From the NCBI RefSeq assembly GCF_002994745.2, contig NC_037091.1, forward strand, positions 38,562,112 to 38,626,111: a stretch of 64,000 nucleotides of DNA, written 5' to 3'. Shown piece after piece: positions 1 to 64,000 of this stretch; position 1 is the first letter of the stretch; every line of letters starts with the position of its first letter. The stretch comes from Rosa chinensis (Eukaryota; Streptophyta; Magnoliopsida; Rosales; Rosaceae). The translations under genes and the position numbers were made by a program. The notes beneath the pieces are model-generated. The model saw only the letters and a program-made list of their open reading frames with translations, was not told the DNA's origin and ran no database searches.

Positions 1-2701
1 TCCAATACAAGGAGGGATGTGAAACTGCGGAAATCTGGAAGGGATTGTAGACCATTGCAATCATCTATACGCAACTCCTTAAGACATGGATTCAAATCCG
101 CAGAAAATGAAATGGGTGCTAGGTTGGGGCATTTGCTTACACTCAATTTCTGAAGCGAGGGACAGTATTCGAGGACAGCCAAGCAAGATAATTCATCGCA
201 TCCCGTAACTTGCAACATGCGGATAGATGGGAGGACACGTGTAAACGAAATGGTCTCTAGACTTGAGAAACCGGATATCATTAAATCCTGAAGAGAGGGG
301 TTTTCAATCCCGCACGGTAGGCCCGTTAACCCACCACACCTGTAAATACCCAATGTGCGGAGAGATGCAAGGCCTTGTGAGATTGGAATGGATGTTAGAT
401 TTCCACATATGCTTATCTGCAATTCCTGCAGAGAGGTGCAGTGATCGAGTATGCCAATACTAGATAATCCATCACAATCTTCTATCTCCAATTTGCGGAG
501 AGATGCAAGGCCTTGTGAGATTGGAATCGATGTTAGATTTCCACATCCGCTTATCTCCAATTCTTGTAGAGAGGTGCAGTGATCGAGTATGCCAATACTA
601 GATAATCCACCACACTTCCAAATAATCAATTTGCGGAGAGATGCAAGGCCTTGTGAGATTGGAATCGATGTTAGATTTCCACAACTGCGTATCTCCAATT
701 CCTGTAGAGAGGTGCAGTGATCGAGTAGGCCAATACTAGATAATCCATCACAATCTTCTATCTCCAATTCGCGGAGGGATGCCATGTCGTGGTCAATCGG
801 AATGAACTCTAGAGTAGGACATTCTCTTATGGTCAACTTCTGAGAAGAGGGAGCGTGTCTAGACCCTCGGCTAGCTGCTCCAGTTTTTTACAACCCCCAA
901 TGGTCAGCTCCCTAAGATTTGCGCAGCAGCCAAATACATTTGGAGCAATATGAATCATCTCATCACAACTCCAGATCACCAAAGATGTGAGATTCTTGTT
1001 CTTCTTCAGCATCCCTGAGGACAGCGAAGTAAGCCCCTTGATTTTTTCTATATAGAGAGAAGTCAGAGTGCTCACTTCATTGCATATACTTGCCATCGGC
1101 TTCTCGCTGCCCATGACCCATATCCACAACTCCTTGAGAGATGGGAAATGACTTGGAGCATTTCTCAATAAGGGACAACCCCCGAGAGCCAACTCCTCCA
1201 AGCAAGGGAACACCACTACTTTACTTGTTGACGATGTCATCGTTGTGGGTGCTTCCATCCATTCAGTTAGCTCACCGCACCCTACAATGCTTAATGTTTT
1301 CAGTGCTGGAAATAAGACCTTCTCTCGGGTAGCCACAGCAGCCTCGTAAACATGATTGTAACCATAAAATTCACTTCCCAAGAGTTTTAGGTTATGCATT
1401 CCAGAAATCTCGACATGTCCAAGACCCGGTAGATGGCCTAGTATTGGGAGCCCTTCGCATCTGCGACAGCCAAAAAGGAGGACCTTCTTCAAATTGTTGA
1501 GAGGCAAAGGGTTTCTCATCATCCATGAAGGAAATTTATCACCCATGAAGTTTTCAATGCTCAAGCTCTCCAACTTGGTATGTGGTTTGAGTCCTTCTAG
1601 TACATTCTCGTCATGAAAGTCGCTGCTTGGCCTACTCTCCAAACCTTCTGGATTGCTTCTGCTTCTTGCCCATACATAACTTAGCTCCAGTACATTTTTC
1701 TTGTCCTCTAATTTTGCCTTCTTCGCTTCTTCTTCATCCCTTATATTTTCCAGATTACGAATGATTAATTCACCTTTCAAGTGGTTCAAGCCAACCAATT
1801 CCTCAATTCCAACACCCATCTCCTTACCCACATTAAAGTAAGACAATGTTCGGAGATTAGTTAATCCCCGCAATAATCCGGCTGGAAATTCCATTGTCTT
1901 ATCAAAATAAAGATGCCTCAAGTTGATCAAGTTTTGCATTTCCCTTGGAACCTCTTTGAGATAATCAGTTTCCTGCATTCTCAATGTTTGAAGGTTATAC
2001 AGCTTGCCAATTGACTTGGGAAGTGCTTTGATTCCTGTATACGAGATGTCTAGATACCTCAAGTGCTTCATCTTGCCAAATGAATTTGACAACTCTTGAA
2101 TTTTTGCCTCTTGTAAACTTAAGACCCGCAATGCTCTAAACTTGGAGAAAATGATATCTGGGACCTGATCATTTGAAAATAGTGAGTGCAATCTCCCAAC
2201 AGTTACTTCTGACATGTTTGCTAGTGTTGAAGTAGGAATATGCGCAACATGTCGAACCCCACATTTATCTTTCAAATCTCGTGTCAAGCTCTCACTTTTG
2301 GATACTTCTTCTGCTAGATCATGCACAAGATCGTGCATTGTGTACTTGGTAATACTGCCACCTTCAGTTACCTCTTGAAATAAGGAATTTTTCAATAGAA
2401 TACTAAAATACTCATCGCCCGTGTCCTCTATTTCATGATGAATTTTGTCGGTTGAAGGTTGGAGTAATCCCTGAGCCATCCAAAGTTGGATCAAATTATC
2501 TCTTTCAATTTCAAAATCTTTCCTCAACAGCGAGCAATATGCAAAACATTGCTTCAAAGGCGGTGACTTCAAATTATCAAAACTCAACTTCAATACCAAC
2601 ATGATTTTATCCTCTGCTTTAGGTAGTTTCCATATTTCACTTTCTTGAATTGACAACCAATCATCTCTACTAGTTTTAGAACGCATTATGCCTCCCAAAA
2701 C
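1..2701 (-). pseudogene. NLR1 exon 2: end of NB-ARC plus LRR domain (broken, runs off left edge)
   Basis: This is the 3' exon of a CC-NB-LRR immune receptor gene read leftward. It opens after a splice acceptor at 2702 with the VLG codons that follow the GLPL motif, then shows the RNBS-D block (CFAYCSLLRKDFE), the MHD motif (YTMHDLVHDLAEE) and many leucine-rich repeats. An open frame runs to 833, where it stops early. Compared with NLR2 (29852-35418), one G is missing near 842, and the LRR coding sense then continues in another frame to base 1. The C-terminal repeats correspond to NLR2 up to about 35300, so the end of the gene lies outside the window. Such receptors act inside the cell and detect pathogen effectors. 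This copy cannot make a full protein, because exon 1 is also frameshifted and split by Copia-1. Confidence 0.93.
371..785 (-). repeat. Three 138-bp (46-residue) LRR units in NLR1
   Basis: Unit starts on the minus strand fall at 785, 647, 509 and 371, exactly 138 bp apart. Each unit holds two LRRs with the core phrases LSSIGILDHCTSLQEL and NLTSIPISQGLASL. The fourth start (371) leads directly into a different terminal repeat (CGGLTGLPCGIEN). NLR2 holds ten such units at the same place, so this copy shows the short form of the array. Confidence 0.9.
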
Positions 2702-3325
2702 CTGCATTATATGTGATTGGAGTTTAGATTTTGGATAACTTCTCATATATAAGATCAGAATTCAAAATCTAATGTTAAATTAACATACTTATGAGATGAA
2801 AATCATACTATTATGTTTTCTATCTTTTTCTATTTGAATTGTTTCTTTTTTTGTCCACAATATTTATGTTGTTTCAGAAAAGACAATATTCTCTACTAAA
2901 AGCTAAGGCCTCTCGATAGTATGTTGGAACTATTTTCAATCTAGAGTACACAACTAGGATGCTCTCACCGTTTTCATGGCTCCAGCACAGAGCACAATCT
3001 AATCAATTTCTCTACTAACATAATTTCGCTAAAAAATAAGTTTTTTATATAAAAAAATCTATGATGAAGATTCAATAAGAAAGTTGATTTCAACTGTTGG
3101 TGGATGGATAATTTGAAAGATACTGTACCAGCTCTTTGAGAATAGACGGATGAGGATTTAATATAGTATGTGGATGTTGTTGGTGGATGGCCAGCTCTTA
3201 GAGCTCCCTTATATTATCTTTTCTAAGGTGATGCATTCGAACTAAAATTACAAAGCAAATATATCTTTTGTTCTCAATGAAAAGAAATAGGGGAAATTTT
3301 CGTTAATATAATATAAACATAGTAC
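2702..3325 (-). other. Intron of NLR1
   Basis: Bounded on the minus strand by AAG|GT at 3326/3325 and by ATGCAG| just before 2701. The intron sits right after the GLPL motif, exactly as in NLR2 (30986-31646). Parts of the two introns are visibly similar, for example the segment containing CATCCACCAACA, which shows that the genes duplicated with the intron in place. No coding content was seen. Confidence 0.85.
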
Positions 3326-3420
3326 CTTTGCCACTAAGGGTATGCCTCCACACTTTTCAGCAATCGCCCTCCCAATTCTTTCTCGATCTGCATCAATGAC
3401 ATCATTCATATCTAAATTCG
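3326..3420 (-). pseudogene. NLR1 exon 1, 3' stub (GLPL region) beyond the Copia-1 insertion
   Basis: This short stretch encodes residues equivalent to NLR2 349-378: VIDADRERIGRAIAEKC followed by GGIPLVAK, the GLPL motif of NB-ARC, and a splice donor at 3325. It is separated from the rest of exon 1 by Copia-1. The five bases at its right edge (ATTCG, 3416-3420) are repeated at 9993-9997 as the target-site duplication. Removing Copia-1 and one ATTCG restores continuity with the sequence encoding ILKQRAN on the other side. Confidence 0.9.
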
Positions 3421-3628
3421 TGTTTAAGTATAATGTATTTGAGAGAGATTGATGAGAGAGATGTATATCTTATTATTGAGAATAGGAGCCCTATATATAG
3501 GGATTACAAAGTGCTAGTTCTAATGTTACAAGGAATACCAATCCGTGTAGGATTGGGAAATCTAGAACCTTCTCTCCTATTGCTACTCCTAGTTTGATAA
3601 GGCACACTAAATCGATATTCCTTCAACA
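3421..3628 (-). repeat. Copia-1 3' LTR
   Basis: 208 bp, starting TGTTTAAGTATAATG and ending CTTCAACA on the plus strand; matches 9785-9992 except for one base. It contains the palindromic TATA segment CCCTATATATAGGG at 3489-3502. The polypurine tract abuts it at 3629. Confidence 0.96.
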
Positions 3629-3827
3629 CTCCCCCTTGTGCCGCTTCAAACTTGGTGGTGACGCTTCATCCGTTGCCTCGTTAAAAACCTTGCCAGGTAA
3701 CAAAAACCCTGTGGGATAAAAATAACCCTGGTCGAAGGACAAAAAGAGCACAACACGTCCTTAACTCTTCGAGATCGAACATGTAGACATCATAACTCCC
3801 CCTGATGTCGATATCTCCCCCTGATTG

Positions 3828-6800
3828 CTATAATCGTGGGAGTTCGGATAACTTTCTCAATCCGATGCTCTTCACATGTTTCTCGAAGGTGGATTTAGGT
3901 AACGACTTAGTGAATAAGTCCGCTACATTATCCTCTGATCGGATTTGATTCACTTCAATCTTTAGGAGTGATTGTTGTTGCTGATTATAAAAGAACTTAG
4001 GCGATATATGCTTGGTGTTGTCGCCCTTGATGAAACCTAACTTCATTTGTTCAATACAAGCTGCATTATCCTCATAAATGCATGTAGGTTCATTTGTGGT
4101 AGACTTCAAACCACAACTTCCTTGAATGTGTCGAATTACGGACCTTAGCCATACACATTCATGTACAGCTTCATGTAGAGCAATAATCTCTGCATGATTT
4201 GAGGAAGTAGCAACAAGGGTCTGTTTTGTAGACCTCCAAGATATCGCAGTGCTTCCCATGGTAAAGACATAACCAGTTTGGGAGCGACCTTTGTGAGGGT
4301 CAGAGAGGTACCCTGCATCAGCAAAACCCATCAAGACATCATTGTCGTTTTGATGGAGGGAGATAGGAGAATGCCGGCCACCATGAGCGGTGGCGGCGCC
4401 GGCGGCGGCAACATGGCCGGCGGCCATTCCATGGACGGGGGCGTTTTGCCTCTTGGGGTCCAATCCCAATTTTCCGTCATTCCTTTTCTCTCTGTAGGGA
4501 TAGAATAGGCCCATATCAATCGTACCTCTTAGGTATCGAAAGATTGTCTTTATACCAATCCAATGGCGGCGTGTTGGCGCAGAGCTATGTCGAGCTAACA
4601 AGTTCACTGCGAATGAGATATCCGGTCTTGTGCATTGAGCTAAGTACAATAATGCGCCTATTGCACTCAAATAGGGCACCTCGGCCTCTAATGGTTCTTC
4701 GTCCTCATCCCTTGGACGAAACGGATCTTTTCCGGGCTCAAGACTACGGCCGATCATGGGAGTACTCGTAGGCTTTGCTTTATCTTCATTAAAGCGCCTT
4801 AGGATTTTCTGAGTATATGCAGACTGATGGATCAAGATTCCATCACTACGGTGCTCGAGTTCTAAACCGAGACAAAACCGTGTTTTCCCAAGATCTTTCA
4901 TCTCAAATTCGGATTTCAAGTATTTAGCAGTTACCTTCAACTCATCTAGAGTTCCAATTAGGTTCATGTCATCGACATAAACTACTACGATTGCAAATCC
5001 GGAACTTGTTCTTTTAATGAACACGCATGGGCATATTTCATTGTTAATATATCCCTTCCCAATCAAGTAGTCACTTAGACGGTTATACCACATCCGTCCG
5101 GATTGTTTTAATCCATATAGTGAGCGTTTTAATCTTATTGAAAACGCGCTCCGTGGTTTAGAGCCACTTGATTTGGGTAATTGAAGTCCATCTGGAACCT
5201 TCATATATATCTCTGAATCTAGATCCCCATAGAGATATGCTGTAACCACATCCATAAGCTGCATGTCAAGTTTTTCGGAAACTACCAAACTGACAAGGTA
5301 GCGGAACGTTATAACGTCCATTACGGGAGAATATGTCTCCTCGTAGTCAATTCCAGGGCGTTGTGAGAAACCTTGCGCCACAAGGCGGGCTTTGTATCTA
5401 ACAACCTCGTTTTTCTCATTACACTTTCTAACAAAGACCCATTTATGGCCAACAGGCTTTACACTTGGGGGTGTCTGCGTTACAGGCCCAAATACCTGTC
5501 TCTTTGTTAGTGAATCCAATTCAACCTGGATTGCATCTTTCCATTTAGGCCAATCCGCTCTTTGTTGACATTCTTCAACAGAGCGAGGTTCGATATCATC
5601 ATATTCTATAATTCCTTTTGCAATATGATATGCAAATGCATCATCAATCGCCATAGAATTTCTATCCATCATCTCATGTACACTAGTGTAATTTATGGAG
5701 ATCTCTCTATTCTCTGGAGTTGGTTCTGACATTGGAGCGTCCCCCAATGATGTCTCTTGGACATAACCATAATCCGGAATATTCTCATGAGATGGATTAT
5801 TTACATCGATGATTAATGGATTATTTTGTGCCGAACTCGCTTTCTTTCTTGGGCGAGAATCCATCGAACCTATGGGCCTCCCGCGCTTCTTGGCGGGAGC
5901 CGTGGGCCTAGCCACAACGTCACCATCATTGAGAGATGGGACGTTGGCGCCATGCTCATGCATTCTTGAGTTGGCGTCATGTCCTCTACTTTTAGGGACA
6001 TCAATCCTTGCAGGCACGTTTGCAGCAGGTATGTGTGATCTCGTCACTTTAGCGATATCAGAAAACGCATCAGGCATCGAATCTGCTACGTTCTGAAGAT
6101 CGAGAATTCTCCGCACTTCAATTTCTGACTGTGCGGTTCGGGGATCAAGATGAGACAGAGTGGGGACAGACCACGACAATTCCTGTCGTTCCTGTTGAAC
6201 ATTGATGTTCTTATCTCCCCCTAACGACGGGAAGACTGTCTCATCGAAGTGACAATCCGCAAATCTAGCGGTAAAGAGATCGCCTGTCAAGGGTTCTATG
6301 TAGCGGATAATTGTTGGAGAATCATATCCAACATAAAGGCCTAATCGTCTTTGAGGACCCATTTTGGTGCGCTGTGGCGGCGCAATAGGCACATAGACTG
6401 CACACCCAAATATGCGTAAGTGTGAGACATCAGGCTCATACCCAGTAACCATCTGGGACGCAGAGAAGGGTTGAGTGGCAGTGGGCCTCAGACGAATAAG
6501 CACAGCTGCATGCAATATTGCATAGCCCCAAGCAGAAATAGGGAGATTGGTGCGCATCACCAATGCTCGAGCAACCATTTGTAGTCGTTTAATGGTGGCT
6601 TCTGCGAGACCATTTTGGGTATGAACATGAGGAATAGGATGTTCAACATCAATCCCAATGGACATGCAATAATCATCAAAAGTCTTTGATGTAAACTCCC
6701 CAGCATTGTCTAATCTTATAGACTTAATGGGATGATCAGGGTGGTGAGCCCGTAACTTAATTATTTGTGCTAGGAGTTTAGCAAATGCAGCGTTCCTTGT

Positions 6801-7490
6801 GGACAATAGCATGACATGTGACCAGCGTGTCGATGCATCAACCAACACCATAAAATATCTAAATGGTCCGCATGGTGGTTGAATAGGTCCACAAATATCA
6901 CCTTGGATTCTTTGCAAGAATGGTATATTTTCTTTGGTGTCCTTTGCATAGGATGGTCTCGATCCTAACTTTGCTAAAGAGCAGGCTTTGCAGAACGAAT
7001 GATGGGCTTTGGAAACAACCAATGAGGATTTTGGTTGAGCCATGAAGTCACAATGGACTTTAGAAGTCGAAATTTGAGTCAGAGGAGCAGAGGTGGCGTC
7101 AAAGCCACCCTTGAGCCGCAGGGGGATGGCGGCGCCGGCTAGTGGTGGCCGGACTTGAAGGGGGAAGGCACCGTGAGGCGCAGGTGCTCCTCCTTGATCC
7201 AAATTTCGAGTTTTACTTCCTTTCGTTCTGAAAAAGGGATGTCCGGGTGAAGTCTTTAATATACGGATCATCATGTCACGACCTGGGTGTCCCAAACGGT
7301 CGTGCCAAAGCCTATACGTGTCGGAATCCCATAAATCATCTCTCATGACATGGTTGGATTCAATGACTCGAATAGTGGTTGCATACAACCCACTAGAGCG
7401 ACACATAAGTTTCTCTAATACTCGTTTATGTCCGTAGTCATTAGAGGTGATGCAAAGGAACTCTTGTCCATTCTCACAATGTGTTTCCAC
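3828..7490 (-). CDS. Copia-1 pol polyprotein: GAG-pre-integrase, integrase, reverse transcriptase, RNase H
   Basis: An uninterrupted frame of 1220 codons (the first codon of the open stretch is GTG, so the real start is uncertain). In order: an HHCC-type zinc region of the integrase (LWHDRLGHPG, then CKACSLAKLG), the integrase core with GDICGP, LDNAGEF and the glutamate in NGLAEATIKR, the reverse transcriptase with KWVFVRKC, VTAYLYGDLD and the catalytic YVDD, then RNase H with GFADAGYLSD, NHAEIIAL and YEDNAACIEQ. Together these copy the RNA into DNA and insert it. Two GC-rich, Gly/Ala/Pro/His-rich stretches interrupt conserved parts, inside the HHCC region (about 7085-7190) and just before RNase H (about 4355-4480). 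No protease motif is present. Confidence 0.93.
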   Translation of the reverse strand: METHCENGQEFLCITSNDYGHKRVLEKLMCRSSGLYATTIRVIESNHVMRDDLWDSDTYRLWHDRLGHPGRDMMIRILKTSPGHPFFRTKGSKTRNLDQGGAPAPHGAFPLQVRPPLAGAAIPLRLKGGFDATSAPLTQISTSKVHCDFMAQPKSSLVVSKAHHSFCKACSLAKLGSRPSYAKDTKENIPFLQRIQGDICGPIQPPCGPFRYFMVLVDASTRWSHVMLLSTRNAAFAKLLAQIIKLRAHHPDHPIKSIRLDNAGEFTSKTFDDYCMSIGIDVEHPIPHVHTQNGLAEATIKRLQMVARALVMRTNLPISAWGYAILHAAVLIRLRPTATQPFSASQMVTGYEPDVSHLRIFGCAVYVPIAPPQRTKMGPQRRLGLYVGYDSPTIIRYIEPLTGDLFTARFADCHFDETVFPSLGGDKNINVQQERQELSWSVPTLSHLDPRTAQSEIEVRRILDLQNVADSMPDAFSDIAKVTRSHIPAANVPARIDVPKSRGHDANSRMHEHGANVPSLNDGDVVARPTAPAKKRGRPIGSMDSRPRKKASSAQNNPLIIDVNNPSHENIPDYGYVQETSLGDAPMSEPTPENREISINYTSVHEMMDRNSMAIDDAFAYHIAKGIIEYDDIEPRSVEECQQRADWPKWKDAIQVELDSLTKRQVFGPVTQTPPSVKPVGHKWVFVRKCNEKNEVVRYKARLVAQGFSQRPGIDYEETYSPVMDVITFRYLVSLVVSEKLDMQLMDVVTAYLYGDLDSEIYMKVPDGLQLPKSSGSKPRSAFSIRLKRSLYGLKQSGRMWYNRLSDYLIGKGYINNEICPCVFIKRTSSGFAIVVVYVDDMNLIGTLDELKVTAKYLKSEFEMKDLGKTRFCLGLELEHRSDGILIHQSAYTQKILRRFNEDKAKPTSTPMIGRSLEPGKDPFRPRDEDEEPLEAEVPYLSAIGALLYLAQCTRPDISFAVNLLARHSSAPTRRHWIGIKTIFRYLRGTIDMGLFYPYREKRNDGKLGLDPKRQNAPVHGMAAGHVAAAGAATAHGGRHSPISLHQNDNDVLMGFADAGYLSDPHKGRSQTGYVFTMGSTAISWRSTKQTLVATSSNHAEIIALHEAVHECVWLRSVIRHIQGSCGLKSTTNEPTCIYEDNAACIEQMKLGFIKGDNTKHISPKFFYNQQQQSLLKIEVNQIRSEDNVADLFTKSLPKSTFEKHVKSIGLRKLSELPRL

Positions 7491-7967
7491 ATGAAAACCA
7501 TTGGCTCTTATATCTTTGAAATAATAAAGTTAGAAAAACATGTCTACGACATGAGATAAAATAAATCGATACTTTATTAATAATATCCAATGATGACACC
7601 AAAGTTTCGTGACCATAATCTAATCCAATATAAAAATCAAATCGTAGACAAATCGTAGTCACTCTATCCGTTCGGCAATTTCAATTTAGTTGTGACCAGG
7701 TAAGGTAAGGCGAGATTTTGGTGGAGCGTTGCTCACTTTTAAAACCGTTCTCTCAGATCAAACCTTGCCTAGACATCACAAGTACTCTTGAGTACGCTTA
7801 GAGGGAAAGAGTTAATACAATAAGTCATTTTATTGATATAAGGCATAATTGCCATGACATAATTCTTGGAAAAATAAAAGACTATAAATAAAAATCTGCG
7901 GTATTTTGTCTTCATCGCCAGATTTTAAAGTCTTTGTGAACTCGAAGTCTTGATCACCATGATGCGA
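7491..7967 (-). other. Copia-1 non-coding gap between gag and pol
   Basis: About 480 bp, AT-rich with stops in all frames. In an autonomous Copia element the gag zinc knuckle and the aspartic protease would lie here. No CX2CX4HX4C and no D(T/S)GA motif was found, so this stretch looks like a replacement or deletion of that module. Confidence 0.7.
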
Positions 7968-8894
7968 CTACCTTCGTAGGTACATTGGAAATTCAGGTCC
8001 ATTGATCAGACGTTCCATATCAGAAATAGACACCATAAAGAGGATTCTCCCTTGATTGAGGCGCATTGGCGCAATATGCATAGTCCCTAGGACTGGTGGC
8101 GTTGGAAAGTGGTGCCCATGGCCAACGTTGGCTCCATGGTTTCCAACCCTATTTCCCTCAAAATCACGCCTCCTACGGTCGTGGGATTGTCGCCTTGAGC
8201 GATTACCTTCTTGAGCATTTCGATCGTATGGATCATGACGTCGATGGCGACTTTCTCTAGCCATAGGACGATGCTCTTGATAGCTATCTTGAAGCCTATC
8301 AAATCTTCTTTTCACAAGTTCATTGCCATGTCTTTCAGTAGTGACCATAGCTTCAATAAGCTGTTGAAAACTTGTGATTCGCCTTGCATTTACATGAGTC
8401 CGGAATAAGTCAGAGGACCTCATAGCATAGACGGGGAAGGTATTGAGGGTTTTCTCAATCAATTGGTCTTCTGTGATTGTTTTTCCACAGAGACGCATCA
8501 TTGCTTTGATGCTGAGAGCTTCCGAATAAAATTGCATGACAGTGTCAAATTCATAGAAGCGAAGATCGTTCCATTCTGCTTCTGTATTCGGAAGAATGGA
8601 GTCACGAACATTGCCATATCGTTCGCGAAGCGCATGCCAAAGCTTTATGGCGCTATCCTCATTTATGAACTCAAACTGGAGGTCACTATCCATGTGACGT
8701 TTCATAAAGGCAAGTGCCTTGGAATTATCTTTCTCAGTTTGAGGGTCTGGAGCTGTTTCTATAAGACAAAGCTCTTGGATTGTATGCAATAAATCACGGG
8801 CAATGAGGTGGATCTCGACATCAGTGACCCAAATTAAGTACCTTTTGCCTGCATAATCCAATGGAACAAAATCGAGTTTGTTTGTGTTTGACAT
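7968..8894 (-). CDS. Copia-1 gag (UBN2-type) protein
   Basis: A 308-codon frame starting at ATG 8894. The N-terminal part carries Copia gag signatures (YLIWVTDVEIHL, ALAFMKRHMDSDLQFEF, LWHALRERYG). The last third is rich in arginine, histidine and aspartate (RHRRHDPYDRN, SHDRRRRDFEGN), as expected for an RNA-binding tail. Gag forms the virus-like particle around the element RNA. The cysteine-histidine zinc knuckle usually found near the C-terminus is missing, and the frame ends with a tail of unknown role. It lies 5' of pol on the same strand. Confidence 0.85.
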   Translation of the reverse strand: MSNTNKLDFVPLDYAGKRYLIWVTDVEIHLIARDLLHTIQELCLIETAPDPQTEKDNSKALAFMKRHMDSDLQFEFINEDSAIKLWHALRERYGNVRDSILPNTEAEWNDLRFYEFDTVMQFYSEALSIKAMMRLCGKTITEDQLIEKTLNTFPVYAMRSSDLFRTHVNARRITSFQQLIEAMVTTERHGNELVKRRFDRLQDSYQEHRPMARESRHRRHDPYDRNAQEGNRSRRQSHDRRRRDFEGNRVGNHGANVGHGHHFPTPPVLGTMHIAPMRLNQGRILFMVSISDMERLINGPEFPMYLRR

Positions 8895-9784
8895 CCTGAA
8901 AGATGAAACAAAAACAAGTTAGTTTCGGAGTCAATGCTTCCACGAAAACTAAATAAGATTTCCGAGCTATGCTACCAAGAAATCGATTTCCAAGAATAAT
9001 TGGATTAGACCGAAACAATGATGTTTAAATGGTCAAAATCTATGCTCACGAACGCTCTTAGTCCGTAGCTTACGAACGCTCTTAGTTCGTTAAATCGATG
9101 CTTACGGACGCTCTTAGTCCGAAGTCTTACGAACGCTCTTAGTTCGTTAATTGCGTGAATCCCCACGATTCCGCTTTTCTCAAAAATCGAACCCACGTTA
9201 TAAGAAAGGTGGGATGTAGAAGAAGGGAGGTTTTCAAGTCCCCGAGAAAAGAAGAAGAAATATAAATTCTGAAATTATAGGAACTTCAAAACTTACTCTT
9301 TTGAATACTTACTTGTATTTGGATCACGCGCGTGTCGATGCAGGCGTGATGGAGCGAAGCAATCCGAGTAGATTCTGTTCTGAACAGCTTGTACCTCGAT
9401 TGGTGTACAGATCTCAATATGACTCCGATAAGGCTGAAATTCGGAGGTTAGATGGAAGAGACAGAGACGAACAACTTTGATGAAGAAAGTTTTTCGATCT
9501 GAGCTTCCGAACTAGACGTTTCGAGGCTTGCAAGAAGACGGATGTGCACAGGAACGGGAAAAAGATGCAGTGGGTGTGCGTTGGCTTGTTTGCGCAGCAG
9601 GGATGCTTCGGTGGCAGCAGGCTGGAACGCAGGGCTGCAGGGAGGGGGCAGCAGGGGCTGCTGTGCAAGGTTGCAAGCGCACGGGCGCTCGGGCTGCAGC
9701 GAAGGCTCGGCTAGCTCGGGCTAGGGGCTGATTTGTGAATGAGTTTTGGTTTTCTGTTTTGTGGTTAGAGTCGTGCTGATAACG
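8895..9784 (-). other. Copia-1 5' leader with primer-binding position
   Basis: An untranslated region of about 890 bp between the 5' LTR and the gag ATG. Next to the LTR, in element sense, is CGTTATCAGCACGACTC, which occupies the primer-binding position. It resembles but does not equal the usual initiator-Met site TGGTATCAGAGC. A GC-rich block (about 9540-9730) and the hairpin array (9048-9147) follow. Short open frames in the GC block look like chance. Confidence 0.65.
9048..9147 (-). promoter_or_regulatory. Four tandem hairpins in the Copia-1 RNA leader
   Basis: Four copies of a 19-nt stem-loop lie at 9048-9066, 9072-9090, 9104-9122 and 9129-9147. In the RNA sense (minus strand) each has the loop UAAGAGC. 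Stems are ACGAAC/GUUCGU in units 2 and 4, CGGAC/GUCCG in unit 3, and ACGGAC/GUUCGU in unit 1. Changes on one side are matched on the other (A-U to G-C in unit 3), and unit 1 has a G-U wobble that pairs only in the transcribed strand. The array lies in the 5' leader between the 5' LTR and gag. A role in packaging, dimerisation or translation is a guess. Confidence 0.7.
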
Positions 9785-9992
9785 TGTTTAAGTATAATGT
9801 ATTTGAGAGAGATTGATGAGAGAGATGTATATCTTATTATTGAGAATAGGAGCCCTATATATAGGGATTACAAAGTGCTAGTTCTAATGTTACAAGGAAT
9901 ACCAATCCGTGTAGGATTGGGAAATCTAGAACCTTCTCTCCTATTGTTACTCCTAGTTTGATAAGGCACACTAAATCGATATTCCTTCAACA
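9785..9992 (-). repeat. Copia-1 5' LTR
   Basis: 208 bp, one base different from the LTR at 3421-3628, flanked by the duplicated ATTCG at 9993-9997. A TATA-like palindrome at 9853-9866 would drive transcription leftward through gag and pol. Confidence 0.96.
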
Positions 9993-11049
9993 ATTCGCTC
10001 TTTGCTTCAAAATGGACCAACATTCCCCTGTTGATAAAATTGTCAGTTCAAGTCTGGGAAGTGTTTCAGCAATAGCTGTTTCAGCAATTGATGCCACATC
10101 GGCACTGCGGGTGGTGATGATAATGCTGCTTCCCGGAGAAGAATTCAGCTTTGACAAACAACTCTTCAAACTCTCCCATTTTGATTCATCCTCGCTCCAT
10201 ACATCATCTAGTATAAGAACATATTTCTTCCCTGTCAACTCATCTTTAAGAGAATCAATCAATGGACTTCGATTTTTCATTCCTGTATTATGCCTCGTTA
10301 GTGATTCTAACATATGGCTTAAAATCACATCGACATCAAAAGTATTAGATACGCACACCCATATTTTCTTATTGAAATGTGTATCTATGGCAGGTTCATT
10401 GTACACTGATTTAGCCAAAGTCGTCTTTCCCAGTCCAGGCATTCCAACAATGGCCATAACCGAAAGATCCTGCTGTTTGTTGGAGTTGGTCAAGCTCTCA
10501 ACTATTTTTGACACAACATCCTCCCTTCCAAAAACCTTTTCATCCTTCTCAAAAGATGAGTCCGTTTGTCGATCCGGGCCTTTCCCTCCAGGGGTTGAAT
10601 CTCTTCTCTTTGCAACCAAGTTGATGAAAGATGCCTCCTTCTTAAGCTCCACCAAAGAGTCATTGATCTTCTTAATCTTATGCGCCATTTTGAGACGAAA
10701 CAAAAGGGGATTAGAGGCAGAAAGGAAGTTGAGTACCTCTCTTCATGTGGTTTTGCAGTTCCACTTTGCGCCGGAGAACTTCATAGTTGAATTCATCCAA
10801 AACATCATCAGCCTCGTGAGCTATGTCTTTCAGTTTCTTGACCCACTCCTCTACTGCCTTGCCCTGATGATCTTGTGGTTTCTGATCGGCAGCCCCGTGT
10901 AAGAAATCTTGAATAATGGATAAGGACTTCCCGAGCTTCTTCAGTTCGGCCTTGAACCCCCATGCAAGAGTGAGTTCTTGAGAGGCAAGTGAAGACACCT
11001 TGGTCAGAATTCCCTCAGCAGCGAAAGTGAGCAGAAATTCAGCTGCCAT
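9993..11049 (-). pseudogene. NLR1 exon 1: CC (Rx-type) and NB-ARC domains, frameshifted
   Basis: Starts with ATG at 11049 (MAAEFLLTFAAEGILTKV). The coiled-coil domain carries the EDVID-like block HEADDVLDEFNYE, and the NB-ARC domain carries the P-loop GMPGLGKTT, kinase-2 YVLILDDVW and RNBS-B GSSIIITTR. Against NLR2, two bases are missing near 10733 (ATGAAGAGAGGTACTC here, ATGAAGAGAAAGGTACTC there), so CC and NB-ARC are in different frames. The exon stops at the Copia-1 junction after ILKQRAN. An intact version would bind ATP/ADP as the switch of a CNL immune receptor; this one cannot. A closely similar full copy (NLR2) starts 18.8 kb to the right on the opposite strand. Confidence 0.94.
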
Positions 11050-11363
11050 ATTTGATAACAATTAATTAAGTGATAGATTTTCTGATCATTGGTCTCCTGT
11101 GGATGTATGAACTCTCAATTTATACACAGATAGATGGTGTGAGAGTAATCATTAAATTCTTTGCTTGACATATAAATGTAGAAAAGCTCGCCGCAATACT
11201 TTACTTGGCTCTATCATCGTCATATTCTATTTCTAAAAGCACACGCACTTGTACAGTTGTACATAACCAGTTTAACAAAGAATAATACTCAAAAAGAAAG
11301 AACATAGAAAGAGAGAATAATACTTGGATTGAGAGTAACGCAATTAGAGGCATCCTTCATATG
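11050..11363 (-). other. Upstream region of NLR1
   Basis: AT-rich, non-coding, about 315 bp between the NLR1 start codon and the mini-Gypsy insertion. A TATA-like AATTTATACACAG lies near 11115-11127. It is the likely remainder of the NLR1 promoter, now cut off from farther upstream sequence by the insertion. Confidence 0.5.
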
Positions 11364-11870
11364 TGATGTAGGACGAGATTTTAGCCAACTTCAACAAAGA
11401 ATCACGAAAAGAAAGAAGCGTTTGCACATTAAGAAGAATGATTTGAATATTGAAAATTGGTATTCAAATAGGCTTCTTAATGATGGAATTAATCATAAAT
11501 TACTATTTTGGATATATCGGGATTCTCGAGCGAAATCTTGGTTGGGATTCCAAATATATGTTTGCGTAATATTCTTTAATGTCTAGGATTTTATTTCCGA
11601 TTTTTATTTAATTAGGTTTCCTAGTTTTAGTCTATAATAAATTGTTCTTTTTGTTTTCTAGTTGTATTAGGTTTATTCTATGTGCCCTATATAAGGCACC
11701 TCTTCGATTGTAATTTTCATTCAAGTTATCAATAAAAACCCAAATATTAGAGAAGTTTCTCTATCTTTCTTACGGCTGTGCCCGTAATTGCTAGTGGATT
11801 CTAGCTCATCTCATATGGCTTTCGACGCTTGACGGAGCCTCTTACTATTGTGTTCACGCTTCCCGCATCA
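11364..11870 (+). repeat. Mini-Gypsy 5' LTR
   Basis: 507 bp, starts TGATGTAGGACG, ends CCCGCATCA. A TATA box (TATATAA, 11688-11694) lies in the middle, with an AATAAA-like polyadenylation signal (CAATAAAAACCC) about 35 bp further on. Confidence 0.93.
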
Positions 11871-12081
11871 TTTGGTATCAGAGCCAGGTTTCGCCCGCTT
11901 CTTTGCAGACGACGATCCAAGGGAGAAGTTCACTACCACCAACCTCAACGACGCTGGTCGTAGAGTATCTATCAAAGAAAGTTTCGTTGAAGAGGAACAT
12001 GCCAAGGGATTCGCCCTAGGACAACCTCATCAATCCAAAAAAAAAAAAATAAAGAGAGAGAGAGAGAAAAAAAAAAAAAAC

Positions 12082-13071
12082 ATGGAACGTTGGATATTCA
12101 CAACGCCGGATTACGACGACTTCCGAACTACATGTGTCATCAAAGACAAGGTATGCTCTGTAATAATTGACAGTGGTTTACGAGAGAACTTTGTAGCAAA
12201 CAAAGTTGTAGATTATTTTCAATTACCGACAGTGAAGCTGAGTGATCCATACTGGATTCCATTTGGAGAGGATGAATATGCACAAGTAACAGAGGTTTGT
12301 AAAGTTCCTGTCTCTATAGGAAAATTTTATAAAGAAGAGATTACTTGTCATGTGATTGACATGGACGACACTAATGTACTTTTTGGAAGACCATGGCATG
12401 AAAGCGTCAAAGGTGGTTATTGCAAGGACAACACATATTTATTTAGGTGGGAGTCGCATAAAATTAAAATCAAGCCTGGAATGAAGAACATCAACAATGA
12501 CCATCCTGAGGTCTGTGAAAAGGAACATGAAGATGCCACTTTGAAGATTGAAGAGAAACTCATTAAGGACAAGGAAGCTAATTCATTCATCACATCGATA
12601 TCCATGTCATGCATGCCTAATTGTGTTCAAGATCAACCCAAGGAGAAGTCATTGCCCATTCCTTTTCAAGTGGAGGAGTTCAAGCTTCAAGATGCTGATT
12701 CTAAACTTGTCTACGGTATTGGATTCATGGTGATACCTTTTAATTTCGAAAATATTGAAGTTGATGGCTTATCATGTTTTATTCCTACTAACGATCGAGC
12801 TGCATACAAGAGGAACTCGAGGTCGAGTTCTTTTCAGGTGGAGGAGACTGATGTAGGACGAGATTTTAGCCAACTTCAACAAAGAATCACGAAAAGAAAG
12901 AAGCGTTTGCACATTAAGAAGAATGATTTGAATATTGAAAATTGGTATTCAAATAGGCTTCTTAATGATGGAATTAATCATAAATTACTATTTTGGATAT
13001 ATCGGGATTCTCGAGCGAAATCTTGGTTGGGATTCCAAATATATGTTTGCGTAATATTCTTTAATGTCTAG
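12082..13071 (+). CDS. Mini-Gypsy protease-like (retropepsin) fragment
   Basis: An open frame from ATG 12082 (MERWIFTTPDYDDF), just after an A/GA-rich tract, running through the interior and 223 bp into the 3' LTR. The Gypsy-type aspartic protease signature is visible: IIDSGLRENFVA with the catalytic D-S-G, followed about 70 residues later by NVLFGRPWHESVKGG, corresponding to the usual LGRPW block. About 150 residues of acidic, low-conservation sequence follow. There is no gag zinc knuckle and no polymerase. In full elements this domain cuts the polyprotein; here it may be a passenger remnant. Confidence 0.7.
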   Translation: MERWIFTTPDYDDFRTTCVIKDKVCSVIIDSGLRENFVANKVVDYFQLPTVKLSDPYWIPFGEDEYAQVTEVCKVPVSIGKFYKEEITCHVIDMDDTNVLFGRPWHESVKGGYCKDNTYLFRWESHKIKIKPGMKNINNDHPEVCEKEHEDATLKIEEKLIKDKEANSFITSISMSCMPNCVQDQPKEKSLPIPFQVEEFKLQDADSKLVYGIGFMVIPFNFENIEVDGLSCFIPTNDRAAYKRNSRSSSFQVEETDVGRDFSQLQQRITKRKKRLHIKKNDLNIENWYSNRLLNDGINHKLLFWIYRDSRAKSWLGFQIYVCVIFFNV

Positions 13072-13355
13072 GATTTTATTTCCGATTTTTATTTAATTAG
13101 GTTTCCTAGTTTTAGTCTATAATAAATTGTTCTTTTTGTTTTCTAGTTGTATTAGGTTTATTCTATGTGCCCTATATAAGGCACCTCTTCGATTGTAATT
13201 TTCATTCAAGTTATCAATAAAAACCCAAATATTAGAGAAGTTTCTCTATCTTTCTTACGGCTGTGCCCGTAATTGCTAGTGGATTCTAGCTCATCTCATA
13301 TGGCTTTCGACGCTTGACGGAGCCTCTTACTATTGTGTTCACGCTTCCCGCATCA
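12849..13355 (+). repeat. Mini-Gypsy 3' LTR
   Basis: 507 bp, no difference seen from 11364-11870. It is followed directly by the duplicated ATATG. Confidence 0.93.
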
Positions 13356-13360
13356 ATATG

Positions 13361-13701
13361 CTTGGCTTGAGGATAATCTCATGTACCACACACACCTGGC
13401 AATATTGATCTCCTTCAAAGGATAAGCTTTTTTCTCATGACCGATGAAGCAAAAATAATTGAAAGTACAGAGGATAATTTATGTAATTCTGGCATTCTGC
13501 CGTGGAAAAAGATCATCACAACAAATGATTTACTGAGTTTCATTTTTTTTTTTTTTTATCATCATCACTCGGCTACATCAGATTTTGTTCACTACATTTC
13601 TCTCTCAACGGGGTCCTTCGACTCCAATTGACATTGATCAAGTTACACATAATCATTTACTTTTTTCTTTTCAAAATTGATGCCCTATTCTCTGCTACCA
13701 A
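13361..13701. other. Short unique stretch between two mobile elements
   Basis: About 340 bp with a T-rich run near 13545. I see no coding sequence, motif or repeat that I can name. Confidence 0.4.
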
Positions 13702-14317
13702 ATTAATTTTATAACAAATTACATATAAGTTATTGACAAAAGATAACTTAACAAATACATCCTTTAAAGATTGAATTAAACATATAAGGACTAAATCTTA
13801 CAAATAAGGACAATGTGCTCTCCACTTGCCACATGTCATGAGTTAATTTACCTTTTTACCCTTAACTACTTCTTTTGACTTCTAATCCATTTATAATGAT
13901 TAAATATTACAAATAAGGACAATCTGCTTTTCACTTGCCACATGTCATGAGAAAATAATAAATTTTTATCCTTAACTACTTTTTTTTACTTTTAATTCCT
14001 TTATGTTACTTTTTTTTTTAAATAATCCATTTATATTACTTTTTTTTTAGAATAATATTTTTATGTAACTTTTTTTCGTAAGATAGCTTTATTGATATTT
14101 TAAACTCTCCAAAATGTCTTCAAAACTAGTTTTAGATACGAATATTTACCCCATATATCAAAACTTCAATCAAATTTTCTAAATTTTAATTTGCGCAAAA
14201 TATCTATTGAAATTTCCACAATTTTGAAGTACCAAAATTTTCTAAACTTCGTCTCACTAGTACGTTTCCCAACACAAATCCCCTCTTCCGGTAATGCACT
14301 CGTCATTGCGTAATCCT

Positions 14318-14785
14318 ACTACTACATTCGCTGCACTCATACTCGTCCAGTTCTGCTACTGTACTTGTACTCGTGTTTTGCTACTGCACTCGTCATCGCC
14401 TAATCCTGCTACTACACTAGTCAAATCCTGCTACTGCACTTGTCATCACCTAATCCTGCTACTGCACTCGTTGCAGTCATACTCGTCCAGTTCTGCTACT
14501 GTCCTCGTACTCGTGTTCTGCTACTGTACTCGTCATCGCCTAATCCTGCTACTGCACTTGTCCAATCCTGCTACTGTACTCGCTGCACTCATACTTAATC
14601 CAGTTCTGCTACTGCACTTGTACTATTGTTCTGCTACTGCACTCATCATCACCTAATCTTGCTACTGCACTCATCCAATCCTGCTACTGTACTCACACTC
14701 AGTCCAGTTCTGCTATTCAACTTGTACTTATGTTCTGCTACTGCACTCGTACTCGTCCAGTTCTGCTACTGCACTCAATGGAAAT
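14318..14785. repeat. Minisatellite of CTGCTACTGCACT-type units (copy A)
   Basis: Irregular tandem units built from CTGCTACTGCACT plus a variable CGTCATCGCCTAATC or CGTCCAGTT segment, spaced about 25-45 bp. The same tract occurs inverted in copy B. Open frames of about 120 codons here have a repetitive Leu/Cys/Ser make-up and look like products of the repeat rather than a gene. Confidence 0.8.
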
Positions 14786-15360
14786 CATATAATTCAGTCT
14801 CTAGTTATAATTGGCCCCAAAATACACAGTATTCCACCAAAGCTTGAACTTAAAACAAGGCTTAAGAAGCACCTGATGCCTTGGTATATGACATGATGGA
14901 GCCAAGAGATTTCATACAACTCTGATTATAAAGATGGTTAATGTAAAGTTACCATACATATGATGGAACTTCTAGTACTGAATTAACCTTTGTCTAAACA
15001 TTCCAGATAATTTTTTACGTATTTAGTATGTACTGCAATGTCTAAGTAACTATTGGTTTCACCACGATAGCTGCAAATTCAGACAGTGCTTCCTACTAAT
15101 ATGAGCCAAACTTACAAAAGCAGAAGAAAAACATAATGAAATGAATCTGTACGATTATCTATCCAACTTTCCCAACATTTCCTAACCACCACCATGTTAG
15201 GAATGTCAAACAAAAATTAGCATACAACAAATATCGTCACTTTATACAATAAGAGACGGAATAAGCTATACCCAACAAGCAAAAACCAAAACAAAATCGA
15301 ATTGTGCAAGAAGCATTGTAATTCCATGAACAGAGAGTAAAAAAAAGATGAAAACTTTAC

Positions 15361-15558
15361 CTGTTTGAGAATATGGGTCTGCTGCTTGAGAGGTCTGAAG
15401 CCTCCTCTGACGCTGATGAAGTAAAGATCTCTACTTTCACTTCTTCTATGGAGGTTCACAGAGTTCTGAGGCTGACCTAGTTGAAAAGCAAGGTAGAGAC
15501 CAAAGCAGAGACACACTTGTGCCACAATAGTGGGAACCCATAAACGTTTCTTCTCCAA
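15361..15558 (-). pseudogene. Captured first exon of a membrane protein gene (copy A)
   Basis: Begins at ATG 15558 with MEKKRLWVPTIVAQVCLCF; a hydrophobic segment at about residues 7-28 fits a signal anchor. It continues to DLYFISVRGGFRPLKQQ and ends at a well-formed splice donor (CAAACAG|GTAAAG) at 15361. No second exon follows, so this is a truncated gene piece. I do not recognise the family with confidence; it looks like the start of a plant type II membrane protein. It lies directly behind the kinase fragment on the same strand. An identical arrangement is in copy B. Confidence 0.6.
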
Positions 15559-15562
15559 TTTT

Positions 15563-15919
15563 TCACATACACGGAGAGAGAGAGCGATTGAGATCTAACC
15601 TCTCTCTCTCTCTCTGCTCAATGATGGCTCCTCCACTTATAGATCTGAATGAATCAACACCTGAAATAGAAATATCCCGATCCGAAGCAGTTGGCGGATC
15701 CCCTTGATTTTCGACCGGGAGGCGCTCGAAGGTCGGAACGACGTCAGATTTGAAGCAGAGGTCGAAGTCGGAGAGCATGATGTGGTCGTCCTCGCGGAGG
15801 AGGACGTTCTCAGGTCTGAGGTCGCGGTAGACGATCTGGAGCGCGTGGAGGTTTGGGTATTGGATATTGGTCAGTGGCAATGCACGTAAATTGTGATGAA
15901 ACTCAAGCATTTTAGTCAT
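15563..15919 (-). pseudogene. Captured AGC-VIII (WAG/PINOID-like) protein kinase fragment (copy A)
   Basis: The 118-codon frame contains the catalytic loop [16 protein letters not shown] and the DFD variant of the magnesium-binding motif in [18 protein letters not shown], both typical of plant AGC-VIII kinases of the WAG/PINOID group, which phosphorylate auxin transporters. Only subdomains VI-VII survive. The ATP-binding loop, activation segment and C-lobe are absent, and the usual lysine of RDLKPEN is arginine. After this block the frame runs into unrelated sequence ending in a GAGA-rich stretch. It is a non-functional gene piece carried by the mobile element. Confidence 0.75.
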
Positions 15920-16065
15920 TTTCTATTAAAATTCGAAGCAGGCCTGATTCATTTGGTTTTTGGGCCTGAGCTTGTGTCCTTATTTGTATAAAACAAATTG
16001 AATGTGAGTTTTCTGTGTTTATATCTTTGGTCAGGTGCTACTGTGTAATTTTCTATTAATTAATT

Positions 16066-16392
16066 TCACGTGCAAACCTAGAGTTAGGTTGCACGTGAGG
16101 GGGCGTGTTGGAGAGGAAAGATCCCACATTAGAAGAGTGACAAATAAAATATAACTTATAAGTGGGTAGATCTCACCCAATTGTACTTTAGGTTTGCACG
16201 TGAGGGGGCGTGTTGGAGAGGAAAGATCCCACATTAGAAGAGTGACAAATAAAATATAACTTATAAGTGGGTGGATCTCACCCAATTGTACCGAGGCCTT
16301 TTGTGATTAAAACCCAACACCTAATAGGTGGTTAAGTTGGGACAGTATCGGTACAATGGTGGGCCACGGGCCACGCTTGTCGCTGTTTAACA
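16066..16392 (+). mobile_element. TRIM element, 3' half (polypurine tract plus LTR), split from its 5' half
   Basis: Contains CACGTGAGGGGGCG (polypurine tract), a partial LTR (about 16106-16187), a second polypurine tract and a complete 182-bp LTR (16211-16392; TGTTGGAGAG...GCTGTTTAACA). The host bases after it are TAGAA. The 5' LTR with its primer-binding site is not here but at 63479-63672 on the opposite strand, next to TTCTA (the complement of TAGAA). The two full LTRs differ at two positions that I can see. TRIMs encode no protein and move with other elements' enzymes. Confidence 0.85.
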
Positions 16393-16505
16393 TAGAAAGT
16401 AGAGAAATAAAAGAGATTTTTGAAATTTTTATAACAATCTCTTTTATATGAAGGTGCACTTTAAGAATTATTGGGATTTTGGAGTCAGTGATTATATTAT
16501 AAATG

Positions 16506-18135
16506 ACTAAATTCAGTTTAGTCCCTCGAACTTTAAGCCTAAAATCACTTTGATCCCTGATTTTTTTTTTTAACCCCAATTTCCATCAACCTAGTCCAAA
16601 ATTTAACTTTGACTCTGATCGTGACGTCATACGCTGAATTGGCACCGACAAGCATGGCTCACTGTTCAAATTTTGACTCTCAGTTTGAGGAAATGTCCAA
16701 ATTACCCTCCTCTCCTCTCTCCTCTCCCAAATACCACAACCCTCTCTCTAACCCTAAAAACCCAGATCTCTTTGTAGCTCTGCTCAACCGCCACTATCCT
16801 CCTCTCCTACCTCACTTCCTGCTCCCAATCCTCTTCACCATCAAAACCAGTCTCCGACTACGCTCTCTCTCTCTGTTCTCCCTCATCTTCCAATCTCCCC
16901 AAACCCACCATCTCTGTACTCTCCAGAGGCATTCCCACCACCACCCAAACCATCAAAACCATATTTCACTTCATCTTCGCCACCTAAAATCAAAATAGTA
17001 AAAAGCATCCAATCCAACCCGACCTTGTGATAAAACCCAGATGAGTCAGATTACCAAAAACCCATCAAAAATTTCCAAGCTTTCAACAGACCCAACTCAG
17101 ATTATCAAACACCCATCAAGATTATCACAGGAAATAAGAAAACAAAAAACCATAACTGAATTTTATGAGCAAAAAGAAAAAATCACAAAACTCACCAACC
17201 ATACTAATAAAATTCAAAATCAAATCAAATCATGAATGAGTGAACCTCTATAATCAAAAGCAACCCAGCTCAAATCACAAGATGCAGTGAGAATTAGCAC
17301 CAAATCGGAGCTCGTTTTGCTGAAAATAGAAAAAAAAAAAAAAAAAAGGGTTTTGGGATCGCAAAGGGTGGGTGGGTGGGGTGGGGCCTGGGAGGGAGAG
17401 AGAGATAGAGGCTTCTAGGCATCGCCAGACGACATGGAGGCTGGGTTTGACTCGACGGAGACCGCGGAGCATGGTTGTGGTGGAGGTGAGCGCTGTGGTG
17501 CTTAGAGACCAGCGGTGGAGGAGAGAGAATTCTAGATTTACTTTCTCTTTCCTCGAACTCTCTCATACAGAAACCCAGCAAAAGTTGCTTCACAATCTGT
17601 TCTCTTCTCATCATTCTCCAGCTTCTCGGTGCATCTTCTGGGCGTCGTCGTTGCTGCGCCTACCTACTTGAAGACAAGCGGTGGTGTTTGGGGATGTCTC
17701 GCTTCTTGGAGCCGCCGATATGAGTGGAGAGGTGGTGAGTGCCGCTGTCGTAGTCGACAAAGACATGCTTCTGGAAGAGGACATGGGTTGGAGTTATTGT
17801 GTCGTGATCTGAGGCCGAAGAGGACGTGGTGGAGGAGGGAGGGAAAGGGAGAGAGAGAGAGAGAGGAGCTCTCGGGTTTCAGGAGAAGAGATGAGGAAAA
17901 GAGTATGAAGGGGTAATTTGGACATTTCGTTCAAACTGAGAGTCAAAAACTGAACAGTGGGCCATGCTTGTCGGTGCCAACTCAGCGTATGACGTCATGA
18001 TTAGAGTCAAAGTCAAATTTTGAACTAGGTTGATGGAAATTGGAAATGCAGGGACCATCTTGATTAAAAAAAAGTGAGGGACCAAAGTGATTTTAGGCCT
18101 AAAATTCGAGAGACTAAACTGAATTTAGTCCTGTC
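16506..18135. mobile_element. Mutator-like element with long terminal inverted repeats
   Basis: The left arm (16506 to about 16708) and the right arm (about 17910-18135) are inverted copies of each other, over 200 bp and mostly identical. Both read ACTAAATTCAGTTTAGT at the outer end, then AAAATCACTTTG, TTTCCATCAACCTAGT, GACGTCATACGCTGA and GGCACCGACAAGCATGG. ATAAATG flanks both ends (16499-16505, 18136-18142) and may be part of the target duplication, though the left tip seems to have lost a few bases. The 1.2-kb interior is CT/GA-rich with no recognisable transposase, so the element is non-autonomous. Confidence 0.75.
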
Positions 18136-18274
18136 ATAAATGTAAAATGCATTTGTGGGTGTTCAATTTTTTCTAAGCATTAATATCTTCTGATTCAATT
18201 GAAATCGTATCACAGTTGTGAATCCAATTGGGTAATTAGTTGTCTTGCTAATTATTGAACCTGCCTGACTTCAG

Positions 18275-20345
18275 GAGGCAACACTTTTGCTCTGAACACA
18301 ATCATTCAAATGATAGAGAAAGAGACCACCTGAATAAGTTTCCTAGTGTCCACTCGTATTCTCCTGCTTTACATGCTACTTGGAAGTGAGTAACTTGTCC
18401 CGTTAAGTTGTTGCATTCTCTATTCATGATCTTGCAAAATCGCATATTGAGTTGAATACCGAGAATAGAAGTGATCCTGGAGTTTCAGTTTTAAAAACAG
18501 TACTTTCCAGGGCCTCTTGGCTACTGTATGACATATAGAGATCTCATAAAGTTTCATAAAAACTCTTTTCTGAAGCTCTATGATGTGTGTAATATAAGGT
18601 TGTCACCTTGGAACTAATCTATCCAACGATCACCGATTTCTTTTTATCTATAAGTGTTTTTAATATAAATTTCTGGTAGTTTTATCCCATGAGTTAAGGC
18701 ATACCGCCAATTAAAAGAATGATTCTACTACCATTTTCAGGTCAGCTGGATATATACAAGATTTAATAATGTATCATTTCCATTTTTCAAAAGCTTAATT
18801 GGTGTTTCTTTCTTTAGGGGAGGCTTCATCATTCTCGATTCAGAAACACCTGCTCAATTCATTGGTGGATTCCAGGCACAACCTCCTTGTACTGTACATC
18901 ATAAAGCCTATGAGTTTTCACGAAAAATGCCTCATGTCTTACCGGACAATTTGCTTCCTAGATTGCTTCTTTGGGCTGATCCCTTCCGAGAGGAATGTCC
19001 TGATCTTCAAGATGTTGACTTTACTTTTTCCCTGATAATAACATTGCCAGGTCTGTTTTGTCTTCAAATTGCATGGTTGTTATCATGTTATGTATGAAAT
19101 ATGTTGTCCATAGAAGTATCTTATCTGAGCATATTTTTTTTCCTGCTGATTTGTAGATCAAAAGAGACATACGCTTTGTTGTTGGAGGTCATGGATACCC
19201 AAAATTCAGTGATGATGATTTACTTTGATGGAGTGGATGTTGTGGATTTGTTGATAGTTACATCTAAACAGCTGCATTTAGACTCATTTGAGTAAACTTT
19301 CTTATAGAATGCTTCTTCTCTTGCAGAGATTTCGCCCTTTCAGATGACTTTTAGGGAATTTTTATTTGGTAGGTTCTTTATTGATATCGTACATTGCTTA
19401 TCAACCATCAACATATTGGTAATTATAACTGTAGCAAGAAAATGCGTAGAGTTTCAAGGAAGCTAGGGGCCAGGTCACAAAATATTGTGTCTCAAATGTA
19501 ATTAACTAGGATGGCTTCTTGCATTGTGAAGTTGGTGTCTTTAGTAGCTTTTATCATCTAGTTACATGCACACAATGCTATGTGTGCTTCTGCTTGTAAT
19601 TTTTTACTTGGTGCCCTAATACGATTGCCTGGAATTTTGTTATTGCAGATACGGTGACAAGTCCAAGTACAGAAAATTTCTCATGGGGAATTTTTGCGTG
19701 ACAAGAATCATTGTTGAGCTGACATGGGTGACAATGGAACTACTGTTGATATGGAAGTTGACATGGCAGGTGGAAAGATGGTGGGAACCGTTGATATAGT
19801 CGTTCCGAAAGGTTCATCCACCCGTTGTAGAAGGCCTGAGCCTATCATGAAAGTAGTGCAGCAACTTTTGACTATTAAGAAGGAGGAGCATTCATCCTAC
19901 CAGACCAGATTAAGGGTTCTAGATTCTACTATTAAACAATTGTTGGCATTTAACTCAGAGGAGCTTATCATGAAGGATGAGCATTCTGCATCATCGGGTA
20001 TTAATTTTTTAAACTGTCATTATATTTTTTCATAAAAGGGAACTTCCTCATGGTCTGTCATATTGATCGATGCTTATCTTCCACCTTGATCCTTATATCA
20101 AAAATGAAGACGGCATGTTGCATGCAAGTGAAGCTGGAGAAAGATGAGGATGAAATCTGCCTTATAACGGACAAGAAAACACTCCCACCAAGCTTTCCTG
20201 AGCTTAACCCTCAAAAGTGTTGCTGGCTCAACTGATGAAATGGTAGGGACAACTTCAACTGTAGACGAGATAACCATACTTTGGATGCTTTGCAGCAGAG
20301 ATAACCACACCAGAATATAGCTAGAAAGAAAATACAGAGACAGTT
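18275..20345 (+). pseudogene. Decayed PHD-finger protein gene: SPOC-like (AIPP2-type) region
   Basis: Exon-like blocks lie at 18275-18385, 18818-19050, 19157-19291 and about 19650-20040, the first three with sensible splice borders. Joined, they read HATWK, GGFIILDSETPAQFIGGF, QAQPPCTVHHKAYEFSRKMP, LWADPFREECPDLQDV, then LLEVMDTQNSVMM and LLIVTSKQLHLDS. I recall this pattern from the SPOC-like domain of plant PHD-finger proteins of the AIPP2 type (chromatin readers that control gene silencing); this is recognition by eye only. One T seems lost near 19028, shifting the frame, and the last block is also out of frame. Copia-2 interrupts it at 20345. It may be the 3' part of the gene whose exon is at 63764-63936. 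Confidence 0.55.
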
Positions 20346-20558
20346 TGTTAACTAACTTGTCCTTATCCTCTGTTGTGGATGTGATACCGTCCTATTGTGT
20401 TGATAAGTCTAAGCTAGCTGGCATAATTATCTTTTACTTGTTGATAGATGTTTGTAATCTTAGAGTTCTAATTGTACTACGTTTGGTATACAGCAGCCGT
20501 TATATTATAAATACAATTATTCAATACAAAGAATATATTCAGTTCCAGTAATTCTTCA
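20346..20558 (+). repeat. Copia-2 5' LTR
   Basis: 213 bp, TGTTAACTAAC...AATTCTTCA, directly followed by the Met-tRNA primer site. A TATA-like TTATAAATACAA lies near 20508. Confidence 0.94.
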
Positions 20559-20634
20559 TGGTATCAGAGCCTGCCAACTTCTAAACGAGGTTCTTCTTTT
20601 TTTTTTTTTTTTTTTTTTCCCTACTTTCACCACC

Positions 20635-21261
20635 ATGACTTCTGAAAACTCCTCCCTTCCTGGTCCTAATATTGCTCACTTCCTCAAACTCACCGAAACC
20701 AACTACTTACTCTGGCTCCGTCAAATGCGTCCTTTCCTAAATGGCCATAACCTCTTCAAATACGTTGACGGTTCCTGCATTGCTCCATCTCCCACTCTTC
20801 CTGCCGTTGGAAATGCTCCCCCTCAACCCAACCCTGCTTATAGCAAGTGGTTTCAAGAGGATCAACTTGTGGTCAGTTATCTCACGACCACTCTATCTGA
20901 ACCAATTCTCTCTGTGACAGTTGGTCATGACACCTCCAAGGCTATATGGGACTGCTTGCAACAACACTTTGCTCAACAAAATGTAGCTAATGCTGCTAAT
21001 CTTCGCTTCCAACTCCTTGACATGCACAAGGGTTCCAAAACCGTATCTGAATATCTCCAGCACGCCAAGTCTCTTTCTGACTCTTTGGCTGCCATAAATG
21101 AGCCCGTCTCCAACAATGATCTTGTCACTGCTATCTTGCGTGGTCTAGGTCCTGATTATGCTATGTTAGTCACTGCTATCCTCAATTTTCCACCACTACC
21201 GGCCTTTACAGAGCTTCGCTCTCGCCTTCTTTCATTTGAGTCTCAAACAGCCCGCTCTTTC
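20635..21261 (+). pseudogene. Copia-2 gag, N-terminal part
   Basis: Starts at ATG 20635 (MTSENSSLPGPNIAHFL). It shows the Copia gag pattern of the UBN2 family: NYLLWLRQMRPFLNG, AIWDCLQQHFAQQN and VSEYLQHAKSLSDSL. The frame is cut after SFESQTARSF by the nested element and resumes at 23673 (DNSTSTALLATQ). This is the capsid-forming part of the element. Confidence 0.9.
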
Positions 21262-21339
21262 TGTTGAGAATATATACATCCCACATGGGAAAAATGGGAC
21301 CTTGCCTATGGATTTATAAGGATTTGGGCCACTCCATCC

Positions 21340-23250
21340 TCCAGCTGCCCTCCTTCCTCTCCTCTTTTGTTCGACACGAATACTGCTGTCCTCAATCCTA
21401 TTGACCAACCTGTTGTTCCCATCGAACAACCTGCCATTGAACCTCCTCCTTTGGCCGACCCAGATCCTATCCTTGCTCCGCGACGCTCACAACGCCCACA
21501 TGTTCCTAATGTCCGTCTCAAGGACTACGTCTGCTCGCAAGTGATTTTGCCTCCACACACTTTGTCATCTCCTCCGCCGAATCCTCTCAAAGGTACACGC
21601 TTTCCTCTCTGCAATTTGATCTCTTATCAGCGTTATTCACCGCTGCACCTATCCTATGTTGCTTATCAGCGTTATTCACCGCTGCACCTATCCTATGTTG
21701 CTGCTATTAGTAGGGATGAGGAACCTACTTCTTATGCTCAAGCTGCTTCTGATCCTAAATGGCAAACCGCCATGGATGCCGAGCTTGCCGCTCTTGTTGC
21801 CAATAATACTTGGACTCTTGTTCCTCTTCCTCCTGGAAAACGCCATATTGCATGTAAGTGGGTATACCGGATTAAACGTAAAGCAGATGGTTCTATTGAG
21901 CGTTATAAAGCTCGTCTAGTTGCCAAGGGTTTTACACAGGCTGCAGGCATTGATTACCATGATACCTTTTCCCCCACTGCAAAGATGATTACAGTCCGTT
22001 GTGTTCTTGCTCTTGCAGCCTGTCAAGCCTGGTCCCTTCATCAACTTGACGTTAATAATGCCTTTCTAAATGGGGATCTCAATGAAGAACTGTATATGTC
22101 ACCTCCTCCTGGTCTTCGGCGACAGGGGGAGAATTATGTTTGTCGCCTCAACAAGTCCTTGTATGGTTTGAAACAGGCATCACGGCAATGGTTTGCTAAA
22201 TTCACTGAGGCAATACGTTCTGCTGGATTCACTCAATCAAAGGCCGACTATTCCCTCTTCATTCAGAAGGTTGGTAATTCCCTTACAGTATTGTTGATTT
22301 ATGTTGATGATATTCTCATCACTGGGAATAATCTGGACTCTATTAAGGCTCTTAAACAGTTTCTACATACCCGTTTTAGAATTAAAGACTTGGGTGATCT
22401 TAAGTATTTCCTTGGGATTGAAATTGCTCGTTCAGGAAAAGGTATATATTTGTCCCAAAGGAAGTATGCGTTGGAAATCATCAAGGATACCGGTTTTTTG
22501 GGTGCCAAACCTGTTGAGTTTCCAATGGAAGAAACAAAATTGTCAAATAAGGGAGACTTGCTTAAGGATACGGCAGCATATAGGCGTTTGGTTGGCCGCC
22601 TCATATATCTCACCATCACCAGACCTGACATTACCTATTCAGTTCATGTTTTAAGCAGATTTATGCATGAGCCACGTTTACATCATATGGCTGCAGCACT
22701 TCGGGTTGTCAGGTATTTAAAGTCATGTCCTGGTCAAGGCCTTCTTTTGCATAGTGAAAACGATTTAAGTTTGAGAGCTTTTTGTGATTCTGATTGGGCG
22801 GGTTGCCCCATTACTCGCCGTTCTACCACTGACTATTGTGTGTTCCTGGGAAAATCTCTTATTTCATGGCGCACCAAAAGGCAGAAAACAGTCTCTTTAT
22901 CAAGTGCTAAAGCTGAATACAGAGCTATGGCAGGTACATGTTGTGAGCTTACTTGGTTGCAAAACTTGTTTGCTGATTTGCACATACCTATTGCCAAACC
23001 TGCCATGTTATATTGTGATAATCAAGCAGCTTTACACATTGCTGCAAATCCAGTTTTTCATGAAAGAACTCGTCACATTGAGATGGACTGTCACTTCATT
23101 CGTGACAAGATAGTTGATGGGTCCGTTCGCACTAGATTCGTTGGAACCTTGCAGCAATTGGCAGACATTTTTACAAAAGCGTTGGGCAAAGAAAGGTTTA
23201 AGAATTTGTTGCACAAGTTGGGAGTTCTTGACATCCACTCTCCAACTTGA
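21340..23250 (+). pseudogene. Copia reverse transcriptase-RNase H fragment inside the chimera
   Basis: An open frame of over 600 codons that covers only the 3' part of pol. It starts in the proline-rich linker after integrase ([18 protein letters not shown]), then reverse transcriptase ([43 protein letters not shown]) and RNase H ([37 protein letters not shown]). Catalytic residues YVDD and the RNase H acidic residues are present. There is no gag, protease or integrase. A 39-bp direct duplication near 21625-21702 repeats [13 protein letters not shown]. It may be intact as an enzyme fragment, but it has no start of its own and was probably carried along. Confidence 0.85.
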
Positions 23251-23257
23251 GGGGGAG

Positions 23258-23434
23258 TGTTGAGAATATTATGTAATTAGTTAAGAATATTATGTAATTA
23301 AGAATAGATTTCTTGTATCTTTATCTATATCCCTAGATTATAGGGTTTTCTTGTTGATCAAGGTTTGTATATCTGTATATATTGGTGATTATCAATAGAA
23401 GGAAAACAATTCAGTCACAATTATAATTCTTTCA
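23258..23434 (+). repeat. Copia-type LTR inside the chimera
   Basis: 177 bp, TGTTGAGAATATTATG...AATTCTTTCA, preceded by polypurine GAGGGGGAG and followed by TGGTATCAGAGC. It thus has the left context of a 3' LTR and the right context of a 5' LTR. Confidence 0.8.
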
Positions 23435-23545
23435 TGGTATCAGAGCGGGTTACCCACGTGTGCATGCCTAATGGCCACACGGGCTCCACGTCACCCAAAG
23501 TTGTCCACGTGTATGGCTTGAAAATTCGCCACACGTGCGGGGGCG

Positions 23546-23667
23546 TGTTGAGAATATATACATCCCACATGGGAAAAATGGGACCTTGCCTATGGATTTA
23601 TAAGGATTTGGGCCACTCCATCCATTTGCCAATTGGTTTTGGATGTGAACCCCAGATTACTTTATCA
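23546..23667 (+). repeat. TRIM LTR of the chimera (complete copy)
   Basis: 122 bp, TGTTGAGAATATATAC...ACTTTATCA. The first 78 bp equal 21262-21339 without a visible difference. It is followed by the duplicated CTTTC. Confidence 0.85.
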
Positions 23668-23672
23668 CTTTC

Positions 23673-26600
23673 CATGACAACTCCACCTCTACGGCTTTGT
23701 TAGCAACTCAGTCCTCCTCTGCTCCACCTCGTGTTTCTCAGCTCTCTTTTCATCCCTCTACTCGTGGTTCTTTTCGTGGGTCCCCTTGTAACCGTGGAGG
23801 TCGTCCTGGTCGTGGTAATTGGCATAACCGAGGTCGTTGGAACAATTCTGCCTCTCATCCCAATCTTTGGTCTGCTCCTCCTCATACTGGCACCTGGCCT
23901 CCTTTCCGTGCTCCTCTTACCCGTAACAACAATTGGAATTCTGGGCCTGGTGTCTTAGGTGCTCCACCCTCCCCATGGTGTCCCACATGCTCCACCAATC
24001 AACATGCTGCTGCTAATTGTCCTCATCACTATGCTGGTCCTGATTCTCTTGCACCACCTTTTGCTGGCACTCATATCGTGCAATATCATGACCCAACTAG
24101 GTATCCTGACACTGGTGCCACCCATCATATGACTGGAACTCCTTCTGCTCTTCAAAACCCAACACCTTATAATGGTAACACCTCTGTTATAGTTGGTAAT
24201 GGTGACTCTCTTAACATAGCCCAAAGTGGTACTATTCCTCTGTCTCTTGGTTCTGATTCCTTTCTCTACGTCATGCTCTCCATGTGCCCTTTCTTACCAA
24301 AAATCTCTTATCTGTGGCAAAATTTACTCGAGATAATTTTGTTGGTTTCGTTTTTCTTCCTGATAGTTATTTGATTTTTGACTTACGTACCGGTTCTTTA
24401 TTGTTTCAGGGCCCATGTAAAGATGGTCTCTATCCACTCTCGCTTCCGCCTCCTCAAGCTTTCCTCGCTTCTTCCTCTAGTGTTTGGCACAATCGTCTTG
24501 GCCACCCATCATCCTCTGTGCTATCTCGTTTAGGTCCTAGTTTAGGTTCCCATTTTCGTAATAATAATTCCTTTTGTAAAGGTTGTGCTCTTGGCAAGTC
24601 AACCAAACTTCCTTTTATCAGTAATGTAATTCATTCTTCTTTTCCTTTTTGTTTAGTTCACTCTGCTGTATGGATGTCTCCCGTGCCTTCTGTTTCTGGT
24701 TTTCGTTACTATGTTCTTTTTACAGATGATTACTCTTGCTACACTTGGATTTATCCCATGCGTAGAAAGTCTGAAGTATTTACTCACTTTCAAACTTTTC
24801 TTGCTATGGTAAAAAAATAGTTTTAACACTTCTCTTAACTATTTTCAGAGTGATGGTGGTCCTGAATATGTTAACCATAATTTCTCGAATTTATGTCGTT
24901 CGTTAGGTATTCAACATCGTCTATCTTGTCCACATACACCTCAACAAAATGGTCTTGCTGAACGCAAGTATCGCCACATTGCAGACATGACACGTACTCT
25001 CCTTTCTTCCTCTCATGCTCCTCTTCATTTATGGGTTGAGGCTGCTCTTACCTCTGTTTATCTCATAAATTTACTTCCCACACCTCTCTTAAAGTGGTCA
25101 TCTCCTTTCTCTGTTTTATTTCAACGTCCGCCTAATTTTTCTCATTTACGTACCTTTGGTTGTGCTTGTTTTCCTCATCTTGGGGCTTATGTTACTAACA
25201 AATTAATGTCCCGTTCTGTAGAATGTGTGTTTTTGGGTTACAGCTTGCAACATAAAGGTTATAGGTGTCTGGATCCAAGTTCTGGCAAAGTTTATATTTC
25301 CTGTCATGTGATCTTTAATGAGACTCATTTTCCATATGATCATTCTCAGTCAACCATTCCTACTCTACCCACTGTGGAATTGGAATTATTCCCTATTAAT
25401 CCTTCCCCTCCTCCCCATGTGGCACCTGTCCCTCCTTCTCCTCCAGCCTCTCCACCTCCACCTCCTACACCTGAAGCACCTCCTGCACCTTCCCCTACCT
25501 TCCCACCACCCCCTATCGACCCTCCTGGTCATCAGATGGTTACTCGCCTCAAGGGTGGAATAAGTCGTCCTCTTATTCGCACAGATGGGACTGTGCGAAA
25601 TCCACTCTCTCAAGCTCTTACTGCAGCTCTTTCTTCCTTTCCTTCATAACCTACTTGTTATTCCCAAGCTATCAGTCATCCTAAGTGGCGACAAGCTATG
25701 TTGGAAGAATTTAATGCTCTCCTTAAGAATCATACATGGTCTCTTGTGCCTCCATCTTCCTCTCAAAACACAGTTGGGTGTAAGTGGGTGTTTCGGATCA
25801 AACACAAGTCTGATGGCAGCATTGAACGTTACAAAGCAAGACTCATTGCCAAGGGTTTTCATCAACAACCAGGTGTTGACTACGATGAAACCTTTAGCCC
25901 AGTAGTGAAGCCTGCTACAATTCGTACTGTGTTGAGTCTTGCAGTCTCCAAGGGCTGGTCTATGCGTCAATTGGATGTTAAGAACGCATTTTTACATGGT
26001 TTCCTTCAAGAAGAGGTATTTATGTCTCAACCTCCTGGCTTTGTTGATCCTCTTCGTCCTCACTATGTCTGTAGGCTGCACAAGGCTTTATATGGGCTCA
26101 AACAAGCTCCCCGTGCTTGGTTTCATCGCTTTAGCTCATTTCTTATACGGTTTGGATTCACTCAAAGCAAGGTTGATTCTTCCTTATTTATTTATCGATG
26201 CCCTACTCATACCATCTTATTGCTTCTGTATGTTGACGACATAGTTGTCACTGGTAGTAGCTCTTCTCATCTTGGCTCTTTTATTCAAGCTTTGGGGCGT
26301 GAATTTGACATCAAAGAGTTGGGTGCCCTAAGTTATTTTCTGGGTTTAGAAGTTCGTTCTTCCTCTCATGGGTTACATATCTCGCAGACAAAATATGCCA
26401 TTGATCTTCTTCGTCGCAGCAACATGATTGAATGCCAGCCTTGCTCCACACCTCTTGCTACCAAAGCTGTGTTATCTGCTATTGGAGGTGAGCTTCTATC
26501 TAATCCTTCTGAGTACCGTTGTTTGGTTGGCTGTCTTCAGTATCTTGCTCTCACTCGACCTGATCTCGCCTATGCTATTAATCAAGTTGCTCAATTTATG

Positions 26601-27190
26601 AGTGCTCCACGGCAACCTCACATGGTCGCTGTTAAGCGGATTCTTCGATACTTGAAAGGTACTTTGGAATATGGCAATCTACTTCGGCCTTTTATCCGTA
26701 CTCCTACAATTCATGCTTTCTCCGATGCCGATTGGGCTGGCTGTCCAGACTCACGGCGCTCTACCACGGGATATCTTCTTTACTTGGGTCCCAATCTTGT
26801 TTCTTGGTGTTCTAAAAAGCAGCCAACTGTGTCTCCCTCTAGCGCTGAATCAGAGTATCGTTCTCTTGCTCACGCTTATGCTGAAACTACATGGCTTTCT
26901 TATCTTCTTTATGAACTGGGACAACCGCTAGTCTTTCCCACTGTTCTCCATTGCGACAACCTCAATGCAACTTATATGGCTGCTAATCCTGTCTTCCATG
27001 CCCGCACTCGTCACATAGAGCTTGATTACCATTTTGTTCTCAAACGTGTTGCATTGGGCAGTCATCTTGTTCTTTTTGTACCCTCTGTTGATCGACCCGC
27101 TGATCTGCTCACTAAGGCTTTACACAAACCACGACATCAGCTTCTCTTGTCCAAACTTGTCTGCCACAGGCCGCCCAGTTTGCAGGGGGG
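23673..27190 (+). pseudogene. Copia-2 rest of gag and pol (frameshifted)
   Basis: After the nested insertion, gag resumes and shows a zinc knuckle (CPTCSTNQHAAANC, near 23980-24020), then a protease with the active-site motif DTGATHHMTG (about 24100). In other frames follow the integrase zinc region (VWHNRLGHPSSS), the integrase core (SDGGPEYVNHN, NGLAERKYRH), and from 25650 the reverse transcriptase ([12 protein letters not shown]) with RNase H ([35 protein letters not shown]). Frame breaks lie near 24270 and 24815, with a stop at 25647. The order is that of a standard Copia polyprotein. Confidence 0.9.
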
Positions 27191-27405
27191 TGTTAACTAA
27201 CTTGTCCTTATCCTCTGTTGTGGATGTGATAACGTCCTATTGTGTTGATAAGTCTAAGCTAGCTGGCATAATTATCTTTTAGTTGTTGATGGATGTTTGT
27301 AATCTTAGCGTTCTAATTGTACTACGTTTGGTATACAGCAGCCTGGTTGTATTATAAATACAATTATTCAATACAAAGAATATATTCAGTTCCAGTAATT
27401 CTTCA
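27191..27405 (+). repeat. Copia-2 3' LTR
   Basis: 215 bp with about seven differences from the 5' LTR, including GCCTGGTTGTATT against GCCGTTATATT. It is followed by the duplicated CAGTT. Confidence 0.94.
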
Positions 27406-27474
27406 CAGTTTGACCCGATTACCTCCAAAGGTATACAAAGTTTTCGCAGAGAGTGTTATTCACAAGAAACAGAA
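27406..27474 (+). pseudogene. Possible last exon piece of the decayed PHD-finger gene, beyond Copia-2
   Basis: If Copia-2 and one CAGTT are removed, an open stretch runs across the junction (RKKIQRQFDPITSKGIQSF and on to SQETELS) and stops at 27474. It lies on the same strand as the blocks at 18275-20345. That it belongs to the same gene is inferred from continuity only. Confidence 0.3.
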
Positions 27475-28256
27475 TTAAGTTAGAGCTAGTCTGATACAGT
27501 TGTGAGCTGTTTAGTTATAGTGGTATGACTAGAGTGAGCTCTTTGTATGTAACTCCTATTGCTAGTATTTTATGGATTTTTTTGTTGGGTCAAAAATCAT
27601 TCATTTATAGGCTCTTCCCAAATTATACTAAGTGAATGTGTCCCTTGGAGAAAAGACCAATTCATTTTACCTGCATAAGCAAATTGCTTCAGACAATGGC
27701 TTAACAGCAGATGAGATTTTTCAAATGCAAAATGCAATTGTCATTTACATTAATATGTAAAAGTATATTAAGTAGACCGGCTGAGTAAGCAGCTTGATAC
27801 AGACAAGATCACAAGAAGACCCTGAAATTGAAGACAATAAAATGTGATTTTCTAGTTGCATGAACTGAGGCCGAGTTTGCTCCCCTACGCATACACTGGC
27901 CACTAAGTAACTGGGTTTTTTTTGTTTTAGATTATAGGACACATGATTTCTGCAAATTGTAGGGGTCTCACAAAACAAAAAAATTGAAGCCTAGTTAAGC
28001 AAATGAGATCTACAAATAAGCTTTGTGGTAAAAATGAAGCTAGTTAGTCTATATTTTGCATTACTGAAAACTGTCAAAGACACTAAAGAAGATTTACAAG
28101 TACTCAAGGTTTCTCGGAACCAAAATTCTGTAGACTATTAGTCCCTAGATGCTTTTATATAAATGAAAGATTTTGTGAGAGAATGTTGAACTTAATTACT
28201 TATTGTTCTCTTTAATTTTGCAGAGAGTAACTCATTTACATAGAAGTACATGTACC
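27475..28256. other. Non-coding stretch between Copia-2 and the hAT element
   Basis: AT-rich, no sizeable reading frame with recognisable content, no LTR or inverted repeat that I can identify. It may include the 3' untranslated region of the decayed gene. Confidence 0.4.
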
Positions 28257-28264
28257 CGTTCAAA

Positions 28265-29241
28265 CAAGGTTTAAAATATCTGCGATATTTCTGATATATC
28301 CCCCGATATCTCATTTTTTCGATGAACCGATATATCTTGAGGAGTAAATATCTTATCTTCTATCATCAAATATCCCCGATATATTAGATATTTGCGATAT
28401 ATCCCTGATAAAGTGAAGAAATATCTGTAAAATTTGAGGTAAAAATATAAAAATAAAAATAAAAAAAAATAAAAATAAAAAACTCAGTAATTCTCTAAAT
28501 GAAAATTTGTGTGAAGAGAGATCTCCTAAAGGCAAATCTGAGTGAGGAAAAATCCCCTCAAGGTGAATCTAGGTGAATATGGACAATCTTCTGTGGATGG
28601 AGGATTCCAATTTACATGTGAAGGTAATTTTGATCATACCACCCAAGATGAAGACCACGGAGTGAGAACAGTTGGTCATGGTGCTCAAGAGAAGATCCGT
28701 TATGGGAGGAGGACTAGAGGTGCAACTGATGATCAAAGTACCCCATCTGATGTTTCTTCAATTGCCTTAAGTTTTGACTCTATCAGTTTAGGCACAGAGC
28801 GCAGTGGAATCTCAAATGAATCTCATGAAGGCAACAATCAATTTGGTTATGATGCTTATGGATATAATCAATATGGAGAAGTATATGATCAGTCATCCAG
28901 TTGGGTTCATCCTTATTATCTCCTTATAGGGAAAACAGTCGGCAGCTCTAAAGAGATCTATAACTATCATGTTCATCACTACAATTTGCACTATATGGGT
29001 CATATGTCTTAGTTTGATTATTACATTTTCGTAGACCAGGGAGCGGCTTTTCAATTGTCTAGAGTCTCTTTTTGGATGTAAATGAAGTTGACATTCATAT
29101 GTATTTATATGTAATTCTAAATTTCTAATAAATTGACTTTTTTCAAAAACGACATTTTGTTATCCTGTATCCCCGATATTTCCTATATCTCCCTTTTTTA
29201 AAGTACGGATAGATATGAAGATACTGATATTTAAAACCTTG
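28265..29241 (+). mobile_element. hAT-type transposon remnant with 8-bp target duplication
   Basis: The left end CAAGGTTTAAAATATC and right end (read inward) CAAGGTTTTAAATATC form terminal inverted repeats, and the subterminal parts are rich in GATATATC-like words on both sides. CGTTCAAA is duplicated at 28257-28264 and 29242-29249; 8 bp is the hAT standard. At 977 bp it is far shorter than an autonomous hAT element and is an internally deleted copy. Confidence 0.88.
28542..29012 (+). pseudogene. C-terminal remnant of a hAT transposase
   Basis: An open frame of 156 codons inside the deleted hAT element. It is hydrophilic, rich in Ser, Asp, Gly and Tyr (DAYGYNQYGEVYDQSS), with no BED zinc finger or dimerisation domain. 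This fits the poorly conserved tail of a hAT transposase, but the assignment rests mainly on the surrounding element. Confidence 0.45.
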
Positions 29242-29249
29242 CGTTCAAA

Positions 29250-29851
29250 TGGTAAGACATACTTTCAATTTGACTTTAACCATGACTTCATCAAAAGTTA
29301 CCCCTCAAAATATGGTGATCATTCACAAATCCCAAATTTATTATATTGAGTAATTGAGAATTCACTTCTCAAAATATACAAATCAAGTAACACTTTCTAA
29401 TTAATTTCTATCAGAAATTTATATTTTGAAAATATCTCCAAGGCATAGGCGAAAGGTCGTATGATTTGGTTCGTAAAATCAATTAACTGCAAATGAGATC
29501 ATCAGAATGCAAATTAAATTGTGATCATACATTCAAAGGACTTTTTGAAAGGTTTTTACAATTTTTTTTTTGCTTTGCCGTCACTACAGAAGAAATGTCT
29601 CAAAACGTGTATTATGTGGGACCGTGGGGCATTCTGAAACCGCTATCAATTTGGTATGTGCTGTAAGCCATTACCCCATGTTATTCTGTATTATTATCAG
29701 AATCTCAAAAGTTATGTTCTCTCTGTCCAAAACAGAGCCATGAATTCTATGAGAGGAAACCTCTGCAAGCCTACTGTATTCCATCTCTCTCTTTACTAAT
29801 TGATTGAAGCACTACAGTACTGCTGCTTGTTCCGAGTTCGTGAGGAGGAAG
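29250..29851 (+). other. Upstream region of NLR2
   Basis: 600 bp of AT-rich non-coding sequence between the hAT element and the NLR2 start codon. It presumably includes the promoter and 5' untranslated region. An ATG at 29804 is in frame and would add 16 residues; the ATG at 29852 is preferred because NLR1 begins with the same MAAEF. Confidence 0.5.
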
Positions 29852-32800
29852 ATGGCAGCTGAATTTGTGCTCACTTTCGCTGCTGAGGGAATTCTGACCA
29901 AGGTGTCTTTACTTGCCTCTCGAGAACTCACTCTTTCTTGGGGGTTCAAGGCCGAACTGAAGAAGCTCGGAGAGTCCTTATCCAGCATTCAAGATCTCTT
30001 ACGCGGCGCTGCGGATCATCAGGACAAGGCAGTAGAGAAGTGGGTCAAGAAACTGAAAGGCATAGCTCACGAGGCAGATGAAGTGTTGGATGAATTCAAC
30101 TATGAAGTTCTCAGGCGCGAAGTGGAACTGCAAAACCACATGAAGAGAAAGGTACTCAACTTCCTTTCTGCCTCTAATCCCCTTTTGTTTCGTCTCAAAA
30201 TGGCGCGTAAGATTAAGAAGATCAATGATGCTTTGGTGGAGCTTAAGAATGATGCAGCTCCCATCAACTTGGTTGCAAAGCCAAGCCCTGGAGGGGAACA
30301 GCCGGATCGAGATCAAACGGATTCAGTTTTTGAGAATGATGAAAAGGTTGTTGGAAGGGAGGATGTTGTGTCAAAAATAGTTGAGAGCTTGACCAACTCC
30401 AACAATCAGCAGCATCTTTCGGTTATGGCCGTTGTTGGAATGCCTGGACTGGGAAAGACGACTGTGGCTAAATCAGTGTACAATGAACCTGCCATAGATA
30501 CACACTTCCATAAGAAAATATGGGTGTGCGTATCAAATACTTTTGATGTCGATGTGATTTTAAGCCAGATGTTAGAATCTCTAACGAGGCATACTGCTGC
30601 AGGAATGAAAAATCGAGATGCATTGATTAATTCTCTTCGAGATGAGTTGACAGAGAAAAAATATGTTCTTATACTAGATGATGTATGGAGCGGGGATAAA
30701 TCAAAATGGGAGAGTTTGAAGAGTTGTTTGTCAAAGCTGAATTCTTCTCCGGGAAGCAGCATTATCATCACCACCCGCAGGGCCGATGTGGCATCTATTG
30801 CTGAAACGTCTATTGCTAAAATACTCCCCAGACCTGAACTGAGATATCTATCAGATGAAGAATGTTGGTCCATTCTGAAGCAAAGAGCATTGAATTTAGA
30901 GGTGAATGATGTCATTGATGCAGATCGAGAAAGGATTGGGAGGGCGATTGCTGAAAAGTGTGGAGGAGTACCCTTAGCTGCAAAGGTACTCGGTTTTATT
31001 TATTTTATATTAACAAAGATTCCCCTTTTTTCTTTTCATTTACAACAAAAATATCTTTTGGTTTTGTACGTAATTTTAATTTGAATGCACCCCCCTACAA
31101 AATAGAATATAAGGGAGCTCTGAGAGCTAGCTACAACCCAAAGTTGGCCATCCACCAACAGTAGCCACGTACCATATTGAAACCTCATCCATCGCTTCTC
31201 TAAGAGCCAGTACAGTATCTTTCAAAATACCCATCCACCAACAGTTGAAATTAACTTTCTTATTGAATCCACTTCATAGAGTTTTTGATATAAAAACTTT
31301 GTTTTTAGCGAAATTATGTTAGTAGATAAAAAACGATTAGATTGTGCCTTGTGCTGGAGCCATGAGAAAAGAGAGCATCCTAATTATGTACTCTAGATTG
31401 AAAGCAGTTGCAACATATTATCACGAGGCCTTAGCTTTTAGTACAAAATCTTGTTTTTCTGAAACAACATACAAGGCAGAGGGACATATTGTGGACAAAA
31501 ACAGAATTCCAAATAGAAAAAAATAGAAAATATGTTAGTATGATTTTCAACTCACGAGTATGTTTAACATTAGACTTTGAAAGTTTGAATTCCAATCTCA
31601 TATGACAAGTTATCCAAAATCTAAACTGTAATCTCATATGATGCAGGTTTTGGGAAGCATAATGCGCTCTAAAACTAGTAGAGATGAATGGTTGGAAATT
31701 CAAGAAAGTGAAATATGGGACTTACCTGGAGAAGAGGATAGAATCATGTCGGTATTGAAGTTGAGTTTTAATAACTTGAAGTCACTGCCTTTGAAGCAAT
31801 GTTTTGCATATTGCTCAATGTTGAAGAAAGATTTCGAAGTTGAAAGAGATAATTTGATCCAACTTTGGATGGCTCAGGGATTGCTTCAGCTGTCTACTGA
31901 CAATCATGATGAAATGGAGGATACAGGCAAAAAATATTTTGATACGCTATTGAAAAACTCCTTATTTCAAGAGGTAACTAAAGGTAGCACTATTACCAAG
32001 TACACGATGCACGATCTTGTGCATGATCTTGCAGAAGAAGTATCCAAAAGTGAGAGCTTGACACAAGATTTGAATGATACATGCGAGGTTCGACATGTTG
32101 CACGTATTCCTCCTTCAACATTAGAAAACTTGTCAGAAGTGACTGTGAGGAGATTGCACTCACTATTTTCAAATGATCAGGTCCCAGATATCATTTTCTG
32201 CAAGGTTAGAGTATTGCGGGTCTTAAGTTTACAAGGGCCAAAAATTCAAGAGTTGTCAAATTCATTTGGCAAGTTAAAGCACTTGAGATATCTAGACGTC
32301 TCATATTCAAGAATCAAAGCACTTCCCAAGTCAATTGGCAAGCTCTATAACCTTCAAACATTGAGAATGCAGGGTACTTATAATCTTAAAGAGGCTCCAC
32401 GGGAAATGCAAAACTTGATCAACTTGAGGCATCTTTATTTTGAGAAGCTTATGGAATTTCCAGCTGGAATATTCAGGGGATTAGCTAATCTCCGAACATT
32501 GTCTTATGTTAATGTGGGTAAGGAGATGGGTCTTGGAATTGAGGAATTGGTTGGCTTGAACCAATTGAAAGGTGAATTAATCATTCGTAATCTGGAAAAT
32601 ATAAGGGATGAAGAAGAAGCAAAGAAGGCAAAATTAGAGGACAAGAAAAATGTACTGGAGCTAAGTTATGTATGGGCAAGAAGCAGAAGCAATCCAGAAG
32701 GTTTGGAGAGTAGGCCGAGGAGCAACATTAATGACGAGAATGTGCTAGAAGGACTCAAACCACATACCAAGTTGGAGAGCTTGAGGATTGAAAACTTCAT

Positions 32801-35006
32801 GGGTGATAAATTTCCTTCATGGATGATGAGAAACCCTCTGCCTCTCAACAATTTGAAGAAGGTCCGCCTTTTTGGCTGTCGTAGATGCGAAGGGCTCCCA
32901 ATACTAGGCCATCTACCGGGTCTTGGACATGTCGAGATTTCTGAAATGCATAACCTAAAACGCTTGGGAAGTGAATTGTATGGTTACAATCCTCGTGCGG
33001 CTTCACGAGAGAAGGAGACAATGGTCTTATTTCCAGCACTGAAAACATTAATCATTAGGCAGTGCGGTGAGCTAACTGAATGGATGGAAGCACCCACAAC
33101 GATGACATCGTCAACAAGTAAAGTAGTGGTGTTCCCTTGCTTGGAGAAGTTGACTCTCGGGAGTTGTCCCTTATTGAGAAATGCTCCAAGTCATTTCCCA
33201 TCTCTCAAGGAGTTGTCGATATGGGGCATGGACAGCGAGAAGCCGATGGCAAGTATATGCAATGAAGTGAGCACTCTGACTTCTCTCAAGATAGATAACA
33301 TCAAGGGGCTTACTTCGCTGTCCTCGGAGATGCTGAAGAAGAACAAGAATCTCACATCTTTGGAGATCTGGAATTGTGATGAGATGATTCGTATTGCTCC
33401 AAATGTATTTGGCTGCTGCGCAAATCTTAGGGAGCTGAAGATTCGGAATTGTAAAAAACTGGAGCATCTAGCCGAGGGTCTAGACACGCTCCCTCTCCTC
33501 GAGAAGTTGACGATAGATGGTTGTCCTACACTAGAGTTCATTCCGATTGACCATGACATGGCATCCCTCCGCGAATTGGAGATAGAAGATTGTGATGGAT
33601 TATCTAGTATTGGCCTACTCGATCATTGCACCTCTCTACAAGAATTGGAGATAAGCGGATGTGGAAATCTAACATCCATTCCAATCTCACAAGGCCTTGC
33701 ATCTCTCCACAAATTGGATATTTGGAATTGTGATGCACTATCTAGTATTGGGATACTCGATCACTGCACCTCTCGACAAGAATTGGAGATAAGCAGATGT
33801 GGAAATCTAACATCCATTCCAATCTCACAAGGCCTTGCATCCCTCCGCGAATTGGAGATAGTAGATTGTGATGGATTATCTAGTATTGGCCTACTCGATC
33901 ATTGCACCTCTCTACAGGAATCGAAGATATGGGGATGTAGAAATCTAACATCCATTCCAATCTCACAGGGCCTTGCCTCTCTCCGCAAATTGGATATTTG
34001 GAAGTGTGATGGACTATCTAGTATTGGCATACTCGATCACTGCACCTCTCTACAGGAATTGAAGATACGGCGATGTAGAAATTTAACATCCATTCCAATC
34101 TCACAAGGCCTTGCATCTCTCCGCAAATTGGATATTTGGAATTGTGATGGACTATCTAGTATTGGCATACTCGATCACTGCACCTCTCGACAAGAATTGG
34201 AGATAAGCGGATGTGGAAATCTAACATCCATTCCAATCTCACAAGGCCTTGCATCCCTCCGCGAATTGGAGATAGTAGATTGTGATGGATTATCTAGTAT
34301 TGGCCTACTCGATCATTGCACCTCTCTACAGGAATTGAAGATATGGGGAGGTAGAAATCTAACATCCATTCCAATCTCACAGGGCCTTGCCTCTCTCCGC
34401 AAATTGGATATTTGGAAGTGTGATGGACTATCTAGTATTGGCATACTCGATCATTGCACCTCTCTACAGGAATTGAAGATTCGGCGATGTAGAAATCTAA
34501 CATCCATTCCAATCTCACAAGGCCTTGCATCTCTCCGCAAATTGGATATTTGGAATTGTGATAGACTATCTAGTATTGGCATACTCGATCACTGCACCTC
34601 TCTACAAGAATTGGAGATAAGCGGATGTGGAAATCTAACATCCATTCCAATCTCACAAGGCCTTGCATCCCTCCGCGAATTGGAGATAGTAGATTGTGAT
34701 GGATTATCTAGTATTGGCCTACTCGATCACTGCACCTCTCTTCAGGAATTGAAGATATGGGGATGTAGAAATCTAACATCCATTCCAATCTCACAGGGCC
34801 TTGCCTCTCTCCGCAAATTGGATGTTTGGAAGTGTGATGGACTATCTAGTATTGGCATACTCGATCACTGCACCTCTCTACAGGAATTGAAGATACGGCG
34901 ATGTAGAAATCTAACATCCATTCCAATCTCACAAGGCCTTGCATCTCTCCGCAATTTGGATATTCTAAGAGTGTGGTGGGTTAACAGCCCTACCGTGCGG
35001 GATTGA
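29852..35006 (+). CDS. NLR2: CC-NB-LRR disease resistance protein (two exons)
   Basis: Exons 29852-30985 and 31647-35006 join in frame to give about 1497 residues. Order: Rx-type coiled coil with HEADEVLDEFNYE (73-85); NB-ARC with P-loop GMPGLGKTT (196-204), kinase-2 YVLILDDVW (271-279), RNBS-B GSSIIITTR (301-309), GLPL motif GGVPLA (371-376), RNBS-D CFAYCSMLKK (430-439) and MHD (499-501); then LRRs to the end. All nucleotide-binding motifs are intact, so it could work as an ATP-switched intracellular immune receptor. Residues 1016-1475 are ten 46-residue LRR units. The stop at 35004-35006 is premature relative to NLR1: one extra base near 34967 throws the last LRRs (to 35418) out of frame. 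It is a paralogue of NLR1 in opposite orientation. Confidence 0.95.
30986..31646 (+). other. Intron of NLR2
   Basis: 661 bp between AAG|GTACTC and ATGCAG|GTTTTG, phase 0, right after the GLPL motif, as in NLR1. The position inside NB-ARC is a useful marker of this NLR subfamily. Confidence 0.88.
33558..34937 (+). repeat. Ten-unit 138-bp LRR array with a three-unit higher-order period
   Basis: Units start at 33558 and every 138 bp to 34800; an eleventh start at 34938 leads into the terminal repeat. Each unit encodes LRKLDIWKCDGLSSIGILD-type plus CTSLQELKI..NLTSIPISQG-type LRRs. Units alternate in three flavours: IVDC...IWGC, IWKC...IRRC, IWNC...ISGC. These cycle as units 3-4-5, 6-7-8 and 9-10, giving a 414-bp higher-order period with very high identity. 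NLR1 has only three units. This is the mark of recent unequal exchange in the ligand-facing part of the receptor. Confidence 0.95.
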
Positions 35007-35418
35007 AAACTGTCCCTCGCTTCAGGAATTAATGATATCCGGTTGCTCAAGTCTAGAGACCATTTCGTTTACACGTGTCCTCCCATCTCTCCTCAAATTG
35101 CAAGTTTACAGCTGCGATGAATTATCTTGCTTGGCTATCATCGAATACTGTCCCTCGCTTCAGGAATTGAGTGTAAGAAAATGCCCCAAGCTAGCATCCA
35201 TTTCATTTTCTACGGATTTGAATCCATGTCTTAAGGAGTTGCATATAAAGGATTGCAATGGTCTATCATCTCTTCCAGATTTCGACAGTTTCACTTCCTT
35301 CCACAAATTGGATATTTTGAAGTGTGGTGCCAGTGGTGGGTTAACGGTCCTACCGTGCGGGATTGAAAACTGCACCTCTCTTCAGGAATTAATGATATCG
35401 GATCCGGATCCTCTCTAA
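34938..35418 (+). pseudogene. Out-of-frame C-terminal LRRs of NLR2
   Basis: Beyond the frame break near 34967, LRR coding sense continues in another frame: CGGLTALPCGIENCPSLQEL, SSLETISFTRVLPSLLKLQV, CLKELHIKDCNGLSSLPDF and a final SLQELMISDPDPL with a stop at 35416-35418. NLR1 retains the same segment in frame with its repeats (ATTTACAGGTGTGG against ATTCTAAGAGTGTGG here), which locates a one-base gain. About 150 residues are lost from NLR2 unless a splice, an allele or a sequencing correction restores them. Confidence 0.85.
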
Positions 35419-35725
35419 CCCAACAATCTACCTAAGCTACCTAAGCTTTGAGTGAGGTGATGACACATGACTTTTATGAGATCCAATGGTCTACAACAAA
35501 CTCACATGATTTTTCTCTCTTATTTTTAACTTTTATTTTGTCTCTTCCCAACCTTGTTTCTTCTGTCTGTACTTTATCTTTTCACTTCTGTTCTTTCTCT
35601 CTCTCTTTCTTTCTGTTCTTCTATCTTAATTACTAGACCCAAAATCTCATACTTCTATCACCACCCCTGTGCGCTCTTCTTAAGTAGTGGACCTGGGTCT
35701 ATGTATGAATTTGAGTATTACATAC
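35419..35725 (+). other. Downstream region of NLR2
   Basis: CT-rich non-coding sequence of 307 bp, presumably 3' untranslated region and terminator, ending at the left LTR of Copia-3. Confidence 0.45.
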
Positions 35726-36003
35726 TGAAAGAAGACTATAGAAGCTGAGAGAAAAAGCTAGAAATGCAAATATATTCACGTGAAAAATGAGCCAAGCCAA
35801 ACTATTACATGTTACAATGAGATATATATAGTACTAACTACACTTAGTAGAGAGCACCATGTGGCATACAGCTGTAAGGCACAACGTAACTAAACATGCT
35901 AATTAATAGACTAGCTAACTAATTAGCACTAATTAACTAATTGGCTGACTAATTATAACAAACTGAGACTTGGACTGGAGCAGCACTATATGTCATCTTA
36001 ACA
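35726..36003 (-). repeat. Copia-3 3' LTR
   Basis: 278 bp, TGAAAGAAGACTATAG...GTCATCTTAACA; contains the TATA-like GATATATATAGTAC. It serves as the uninterrupted reference for the split right LTR. Confidence 0.9.
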
Positions 36004-39000
36004 TCCCTCCTCAGCTTCATGCTTGGCTACAAGCATTAAGCTGGCACAGAAGCGTTGATGTTGAGGTGAGCAAAGGCCTTTAGTGAAAAGATCAGCAAGC
36101 TGCTCCTTTGAAGTAACAAAACGCAATTTGATAGTGCCTGCTTTGACTTGAATTCTTGTGAAGTGTACATCAAACTCAATATGCTTGAGTTTTGAATGAT
36201 AGACTGGGTTTGTAGCCAAGGCAAGTGCTGAAATGTTGTCACAGTGCAAGGTAGGAACTTCTTGAAGCTCAATGTGTAAATCCTTAATCAAATGTAGCAG
36301 CCACTGTCTCTCAGAAGTTGTATCAGCCATGCTGCGGTATTCAGCCTCAGTTGAGGACCCGGATACAGCAGTTTGCTTCTTGCTACACCAAGAAATGGGT
36401 GCAGAATCAAGTAGTATAACAAACCTGGTTGTTGACTTCCAATCATTTGGATCTCCTGCTCAATCTGCATCACAATATGTTTGCAATTGAACTACCTTGT
36501 TAACATGAGCATCTATACCCCTCCTGAAAAGCAGGCCATGATCAATGCTGCCTTTAACATATCTTAGTATTCTCTTTGCAGCAATCAAATGATCATCAGT
36601 TGGATTGTGCATGAGTTGACAAACAGAATTAACACTATAAGCAATGCCAGGCCTTGTAAAGGTGAGATATTGTAGACAGCCCACTATACTTCGGAAGTGA
36701 GTAGCATCATGATGATCAAGTGGTTTTCAAGGAGTGAGATGAGTGTGACAGTTATCAAGACCTGCCTTATGCACCAAATCAGTTGCATATTTATGTTGAC
36801 AAACAAATATTCCACCATCTGTCAAATACTTGACCTCGAGACCAAGAAAGAAATGTAATTTGCCAAGGTCTGTCATATCAAACTCAAGTTGAAGAGCAGA
36901 CTTAACTTCTGCAATGAGTATCTCACTATTACCTGTAATAATGATATCATCAACATAGAGCAGAAGATATACCTTTGAGGTTCCAGTGGTTTTCACAAAT
37001 AGACTAGGGTCTGCAAAAGAGGAAGAGAAGCCAATGGATGGAAGATAATTGGTAAATCTGTCATTCCAGGCCCTTGGTGCCTGTTTTAAGCCATAGAGTG
37101 ATTTGTTCAGCTTACACAATAAGGAAGATGCAGATGGATGTTCAAAACCACCAGGTTGAGACATGTACACTTCTTCATTTAGTATGCCATGCAGAAAAGC
37201 ATTTTTACATCCATCTGATGAAGTTGCCAACCAAAATGTGCAGCATAGGCAAGAATAAGTCGAACAGTGGTGTGCCTAACTACAGGGGAGAAAGTCTCTT
37301 CATAATCGATGCCATATTCTTGGCTAAAGCCTCTGGCAACAAGCCTTGCCTTGTGCCTAGCAATAGAACCAACTGCATTTCTCTTTACTTTGAACAACCA
37401 TTTACATGAAACTAGATTTTTCCCTGGAGGAAGTGGAACGAGAGTCCAAGTTTGTTGCTTCATTAAGGCATCATATTCCTCCTGCATGGCTTGTTTCCAT
37501 ACTGGAACTTGTAATGCTTCCTTGTAAGAGCATGGTTCAAGATCAACTGGATCAGTGCTTGATGATGACATAATGGACAGAAAACACTTCTTTTTGACAA
37601 CTCCTCTCTTGCTTCTTGTTAACATAGGATGTTCATTATCAGTTGTAGTAAGACCAGTCACAGGATGTAAAATATTTGCATTAGACACCTGACAAAGAGG
37701 CCTAGAAGGAGAGCATGCTACTACAATTGATGTAGAACCATGCCAGCTTGAGAGTTAACATTTAATTTACCATCATTTTCGTCAAAATGTATTTCAGTGT
37801 GAGCATGAGGACTAAAAGCTGGATAGAGCTCAGAATTAGGTTCAGTAGTATGAATGACTGGTTCATGATCAACAAAATTGCATAACTGAGTGTCCTCAGA
37901 ATTACTTGAGCTGGATCCACTGCTATTTATATCATCAGGTAAACTGGAGCTATCTGATACATTGTCAGCTGTGTGTGGTGCAGAAAAAGAGGACTGACCT
38001 GAGTTATGGACGTGGTATGTTGGCAAGGAACAGTGAGTATTAGATTGAGTAAGATAAGAGCTAGTGACAGTAGCTTGTGGAGCAGGTGAGGATAAGACAG
38101 ATGATATAGGTTGTGTAGGCTTGCTATGTATAACTCTATAAGGAAAGCAGGTCTCCTCAAAAAACACATGTCTTGAGATGATATATCTTTTGGTAGCAGG
38201 ACTATAGCAGATATATCCCTTTTAGCAGGCAGCAAATCCCAGAAAGATGCATCTCATTGTTTTTGGTTGGAGTTTATTTGATTTGTAAGGAGTAAGTAGA
38301 GGGTAGCAAGCACAACCAAAGACCCTGAGTAGTTCAAGTGCAGGCTGAGTTTGATACAACCTTTCAAAAGGAGAAGACATATTGAGAACAGCAGTAGGCA
38401 TCCTGTTTATCAAATATGTAGAACTTGCACATGCATGATACCAGAATTGTGATGGTAGAGAGGCAGCTTGAAGTAGAGTTACTGCAGTTTCCCTCACATG
38501 TCTATTTTTCCTTTCTGAAACACCATTTTGTTCTGGGGTATAAGGGCAAGATACATGATGAATGATTCCATTGTCTGCTAAAAAAGTCCTGAATTGAGTG
38601 CTCATATATTCTCCTCCTCCATCACTTCTAAGGCATTTAATCTTTGCAGTAAATTGTGTAAAGACAAGTGCACACAGAGATTTGAAGTAAGAGAACACTT
38701 CATTTTTATTTTTCATGGGAAACATCCATGTAAATCTGGTACAATCATCTATGAACAAAACAAGGTATCTGAATCCATCAATTGACACATAGGGAGAAGG
38801 CCCCCATACATAAGAGTGTACAAGATCAAATGGAACTGAGCATCTAGACTGTGAACTAGAGAATGGTAATTTCTGAAACTTGCCTAAAAGACATGGTTCA
38901 CAAATTGTGGATTCAGAACCTACTGTACTAGAGAGATTACACTTATTCAGCATGTGTCTAACAACTTCATTGGAAGGGTGACCAAACCTCTGATGTCACA

Positions 39001-40913
39001 AGGAGTGCTTCACAAGCTTTCCAACATAAGCAGTATAGGTGGCAGGTAAGCAGTCTGAAGAAGATGCAGATGGCTTTACCTTGTTTGTTAGGGGTGTTGA
39101 AGAAGCTGACAATTGAAGTGGCAGATCAAAAGGTGTAGGGTACAACCTTACTCAACCCTTTGTAAAGTATTTTGCCCAACACTTTGTCCCGAATCACACA
39201 CATAAACTCATCAAACCACATTAGGCAATTATTTTGTTTACACAGTTGATAGATAGATAGTAAGTGTGCAGCAAGCTCAGGTATTAACAAAACATTAGTC
39301 AGCTTTAGTGATCCCAGCATGGTGTTACCAGAATGAGTTATTTTGAGCTGAGATCCATTACCAATCTACACAGAATCAGAAGCAGTATAGGGCACAGTGT
39401 TGTGGAGCATTTGAGCATTGCTTGTCATGTGGTTAGTTGCACTAGTATCAGCAAGCCAGAATTGAGGTGTATTGGTGGTTGCAGCAAGCATGGCAGTGAC
39501 CTCTTTATCTTCATTCTGATGTTGCTGTTGATTTGGAAAACCAATTATGTAATAACATCTATCTACAGTATGATTCATCTTGCCACAGAATTGACAGCCC
39601 CCATTATTATTGAAGTTCTGACCATTGTTGAATCCTGGATAGTTAGAGAGTGTTCTGCAGGTCCTGGCACCATGTCCATTCTTTCCACAAAGTTGACATG
39701 CAACTGGATTACCATTAGTTTTGCCTCCTCCATTGTTAAATCCCTGATTAGTATTGTTGTTGATAAAACCAAATCCTCCAGCTGCAGCATTAAAGTTGCC
39801 ACCATTGTTGAACCCTGAGTTATTGAAACTTGAGTTGTTTAAACCAAAACCTCCATTCTTGACACCAAAGTTGTTCATTCTACCTCCTTGACCATTATTG
39901 AATCTGGGATTGCCCCTTCCAGCATAGAATCCAGTGATAGGGAGTATAGGTTCAGTAATAGTATAGGCATTGATTGGTGAAAAACCATATGGAATGGCAG
40001 GTATGGATAAGTAGGTGGTTTGAGCAGAAACTGGCAATGTGTTAAAACCAGGAGGTGAGACTGGAGCATGCAGCATAGTTTGCATCTGAGATTGAGGTTG
40101 ATGTTGAACCATGGTAGAGGTAGATGGTGCAACTGACATATTCTGATGAAGTTAAGGTTGCATTGCAAAGGGTTGAGATATGGTAGAAAAGCTATCACTT
40201 GTGGTGGATGAACTGTTCTTGGCTACCATTGCAGTGAGTGGTAAAGAGTTTTGGGACTCCATCTCAATATCAACTTCTGCAACTTTGAGTAGTGTCTTGA
40301 GTGTGGCCAAAGATGCACTGCAATATTGAGCTCTTATTACAGTTTTGATGGCTGCAAATTCAGCAGGTAATCCTCTAAGAACAGTTACTACAACATCTTC
40401 ATCATCAACAGAGACACCAACTGTTTCAAGGGCATCTCTAGCCACTTTGATTTTGTCCAGATATGATTCAATATCATCATTTCCCTTTCTTAGGTTTTGA
40501 AGGTTTGACTTTAGCTGTAGAATATTCTGCTTATTGGATGCAGCAAACTTCTCTCTCAGGTTGTCCCAAAGTTGCCTAGCAGACTTGCTTCCCACAACAT
40601 ATGTCATTGCAATAGGACTCAGAGTTTGTCCAATCATATTGATGATACTTTGATCCTGAGTTTTCCAGTTGATGTAGTCAAGAGAGACAGCGCTAGTCAC
40701 ACCATCAGTAGTAAGAACGAACTGTGAAGGACAAGCACAGGTCCTATCCACATAACGAAATAGGTTCTGGCCTCTCAAGAATGATTCCATTCGGAACAGC
40801 CAAGTAGGATAGTTTGTTTCATCAAGTAGGATATTAGGCAAATACACAGTAGTATGTGAGTGAGAGTGAACAGAGCATGATGAGCTAGATGTAGCAGAGC
40901 TGGAAGCAGCCAT
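36004..40913 (-). pseudogene. Copia-3 gag-pol (multiple stops and frameshifts)
   Basis: Read leftward: gag from ATG 40913 (MAASSSATSSSSCSVH, with DETNYPTWLFRMESFLRG); a stop at 40152-40154; two zinc knuckles (CQLCGKNGHGARTC, CQFCGKMNHTVDRC; 39366-40139); a protease whose DTGA has become DTSA (WLADTSATNHMT); integrase pieces (38222-38953, with LRSDGGGEYMS and NGVSERKNRHV); reverse transcriptase (36727-37688, [12 protein letters not shown]) and RNase H (35998-36684, HCDNISALALATNP). The parts sit in several frames. The glycine-to-serine change in the protease would probably abolish cleavage even without the other breaks. Confidence 0.9.
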
Positions 40914-41502
40914 GATTCAAGTACTAAATTTGCTTCACACGAGTGATGAGGTTTGTTGATCTAAAGGTTCATACGGAAAACGAGCTTAATATCTTTACAG
41001 TAGCTTGAAAATAACAGGATAATCCTCAAGGAACCAGTTGGTATCCAAAAATCCTCAGAAATCCTCAAAATTAGGGTTTCAATCTAATTTGTTCGAACAC
41101 ACAATCTTGAATCTCTTCACACTAGCTATGAATCAACAAGATAATCTTCACATGAACAACTACTATCCAATACTTCTCAGATTTATGCATCAATCTATTC
41201 TTTTGCACAAAAAATTCTCACAAGATTCTTCAAAATCTTCACAAATAGCAAGAAAAATTGGATTTATAGTAAACGAGTACTGCGATTACAGATATGAAGC
41301 TTCGAGACTAAGAATCAACCTATAAGTCCACATCTTTGAGCAAGATCTAAAACTTTGATATGTATCAACAACTTTTATCTGAAATTGAAAGCAATTTGTA
41401 TGATAATTCAACTCTTACAGTAATGAGGTTGAAGAAGCAAGAAGAGAGCAAGAACGCTGAGCTTGAAATCTCAATCCCGATCGAACCTGGGCTCTGATGC
41501 CA

Positions 41503-41698
41503 TGAAAGAAGACTATAGAAGCTGAGAGAAAAGCTAGAAATGCAAATATATTCACGTGAAAAATGAGCCAAGCCAAACTGTTATAGGTTACAATGAGATA
41601 TATATAGTACTAGCTACACTTAGTAGAGAGCACCATGTGGTATACAGCTGTAAGGCACAATGTAACTAACCATGCTAATTAACAGACTAGCTAACTAA
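41503..41698 (-). repeat. Copia-3 5' LTR, part 1 (interrupted by CACTA)
   Basis: 196 bp matching 35726 onward up to GACTAGCTAACTAA; the next base of the LTR is found at 54391. It ends with TAA, the CACTA target triplet. Confidence 0.9.
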
Positions 41699-41720
41699 CA
41701 CTACTACACAAAGTGAATCA

Positions 41721-41900
41721 CACGACATGTATCAGACGACATACGACATTTTGGTGTCGTCTGAGTTAGTCAGACGACACATTAGTTATACTTGTCGTTT
41801 CTTCTCAAACTCAGCCAACACATTGTAATCAATTGGAGTTTGGTGAAATTGATAACTATAAGACAACAGTTATGGGCATGTGTTGTCTGAGAAATCAGAA
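41721..41900. repeat. Left subterminal repeats of CACTA
   Basis: Short direct and inverted copies of CAGACGACA and TGTCGTCTGA, then GACAACAG and TGTTGTCTGA. Near the tip the word contains CG; farther in, and at the other end, it contains CA. Confidence 0.7.
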
Positions 41901-44900
41901 AAAACCAAAAAGTTTAATTTATATTTATTTTTTGTAGCCAAAAGCCCAAAACACAAATCGGTCAAATCCTTTTGAGCTAGCAGATCTCCTTCCTTGGTCG
42001 TATCGAAGCCAAAAACTTCCCTCCGTTTCTTGAAAGAAATTAGGTCATTCTCCCTCCTTTTTGCTCTCACCATCTCACCATCTCAGCAGCCTATCGAAAC
42101 CAGACCTCACTCTCTCTCGCTCTCGCCTCACTCTCTCTCCGCCTCTCACTCTCACTCTCTCTCCGCTCGAAGTCGCTACCTGGTCGAGCTCGAAGTCGCC
42201 GAAGCTTAGTCGCTACCCAGGTGGTTTACTCTCTCCGCTGCCTGAGCTTGAAGTCGCCGAAGCTTAGTCACTACCCAAGTGGTTTACTCTCTCCGCTGCC
42301 TGAGCTCGAAGTCGCCGAAGCTTACGGCCGCATCAACTCTGGTCGATTAGTCTACAGGTACTATATCCCTCTTTAATTAGGCCTTTGTTTTATTAGGGTT
42401 TGGAAATTTTCAATCTGGGTTTGTTGGGTATGATTAGGTTTGGGTTTTATTTGAGTTTGAGATTTTGAGATGTTGATGTCATTGCTTGTTCTAGTTATAA
42501 CGTGAATTGGGTGGTGTTTGGGAGGTCCAAGGGTAAAGAAGGATAGCCGACTTGTCTCTCTTCTTCTCCTCTGGTCTGTCTTCATCTTCTTGTTCTGATT
42601 TTGTTTGGTTACTGTCTTTGTAAATGCTCATAGTGATGTTTGTTTCTAACTGCTTTTACTAGACCAAGACCCCAGAATGTAGGTGAGTCCCTAATCTTGA
42701 GACATTTCCCATTCCATTAGCATGAATCATGTGTTCAATAAGATTGGATAAGATTGGTTCTCTAATCTTGGGAAACGATTATCAAAGGTTCACCCTGCAA
42801 TTGGCATTTCAAATATCTGGTTTTATTGAGTACGAAGGTTGTGAAAGTCTAGAGCAGCTGGGGATTTGGAGGCTGGAGTTCAAGATTTGTTTCATGTCCT
42901 CATACTTGCCTCTGATCTTGGTTAAGAGCTATAGGGGTGGAACCCAATTTGAGTTATGTTGTTTTTGTTGTTCAAACTCACTTGGAAGGGACATCTTCTT
43001 TGTTGCCTTATATACAGCTGCAAAGGGTTGTTGGGAAGGAATTGAATTAGTCTCCTGTGTCTCCTCCCCCATACAGAGGCAGCAAATCTGTGTTGCTCCT
43101 CTCCTGAATTTCCATTTTAGTTGAGCATTTTTACATCCATTGCTGCACTGCACCAGCAAGAAAAAAGGTATTGCATTTTTGGTAGTTTAGGTATGTCAAA
43201 GTTATCATCAGACACACCTAAAAGTATAGAATCATTATAGAAGGATTGAACCATTGGTATACCTGACCTGACTGCAGTTATAGCTGTTAGGCTTCCGGTA
43301 GATATTAGAGATTTTAGAAGGGTCTGCTGCTATCCATCATTGGACTTCTAGGAGATTGACAAGATGACACGTCCCTATCAGAAGCTAAGATCTTGTGGCT
43401 AATGGTATTGTATCTATAAATTTCTATTTTCTGTTCCTCGTGTACTCCAAGGATGGCACTAGTAAATAGCTGATCCAGCATCTTGTAGAGGACAATGCTA
43501 AAATTTCCTTATATTGCTCATGCCTGAATTCTTTGTGTACCAAAGACTTCATTTTAACAAGCTGGTTGAGATGTTTCTTAAATTTTTTTTTAAAAAAAAA
43601 GTTGTTTCTTTAGTCAGCAGATAAAGATGGTGGCAAAGTGATAGCAAACATATTCTTGTTCTTCAAAAAGCTTCAGTTCCACATGCTAGAGAGATGTATA
43701 AATCGTCATTTCATTATCAACTAGAGTTTTTAGCCCTATGAATTGCTCACATGGATAATAAAGCTACAGTTTACTTGAACTGACATTTTTGGATGGATAA
43801 TTTTCAGTTATCCTAATACTGCAGTTTTCTGATCAACAAATTCCTGATCTTTTATCATCAGAAGCTATTGGTAGTGCGTAATAGATCAAAAATTTATATC
43901 ACTTGGCTACACTTTTAGCTTCTGAGCAGTTCTTTTAAGGGTTTTGGTGTTGTCAACTAGGTGGTGATCACTTGTGAAAACTTAGGAGTGTAGTTAGAGA
44001 AATGTTTAAGAGTCATTGAATGCGATTTTAGACTATGGTGTATATGATTAGCCTCATCTTTGGGATAACAGTAAACATAAAAAAGGAAAGGTCAACTAAG
44101 GTCAAGTGGGATGCAATTAAGTCAAGAGTCCATCTTTGCATGACTTCATGTAAGTGGAACCAAGCTTGATTACTGAAACTGTGTTCAGCTGCCTTGTTTT
44201 CTAATATGCGATTCATTTCAATTTCTGTTGTTTTAACTAGGATCAAAAGCTTCTGGTTGTTGCTCTTAAGTTGTCATCGGCTTTGCTTCTTTTCAACTCA
44301 TATTTGTAATTATGTATTGCCAACTCGATTTAGTTCAGGATGAAGCTGGTTAGTTATGTTTCATTATTCAGATTGTGTGTGTGCATTGACTTAGGGAGAG
44401 GAGGATAGAAACTTAGAATTGGATATGGGTTGTGTTGGGTATTAACCTGCTGTATAGGTTTGAAATGGGAAACTGCCACTTGTAGACCTTGTAGTGTGAA
44501 GAGAGTATCATGCTTGGTTTGTCTTATCGTCTAATAGCTCGGGCTTCCCTTTGTATTTTTTGCTATGCTTGTCCTTCATCTTGTCAAGACTATTTGCCAC
44601 ACGTTTTGTTGAGTTGTGAACATGCTCTGAAATAATAACTTGTATACCGAAGGACCTCTCCTTGTTATCTAACTTAAAAAAATACAACTAATATAAACAT
44701 GATACTTTATCAAAATAGAGATATATAGTGAATTCAATGGTTGCTTAATACTTTGTAGTAAGTGAATTGTGTGATTACTAGCATTAATTTGTTGCGCTGG
44801 AGCAAAGATGTGGTTATGATATTGATCTTGAAATTTGTTACCATGTTAGGTAGATTTGCCTAAAGTTCAAAGGGTTGAAGAAGGTCAGCTGGTGTTGGTT

Positions 44901-45370
44901 GGACTAAATTAAGCTTGCTATCCTTAAGGTATATCACTTATTTTCTTCTTTGGACATGAATGTATAAAAGGCCTCATGACTGTGGTTTGCTGCTTGTGGT
45001 TGTCAGTTATGTAATGTATATATATGCTTTATAATATGGCTTAATTATCCTTAGTCTATAAATATAGTAATGGCCGGTTAGGAAATTAAAACAGAATATG
45101 TAGCAGTCTTGTAATATGCGACGTTTTATGTTTTGGTGGAATACGGAAACATTTGAATTGAATTGGCTTCTTCTGTTTTTTGGTTTTCTTCGTCTTTTAA
45201 AGTAGCTGCATTATGTTGATACATATATCAGATAATGCTTTTTGAAGTTGGCAGATGTGAAGTTTTTTTTTTAATTTTTAATATGGATAAGTACTTGTGT
45301 ATATATTGTGTTGATACATTAGAGAATGCTTTTTTAAGTTGTCTAAACTTAAGTTTGTTTTCTTTTTAAG
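41901..45370 (+). other. CACTA 5' region: leader/promoter and long non-coding stretch
   Basis: A CT-rich, GC-richer stretch (about 42050-42340) carries a 58-bp tandem repeat (42186-42325, 2.4 units with CGAAGTCGCCGAAGCTTA) and looks like a transcribed leader. It ends near TCTACAG|GTACTATATCC (42352-42367), a possible first splice donor. The next 3 kb is AT-rich without convincing coding sequence; a 131-codon frame at 42729 has no recognisable motif. The whole may be the 5' untranslated region and intron of the transposase gene, or captured sequence. Confidence 0.45.
42186..42325 (+). repeat. 58-bp tandem repeat in the CACTA leader
   Basis: Copies start at 42186, 42244 and 42302 (the last partial). 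Each begins GAGCTCGAAGTCGCCGAAG or a one-base variant. Confidence 0.8.
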
Positions 45371-48300
45371 ATGGATAAGTCTTGGATGCATGCTGATAGG
45401 AGATCACATACATATAAGCTAGGTGTTCAGGAATTCCTTAAGTTTGCTGTAGAGAATGCAAGCGATATAGATCATATCTGCTGTCCCTGCGCTAAATGTG
45501 GGGGTACAGATGGGTTTTTATCAGCTAGGATGATAAAAGATCATCTATATTGGAATGGTATAGATGAGAGTTACAAAGATTGGGTATGGCACGGAGAACC
45601 TTCTAGGGCAACGATGAATGCCATTGAAGGGATATCTGAAGCTACTGTTGATATGGTAGAAGATGGAGATGGGGCAGATAATATAGGGCTGGAAGATCAG
45701 GGAGAAAATAGGGCTGGTGAGGATGAGCAGTTTATCGATAATGGTGAGGAAGAGCAGTTTGTTGATAATGGTGAGGATGAGCAGTTTTCAGTAGAATCAA
45801 ATGACTTCATGAAGCTAGTTGAGGATGGAGATAAAGCTTTGTACCCTGGTTGTACGAAGCACATAAAATTAAATGCACTTATACAGACCTATAACCTTAA
45901 AGCAAAACATGGCATGTCTAATGTGTGCTATTCTGACATGTTGATCATGATCGCCATGTTTCTTCCTGAAGGTAATGAGATACCAAGTTCACATTATGAG
46001 GCCAAAAAGACTTTGGTTTCATTAGGAATGGACTACAAAAAGATACATGCATGTCCTAATGACTGCATTTTGTATAGAGGACAGCATGCTGATGCAACTA
46101 GTTGTCCTACATGTGGGGAGTCAAGGTGGAAATTAGGGAAAGATAGTACTGTGAAGCAAGGGGTACCTGGGAAGGTATTGTGGTACTTTCCCCCAATCCC
46201 AAGGTTCAACCGCATGTTTCAGTCCACAAAAACTTCCAAAAGCCTAACTTGGCATGAGTATGAGAGGAGGAAGGATGAGTTTATGCGTCATCCGGCAGAT
46301 TCCCCCACTTGGAAGTTAGTGGACCAAAAATGGCCAGACTTTGGCAATGACCCTAGGAACCTCAGACTTGCACTTTCATCCGATGGTTTCAATCCCCACA
46401 GCTCTTTGAGCAGTAGATATTCTTGCTGGCCAGTTATACTAGTTACGTATAACCTCCCACCATGGCTGTGCATGAAAAGGAAGTTCATGATGCTAACTAT
46501 GCTGATTTCAGGACCTAAACAACCCGGAAATGACATTGATGTGTACTTGCAGCCCTTAGTTGATGATTTAAAAGCTTTGTGGGATGGGATAGATGGAGTC
46601 TATGATGCATTTAGAGGAGAATACTTCAAACTGAAAGCTGTTCTCTTTTGGACAATTAATGACTTTCCTGCTTATGGGAACTTGTCGGGCAGTGTCACTA
46701 AGGGATACAATGGCTGTCCTATATGTTGTGAGAACACAAAACCTCATCGGTTGTCTCATGGACAAAAGATGAGCCATATTGTTCACCGGAGATGGTTACC
46801 GCGCCATCATCCTTATAGAAGGCAGACTAAGGAGTTCAATAACCTACCAGAATATGAAACTGCCCCTGAACCTTTAAGTGGAGAAGAGGTCTTGCAAAGG
46901 GTTGAGGGGATGAACCGACCATTCGGTAAAAAGAACCCTTCTCCAACATATAAGGGTCTAGAAGATGAAAGCAGACCTTGTTGGAAGAAGAAGTCCATAT
47001 TCTTTGATCTTCAGTATTGGAAATTTCTTCCGGTTCGACATAATCTCGATGTCATGCACATTGAGAAGAATGTATGCGATAGCATTATCGGTACATTATT
47101 CAACATTCCTGGAAAAACAAAGGATGGAGTCGCTGCTAGGTTGGATATGGTAGATATGGGCATAAGGACTGGTTTGGCACCAGAACCTGGGAAAAAAAAA
47201 AGACAAGCTGCCTTTGGCAACTTGGAATCTGCTGGTAGAAGAGAAAAGAGCAATGTGCATGTCTTTTTTCAGCATGAAAGGTCCTTACGGAATTTCCTCA
47301 AATATAAGGAATCTTGTTTCCTTGGATGACCTAAGGCTGGTAGGGCTCAAATCACATGATTGTCATATGGTCATGCAACAGCTACTTCCTATTGCTATAC
47401 GTTCAAGTTTAGAGAAGCCAGTCTGGTATGCAATCATTCGGTTTTGTTTGTTCTTTAAGGCTATATGCAGTAAAGTGATAGATGTTAGAGAGCTAAAAAA
47501 AATGCAAGAAGACCTCGTTCTGACAGTTTGTGAGCTTGAAAAGTATTTTCCACCTTCGTTTTTCGACATCATGATTCATCTCACAGTTCATCTTGTCAGA
47601 GAAGTTGAGCTTTGTGGACCAGTATTCTTTAGGTGGATGTACCCTTTTGAACGGTACATGAAAACCCTCAAAGGCTATGTTAGAAATCGAAACCATCCAG
47701 AGGGTTGCATTGCTGAGTCCTATATTGCTGAAGAAGCCGTGGAATTTTGCTCAGAACGTGCACTTTCTGAAGATACAGTTGGCATCCCATCAGTAGGCAT
47801 ATTTGATGTAAGTTGCAGCAAACCCTTATCTGGTGCTACTATTGTATCTGTCTATGGAAGGGAGTTGGAGCTAGCACATCTATGTGTGTTACAGAATACA
47901 GAGGAAGCAAGACCATACTTCGAGTAAGTATAAATTACACTTTCAATCTATTGTTTACATTTGTACAGCTTTTCGCAGTTAAAAATGTTAGTTTTGATCA
48001 CATTTATAATTTTGCAGAGAACATATGGAGATTTTGAAGCATACCTATCCAAGGTTCAAAAAAAATGAAAATTGGCTGACCAATAAGCAAAATTTAACTT
48101 TTGTTAGCTGGATAAAGGAGAGGGTACGTGTCGTTAACAAAAGTATCAATTTTAATACCTAGGAACGTGATGATGTTAATATGTTTTGGTGGCTGTGCAT
48201 TAATATGTTTATATGTTTTCATAGGTTCTTGAAGAATTGGGCATTCCTAATCATGGAATCTCTGAAACTTTGAGGTGGATTGCAGATGGACCGAATCCGG

Positions 48301-48878
48301 ATGTACCTACATTTTGTAGTTACATGGTCAATGGGGTTCATTTCAATACCAAGGAACGTGATGATGTTAGGAAAGTGCAAAATAGTGGTGTTTTCCTAAA
48401 TGCCCGTGCTTTACAAGTATCTAGTGCGAAGGACAAAAACCCCAAACTGGATGATATGCAATTTTATGGGGTGATTACATCAATTTGGGAGATGGACTAT
48501 CAACAGTTTAGAATCCCTGTGTTTAAGTGTGATTGGGTTGAAAATGCCAAGGGCATTATAGTAGATGAGTTTGGGTTTACGTTGGTAAACTTGAATAGGA
48601 TAGGTCATGTGGCCGATCCATTTGTTTTAGGTAAGGATGTGAAACAAGTATGGTATGCATCTGACCCTCTTGATGATGATTGGTCAGTAGTTATTCAATG
48701 TTCTGATAGAGATTATGCCCACGATGGGGATGAAGAAGAAGAGCTTGACAATTTGGAACTTGAGCAACAGCCCTTTGTAGCAAGAATGCCAGCAATTGAG
48801 TCGTATGACAATGCAGTTGGTGATGATGAGAATCGCTACTTGCGAGAAGGGAATGAAGGGATATGGGTTGATAAATGA
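45371..48878 (+). CDS. CACTA TNP2-type transposase (three exons, one poly-A frameshift)
   Basis: Exons: 45371-47923, 48018-48123 and 48225-48878. The protein starts MDKSWMHADRRSHTYKLGV with the transposase-associated zinc-binding domain (HICCPCAKCGG). It continues through the TNP2 core (YSDMLIMIAMFLPEGNEIP, CPNDCILYRGQHADATSCP, WKFLPVRHNLDVMHIEKN), then a DUF4218-like part (GLKSHDCHMVMQQLLPIAI, FDIMIHLTVHLVREVELCG, RWMYPFERYMKTLKGYVRN), and ends with a DUF4216-like exon. It would cut and join the CACTA ends. In exon 1 the frame changes at ten A's (47192-47201); nine A's would give one continuous frame. The actual protein therefore needs slippage, a corrected base, or is lost. Confidence 0.9.
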
Positions 48879-49117
48879 TAAATCTCCCCTAAACCCATTT
48901 GTAGTATAGGCAGTTAATGTTGAGGCACTTTTAGCATGTGTAATGATCATTTTTTTATGATTTCTGATAATGCAAAATGGTTGAATTCTCATTTACTTAT
49001 TAGACGTTATAAATATTATGAACTTGATTGTATTTGCTTTTGTGTTTATTTTTGTATCGCAACACTTAATTATTATAAATGAAAAGCTGACTGTATTTGG
49101 TTTTGTGTTTTCAGATT

Positions 49118-52100
49118 ATGGCACCTTCAACGCGAAGACCTTCATCTCAAGCACTAGCAATGGCTAAGAGAATGAGAGAAATTCAGTTGGGGACAAGGTG
49201 TACTACCAAGAGATCAAAGGGAACCAGTAAGGCTTCAGTACACGGTGCATCAAAGGCCTTGTCGTTGAAGCGACGACGTCATTCGAAGGGTTCAAAAGCT
49301 GTCAGAAAAGAAGGACTGAAGTTGCTTAAACGAGGGTGTGTAACTATGTGTCGCATTGTGAGGAGAAAAATTATTGGAAAGAAGATGACAGTTAGCTTTA
49401 ACGATAAAGGAGAACCAATAGGGAAAGCTGGTAAAGAAATGCAGTCATATATTGGGGTGTTAGCTCGCAAGAAGGTTGCAATCTCGAATCCTACATGGAA
49501 CGATGTTTTAATGGAACATAAAAACAAAATCTGGGAAGGCGTAAAGGTATGATCCATATTTCCTAATTTTTGATCTTTTGGTATTTCTTATGTGTTGCAT
49601 ATGATTGATGCTTACTTGTTCAGTTACTTATGCGTTGTTGGTTGCTATTTTCATGTATATAGTTGGCGTTTCTGTTGCGTCCAGAACACAAAAGAATGGT
49701 TTTAATCTCAGCAGGACGGAAATGGAGAGAATTCAAGAGTCATTTGACTACCCGCTACATTCTCCCTTATAGGGATAACCCTGAAATGATCGAGTCTCGT
49801 CCAGAGGACTATCTTTTCATTAATCAACGGGATTGGGAGATTTTTGTAAAGGATAGGTTGTCTGACACATTCCTGGTAAGTAAGAACTATTTGGCAGTTA
49901 CTATTTTGTACATATTGATTGAGTGTTTACAAGTTAAGCATGTAATGAGTGACCTTGTTATGTAGGAACTGCATGAGAAACAGAAAAAAAAAAAAAAGGG
50001 CCTTAAATAAGTATCCTCATCGGATGTCACGTAAAGGATACGCTGGATTGGAGGAAGAACTGGTTAGTAATCAGTTGCATGTTTCATGGTTTGTACATAC
50101 TGATTTATTATACAATGGTATAAATATTGACTTGATCAATTTATATAGTCTGGATGTATGAGTGACTCTGAACTTGATCGTGCAACGATGTGGATTAAGG
50201 CACGTCAGGACAAGAATGGTGGGTTTAAAAATCCTTTGGTAGAGGAGAAGGCCAAAAAAATTGTAAGTCGTTTCAATTTGGTTTGAGATCAGCCCTTTGA
50301 ATGTAATGTTACACCATCAATACTTTCGTATATATCTCACCCCCAAACACATGTATTTTCAGGCTGCTTTGAAGAAAAAGGAGGTTGAGGGAGAGTTAAG
50401 CACTTCGGGTGCAGATGATGTATTAACCTTAGCATTACGAAATCCTGAAAATACTGGAGTAGTAAGAGGAGTGGGAGGTAGTGTGAGGAAATCTACATAT
50501 TTTAACCTCCCAAAACGTCGAAAGCAAAGTGTTGAACAAACTGTTAGGTTAAGTGTTCAGAAGATAATGGAACAAGAGAGGGAGAAGATATTAGCAGAAG
50601 AACGAGCAATTTGGGAGGAGAGATTTAGGAGGTTAGTAGAGAAGCTTGGTGCGAGTGCTTTGCAAACTGAGTCCCCCAAAGTTTCCACCATTGACAAGCA
50701 AGTGGGTTCTGGACAAGGAAGTTGTTCAAATTTGCAAGAGAAGGCCGTTGTGGGAAGTGAAAAACTGATTTCTGCCACTGTTAAGAAGTCTTTGGATTTA
50801 GAACATCTTCAGGAGCCATCAACAGAATTTTTGGAATTAAAACTTCCTCTTCAGGAGCCAGTAAAAGATGTGAATCCCATTAGTGGAGTGAAGTTGAATG
50901 CTACTGCGAAAGATGTCAAAAATAGTGAGGTGGTTGTTGATCTGGAAATCCAGAAGGGTTCAATTCAGGTAATTGTAAATGTGTTCTACATTAAACCATT
51001 ACATCGTTTAGTTAGATGATGTGTTATGCTGCCATGTTACATTATTTGATCAACTATCTTATATAGTGTCTCATTATAACACTTTATCATTTTTAGGTAG
51101 AAACAATTGAGAAAGAGTGCCGATTGGCTACAGGTTCAATCGATAATGTTGTAGCAATTGCAACAATTACAGAAGTCAATGGTGAAAACAATAGCCAGCT
51201 TATCCATGGTGTTCCATTGCTCAAGGGAAATAGGCGTGTGTCAATTGTCACTTCTCTAGTGGATGAAGCTAAGCTTCCATTTCCGATCAAAGATGAAATA
51301 GTGACTGTTCGAGATGCTATCGGGACTTATGTGGCCTGGCCTGAAAACCTTATAATTTTTCAATGCGAGTCTAAGGTAACAAATAGTACTTATAACTTCA
51401 TTTAAATGTACCTTAAAGTTAATTCTTGCTTTGATGACTTGTCCCTACTGATTTGTACCATTTTCTGTTACACAAGCAGACGGCAGCAAAGAGTAAAGGA
51501 TTGAAGAAGAGAAAAATTGCAGTTGAAGATGATGATGAAGAGGAAGATATAGACACTGCATCACTGCCACCAACTACTCCTGCATCTCTTATTGCGGTAT
51601 GCAATTGGGCCAAAGAAAGAATGAGAAATGCTCAAACAATTATCTGCGAGTTCGATGAAAAGATTTTCGGACATCCTTCCAAAACTTTTATTTGCAAACA
51701 TGATATTAATAACTTTGTTACCATGAAGGAAGTATCGGGCAGCTGCATAGGCATCTATATTCGGTAACCTACTCGCATTAGTTGGAATTTACATATACGT
51801 GTCATAAAACTTATGGTTTAATGTTGCGTTCTTTCATTTGTAGCTACCTATATTGTGTGTTGAAAAAAACAAAAATGGTAGATATGGTTGGATTTATGGA
51901 CAATACAGATGTTGGTGCCATTGGGTGTGGCAGTCCAATTGAGCGTTCCCGTGCTATCGCCGATAGGCTAAAACGAGCAAAGCGTGGTCAGATTATTTTG
52001 GTGCCATATAACTCTGGGTATGTAATCTCCATGCATTGGATACATGCTTTCTGAAATTGATATGGTCCTGAATATATTGTGATTTGATGTCCATTGTCTT

Positions 52101-53188
52101 GAAATGTGAATTTTTTTTTTTCTGCTTTGAAGATGTCATTGGATGCTAACTGTACTCAGTCCTGAAGAAGACATTGTCTACTTCATGGATCCATTAAAGA
52201 GGAGACTCTGCACAGGAGAGTGGAAGAATATTGTTGATAAGTAAGTGGATGTTTTTAGTAGTAATGGACTTAATTTAAACTGATGTTTCAGCTGCATATT
52301 AACACAAATTTTCTGCTAATTTTAAAGTGGCATCAAAATACATAATGCTCAACTCAAGAGGCAGGGCAGAAAGACAACTACTTGGAAAAACTGTGCGGTA
52401 TGATTATGAAACCTTTTTTTGAAACAGTTTTTATAATTTTTGTTCGAGAAGTTGGTTATTCCCGAATGAGTTTTGCCCATTGTTGGTATTTAATATACTT
52501 TTTTTAGGGTATTCCTGAGCAAAAGACGGACAAAGACTGTGGATATTATGTAATGAGATATATGAAGGAAATAGTGGAAGATAAGAGCTTAGATTTTTTC
52601 ACCAAGGTAATACTAGTTGAGGTTGCTTGGAATATAGTTACTGAAATTTTGGTTGCTATTGTGTTTCATGTGTTTGGGTGAATATGACTTTTGGTTGGTG
52701 TTGGTTGCTTGGATTATGTCAAGGTTGTCCAGAATGCTTGAAATTTTGGTTGCTGTTGTTTTACATGTCTTTTGTTGAACAATGACATGTATATGTAATT
52801 TTTTGGTTAATGTCGATTGCTTGGATATGTCAGGAAAGTCCAAAATCCCTTAAATTTTGGTTGTTGTTGTTTTGAATGTGTTTTAGTGAAGATGTCATAT
52901 ATATAATAACTGCATTTGCTGTTGGTTGCTTGGATTATGGTTATTGAAATTTTGATGTCAATTACTAAGTGGCATATGTGCTCAGATTACAAAACTTTGT
53001 CAAGGTTGTCCAGAATACATAATGCTCAATGACGTACAGCTATAGATTCTTTTTGCAAATTTGTCCATTACTAACTACAAACTAATTTATTTCAGTGGGA
53101 GAGAAGAGGCAAAACAACATATACCCAGGAAGATATTGATGTGGTCAGAAATGAGTGGGCAAAGTTTATGGTGAAGACATATATGTAA
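49118..53188 (+). CDS. CACTA second gene: En/Spm-associated protein with C-terminal Ulp1-like cysteine protease
   Basis: About eleven exons on the plus strand. Exon 1 starts MAPSTRRPSSQALAMAKRM; exon 2 (49663-49875) has RKWREFKSHLTTRYILPY; then YPHRMSRKGYAGLEEEL, as in plant transposase (Ptta/En/Spm) proteins. A coiled-coil-like stretch (about 50550-50650), a module with VHGVPLLKGN-like and TYVAWPENLI phrases (51097-51375) and an acidic linker follow. The last exons encode a C48 (Ulp1) peptidase core: HWMLTVLSPEEDIVYFMDP with the catalytic His and Asp, and DCGYYVMRYM with the catalytic Cys, ending VRNEWAKFMVKTYM. A run of 14 A's (49984-49997) puts exon 3 one base out of frame. Its role in transposition is unknown. 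Confidence 0.85.
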
Positions 53189-54365
53189 GCATTGCGCTTG
53201 GTACTTATGGAGCTATATCTTCTTTTTAGTTCAGTTGAAACTTTGTTCTATGGATTTGGTTGGACATGAGTTGATGCTTGTACTTTGAATTGATAATGTA
53301 AGATTTGCGAGAATGATGTATGAGAATGATGAAGTAAATGACAACTTTGAATTTCATATCTGCCTATTTCCAGATCAATTGTACAAACTCAAGTCCAACA
53401 ACATATATATGAATGTAACTGTTGTAGTGCAAACTATCACACAACACAAAAGAAAGGTCCAAATAAAGCTTATTGTCTGAGGAGAATTCAGACAACACCT
53501 TTATATACCAACTTGTCATCTTAAGCCATTCAGACAACATAGGCATCTATTAACTTGTCATCTCAAAGATATTCAGACAACATTTGCATCTACCAACTTG
53601 TCATCTTAAGCTAGTGTAGACAACAATGGCATCCAGCAATTTGTTGTCTTAAAGGAACACCGACAAGAAGAAGGAAGGAATATTGTGGTCTGAGGTTCAT
53701 TCAAGACAACAAATTCATCAACATTAATGTTATCTTAAATTACATTTAGACAACATCAGTATCATCAAACTTGTTATATAACTGTTAATTCAGACAACAA
53801 GAAGAAGAAAAAATGTGTTGTCTGAAATTCATCCGATACAACACATGCTTAATTAATTTTGTTATATTAATTGAATTTTAGACAACATTGGAATCTAGAT
53901 AATTGTTATCTTAGAGATATTCAGACAACACACGGTAATTGAAGATGTAGTCTGAGGTTCACCCGAGACAACACCATATCGAGCAAATTGATATTTGTAA
54001 TACATTTCACACAACATTTGGTAATCAAAAATGCTTGTGTGATGTTTACTTCACACATCAGGTCTCATACAATATTGTCGTTGAAAATATATAGCAGACA
54101 ACAAAGGCTTGGAAAGATTGTTGTGCTTGGTGAATTTCACTCAACACCCCGACAATAGGCTGTTGTCTGAGTTCATACCCGACAACAGACTACCGTCATG
54201 AATCGAAATTTGGTAAATTTAGACAACACATATTTAGGTACACATGTTGTGTGAATGACCAGAGAGACAATTAAAAAAGAATGTTGTCTGATGGGGGAGA
54301 TCAGACAACACGCCAGTTTACAACATCTCCATTTTCATTCAGACAACAGGCTTTTGACTGTTGTC
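53189..54365. repeat. Right subterminal repeat region of CACTA
   Basis: From about 53440 to the tip, about twenty copies of (C/T)AGACAACA or its complement TGTTGTCTGA lie in both orientations at irregular spacing. Such clusters bind the TNPA-type accessory protein and bring the ends together. 53189-53440 is the 3' untranslated part of the preceding gene. Almost all words here carry CAAC, not CGAC. Confidence 0.8.
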
Positions 54366-54390
54366 TGATTCACTTTGTGTAGTAGTGTAA

Positions 54391-54472
54391 TTAGCACTAA
54401 TTAACTAATTGGCTGACTAATTATAACAAACTGAGACTTGGACTTGAGCAGCACTATATGTCATCTTAACCA
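54391..54472 (-). repeat. Copia-3 5' LTR, part 2
   Basis: 82 bp continuing the LTR after the CACTA element (TTAGCACTAATTAACTAATTG...GTCATCTTAAC). It ends against CAGGAGCGGATCC with no recognisable target duplication. Confidence 0.85.
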
Positions 54473-54717
54473 GGAGCGGATCCAGGATTCAATTGTTATC
54501 TAGGCTAATTAGAAGTGCACAATTTTTTTTTTTTTCTTTTTTTTTTGAGGTTTGGAACCCAGTGGGAGGCTCATCCTCACGAATTTAATATTTTCAATCA
54601 AAACATATAACGGATGGGACATAAAACCAAACCTCATAAATTAAAAACTACAAGCATACATTTGTTGTAAAACATATATATAATTCTAATGGGTTTGTGA
54701 AAAAATATAAAGAATTT
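54473..54717. other. Possible truncated DNA-transposon end and AT-rich filler
   Basis: The words CAGGAGCGGATCCAGGATTC at 54471-54490 resemble a terminal sequence common at the tips of plant hAT elements. No partner end was found nearby, so this may be a truncated copy that removed the outer flank of Copia-3. Confidence 0.35.
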
Positions 54718-56173
54718 ACTATATACTAAAGCTCCTGCACTATTCATTTTACTGTTCATCTGTGGTATATGAAATGACTCTTTTGCCCTCTATTTTTTGT
54801 TAACTACGGCCCTGCCATTCAGTCGTTCTAGAATCCTCCCTCTTTTTGGATTTTTTGCGCGGAGAGAGAAGAGTGCAGCGGAGGAGGGAGAGAAAAGGAG
54901 AGTTTGTTTCCGCCGTGCCCAGAATAGCCCAATAGAAATCGGAGAAGATGTGCAGTCCTTCCAACCTTCCTCGGGTAGTGATCGATTACCATACACACCT
55001 ATCGGCTTGATGTCCTTTTTTTTTTTTTGTCTTTGTCTTGATTTTAGTCATTAGTTCTGCACATACCTGGGATTTGAGTGAAGTAACAGAGGACGGACTG
55101 TATTGTGGCCACTGAGCTTGCGAAGCCCCTCACTGCTTATTGCATGTAAGATTAGCTCAATTTAATTACTTTAGTTCAATTTTCTGATTATTTACGTCTG
55201 CACAGATCAAACTTTTGGAGAAAAAATAATGTGTGTGATTGAATTGTGATACTAAGAATGGAAACTGATTAGACATAGCTCAAAATGGGTGAAGCTTATA
55301 TTTTCAAGCTTTCCTTTATCCTCAACATCTGCTTAAGGCTTTTCAGTTGAGATATTATTGGAGTGGTGTTTTTCTGATTTGACTCTGGTGAGTTCTTCGG
55401 GAGACATTACTGTTTTGTTTTTTTTCAAGACTTCTGGTTAGTTACTTTCGAGAAGGTGTGTTCCTGCAGATTTGTTAATACATATCTGACTATTAACAAA
55501 TCAAATGATGGTGATCAATGACAAGAAATCTGTTTCTGCTGTTAATGTTCTCTCACATAATGGTGACTAATGACAAGAATTAAATTCGATCTTATTCTCT
55601 GACTTCTTCATGCAGCATTGACAACGCATTTGGTACATGAAGTGGAACTAATTTTTTAGGACACATCAACAATATACCCTGATAATACAAAACATTTGAT
55701 AGTTAACTAAAAGTAAACGATATCAAGTAGTAGGAAATTGGTTTTAATTTTAATATTGATTGAGATTTTATTGATTTGTATATGTTATTGAAAGGCTTTT
55801 CTTGATTTTGTTTTTTTCAGGCAATGACAGAAACGAGTTTGGAGTAGAATCTCAGCCAAAAGAGGCTGAGGAAAGTGTGGTAAGTGATTCTCAACATCTG
55901 CATTACGAATTGTGTGGCTGCTCAATTGGTTTACGAGTTTGAGTTGCGAATGGAAGTTCTTTTGCATTTTATTATTCTTAGACTACTTATAAGGTTGGAT
56001 TAGTTGCTAACATGCCTTCTGGGTTTTGTACTTTTAGACTACTTATAGAAGTTCTTTTGCATTTTTATTATTCTTAGGTTCCATACTTTTGTCAAATTTG
56101 TAGTAATTTCATAATCAATTTGTTCATTATAAAGAGTTTAGGATGATCACATCTCATTTCTATACTATTGACC

Positions 56174-56302
56174 ATGGCAAGAGCTCCATGTTGTGACAAA
56201 GCTAATGTCAAAAAAGGACAGTGGTCTCCTGAGGAAGATAAAGCTAAGTCTTGGGACTCATGGAACTGGTGGCAATTGGATTCATCTGCCACAAAAAGCT
56301 GG
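56174..56302 (+). pseudogene. R2R3-MYB first-exon fragment (frameshifted)
   Basis: Starts at ATG 56174 with MARAPCCDKANVKKGQW and SPEEDK, the N-terminus of an R2R3-MYB transcription factor. After about 25 codons the frame shifts; the next frame reads LGTHGTGGNWIHLPQKAG and ends at a GT splice site, just where the first MYB intron normally lies. Codons between SPEED and LGTHG are missing. The GTGGNWI block suggests the RAX/MYB36-like subgroup. No second R repeat follows, so this is a gene piece, probably carried by the surrounding Helitron. Confidence 0.8.
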
Positions 56303-56791
56303 TAAGTTTATTAAAGGGTCTTCCTAAACTGGAACCAATCTTTAAGGATTTAAATGCCAATATGTATGGCAACCACGTATCCTATTGCATGTAAAGTAAA
56401 TGGTTTTATTATGTTAGATTCTTAATGGAATTCTGGAATCGAATTTGGAATTTGTATTATTGGTTTTGGCTCATGATTGGTTTCATCAAGATCTTTAATT
56501 TAAACTTAGATAGTCACTCGAATTTGGTAAAGGAGTTAATGTCACTCCTGGCTCACAGGTGATATTAATTCTGCCACAATGACATTGTAAACCTAGCAAC
56601 CAGTATGATTTGTTACCTGTTGTTTTGTTTTATGCTATGCCTTCAAATTTTTGACAATATTCGGATAAATGGTAGAAATTCTAATGACCTAAAATAAAGC
56701 CCAAATATGTTTTTAATTCCGGAACATTTTGTTCTCTGTTTATCATGAACTTATGACAACCTTGCTTTTGTTGTTTTTCTATCTAAAACAG

Positions 56792-57512
56792 GCTTTTAGA
56801 TTCTTCAACAAGAATCAAGTTGACCACATTAAGGTAAGAAGTAATCTTCTATATGTATATTTGTTTTGTTAAATGAGGGCCAGGCTTGGTCAAAAAGTTC
56901 TATGTTGAGGGTGGTACAATGCGCACCCACTGCGTAACTTACATACCAAATTTTGAGGGTGGTACAGTGAGGGCTTGGTCAACATAATCTTCTATGTGTC
57001 TATTTGCCAAAAAGTTCATTCAAGTCTGTGATGTTAACCAACTGATCGATTTTTTGATTTGAATCAAAGAGTTTCCAGTTTCTGAACATAGAATATTACT
57101 CTAGCTGTAGATGAATAACACTTCTAGCTGAATTTTGATTGAATTTCTTTTCAAACTTCTTTGTTTACTTCAACAATTTTAATTTCTATCATAATTTACA
57201 CTTTCAGTTTTGTACAGCTCCCAAACTGAGATTTAGTTGATAATCTAAGAAAACAAACTTATACCAAAAGCAAATAGAAAAGGCTTGATTTTGAAACAAA
57301 CCGTCTTTCTACGGTTATTTTTTCAACTTCCGCACATCATTACTTTTATTCAGTTTTCTGCTCCGATCTACTCCCAAGTTCTGAATTTTGTTGATTTAGT
57401 ATATGTTTATGTAATGTCCATTTGAATTGTATTTAACAGGGTGATCAGAACACGTGGTTTTCTAATAAAGAAGCCAAGCTGCCGAAATTGCAGAAAGTCA
57501 CCCCTCAATTTG
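56792..57512 (+). pseudogene. Two unassigned exon-like fragments
   Basis: 56792-56833 (between ACAG and GTAAGA) reads AFRFFNKNQVDHIK. 57440-57512 (after AACAG) reads GDQNTWFSNKEAKLPKLQK then VTPQF. Both have plausible splice borders and the same orientation as the MYB fragment. I do not recognise the family, and they may come from one captured gene. Confidence 0.3.
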
Positions 57513-60157
57513 GTTCGTTTTCGATTCCTATTTGTTCTTCAATTTAGTTTACATTGGTCACTTTATATGGATTTATTGATCTGCCAGAATTGAGGCATTA
57601 ATTTAATGTTTTCATATTGTAGCAACTTTGTTTCTTCCATGACTTGGCATCTGAGTAATCGACTGCAATACTTTGAAGGTAACAATCTGATATTTTCCAA
57701 TTAGTTCTCTGTTTATCTGATGAAACCATTTCAATTTGATACTTTCAAGCACAACAAACACTCAGCCACATTTATCGTCTTTTTCCTTTATCATTGTTGT
57801 TTTTTATTTATCTATTAATTTTAAATACATACAATTTGATCTCAATTAATAAGCCAACTTTTAAGTTTTCAATAGTTCCAGTATCCAAAATGTTTTGCTA
57901 CTGCTTTCAGTTTTCAACTTTCTTTCTATTTTGTCTCTCTCTGTTTCCAGCTTCAATTTTAGATCTGTTGTTACTATTCCTTCCATTTTGAATTCTTGCT
58001 CATTTTGAAGCTCTTCGATTTTCAATTAATTCACTGAGGTATCTACAGCAAGATTGTTGTTTTGCTTATGGATGTTTGTTTTAGTATTTCATTTCTGTTA
58101 AATACAGGGTTAGAAGATCGTTTAAATTTTGACAATTGTCAACTCCTTAATCTTTATTGTTTTGTGAATCTGTATGCCTTATATATCAATGCTGCTTTTT
58201 ATTTCAAAATCACTATCTGCCATAGAGACAATCCTTTAGATCTGTATGAATTCAATAGGAATTCATCTTTGAAAAGAACATTCCCAAGATTATTGTTCTG
58301 CATTTTGATAATGTCATTCATGTTGCTTATTGGATAGTTGTAGCATGCAGATCCATATTCTTTTGTTTAGTTTATACTGATAAAGCTGCTCCAAGTATGT
58401 TGTTACATCATTCTTACAAACAAATTTCCATTACAGAAAAGTTAGTTTATCAACACACAGGCACTACTAGCTAACAAATGTACTACTACTTCTTACTGTA
58501 CCAAAGTGCTTTAAACTTCAAGCAGTTTTGTTTTTCATCTGATGTTAAGCTTAGAAAAATAATTCGTTTGCAACAACATATAATGCATAAGCTTTTGACA
58601 GAAAATGAAAATTCAGCATCCTTCAGATTCATATAAAAGCTGTCTTGCTGCCTTGACAATTAAAGGTTATGTATTCTTTATACTGTTTCTGTACAGGTTA
58701 AGCAATATCAGTATGCCAAAGATACAAAACGAATTGCTTCTAAAAAGTCATGGTTCTCTTACGAATCTAGTATGATTTGCAAATCGGATGGTTTCTTTTT
58801 CTAATTTTTTTTTTTCTATATGCTCTCCTTAAGTATACTTGGTTAGACTCCACGTCTAATCTAATTCAAGCACTCCTTCCACAGGTCTGGGAATGGCTTC
58901 TTGTGATTTTGATCATTGATTTATTTGTATTATCCTCCAACACTGTGGCACTCAAAGGTCAGACGATAAAGTATTTACAGTCTTGGACATCATTTTACAC
59001 TTTTCAATTTCAATATCTGCATCACTATTTATGCCTGGTAAATGCTAAATGCATATATCCACGTAGTTTAGTGTTGTTTAATGTGATGTTCATGATGTAA
59101 ATAGATACTTCTTCTTGATTTGATGTGGAGGTGTGCATTAGCTAATATTATGTTTTCATAGCATTTCTCAAATTCTCCATCTGCAAGATTTTTTAACTTT
59201 GGATGATGACTGCAGTTGAACATCTTTCTTTTTCTTCTTTGGGTGAAATAGTGATAACTCGATCAGCTATGAGTAGATGTATAGCAGCCTCCTTCAGTAC
59301 TCATGTTGTAAAGTTTTTAGTCACACAAAGGTGCTGAACTTGGGAACTTTGAGATCTTTTCTCACATGTTGTTTGTTATAGGAGAGATCTTCTATCATTG
59401 TTGTGTCTGAAATCTCTTTCTTTGAGAAATGCAGCACTTTTGAAAATTGTTTTTGTTATTTCCTGCAAAGGAAGAGGCAGTGACAGATTATTAATATGAA
59501 TGTTGTAAAATATGTTGCAGTAAACATGTAAAATGTTTGTCATTAATGAAATCGATATCTGATAGCTTTTAGTTCTCCTTACAATTTTATATCCCTGCAT
59601 ATTTTTGGTAGTCTCTGTATATACTATATAGAAATTTCTCCTAAAAAACATCGGTTTTCTTTTCTTTTCCTTAATTTCTTACCAATCTCAAAGTAGATAT
59701 CTATTTGTTTTCTGTAAAGTTCAGAAATATAGAAGTGATCATACTGGTATGTGTTTTTGATAATGGCATATGTTTTTGATTCATGAACTGATTTTCAGTA
59801 TTCTGTAATGATGAATTTTTAAGTTTTTTTGACTGGAGATGTTAAAGTTAGTTCCTTTACACACCACAAAATTCTATTTATGCTCAAATTGGGTCTACTG
59901 CATTTGAATCACCGTGAGTATATCTCATGCAACCAAGTAAAGCGGAATAATACGTCTCAATTAGCGGAACCTGCACTTCTACACTGCAATTAGTTGATAA
60001 AATACCAACAAATCAAGTTGATAAAATACCAGTTATTTATTTGCTACTCTATTCTTAAAATTTAATATCTCATTTCATCAATTAAAGTTTCAACTTCCAC
60101 AAGTTTCAGACTAAATATGCATAACTCCTCTACAACATCCTCTGCAACAGCAAAACT

Positions 60158-60188
60158 CCTGCAGCAAAGCGCAGGCAATTATTTCTAG
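60158..60188 (+). other. Helitron 3' hairpin and CTAG terminus
   Basis: A 5-bp stem CCTGC/GCAGG with an 8-base loop, 9-base spacer CAATTATTT, then CTAG and a T. This is the end signal at which rolling-circle transposition terminates. Confidence 0.6.
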
Positions 60189-60932
60189 TGAAATCTACAC
60201 GTGCTCCCTAATTTGTAACCCACCTTTTATTTTATTCTTCTGTTAAAATTCTCATAACAAGACAAAATTTAAGTTACTAAACAAGAAAAAATAGATTGTG
60301 GATTGTAAAATGGGAAATGTGAATTTTACTTCCCTTGATCAATAAGGAGATATTAAGACTGCCTTGATCAATAAGGAGCTATTAAAGACTGCAGTCAAGT
60401 TCACTAGTAAAAAAGTGAAAAACTGATTTACTCTGCAAATTTCTCTGCCTCTATTTCATTACTCTGTTCAGAGCTCTGTTCCATTCACTGATTTTCTGTA
60501 CCCAAAGCTTATTTTAGCTTCTTGGATGAGAAAAAAATAAAACATTGCATGGACACAAAACTGGGAGATCGAGTGCTTGTGAGCTTTGGCTGCAATTGGG
60601 GCAATGCCGTTTACTTTCATGGAATATGGTGCTTAAAGTGAGTTGGAATCAAGTGGATGCCATAGAAAAAGAAAAAGCAAAGTAAATTCTCTCTCTTTCC
60701 AAGATTAGATTATAAGATAGCTACGTAATTGCATCTTCATTCGTCCAGAGTTTGTCTAAACATTAGTTTTGAACATACCATGATCATTGCTTCTTTAACC
60801 CACTCAGCTGTGTTGGTTTGCTACTTGAACTTAAAATACACAGAAGGGACTAAAGTGTGAAAAAATTACGGGTGCTAGTTTGCTGCTTGACTGCTTGAAG
60901 TACCATTTAGCTATTTACCCTCTTAAAAATGG
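60189..60932. other. Non-coding stretch between the Helitron end and Mutator-like copy B
   Basis: AT-rich with a near-duplicate pair CCTTGATCAATAAGGAG (about 60340-60380). No gene or element border was recognised. Confidence 0.4.
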
Positions 60933-61078
60933 ATAAAATTAATAGAAAATTACACAGTAGCACCTGACCAAAGATATAAACACAGAAAACTCACATTCAA
61001 TTTGTTTTATACAAATAAGGACACAAGCTCAGGCCCAAAAACCAAATGAATCAGGCCTGCTTCGAATTTTAATAGAAA

Positions 61079-61435
61079 ATGACTAAAATGCTTGAGTTTC
61101 ATCACAATTTACGTGCATTGCCACTGACCAATATCCAATACCCAAACCTCCACGCGCTCCAGATCGTCTACCGCGACCTCAGACCTGAGAACGTCCTCCT
61201 CCGCGAGGACGACCACATCATGCTCTCCGACTTCGACCTCTGCTTCAAATCTGACGTCGTTCCGACCTTCGAGCGCCTCCCGGTCGAAAATCAAGGGGAT
61301 CCGCCAACTGCTTCGGATCGGGATATTTCTATTTCAGGTGTTGATTCATTCAGATCTATAAGTGGAGGAGCCATCATTGAGCAGAGAGAGAGAGAGAGGT
61401 TAGATCTCAATCGCTCTCTCTCTCCGTGTATGTGA
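61079..61435 (+). pseudogene. Captured AGC-VIII kinase fragment (copy B)
   Basis: The same 118-codon frame as at 15563-15919, with no residue difference seen: [16 protein letters not shown] and [16 protein letters not shown]. It is truncated on both sides to the catalytic-loop region, so it has no kinase activity. It lies about 140 bp from the element end. Confidence 0.75.
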
Positions 61436-61439
61436 AAAA

Positions 61440-61637
61440 TTGGAGAAGAAACGTTTATGGGTTCCCACTATTGTGGCACAAGTGTGTCTCTGCTTTGGTC
61501 TCTACCTTGCTTTTCAACTAGGTCAGCCTCAGAACTCTGTGAACCTCCATAGAAGAAGTGAAAGTAGAGATCTTTACTTCATCAGCGTCAGAGGAGGCTT
61601 CAGACCTCTCAAGCAGCAGACCCATATTCTCAAACAG
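61440..61637 (+). pseudogene. Captured first exon of a membrane protein gene (copy B)
   Basis: The same as 15361-15558: MEKKRLWVPTIVAQ..., one hydrophobic segment, ending at CAAACAG|GTAAAG. No downstream exon. The family is not recognised. Confidence 0.6.
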
Positions 61638-62214
61638 GTAAAGTTTTCATCTTTTTTTTACTCTCTGTTCATGGAATTGCAATGCTTCTTGCACAATTCG
61701 ATTTTGTTTTGGTTTTTGCTTGTTGGGTATAGCTTATTCCGTCTCTTATTGTATAAAGTGACGATATTTGTTGTATGCTAATTTTTGTTTGACATTCCTA
61801 ACATGGTGGTGGTTAGGAAATGTTGGGAAAGTTGGATAAATAATCGTACAGATTCATTTCATTATGTTTTTCTTCTGCTTTTGTAAGTTTGGCTCATATT
61901 AGTAGGAAGCACTGTCTGAATTTGCAGCTATCGTGGTGAAACCAATAGTTACTTAGACATTGCAGTACATACTAAATACGTAAAAAATTATCTGGAATGT
62001 TTAGACAAAGGTTAATTCAGTACTAGAAGTTCCATCATATGTATGGTAACTTTACATTAACCATCTTTATAATCAGAGTTGTATGAAATCTCTTGGCTCC
62101 ATCATGTCATATACCAAGGCATCAGGTGCTTCTTAAGCCTTGTTTTAAGTTCAAGCTTTGGTGGAATACTGTGTATTTTGGGGCCAATTATAACTAGAGA
62201 CTGAATTATATGAT

Positions 62215-62690
62215 TTCCATTGAGTGCAGTAGCAGAACTGGACGAGTACGAGTGCAGTAGCAGAACATAAGTACAAGTTGAATAGCAGAACTGGACTGAG
62301 TGTGAGTGCAGTAGCAGGATTGGATGAGTGCAGTAGCAAGATTAGGTGATGATGAGTGCAGTAGCAGAACAATAGTACAAGTGCAGTAGCAGAACTGGAT
62401 TAAGTATGAGTGCAGCGAGTACAGTAGCAGGATTGGACAAGTGCAGTAGCAGGATTAGGCGATGACGAGTACAGTAGCAGAACACGAGTACGAGGACAGT
62501 AGCAGAACTGGACGAGTATGAGTGCAACGAGTGCAGTAGCAGGATTAGGTGATGACAAGTGCAGTAGCAGGATTTGACTAGTGTAGTAGCAGGATTAGGC
62601 GATGACGAGTGCAGTAGCAAAACACGAGTACAAGTACAGTAGCAGAACTGGACGAGTATGAGTGCAGCGAATGTAGTAGTAGGATTACGC
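62215..62690. repeat. Minisatellite of AGTGCAGTAGCAG-type units (copy B)
   Basis: The reverse complement of the tract at 14318-14785, with a few unit differences (for example GTGAGTGCAG here against the shorter form in copy A). Confidence 0.8.
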
Positions 62691-63289
62691 AATGACGAGT
62701 GCATTACCGGAAGAGGGGATTTGTGTTGGGAAACGTACTAGTGAGACGAAGTTTAGAAAATTTTGGTACTTCAAAATTGTGGAAATTTCAATAGATATTT
62801 TGCGCAAATTAAAATTTAGAAAATTTGATTGAAGTTTTGATATATGGGGTAAATATTCGTATCTAAAACTAGTTTTGAAGACATTTTGGAGAGTTTAAAA
62901 TATCAATAAAGCTATCTTACGAAAAAAAAGTTACATAAAAAATATTATTCTAAAAAAAAAGTAATATAAATGGATTATTTAAAAAAAAAAAGTAACATAA
63001 AGGAATTAAAAGTAAAAAAAAAGTAGTTAAGGATAAAAATTTATTTTTTTCTCATGACATGTGGCAAGTGAAAAGCAGATTGTCCTTATTTGTAATATTT
63101 AATCATTATAAATGGATTAGAAGTCAAAAGAAGTAGTTAAGGGTAAAAAGGTAAATTAACTCATGACATGTGGCAAGTGGAGAGCACATTGTCCTTATTT
63201 GTAAGATTTAGTCCTTATATGTTTAATTCAATCTTTAAAGGATGTATTTGTTAAGTTATCTTTTGTCAATAACTTATATGTAATTTGTT

Positions 63290-63672
63290 AATTAATTAAC
63301 AATCCAATTCCCACATTGGAAATTGGGACACAAGTCTCATATTGGAGACTTGGCCAATATAACAATCCAAGGCCCACACCGGACACTTGGTAACAATCCA
63401 ATCGGAATTTTCCAATGGCAATATAATGAACCCAAATTCGGGCCCATGACGATTGGAGACGCAATTGGAGAGAGACCCGCTCTGATACCATGTTAAACAG
63501 CGACAAGCGTGGCCCGTGGCCCACCATTGTACCGATACTGTCCCAACTTAATCACCTATTAGGTGTTGGGTTTTAATCACAAAAGGCCTCGGTACAATTG
63601 GGTGAGATCCACCCACTTATAAGTTATATTTTATTTGTTACTCTTCTAATGTGGGATCTTTCCTCTCCAACA
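63290..63672 (-). mobile_element. TRIM element, 5' half (LTR plus primer site), split from its 3' half
   Basis: Read leftward: a 182-bp LTR (63672 to 63491; TGTTGGAGAG...GCTGTTTAACA), then the primer-binding site TGGTATCAGAGC (63490 to 63479), then about 190 bp of interior ending at GTTAATTAATT, where copy B of the Mutator-like element begins. The outer flank is TTCTA (63673-63677), the complement of TAGAA found beside the 3' half at 16393. There is no 3' LTR here. Confidence 0.85.
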
Positions 63673-63763
63673 TTCTATACTCTAATAGTTAGTGTACTAA
63701 TGAATAACAAAAACTTGATACAAGTCAGTAAAATGTAGAAAATAATAAGAAAACATATTTTAC

Positions 63764-63936
63764 CATAACTATTATTAAATGGTGAATGCCTTGAAGTTGA
63801 TGGTGTGCATGAGAATTTGGTGTGTTCCTCTTCTGTCACCCTGCTAGAAGTTTCAACTCCCTGAGAAAGTAGTGATGCATCAATTGGTTCTTCTTTTATA
63901 ATGTGCCCTTTTGTGGGTGTTCCAGGAGCCTTTTTT
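63764..63936 (-). CDS. Internal exon of an unassigned host gene, possibly the 5' part of the split PHD-finger gene
   Basis: A 173-bp open stretch with acceptor TTTCAG| at 63937 and donor TATG|GTAAAA at 63764. It reads KKAPGTPTKGHIIKEEPIDA, then SLLSQGVETSSRVTEEEH and SCTPSTSRHSPFNNSYG. Ser/Thr/Glu-rich, with no folded domain visible. If the 45-kb inversion is undone, it lies directly upstream of, and on the same strand as, the SPOC-like exons at 18275-20040. A linker of this sort would fit between PHD finger and SPOC-like domain. The link is inference. Confidence 0.4.
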
Positions 63937-64000
63937 CTGAAATGATAATAAAAAGATCAATACTATAATACCTTGCTGCAAACCATATATAGTCCCATTT

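Follow-up and report, generated by a model that had tools for sequence, protein, structure and literature searches.

A segment of ~44.9 kb in Rosa chinensis has probably been inverted by ectopic (nonallelic homologous) recombination between two Mutator-like transposon (MULE) copies that lie in opposite orientations at its ends. Within the window, that is, the whole 64,000-nt stretch of DNA analysed here, the two copies have exchanged the target duplications at their flanks, and both a TRIM retrotransposon and an AIPP2-like gene are split between the two breakpoints. A single flip of the segment restores both 10-bp duplications, the TRIM with its TAGAA duplication and the order of the AIPP2-like gene (Table 1). 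That one flip repairs three pairs of flanks had been claimed in an earlier note on this DNA, and it does so; the restoration of the gene had gone unnoticed. Neither deletion nor duplication is apparent at the breakpoints, the TRIM and both MULE duplications being whole after the flip, a statement that concerns the joints only.

Table 1. Features of the window that bear on the inversion and its gene content.
Feature	Position	Strand	Description
Inverted segment	16056-60942	.	~44.9 kb; flip restores duplications and gene order
Mutator-like (Pack-MULE-like) copy A	13713-16055	+	2343 bp; inverted match to copy B
Mutator-like copy B	60943-63289	-	2347 bp; opposite to copy A; includes kinase gene piece
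Target duplication 1, half at copy A	13703-13712	+	TTAATTTTAT; 0 mismatches to complement of 60933-60942
Target duplication 1, half at copy B	60933-60942	-	complement is TTAATTTTAT
Target duplication 2 (TRIM interior), half at copy A	16056-16065	+	TTAATTAATT; 0 mismatches to complement of 63290-63299
Target duplication 2 (TRIM interior), half at copy B	63290-63299	-	complement is TTAATTAATT
TRIM 3' part	16066-16392	+	interior, purine tract, 3' LTR 16211-16392
TRIM 5' part	63300-63672	-	5' LTR 63491-63672, primer site 63479-63490, interior
TAGAA, TRIM 3' target duplication	16393-16397	+	
TAGAA, TRIM 5' target duplication	63673-63677	-	
Exon A of AIPP2-like gene	63764-63936	-	outside inverted segment; tblastn 5/5 homologs, 57-88% identity
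3' exons of AIPP2-like gene	18275-20302	+	inside inverted segment; decayed; PF23121 and tblastn 5/5 homologs
AIPP2-like 3' exon pieces	18275-18385, 18818-19050, 19157 to ~19290, C-terminal pieces to 20302	+	
CC-NB-LRR (RGA3-like) gene	29852-35442	+	within inverted segment; PF18052, PF00931, LRR families
Second, related CC-NB-LRR gene	3-11049	-	outside inverted segment; interrupted by Copia 3421-9992

Two inverted Mutator-like copies with exchanged flanks

The two inverted copies, previously described as 99% identical, are 99.6% identical by BLAST (13712-16061 aligned to 63290-60937), and their ends have been refined to the positions in Table 1. They differ by five substitutions and four one-base indels, the latter in T runs, share the ends AACAAATTAC...TAATTTTCTA and contain all six window sites of the subterminal motif ACAAATAAGGAC or its complement. 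MULE target duplications range from 9 to 11 bp, and both insertions show 10-bp duplications once the segment is flipped. Copy B carries an ORF (61076-61435) with a match to PF00069 (Pfam, E=1e-7); a search for relatives of this 119-aa kinase piece, in which only proteins of similar length were eligible, gave three candidates, none at E<=1e-3, and thus yielded neither a donor gene nor further copies of the family. The label 'Mutator-like', a putative assignment, rests on the 10-bp duplications and the captured gene piece. The terminal inverted repeats are short and imperfect (AACAAATTACATA / TAGAAAATTACACA), with ~10 matching bases and a score that 27 of 5000 random pairs reach, and no Mutator-type transposase was found by Pfam in the two ORFs of copy B that were scanned (longest wholly internal ORF, 131 aa). 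Absence of a transposase is expected of a nonautonomous copy and bars only the label 'autonomous'.

As the earlier note had observed, the flanks of each copy do not match one another but have their partners at the other copy: the left flank of A corresponds to the right flank of B, and the right flank of A to the left flank of B, as complements, with 0 mismatches in the cross pairs as against 3 of 10 positions in each copy's own pair. Of the 11-bp and 10-bp pairs that it listed, the latter stands, whereas the former comprises a 10-bp duplication and one further A, a base that is compatible with the element end as well. Only two sites in the window, both at the copy flanks, have the 11-mer ATTAATTTTAT. 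The 10-mers are not unique, TTAATTTTAT recurring at 12458 and 45863 and TTAATTAATT at 11060, 53849 and 63288, the last of which overlaps the flank. Moreover, TTAATT opens all four flanks, so that only four bases per flank pair discriminate. Taking the 97 window 10-mers that start with TTAATT (the four flanks included) as the reference set, the chance that two of them match is 0.0082; it is 0.0089 for all-A/T 10-mers and 0.0014 for a 5-mer. The three flank matches have a joint chance of ~1e-7, as the product of the single chances with the TRIM halves and the gene left out, and they hold against the objection, anticipated earlier, that they might be no better than chance.

The split TRIM

TRIM retrotransposons have no known coding capacity and are recognized by short TG..CA LTRs, a primer site, a purine tract, a 5-bp duplication and a length under ~1 kb. 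The split element fits this description in its LTRs, primer site, purine tract, duplication and length: the 182-bp LTRs have TG..CA ends and differ at two positions, the primer site TGGTATCAGAGC lies directly after the 5' LTR, and the purine tract GAGGGGGCG precedes the 3' LTR. In the ORF lists, ORFs touching the element do not exceed 92 aa. A 105-bp tandem duplication (16084-16291) lies within the 3' part. The earlier description of a TRIM cut in two with TAGAA on both parts is borne out, the halves rejoining after the flip into a whole element of 710 bp with one TAGAA per side. Two independent TRIM insertions, a possibility that had also been raised, are rejected, because the halves make up one element between them, share the TAGAA and meet at the MULE duplication. 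As a control, three of the four other LTR pairs in the window gave a matching 5-bp duplication (ATTCG, ATATG and CAGTT) with TG..CA ends when duplications were sought up to 6 bases from the BLAST ends; within the same distance, the pair at 35726-41698 gave none. A piece of the TRIM had no exact match in viral contigs.

At assumed substitution rates, the divergence of the TRIM LTRs (2/182, a small count) corresponds to roughly 0.4-0.8 million years and that of the MULE copies (5/2343, likewise few substitutions) to roughly 0.08-0.16 million years, although recombination may have made the two copies more alike. The resulting order, with the TRIM older than the MULE copies, is consistent with their nesting.

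The split AIPP2-like gene

The AIPP2-like gene offers a test of the flip that is independent of the flanks. Five homologous proteins were found, one from Fragaria, two from Rubus and two R. chinensis paralogs, and in tblastn all five place the exon A part and then the 18.3-20.3 kb part in one chain, though these lie on opposite strands in the window (P0125, of 319 aa, extends only to 18899). Flipping 16056-60942 renders the pieces collinear and on the same strand in 5/5 homologs. Canonical splice sites mark exon A (acceptor AG, donor GT) and its junction with exon B (AG/GT), where the phase also fits; the junction reads SYGGNT, as in P0121 and P0122, the corresponding residues being NYGGNT in P0123, SSGGET in P0124 and SYGPYGGNT in P0125. 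The SPOC-like domain falls in the exons at 18818-19050 and 19157 to ~19290, where PF23121 (SPOC_AIPP2) matches over profile positions 2-71 at 52.9 bits (cut-off 28.1) and over positions 68-118 at 25.5 bits, below the cut-off. The 3' half is decayed, with frame changes near 19025 and 19694 and a stop after NHC; the frameshift in exon B depends on the use of the canonical donor. In the present order the next exons would have to lie on the minus strand between 54.4 and 60.9 kb, where none was apparent in the ORF list and 0/5 homologs match. Exon A and the 18.3-20.3 kb exons adjoin in all five homologs, so that the arrangement after the flip is probably the older of the two; the homologs represent gene structure in relatives and paralogs rather than the same locus in another rose.

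Resistance-type genes in and near the segment

Of the two CC-NB-LRR genes of the window, the one within the segment matches the R. chinensis RGA3 protein P0001 at 99.7% over residues 1-383 and at 93.7% over the repeat-rich remainder. The second shows an inverted ~89% match to 29849-35302, and protein P0006 matches 2707-836 at 100%; the element that interrupts it has Copia domains and the duplication ATTCG. The NLR part of the Fragaria protein matches both genes.

Origin of the inversion

The proposed history would begin with the entry of the TRIM into an intron of the AIPP2-like gene, with duplication of TAGAA. One MULE copy would then have entered the TRIM, duplicating TTAATTAATT, and another a site ~45 kb off, duplicating TTAATTTTAT. 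A crossover between these inverted copies would have flipped the segment between them, thereby swapping the duplications, halving the TRIM and parting the 5' from the 3' part of the gene.

We infer that the flip is present in the plant and not in the assembly alone. It is rather unlikely that the chromosome is in fact uninverted and that the assembler switched MULE copies at both ends, drawing the 45-kb segment reversed. Such an error would leave a signature identical to that of a true inversion, as the earlier note had rightly cautioned, and the near identity of the copies across 2.34 kb would favour it; yet usual PacBio reads are far longer than 2.34 kb, a wrong crossing would be needed at both ends, and the window contains no N, which means that no padded scaffold gap underlies either joint. 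The decay of the AIPP2-like 3' half also argues against an artefact, being what one would expect in a piece severed from its start, although it may predate any split. On the other hand, mis-joins are known from a PacBio/CANU assembly of the same rose cultivar, in which 13 contigs were split (PMC6786968).

Ectopic recombination, to which the earlier note had attributed the flip, is the probable mechanism, although aberrant transposition would leave almost identical traces; exchanged duplications alone cannot separate the two (PMC2775673). In the latter reaction, the ends of almost identical sister MULEs would act as one hybrid transposon and insert ~45 kb away, yielding an inversion with exchanged duplications, and the Mutator-like Vandal5 has been credited with an Arabidopsis inversion through one-ended insertion (PMC5664140). 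We regard this route as improbable: in our judgement it is the rarer reaction, and the copies differ by substitutions and indels, though these are explicable by later mutation. Recombination is the mechanism that we infer. What would set it apart from aberrant transposition is chimerism of the two copies, which differ at only five substitutions. Next to no chance is left for coincidence, which would require two independent MULE insertions, each with duplications that have diverged, and two TRIM insertions unrelated to one another. The flanks are AT-rich and share TTAATT, which makes them less informative than 10 random bases, and each flank 10-mer is present elsewhere in the window; nevertheless, the flank statistics together with the AIPP2-like gene test exclude chance matches, and the TRIM halves complete one another.

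Comparison with known inversions and implications

Pack-MULEs are nonautonomous, generate 10-bp duplications and carry pieces of host genes. The rose copies resemble them in being nonautonomous, in their 10-bp duplications and in the host protein-kinase gene fragment that they carry but, unlike them, have only ~10 matching bases in the terminal repeats. The maize Ac element is a hAT transposon. Rearrangements by maize Ac/fAc likewise have transposon ends at inversion junctions but involve this other transposon, a fractured element and 8-bp junction duplications (PMC5664140). The 1.17-Mb inversion between Arabidopsis Col-0 and Ler, ascribed to Vandal5, parallels the rose case as a plant inversion with a Mutator-like element and a gene interrupted at a breakpoint; it is much larger, however, and is inferred as one transposon end entering an exon, as opposed to an exchange between two full copies (PMC5664140). 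Similar in kind are the Galileo inversions 2j, 2q7 and 2z3 of Drosophila buzzatii, described as products of ectopic recombination in which the breakpoints hold two opposite DNA-transposon copies whose target duplications have been exchanged and, for 2z3, without deletion or duplication, which in the rose applies to the joints only (PMC2775673). Galileo, a member of the P superfamily, produces duplications of 7 bp, as against the 10-bp duplications of the Mutator-like rose copies, and uninverted chromosomes and chimeric copies have been demonstrated for 2z3 (PMC2775673). The rose inversion has, in turn, two marks beyond those of Galileo, the nested TRIM and the split gene.

Among the matches listed in a literature search (titles and abstract openings), none concerned this rose inversion. 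Transposon-made inversions are already known, and the rose case is an additional, unusually well-documented example: breakpoint repeats by themselves are weak evidence of such an origin, whereas here three nested layers (intron, TRIM and MULE) and the second MULE site concur on a single flip and show in what order the events took place. Should the flip be an assembly error, it would mark a spot at which the rose sequence misdraws both a gene of the resistance type and the AIPP2-like gene. It is quite doubtful, and we hold it to be a slim prospect, that the inverted MULE copies keep the 45-kb segment invertible, with both orientations recurring and segregating in roses; if they did, the AIPP2-like gene would be disrupted or reunited at every flip, and the NLR gene would shift between two chromosomal settings. 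The rose locus provides a test case for the formation of short plant inversions near NLR resistance genes.

Two inverted copies with exchanged flanks

BLAST within the window bore out the reading in an earlier note that two near-identical Mutator-like elements (MULE), copies A and B, lie there in opposite orientation; they are 99.6% identical, differing by five substitutions and four one-base indels, the latter in T runs. Once the element ends were set at AACAAATTAC and TAATTTTCTA, common to both copies, the 10-bp flanks proved to be partnered across the copies (TTAATTTTAT with TTAATTTTAT, TTAATTAATT with TTAATTAATT, 0 mismatches), whereas within each copy they show 3 mismatches. The note had likewise seen no copy with matching flanks; its 11-bp pair does match across copies, but one A of it is additional to the 10-bp duplication. 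Each of the four flanks starts with TTAATT, and the flank 10-mers recur in the window at 12458, 45863, 11060 and 53849, so that the comparison is weaker than one of ten free bases, and the chance of a match under this restriction is 0.0082 per pair. Copy B also holds part of a protein kinase of the AGC type, with SGK1 as its best solved relative, which is apparently a captured host gene fragment and in which no base differs between the copies.

A divided retrotransposon and a divided gene

Beyond the MULE on the A side come the interior of a TRIM retrotransposon, its purine tract, one LTR of 182 bp and TAGAA; on the B side, read on the other strand, TAGAA is followed by the LTR, the primer site TGGTATCAGAGC and the TRIM interior as far as the MULE, the two LTRs differing at 2 positions. 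Flipping the segment between the copies yields a single 710-bp TRIM that has TAGAA on either side and harbours the MULE internally, flanked by one TTAATTAATT at each end, in agreement with the proposal that one element and its TAGAA had been divided. As a control, the window's four further LTR pairs were examined, and three of them showed matching 5-bp duplications of their own.

The same flip bears on an AIPP2-like gene, of which an exon-like stretch bounded by AG and GT (exon A) lies outside the segment on the minus strand, and every later part, from exons B and C on, lies on the plus strand. The exon peptides, joined into one query, were compared with 471 candidate proteins whose length was 0.55-1.75 times that of the padded query, and five homologs passed E<=1e-3. 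Rubus argutus contributes two of these and Fragaria x ananassa one; the other two are R. chinensis paralogs, on sequences of 70,290,800 and 67,241,324 bp. In all five, the part matching exon A precedes those matching exons B and C, the 319-aa paralog (P0125) covering no more of exon C than its first part. The stretches matched by exons A and B are only 4 to 9 residues apart, and this gap corresponds to the beginning of exon B, ahead of its frame change. The flip brings all gene parts onto the minus strand and into the right order for each of the five homologs. Being assembled from both places in the window, the query favours proteins with both parts; the value of the test lies in single natural proteins matching both, in that order. 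It is a fourth line of evidence, independent of the MULE flanks. With canonical splice sites, the exon A/B junction reads SYG|GNT, which is also what the Fragaria protein and one of the Rubus proteins have; on this reading the frame changes within exon B, and it continues if the donor is taken one base later, at a site that is not GT. The copy in the window is decayed, since exon C has a clear frameshift and the C-terminal part a further frame change and a stop, and the decay may have come either before or after the flip.

Gene order

The best relative of the inner NLR ORF is R. chinensis RGA3 (P0001; 99.7% over residues 1-383, 93.7% over the repeat-rich rest), and the protein matching the outer NLR gene (P0006) agrees with the window at 100%. 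In the Fragaria protein (P0121, ACLB2K_040231), probably two adjoining genes merged by annotation, the AIPP2-like gene runs on, without a change of strand, into the start of an NLR. Inside the segment the order is the same, leading from position 20.3 kb across a Copia insertion to the inner NLR gene (29.85 kb); the NLR part also fits the outer gene at 11049 (69% versus 57% over the first stretch), so this protein cannot tell which NLR gene adjoins the AIPP2-like gene. In the flipped order the two NLR genes and the AIPP2-like gene all point the same way, an arrangement that would suit tandem duplicates, which often share a direction.

Features of the window
Feature	Position	Strand	Remarks
Outer CC-NB-LRR gene	3-11049	-	broken by Copia element
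Copia element	3421-9992		6.6 kb; LTRs 99.5% identical; duplication ATTCG
LTR element	11364-13355		a very recent insertion, with 507-bp LTRs 100% identical; duplication ATATG; no recognised domains in the one 412-aa ORF scanned
MULE copy A	13713-16055		
Inverted segment	16056-60942		
Tandem duplication in TRIM	16084-16291		105 bp, 98%; repeats purine tract and first part of 3' LTR
Inverted ends in AIPP2-like intron (same intron as the split)	16505-18130		ends ~200 bp, 85%
Exon B	18275-18385	+	
SPOC_AIPP2 (PF23121), exon C	18818-19050	+	above curated cut-off
SPOC_AIPP2 (PF23121)	19157-19290	+	below curated cut-off
Inner NLR gene	29852-35442	+	
Repeats at its LRR end	33561-34983		tandem, near-identical (96% at most), spaced by multiples of 138 bp; looks like recent LRR expansion
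CACTA-type remains	45353-51019		in segment; Transposase_21, DUF4218, DUF4216
Broken reading frames	56147-56400		by eye, presumably like the start of an R2R3-MYB gene; no Pfam match in two ORFs
MULE copy B	60943-63289		
Kinase piece	61076-61435		catalytic loop; PF00069, E=1e-7
Exon A	63764-63936	-	

Probable inversion and its proposed origin

A single flip between the copies, as claimed before, restores the duplications and the TRIM, and gene order too. An assembly error at the same repeats, leaving the segment wrongly oriented in the contig, is a possible cause of this picture, but the window contains no N, and both copies are short relative to PacBio reads, which counts against such an error. 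Ectopic recombination between the two inverted MULE copies would have flipped the segment in the genome itself. The authors of the Galileo study name, as marks of this process, copies in opposite orientation that have exchanged their duplications, and joints that are intact (PMC2775673); the rose locus shows all three. By their account, a hybrid element undergoing aberrant transposition can leave an almost identical pattern, except that the copies are then identical and not chimeric (PMC2775673). A comparison of two copies, A and B, that differ by five substitutions fits either process; we prefer ectopic recombination because it needs only two inverted repeats.

The observation is confirmed, and its interpretation as an inversion by ectopic recombination is supported, on stronger evidence than the earlier note had. 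Inversions of this kind are already known, and the rose case provides a further example with an unusually full record.
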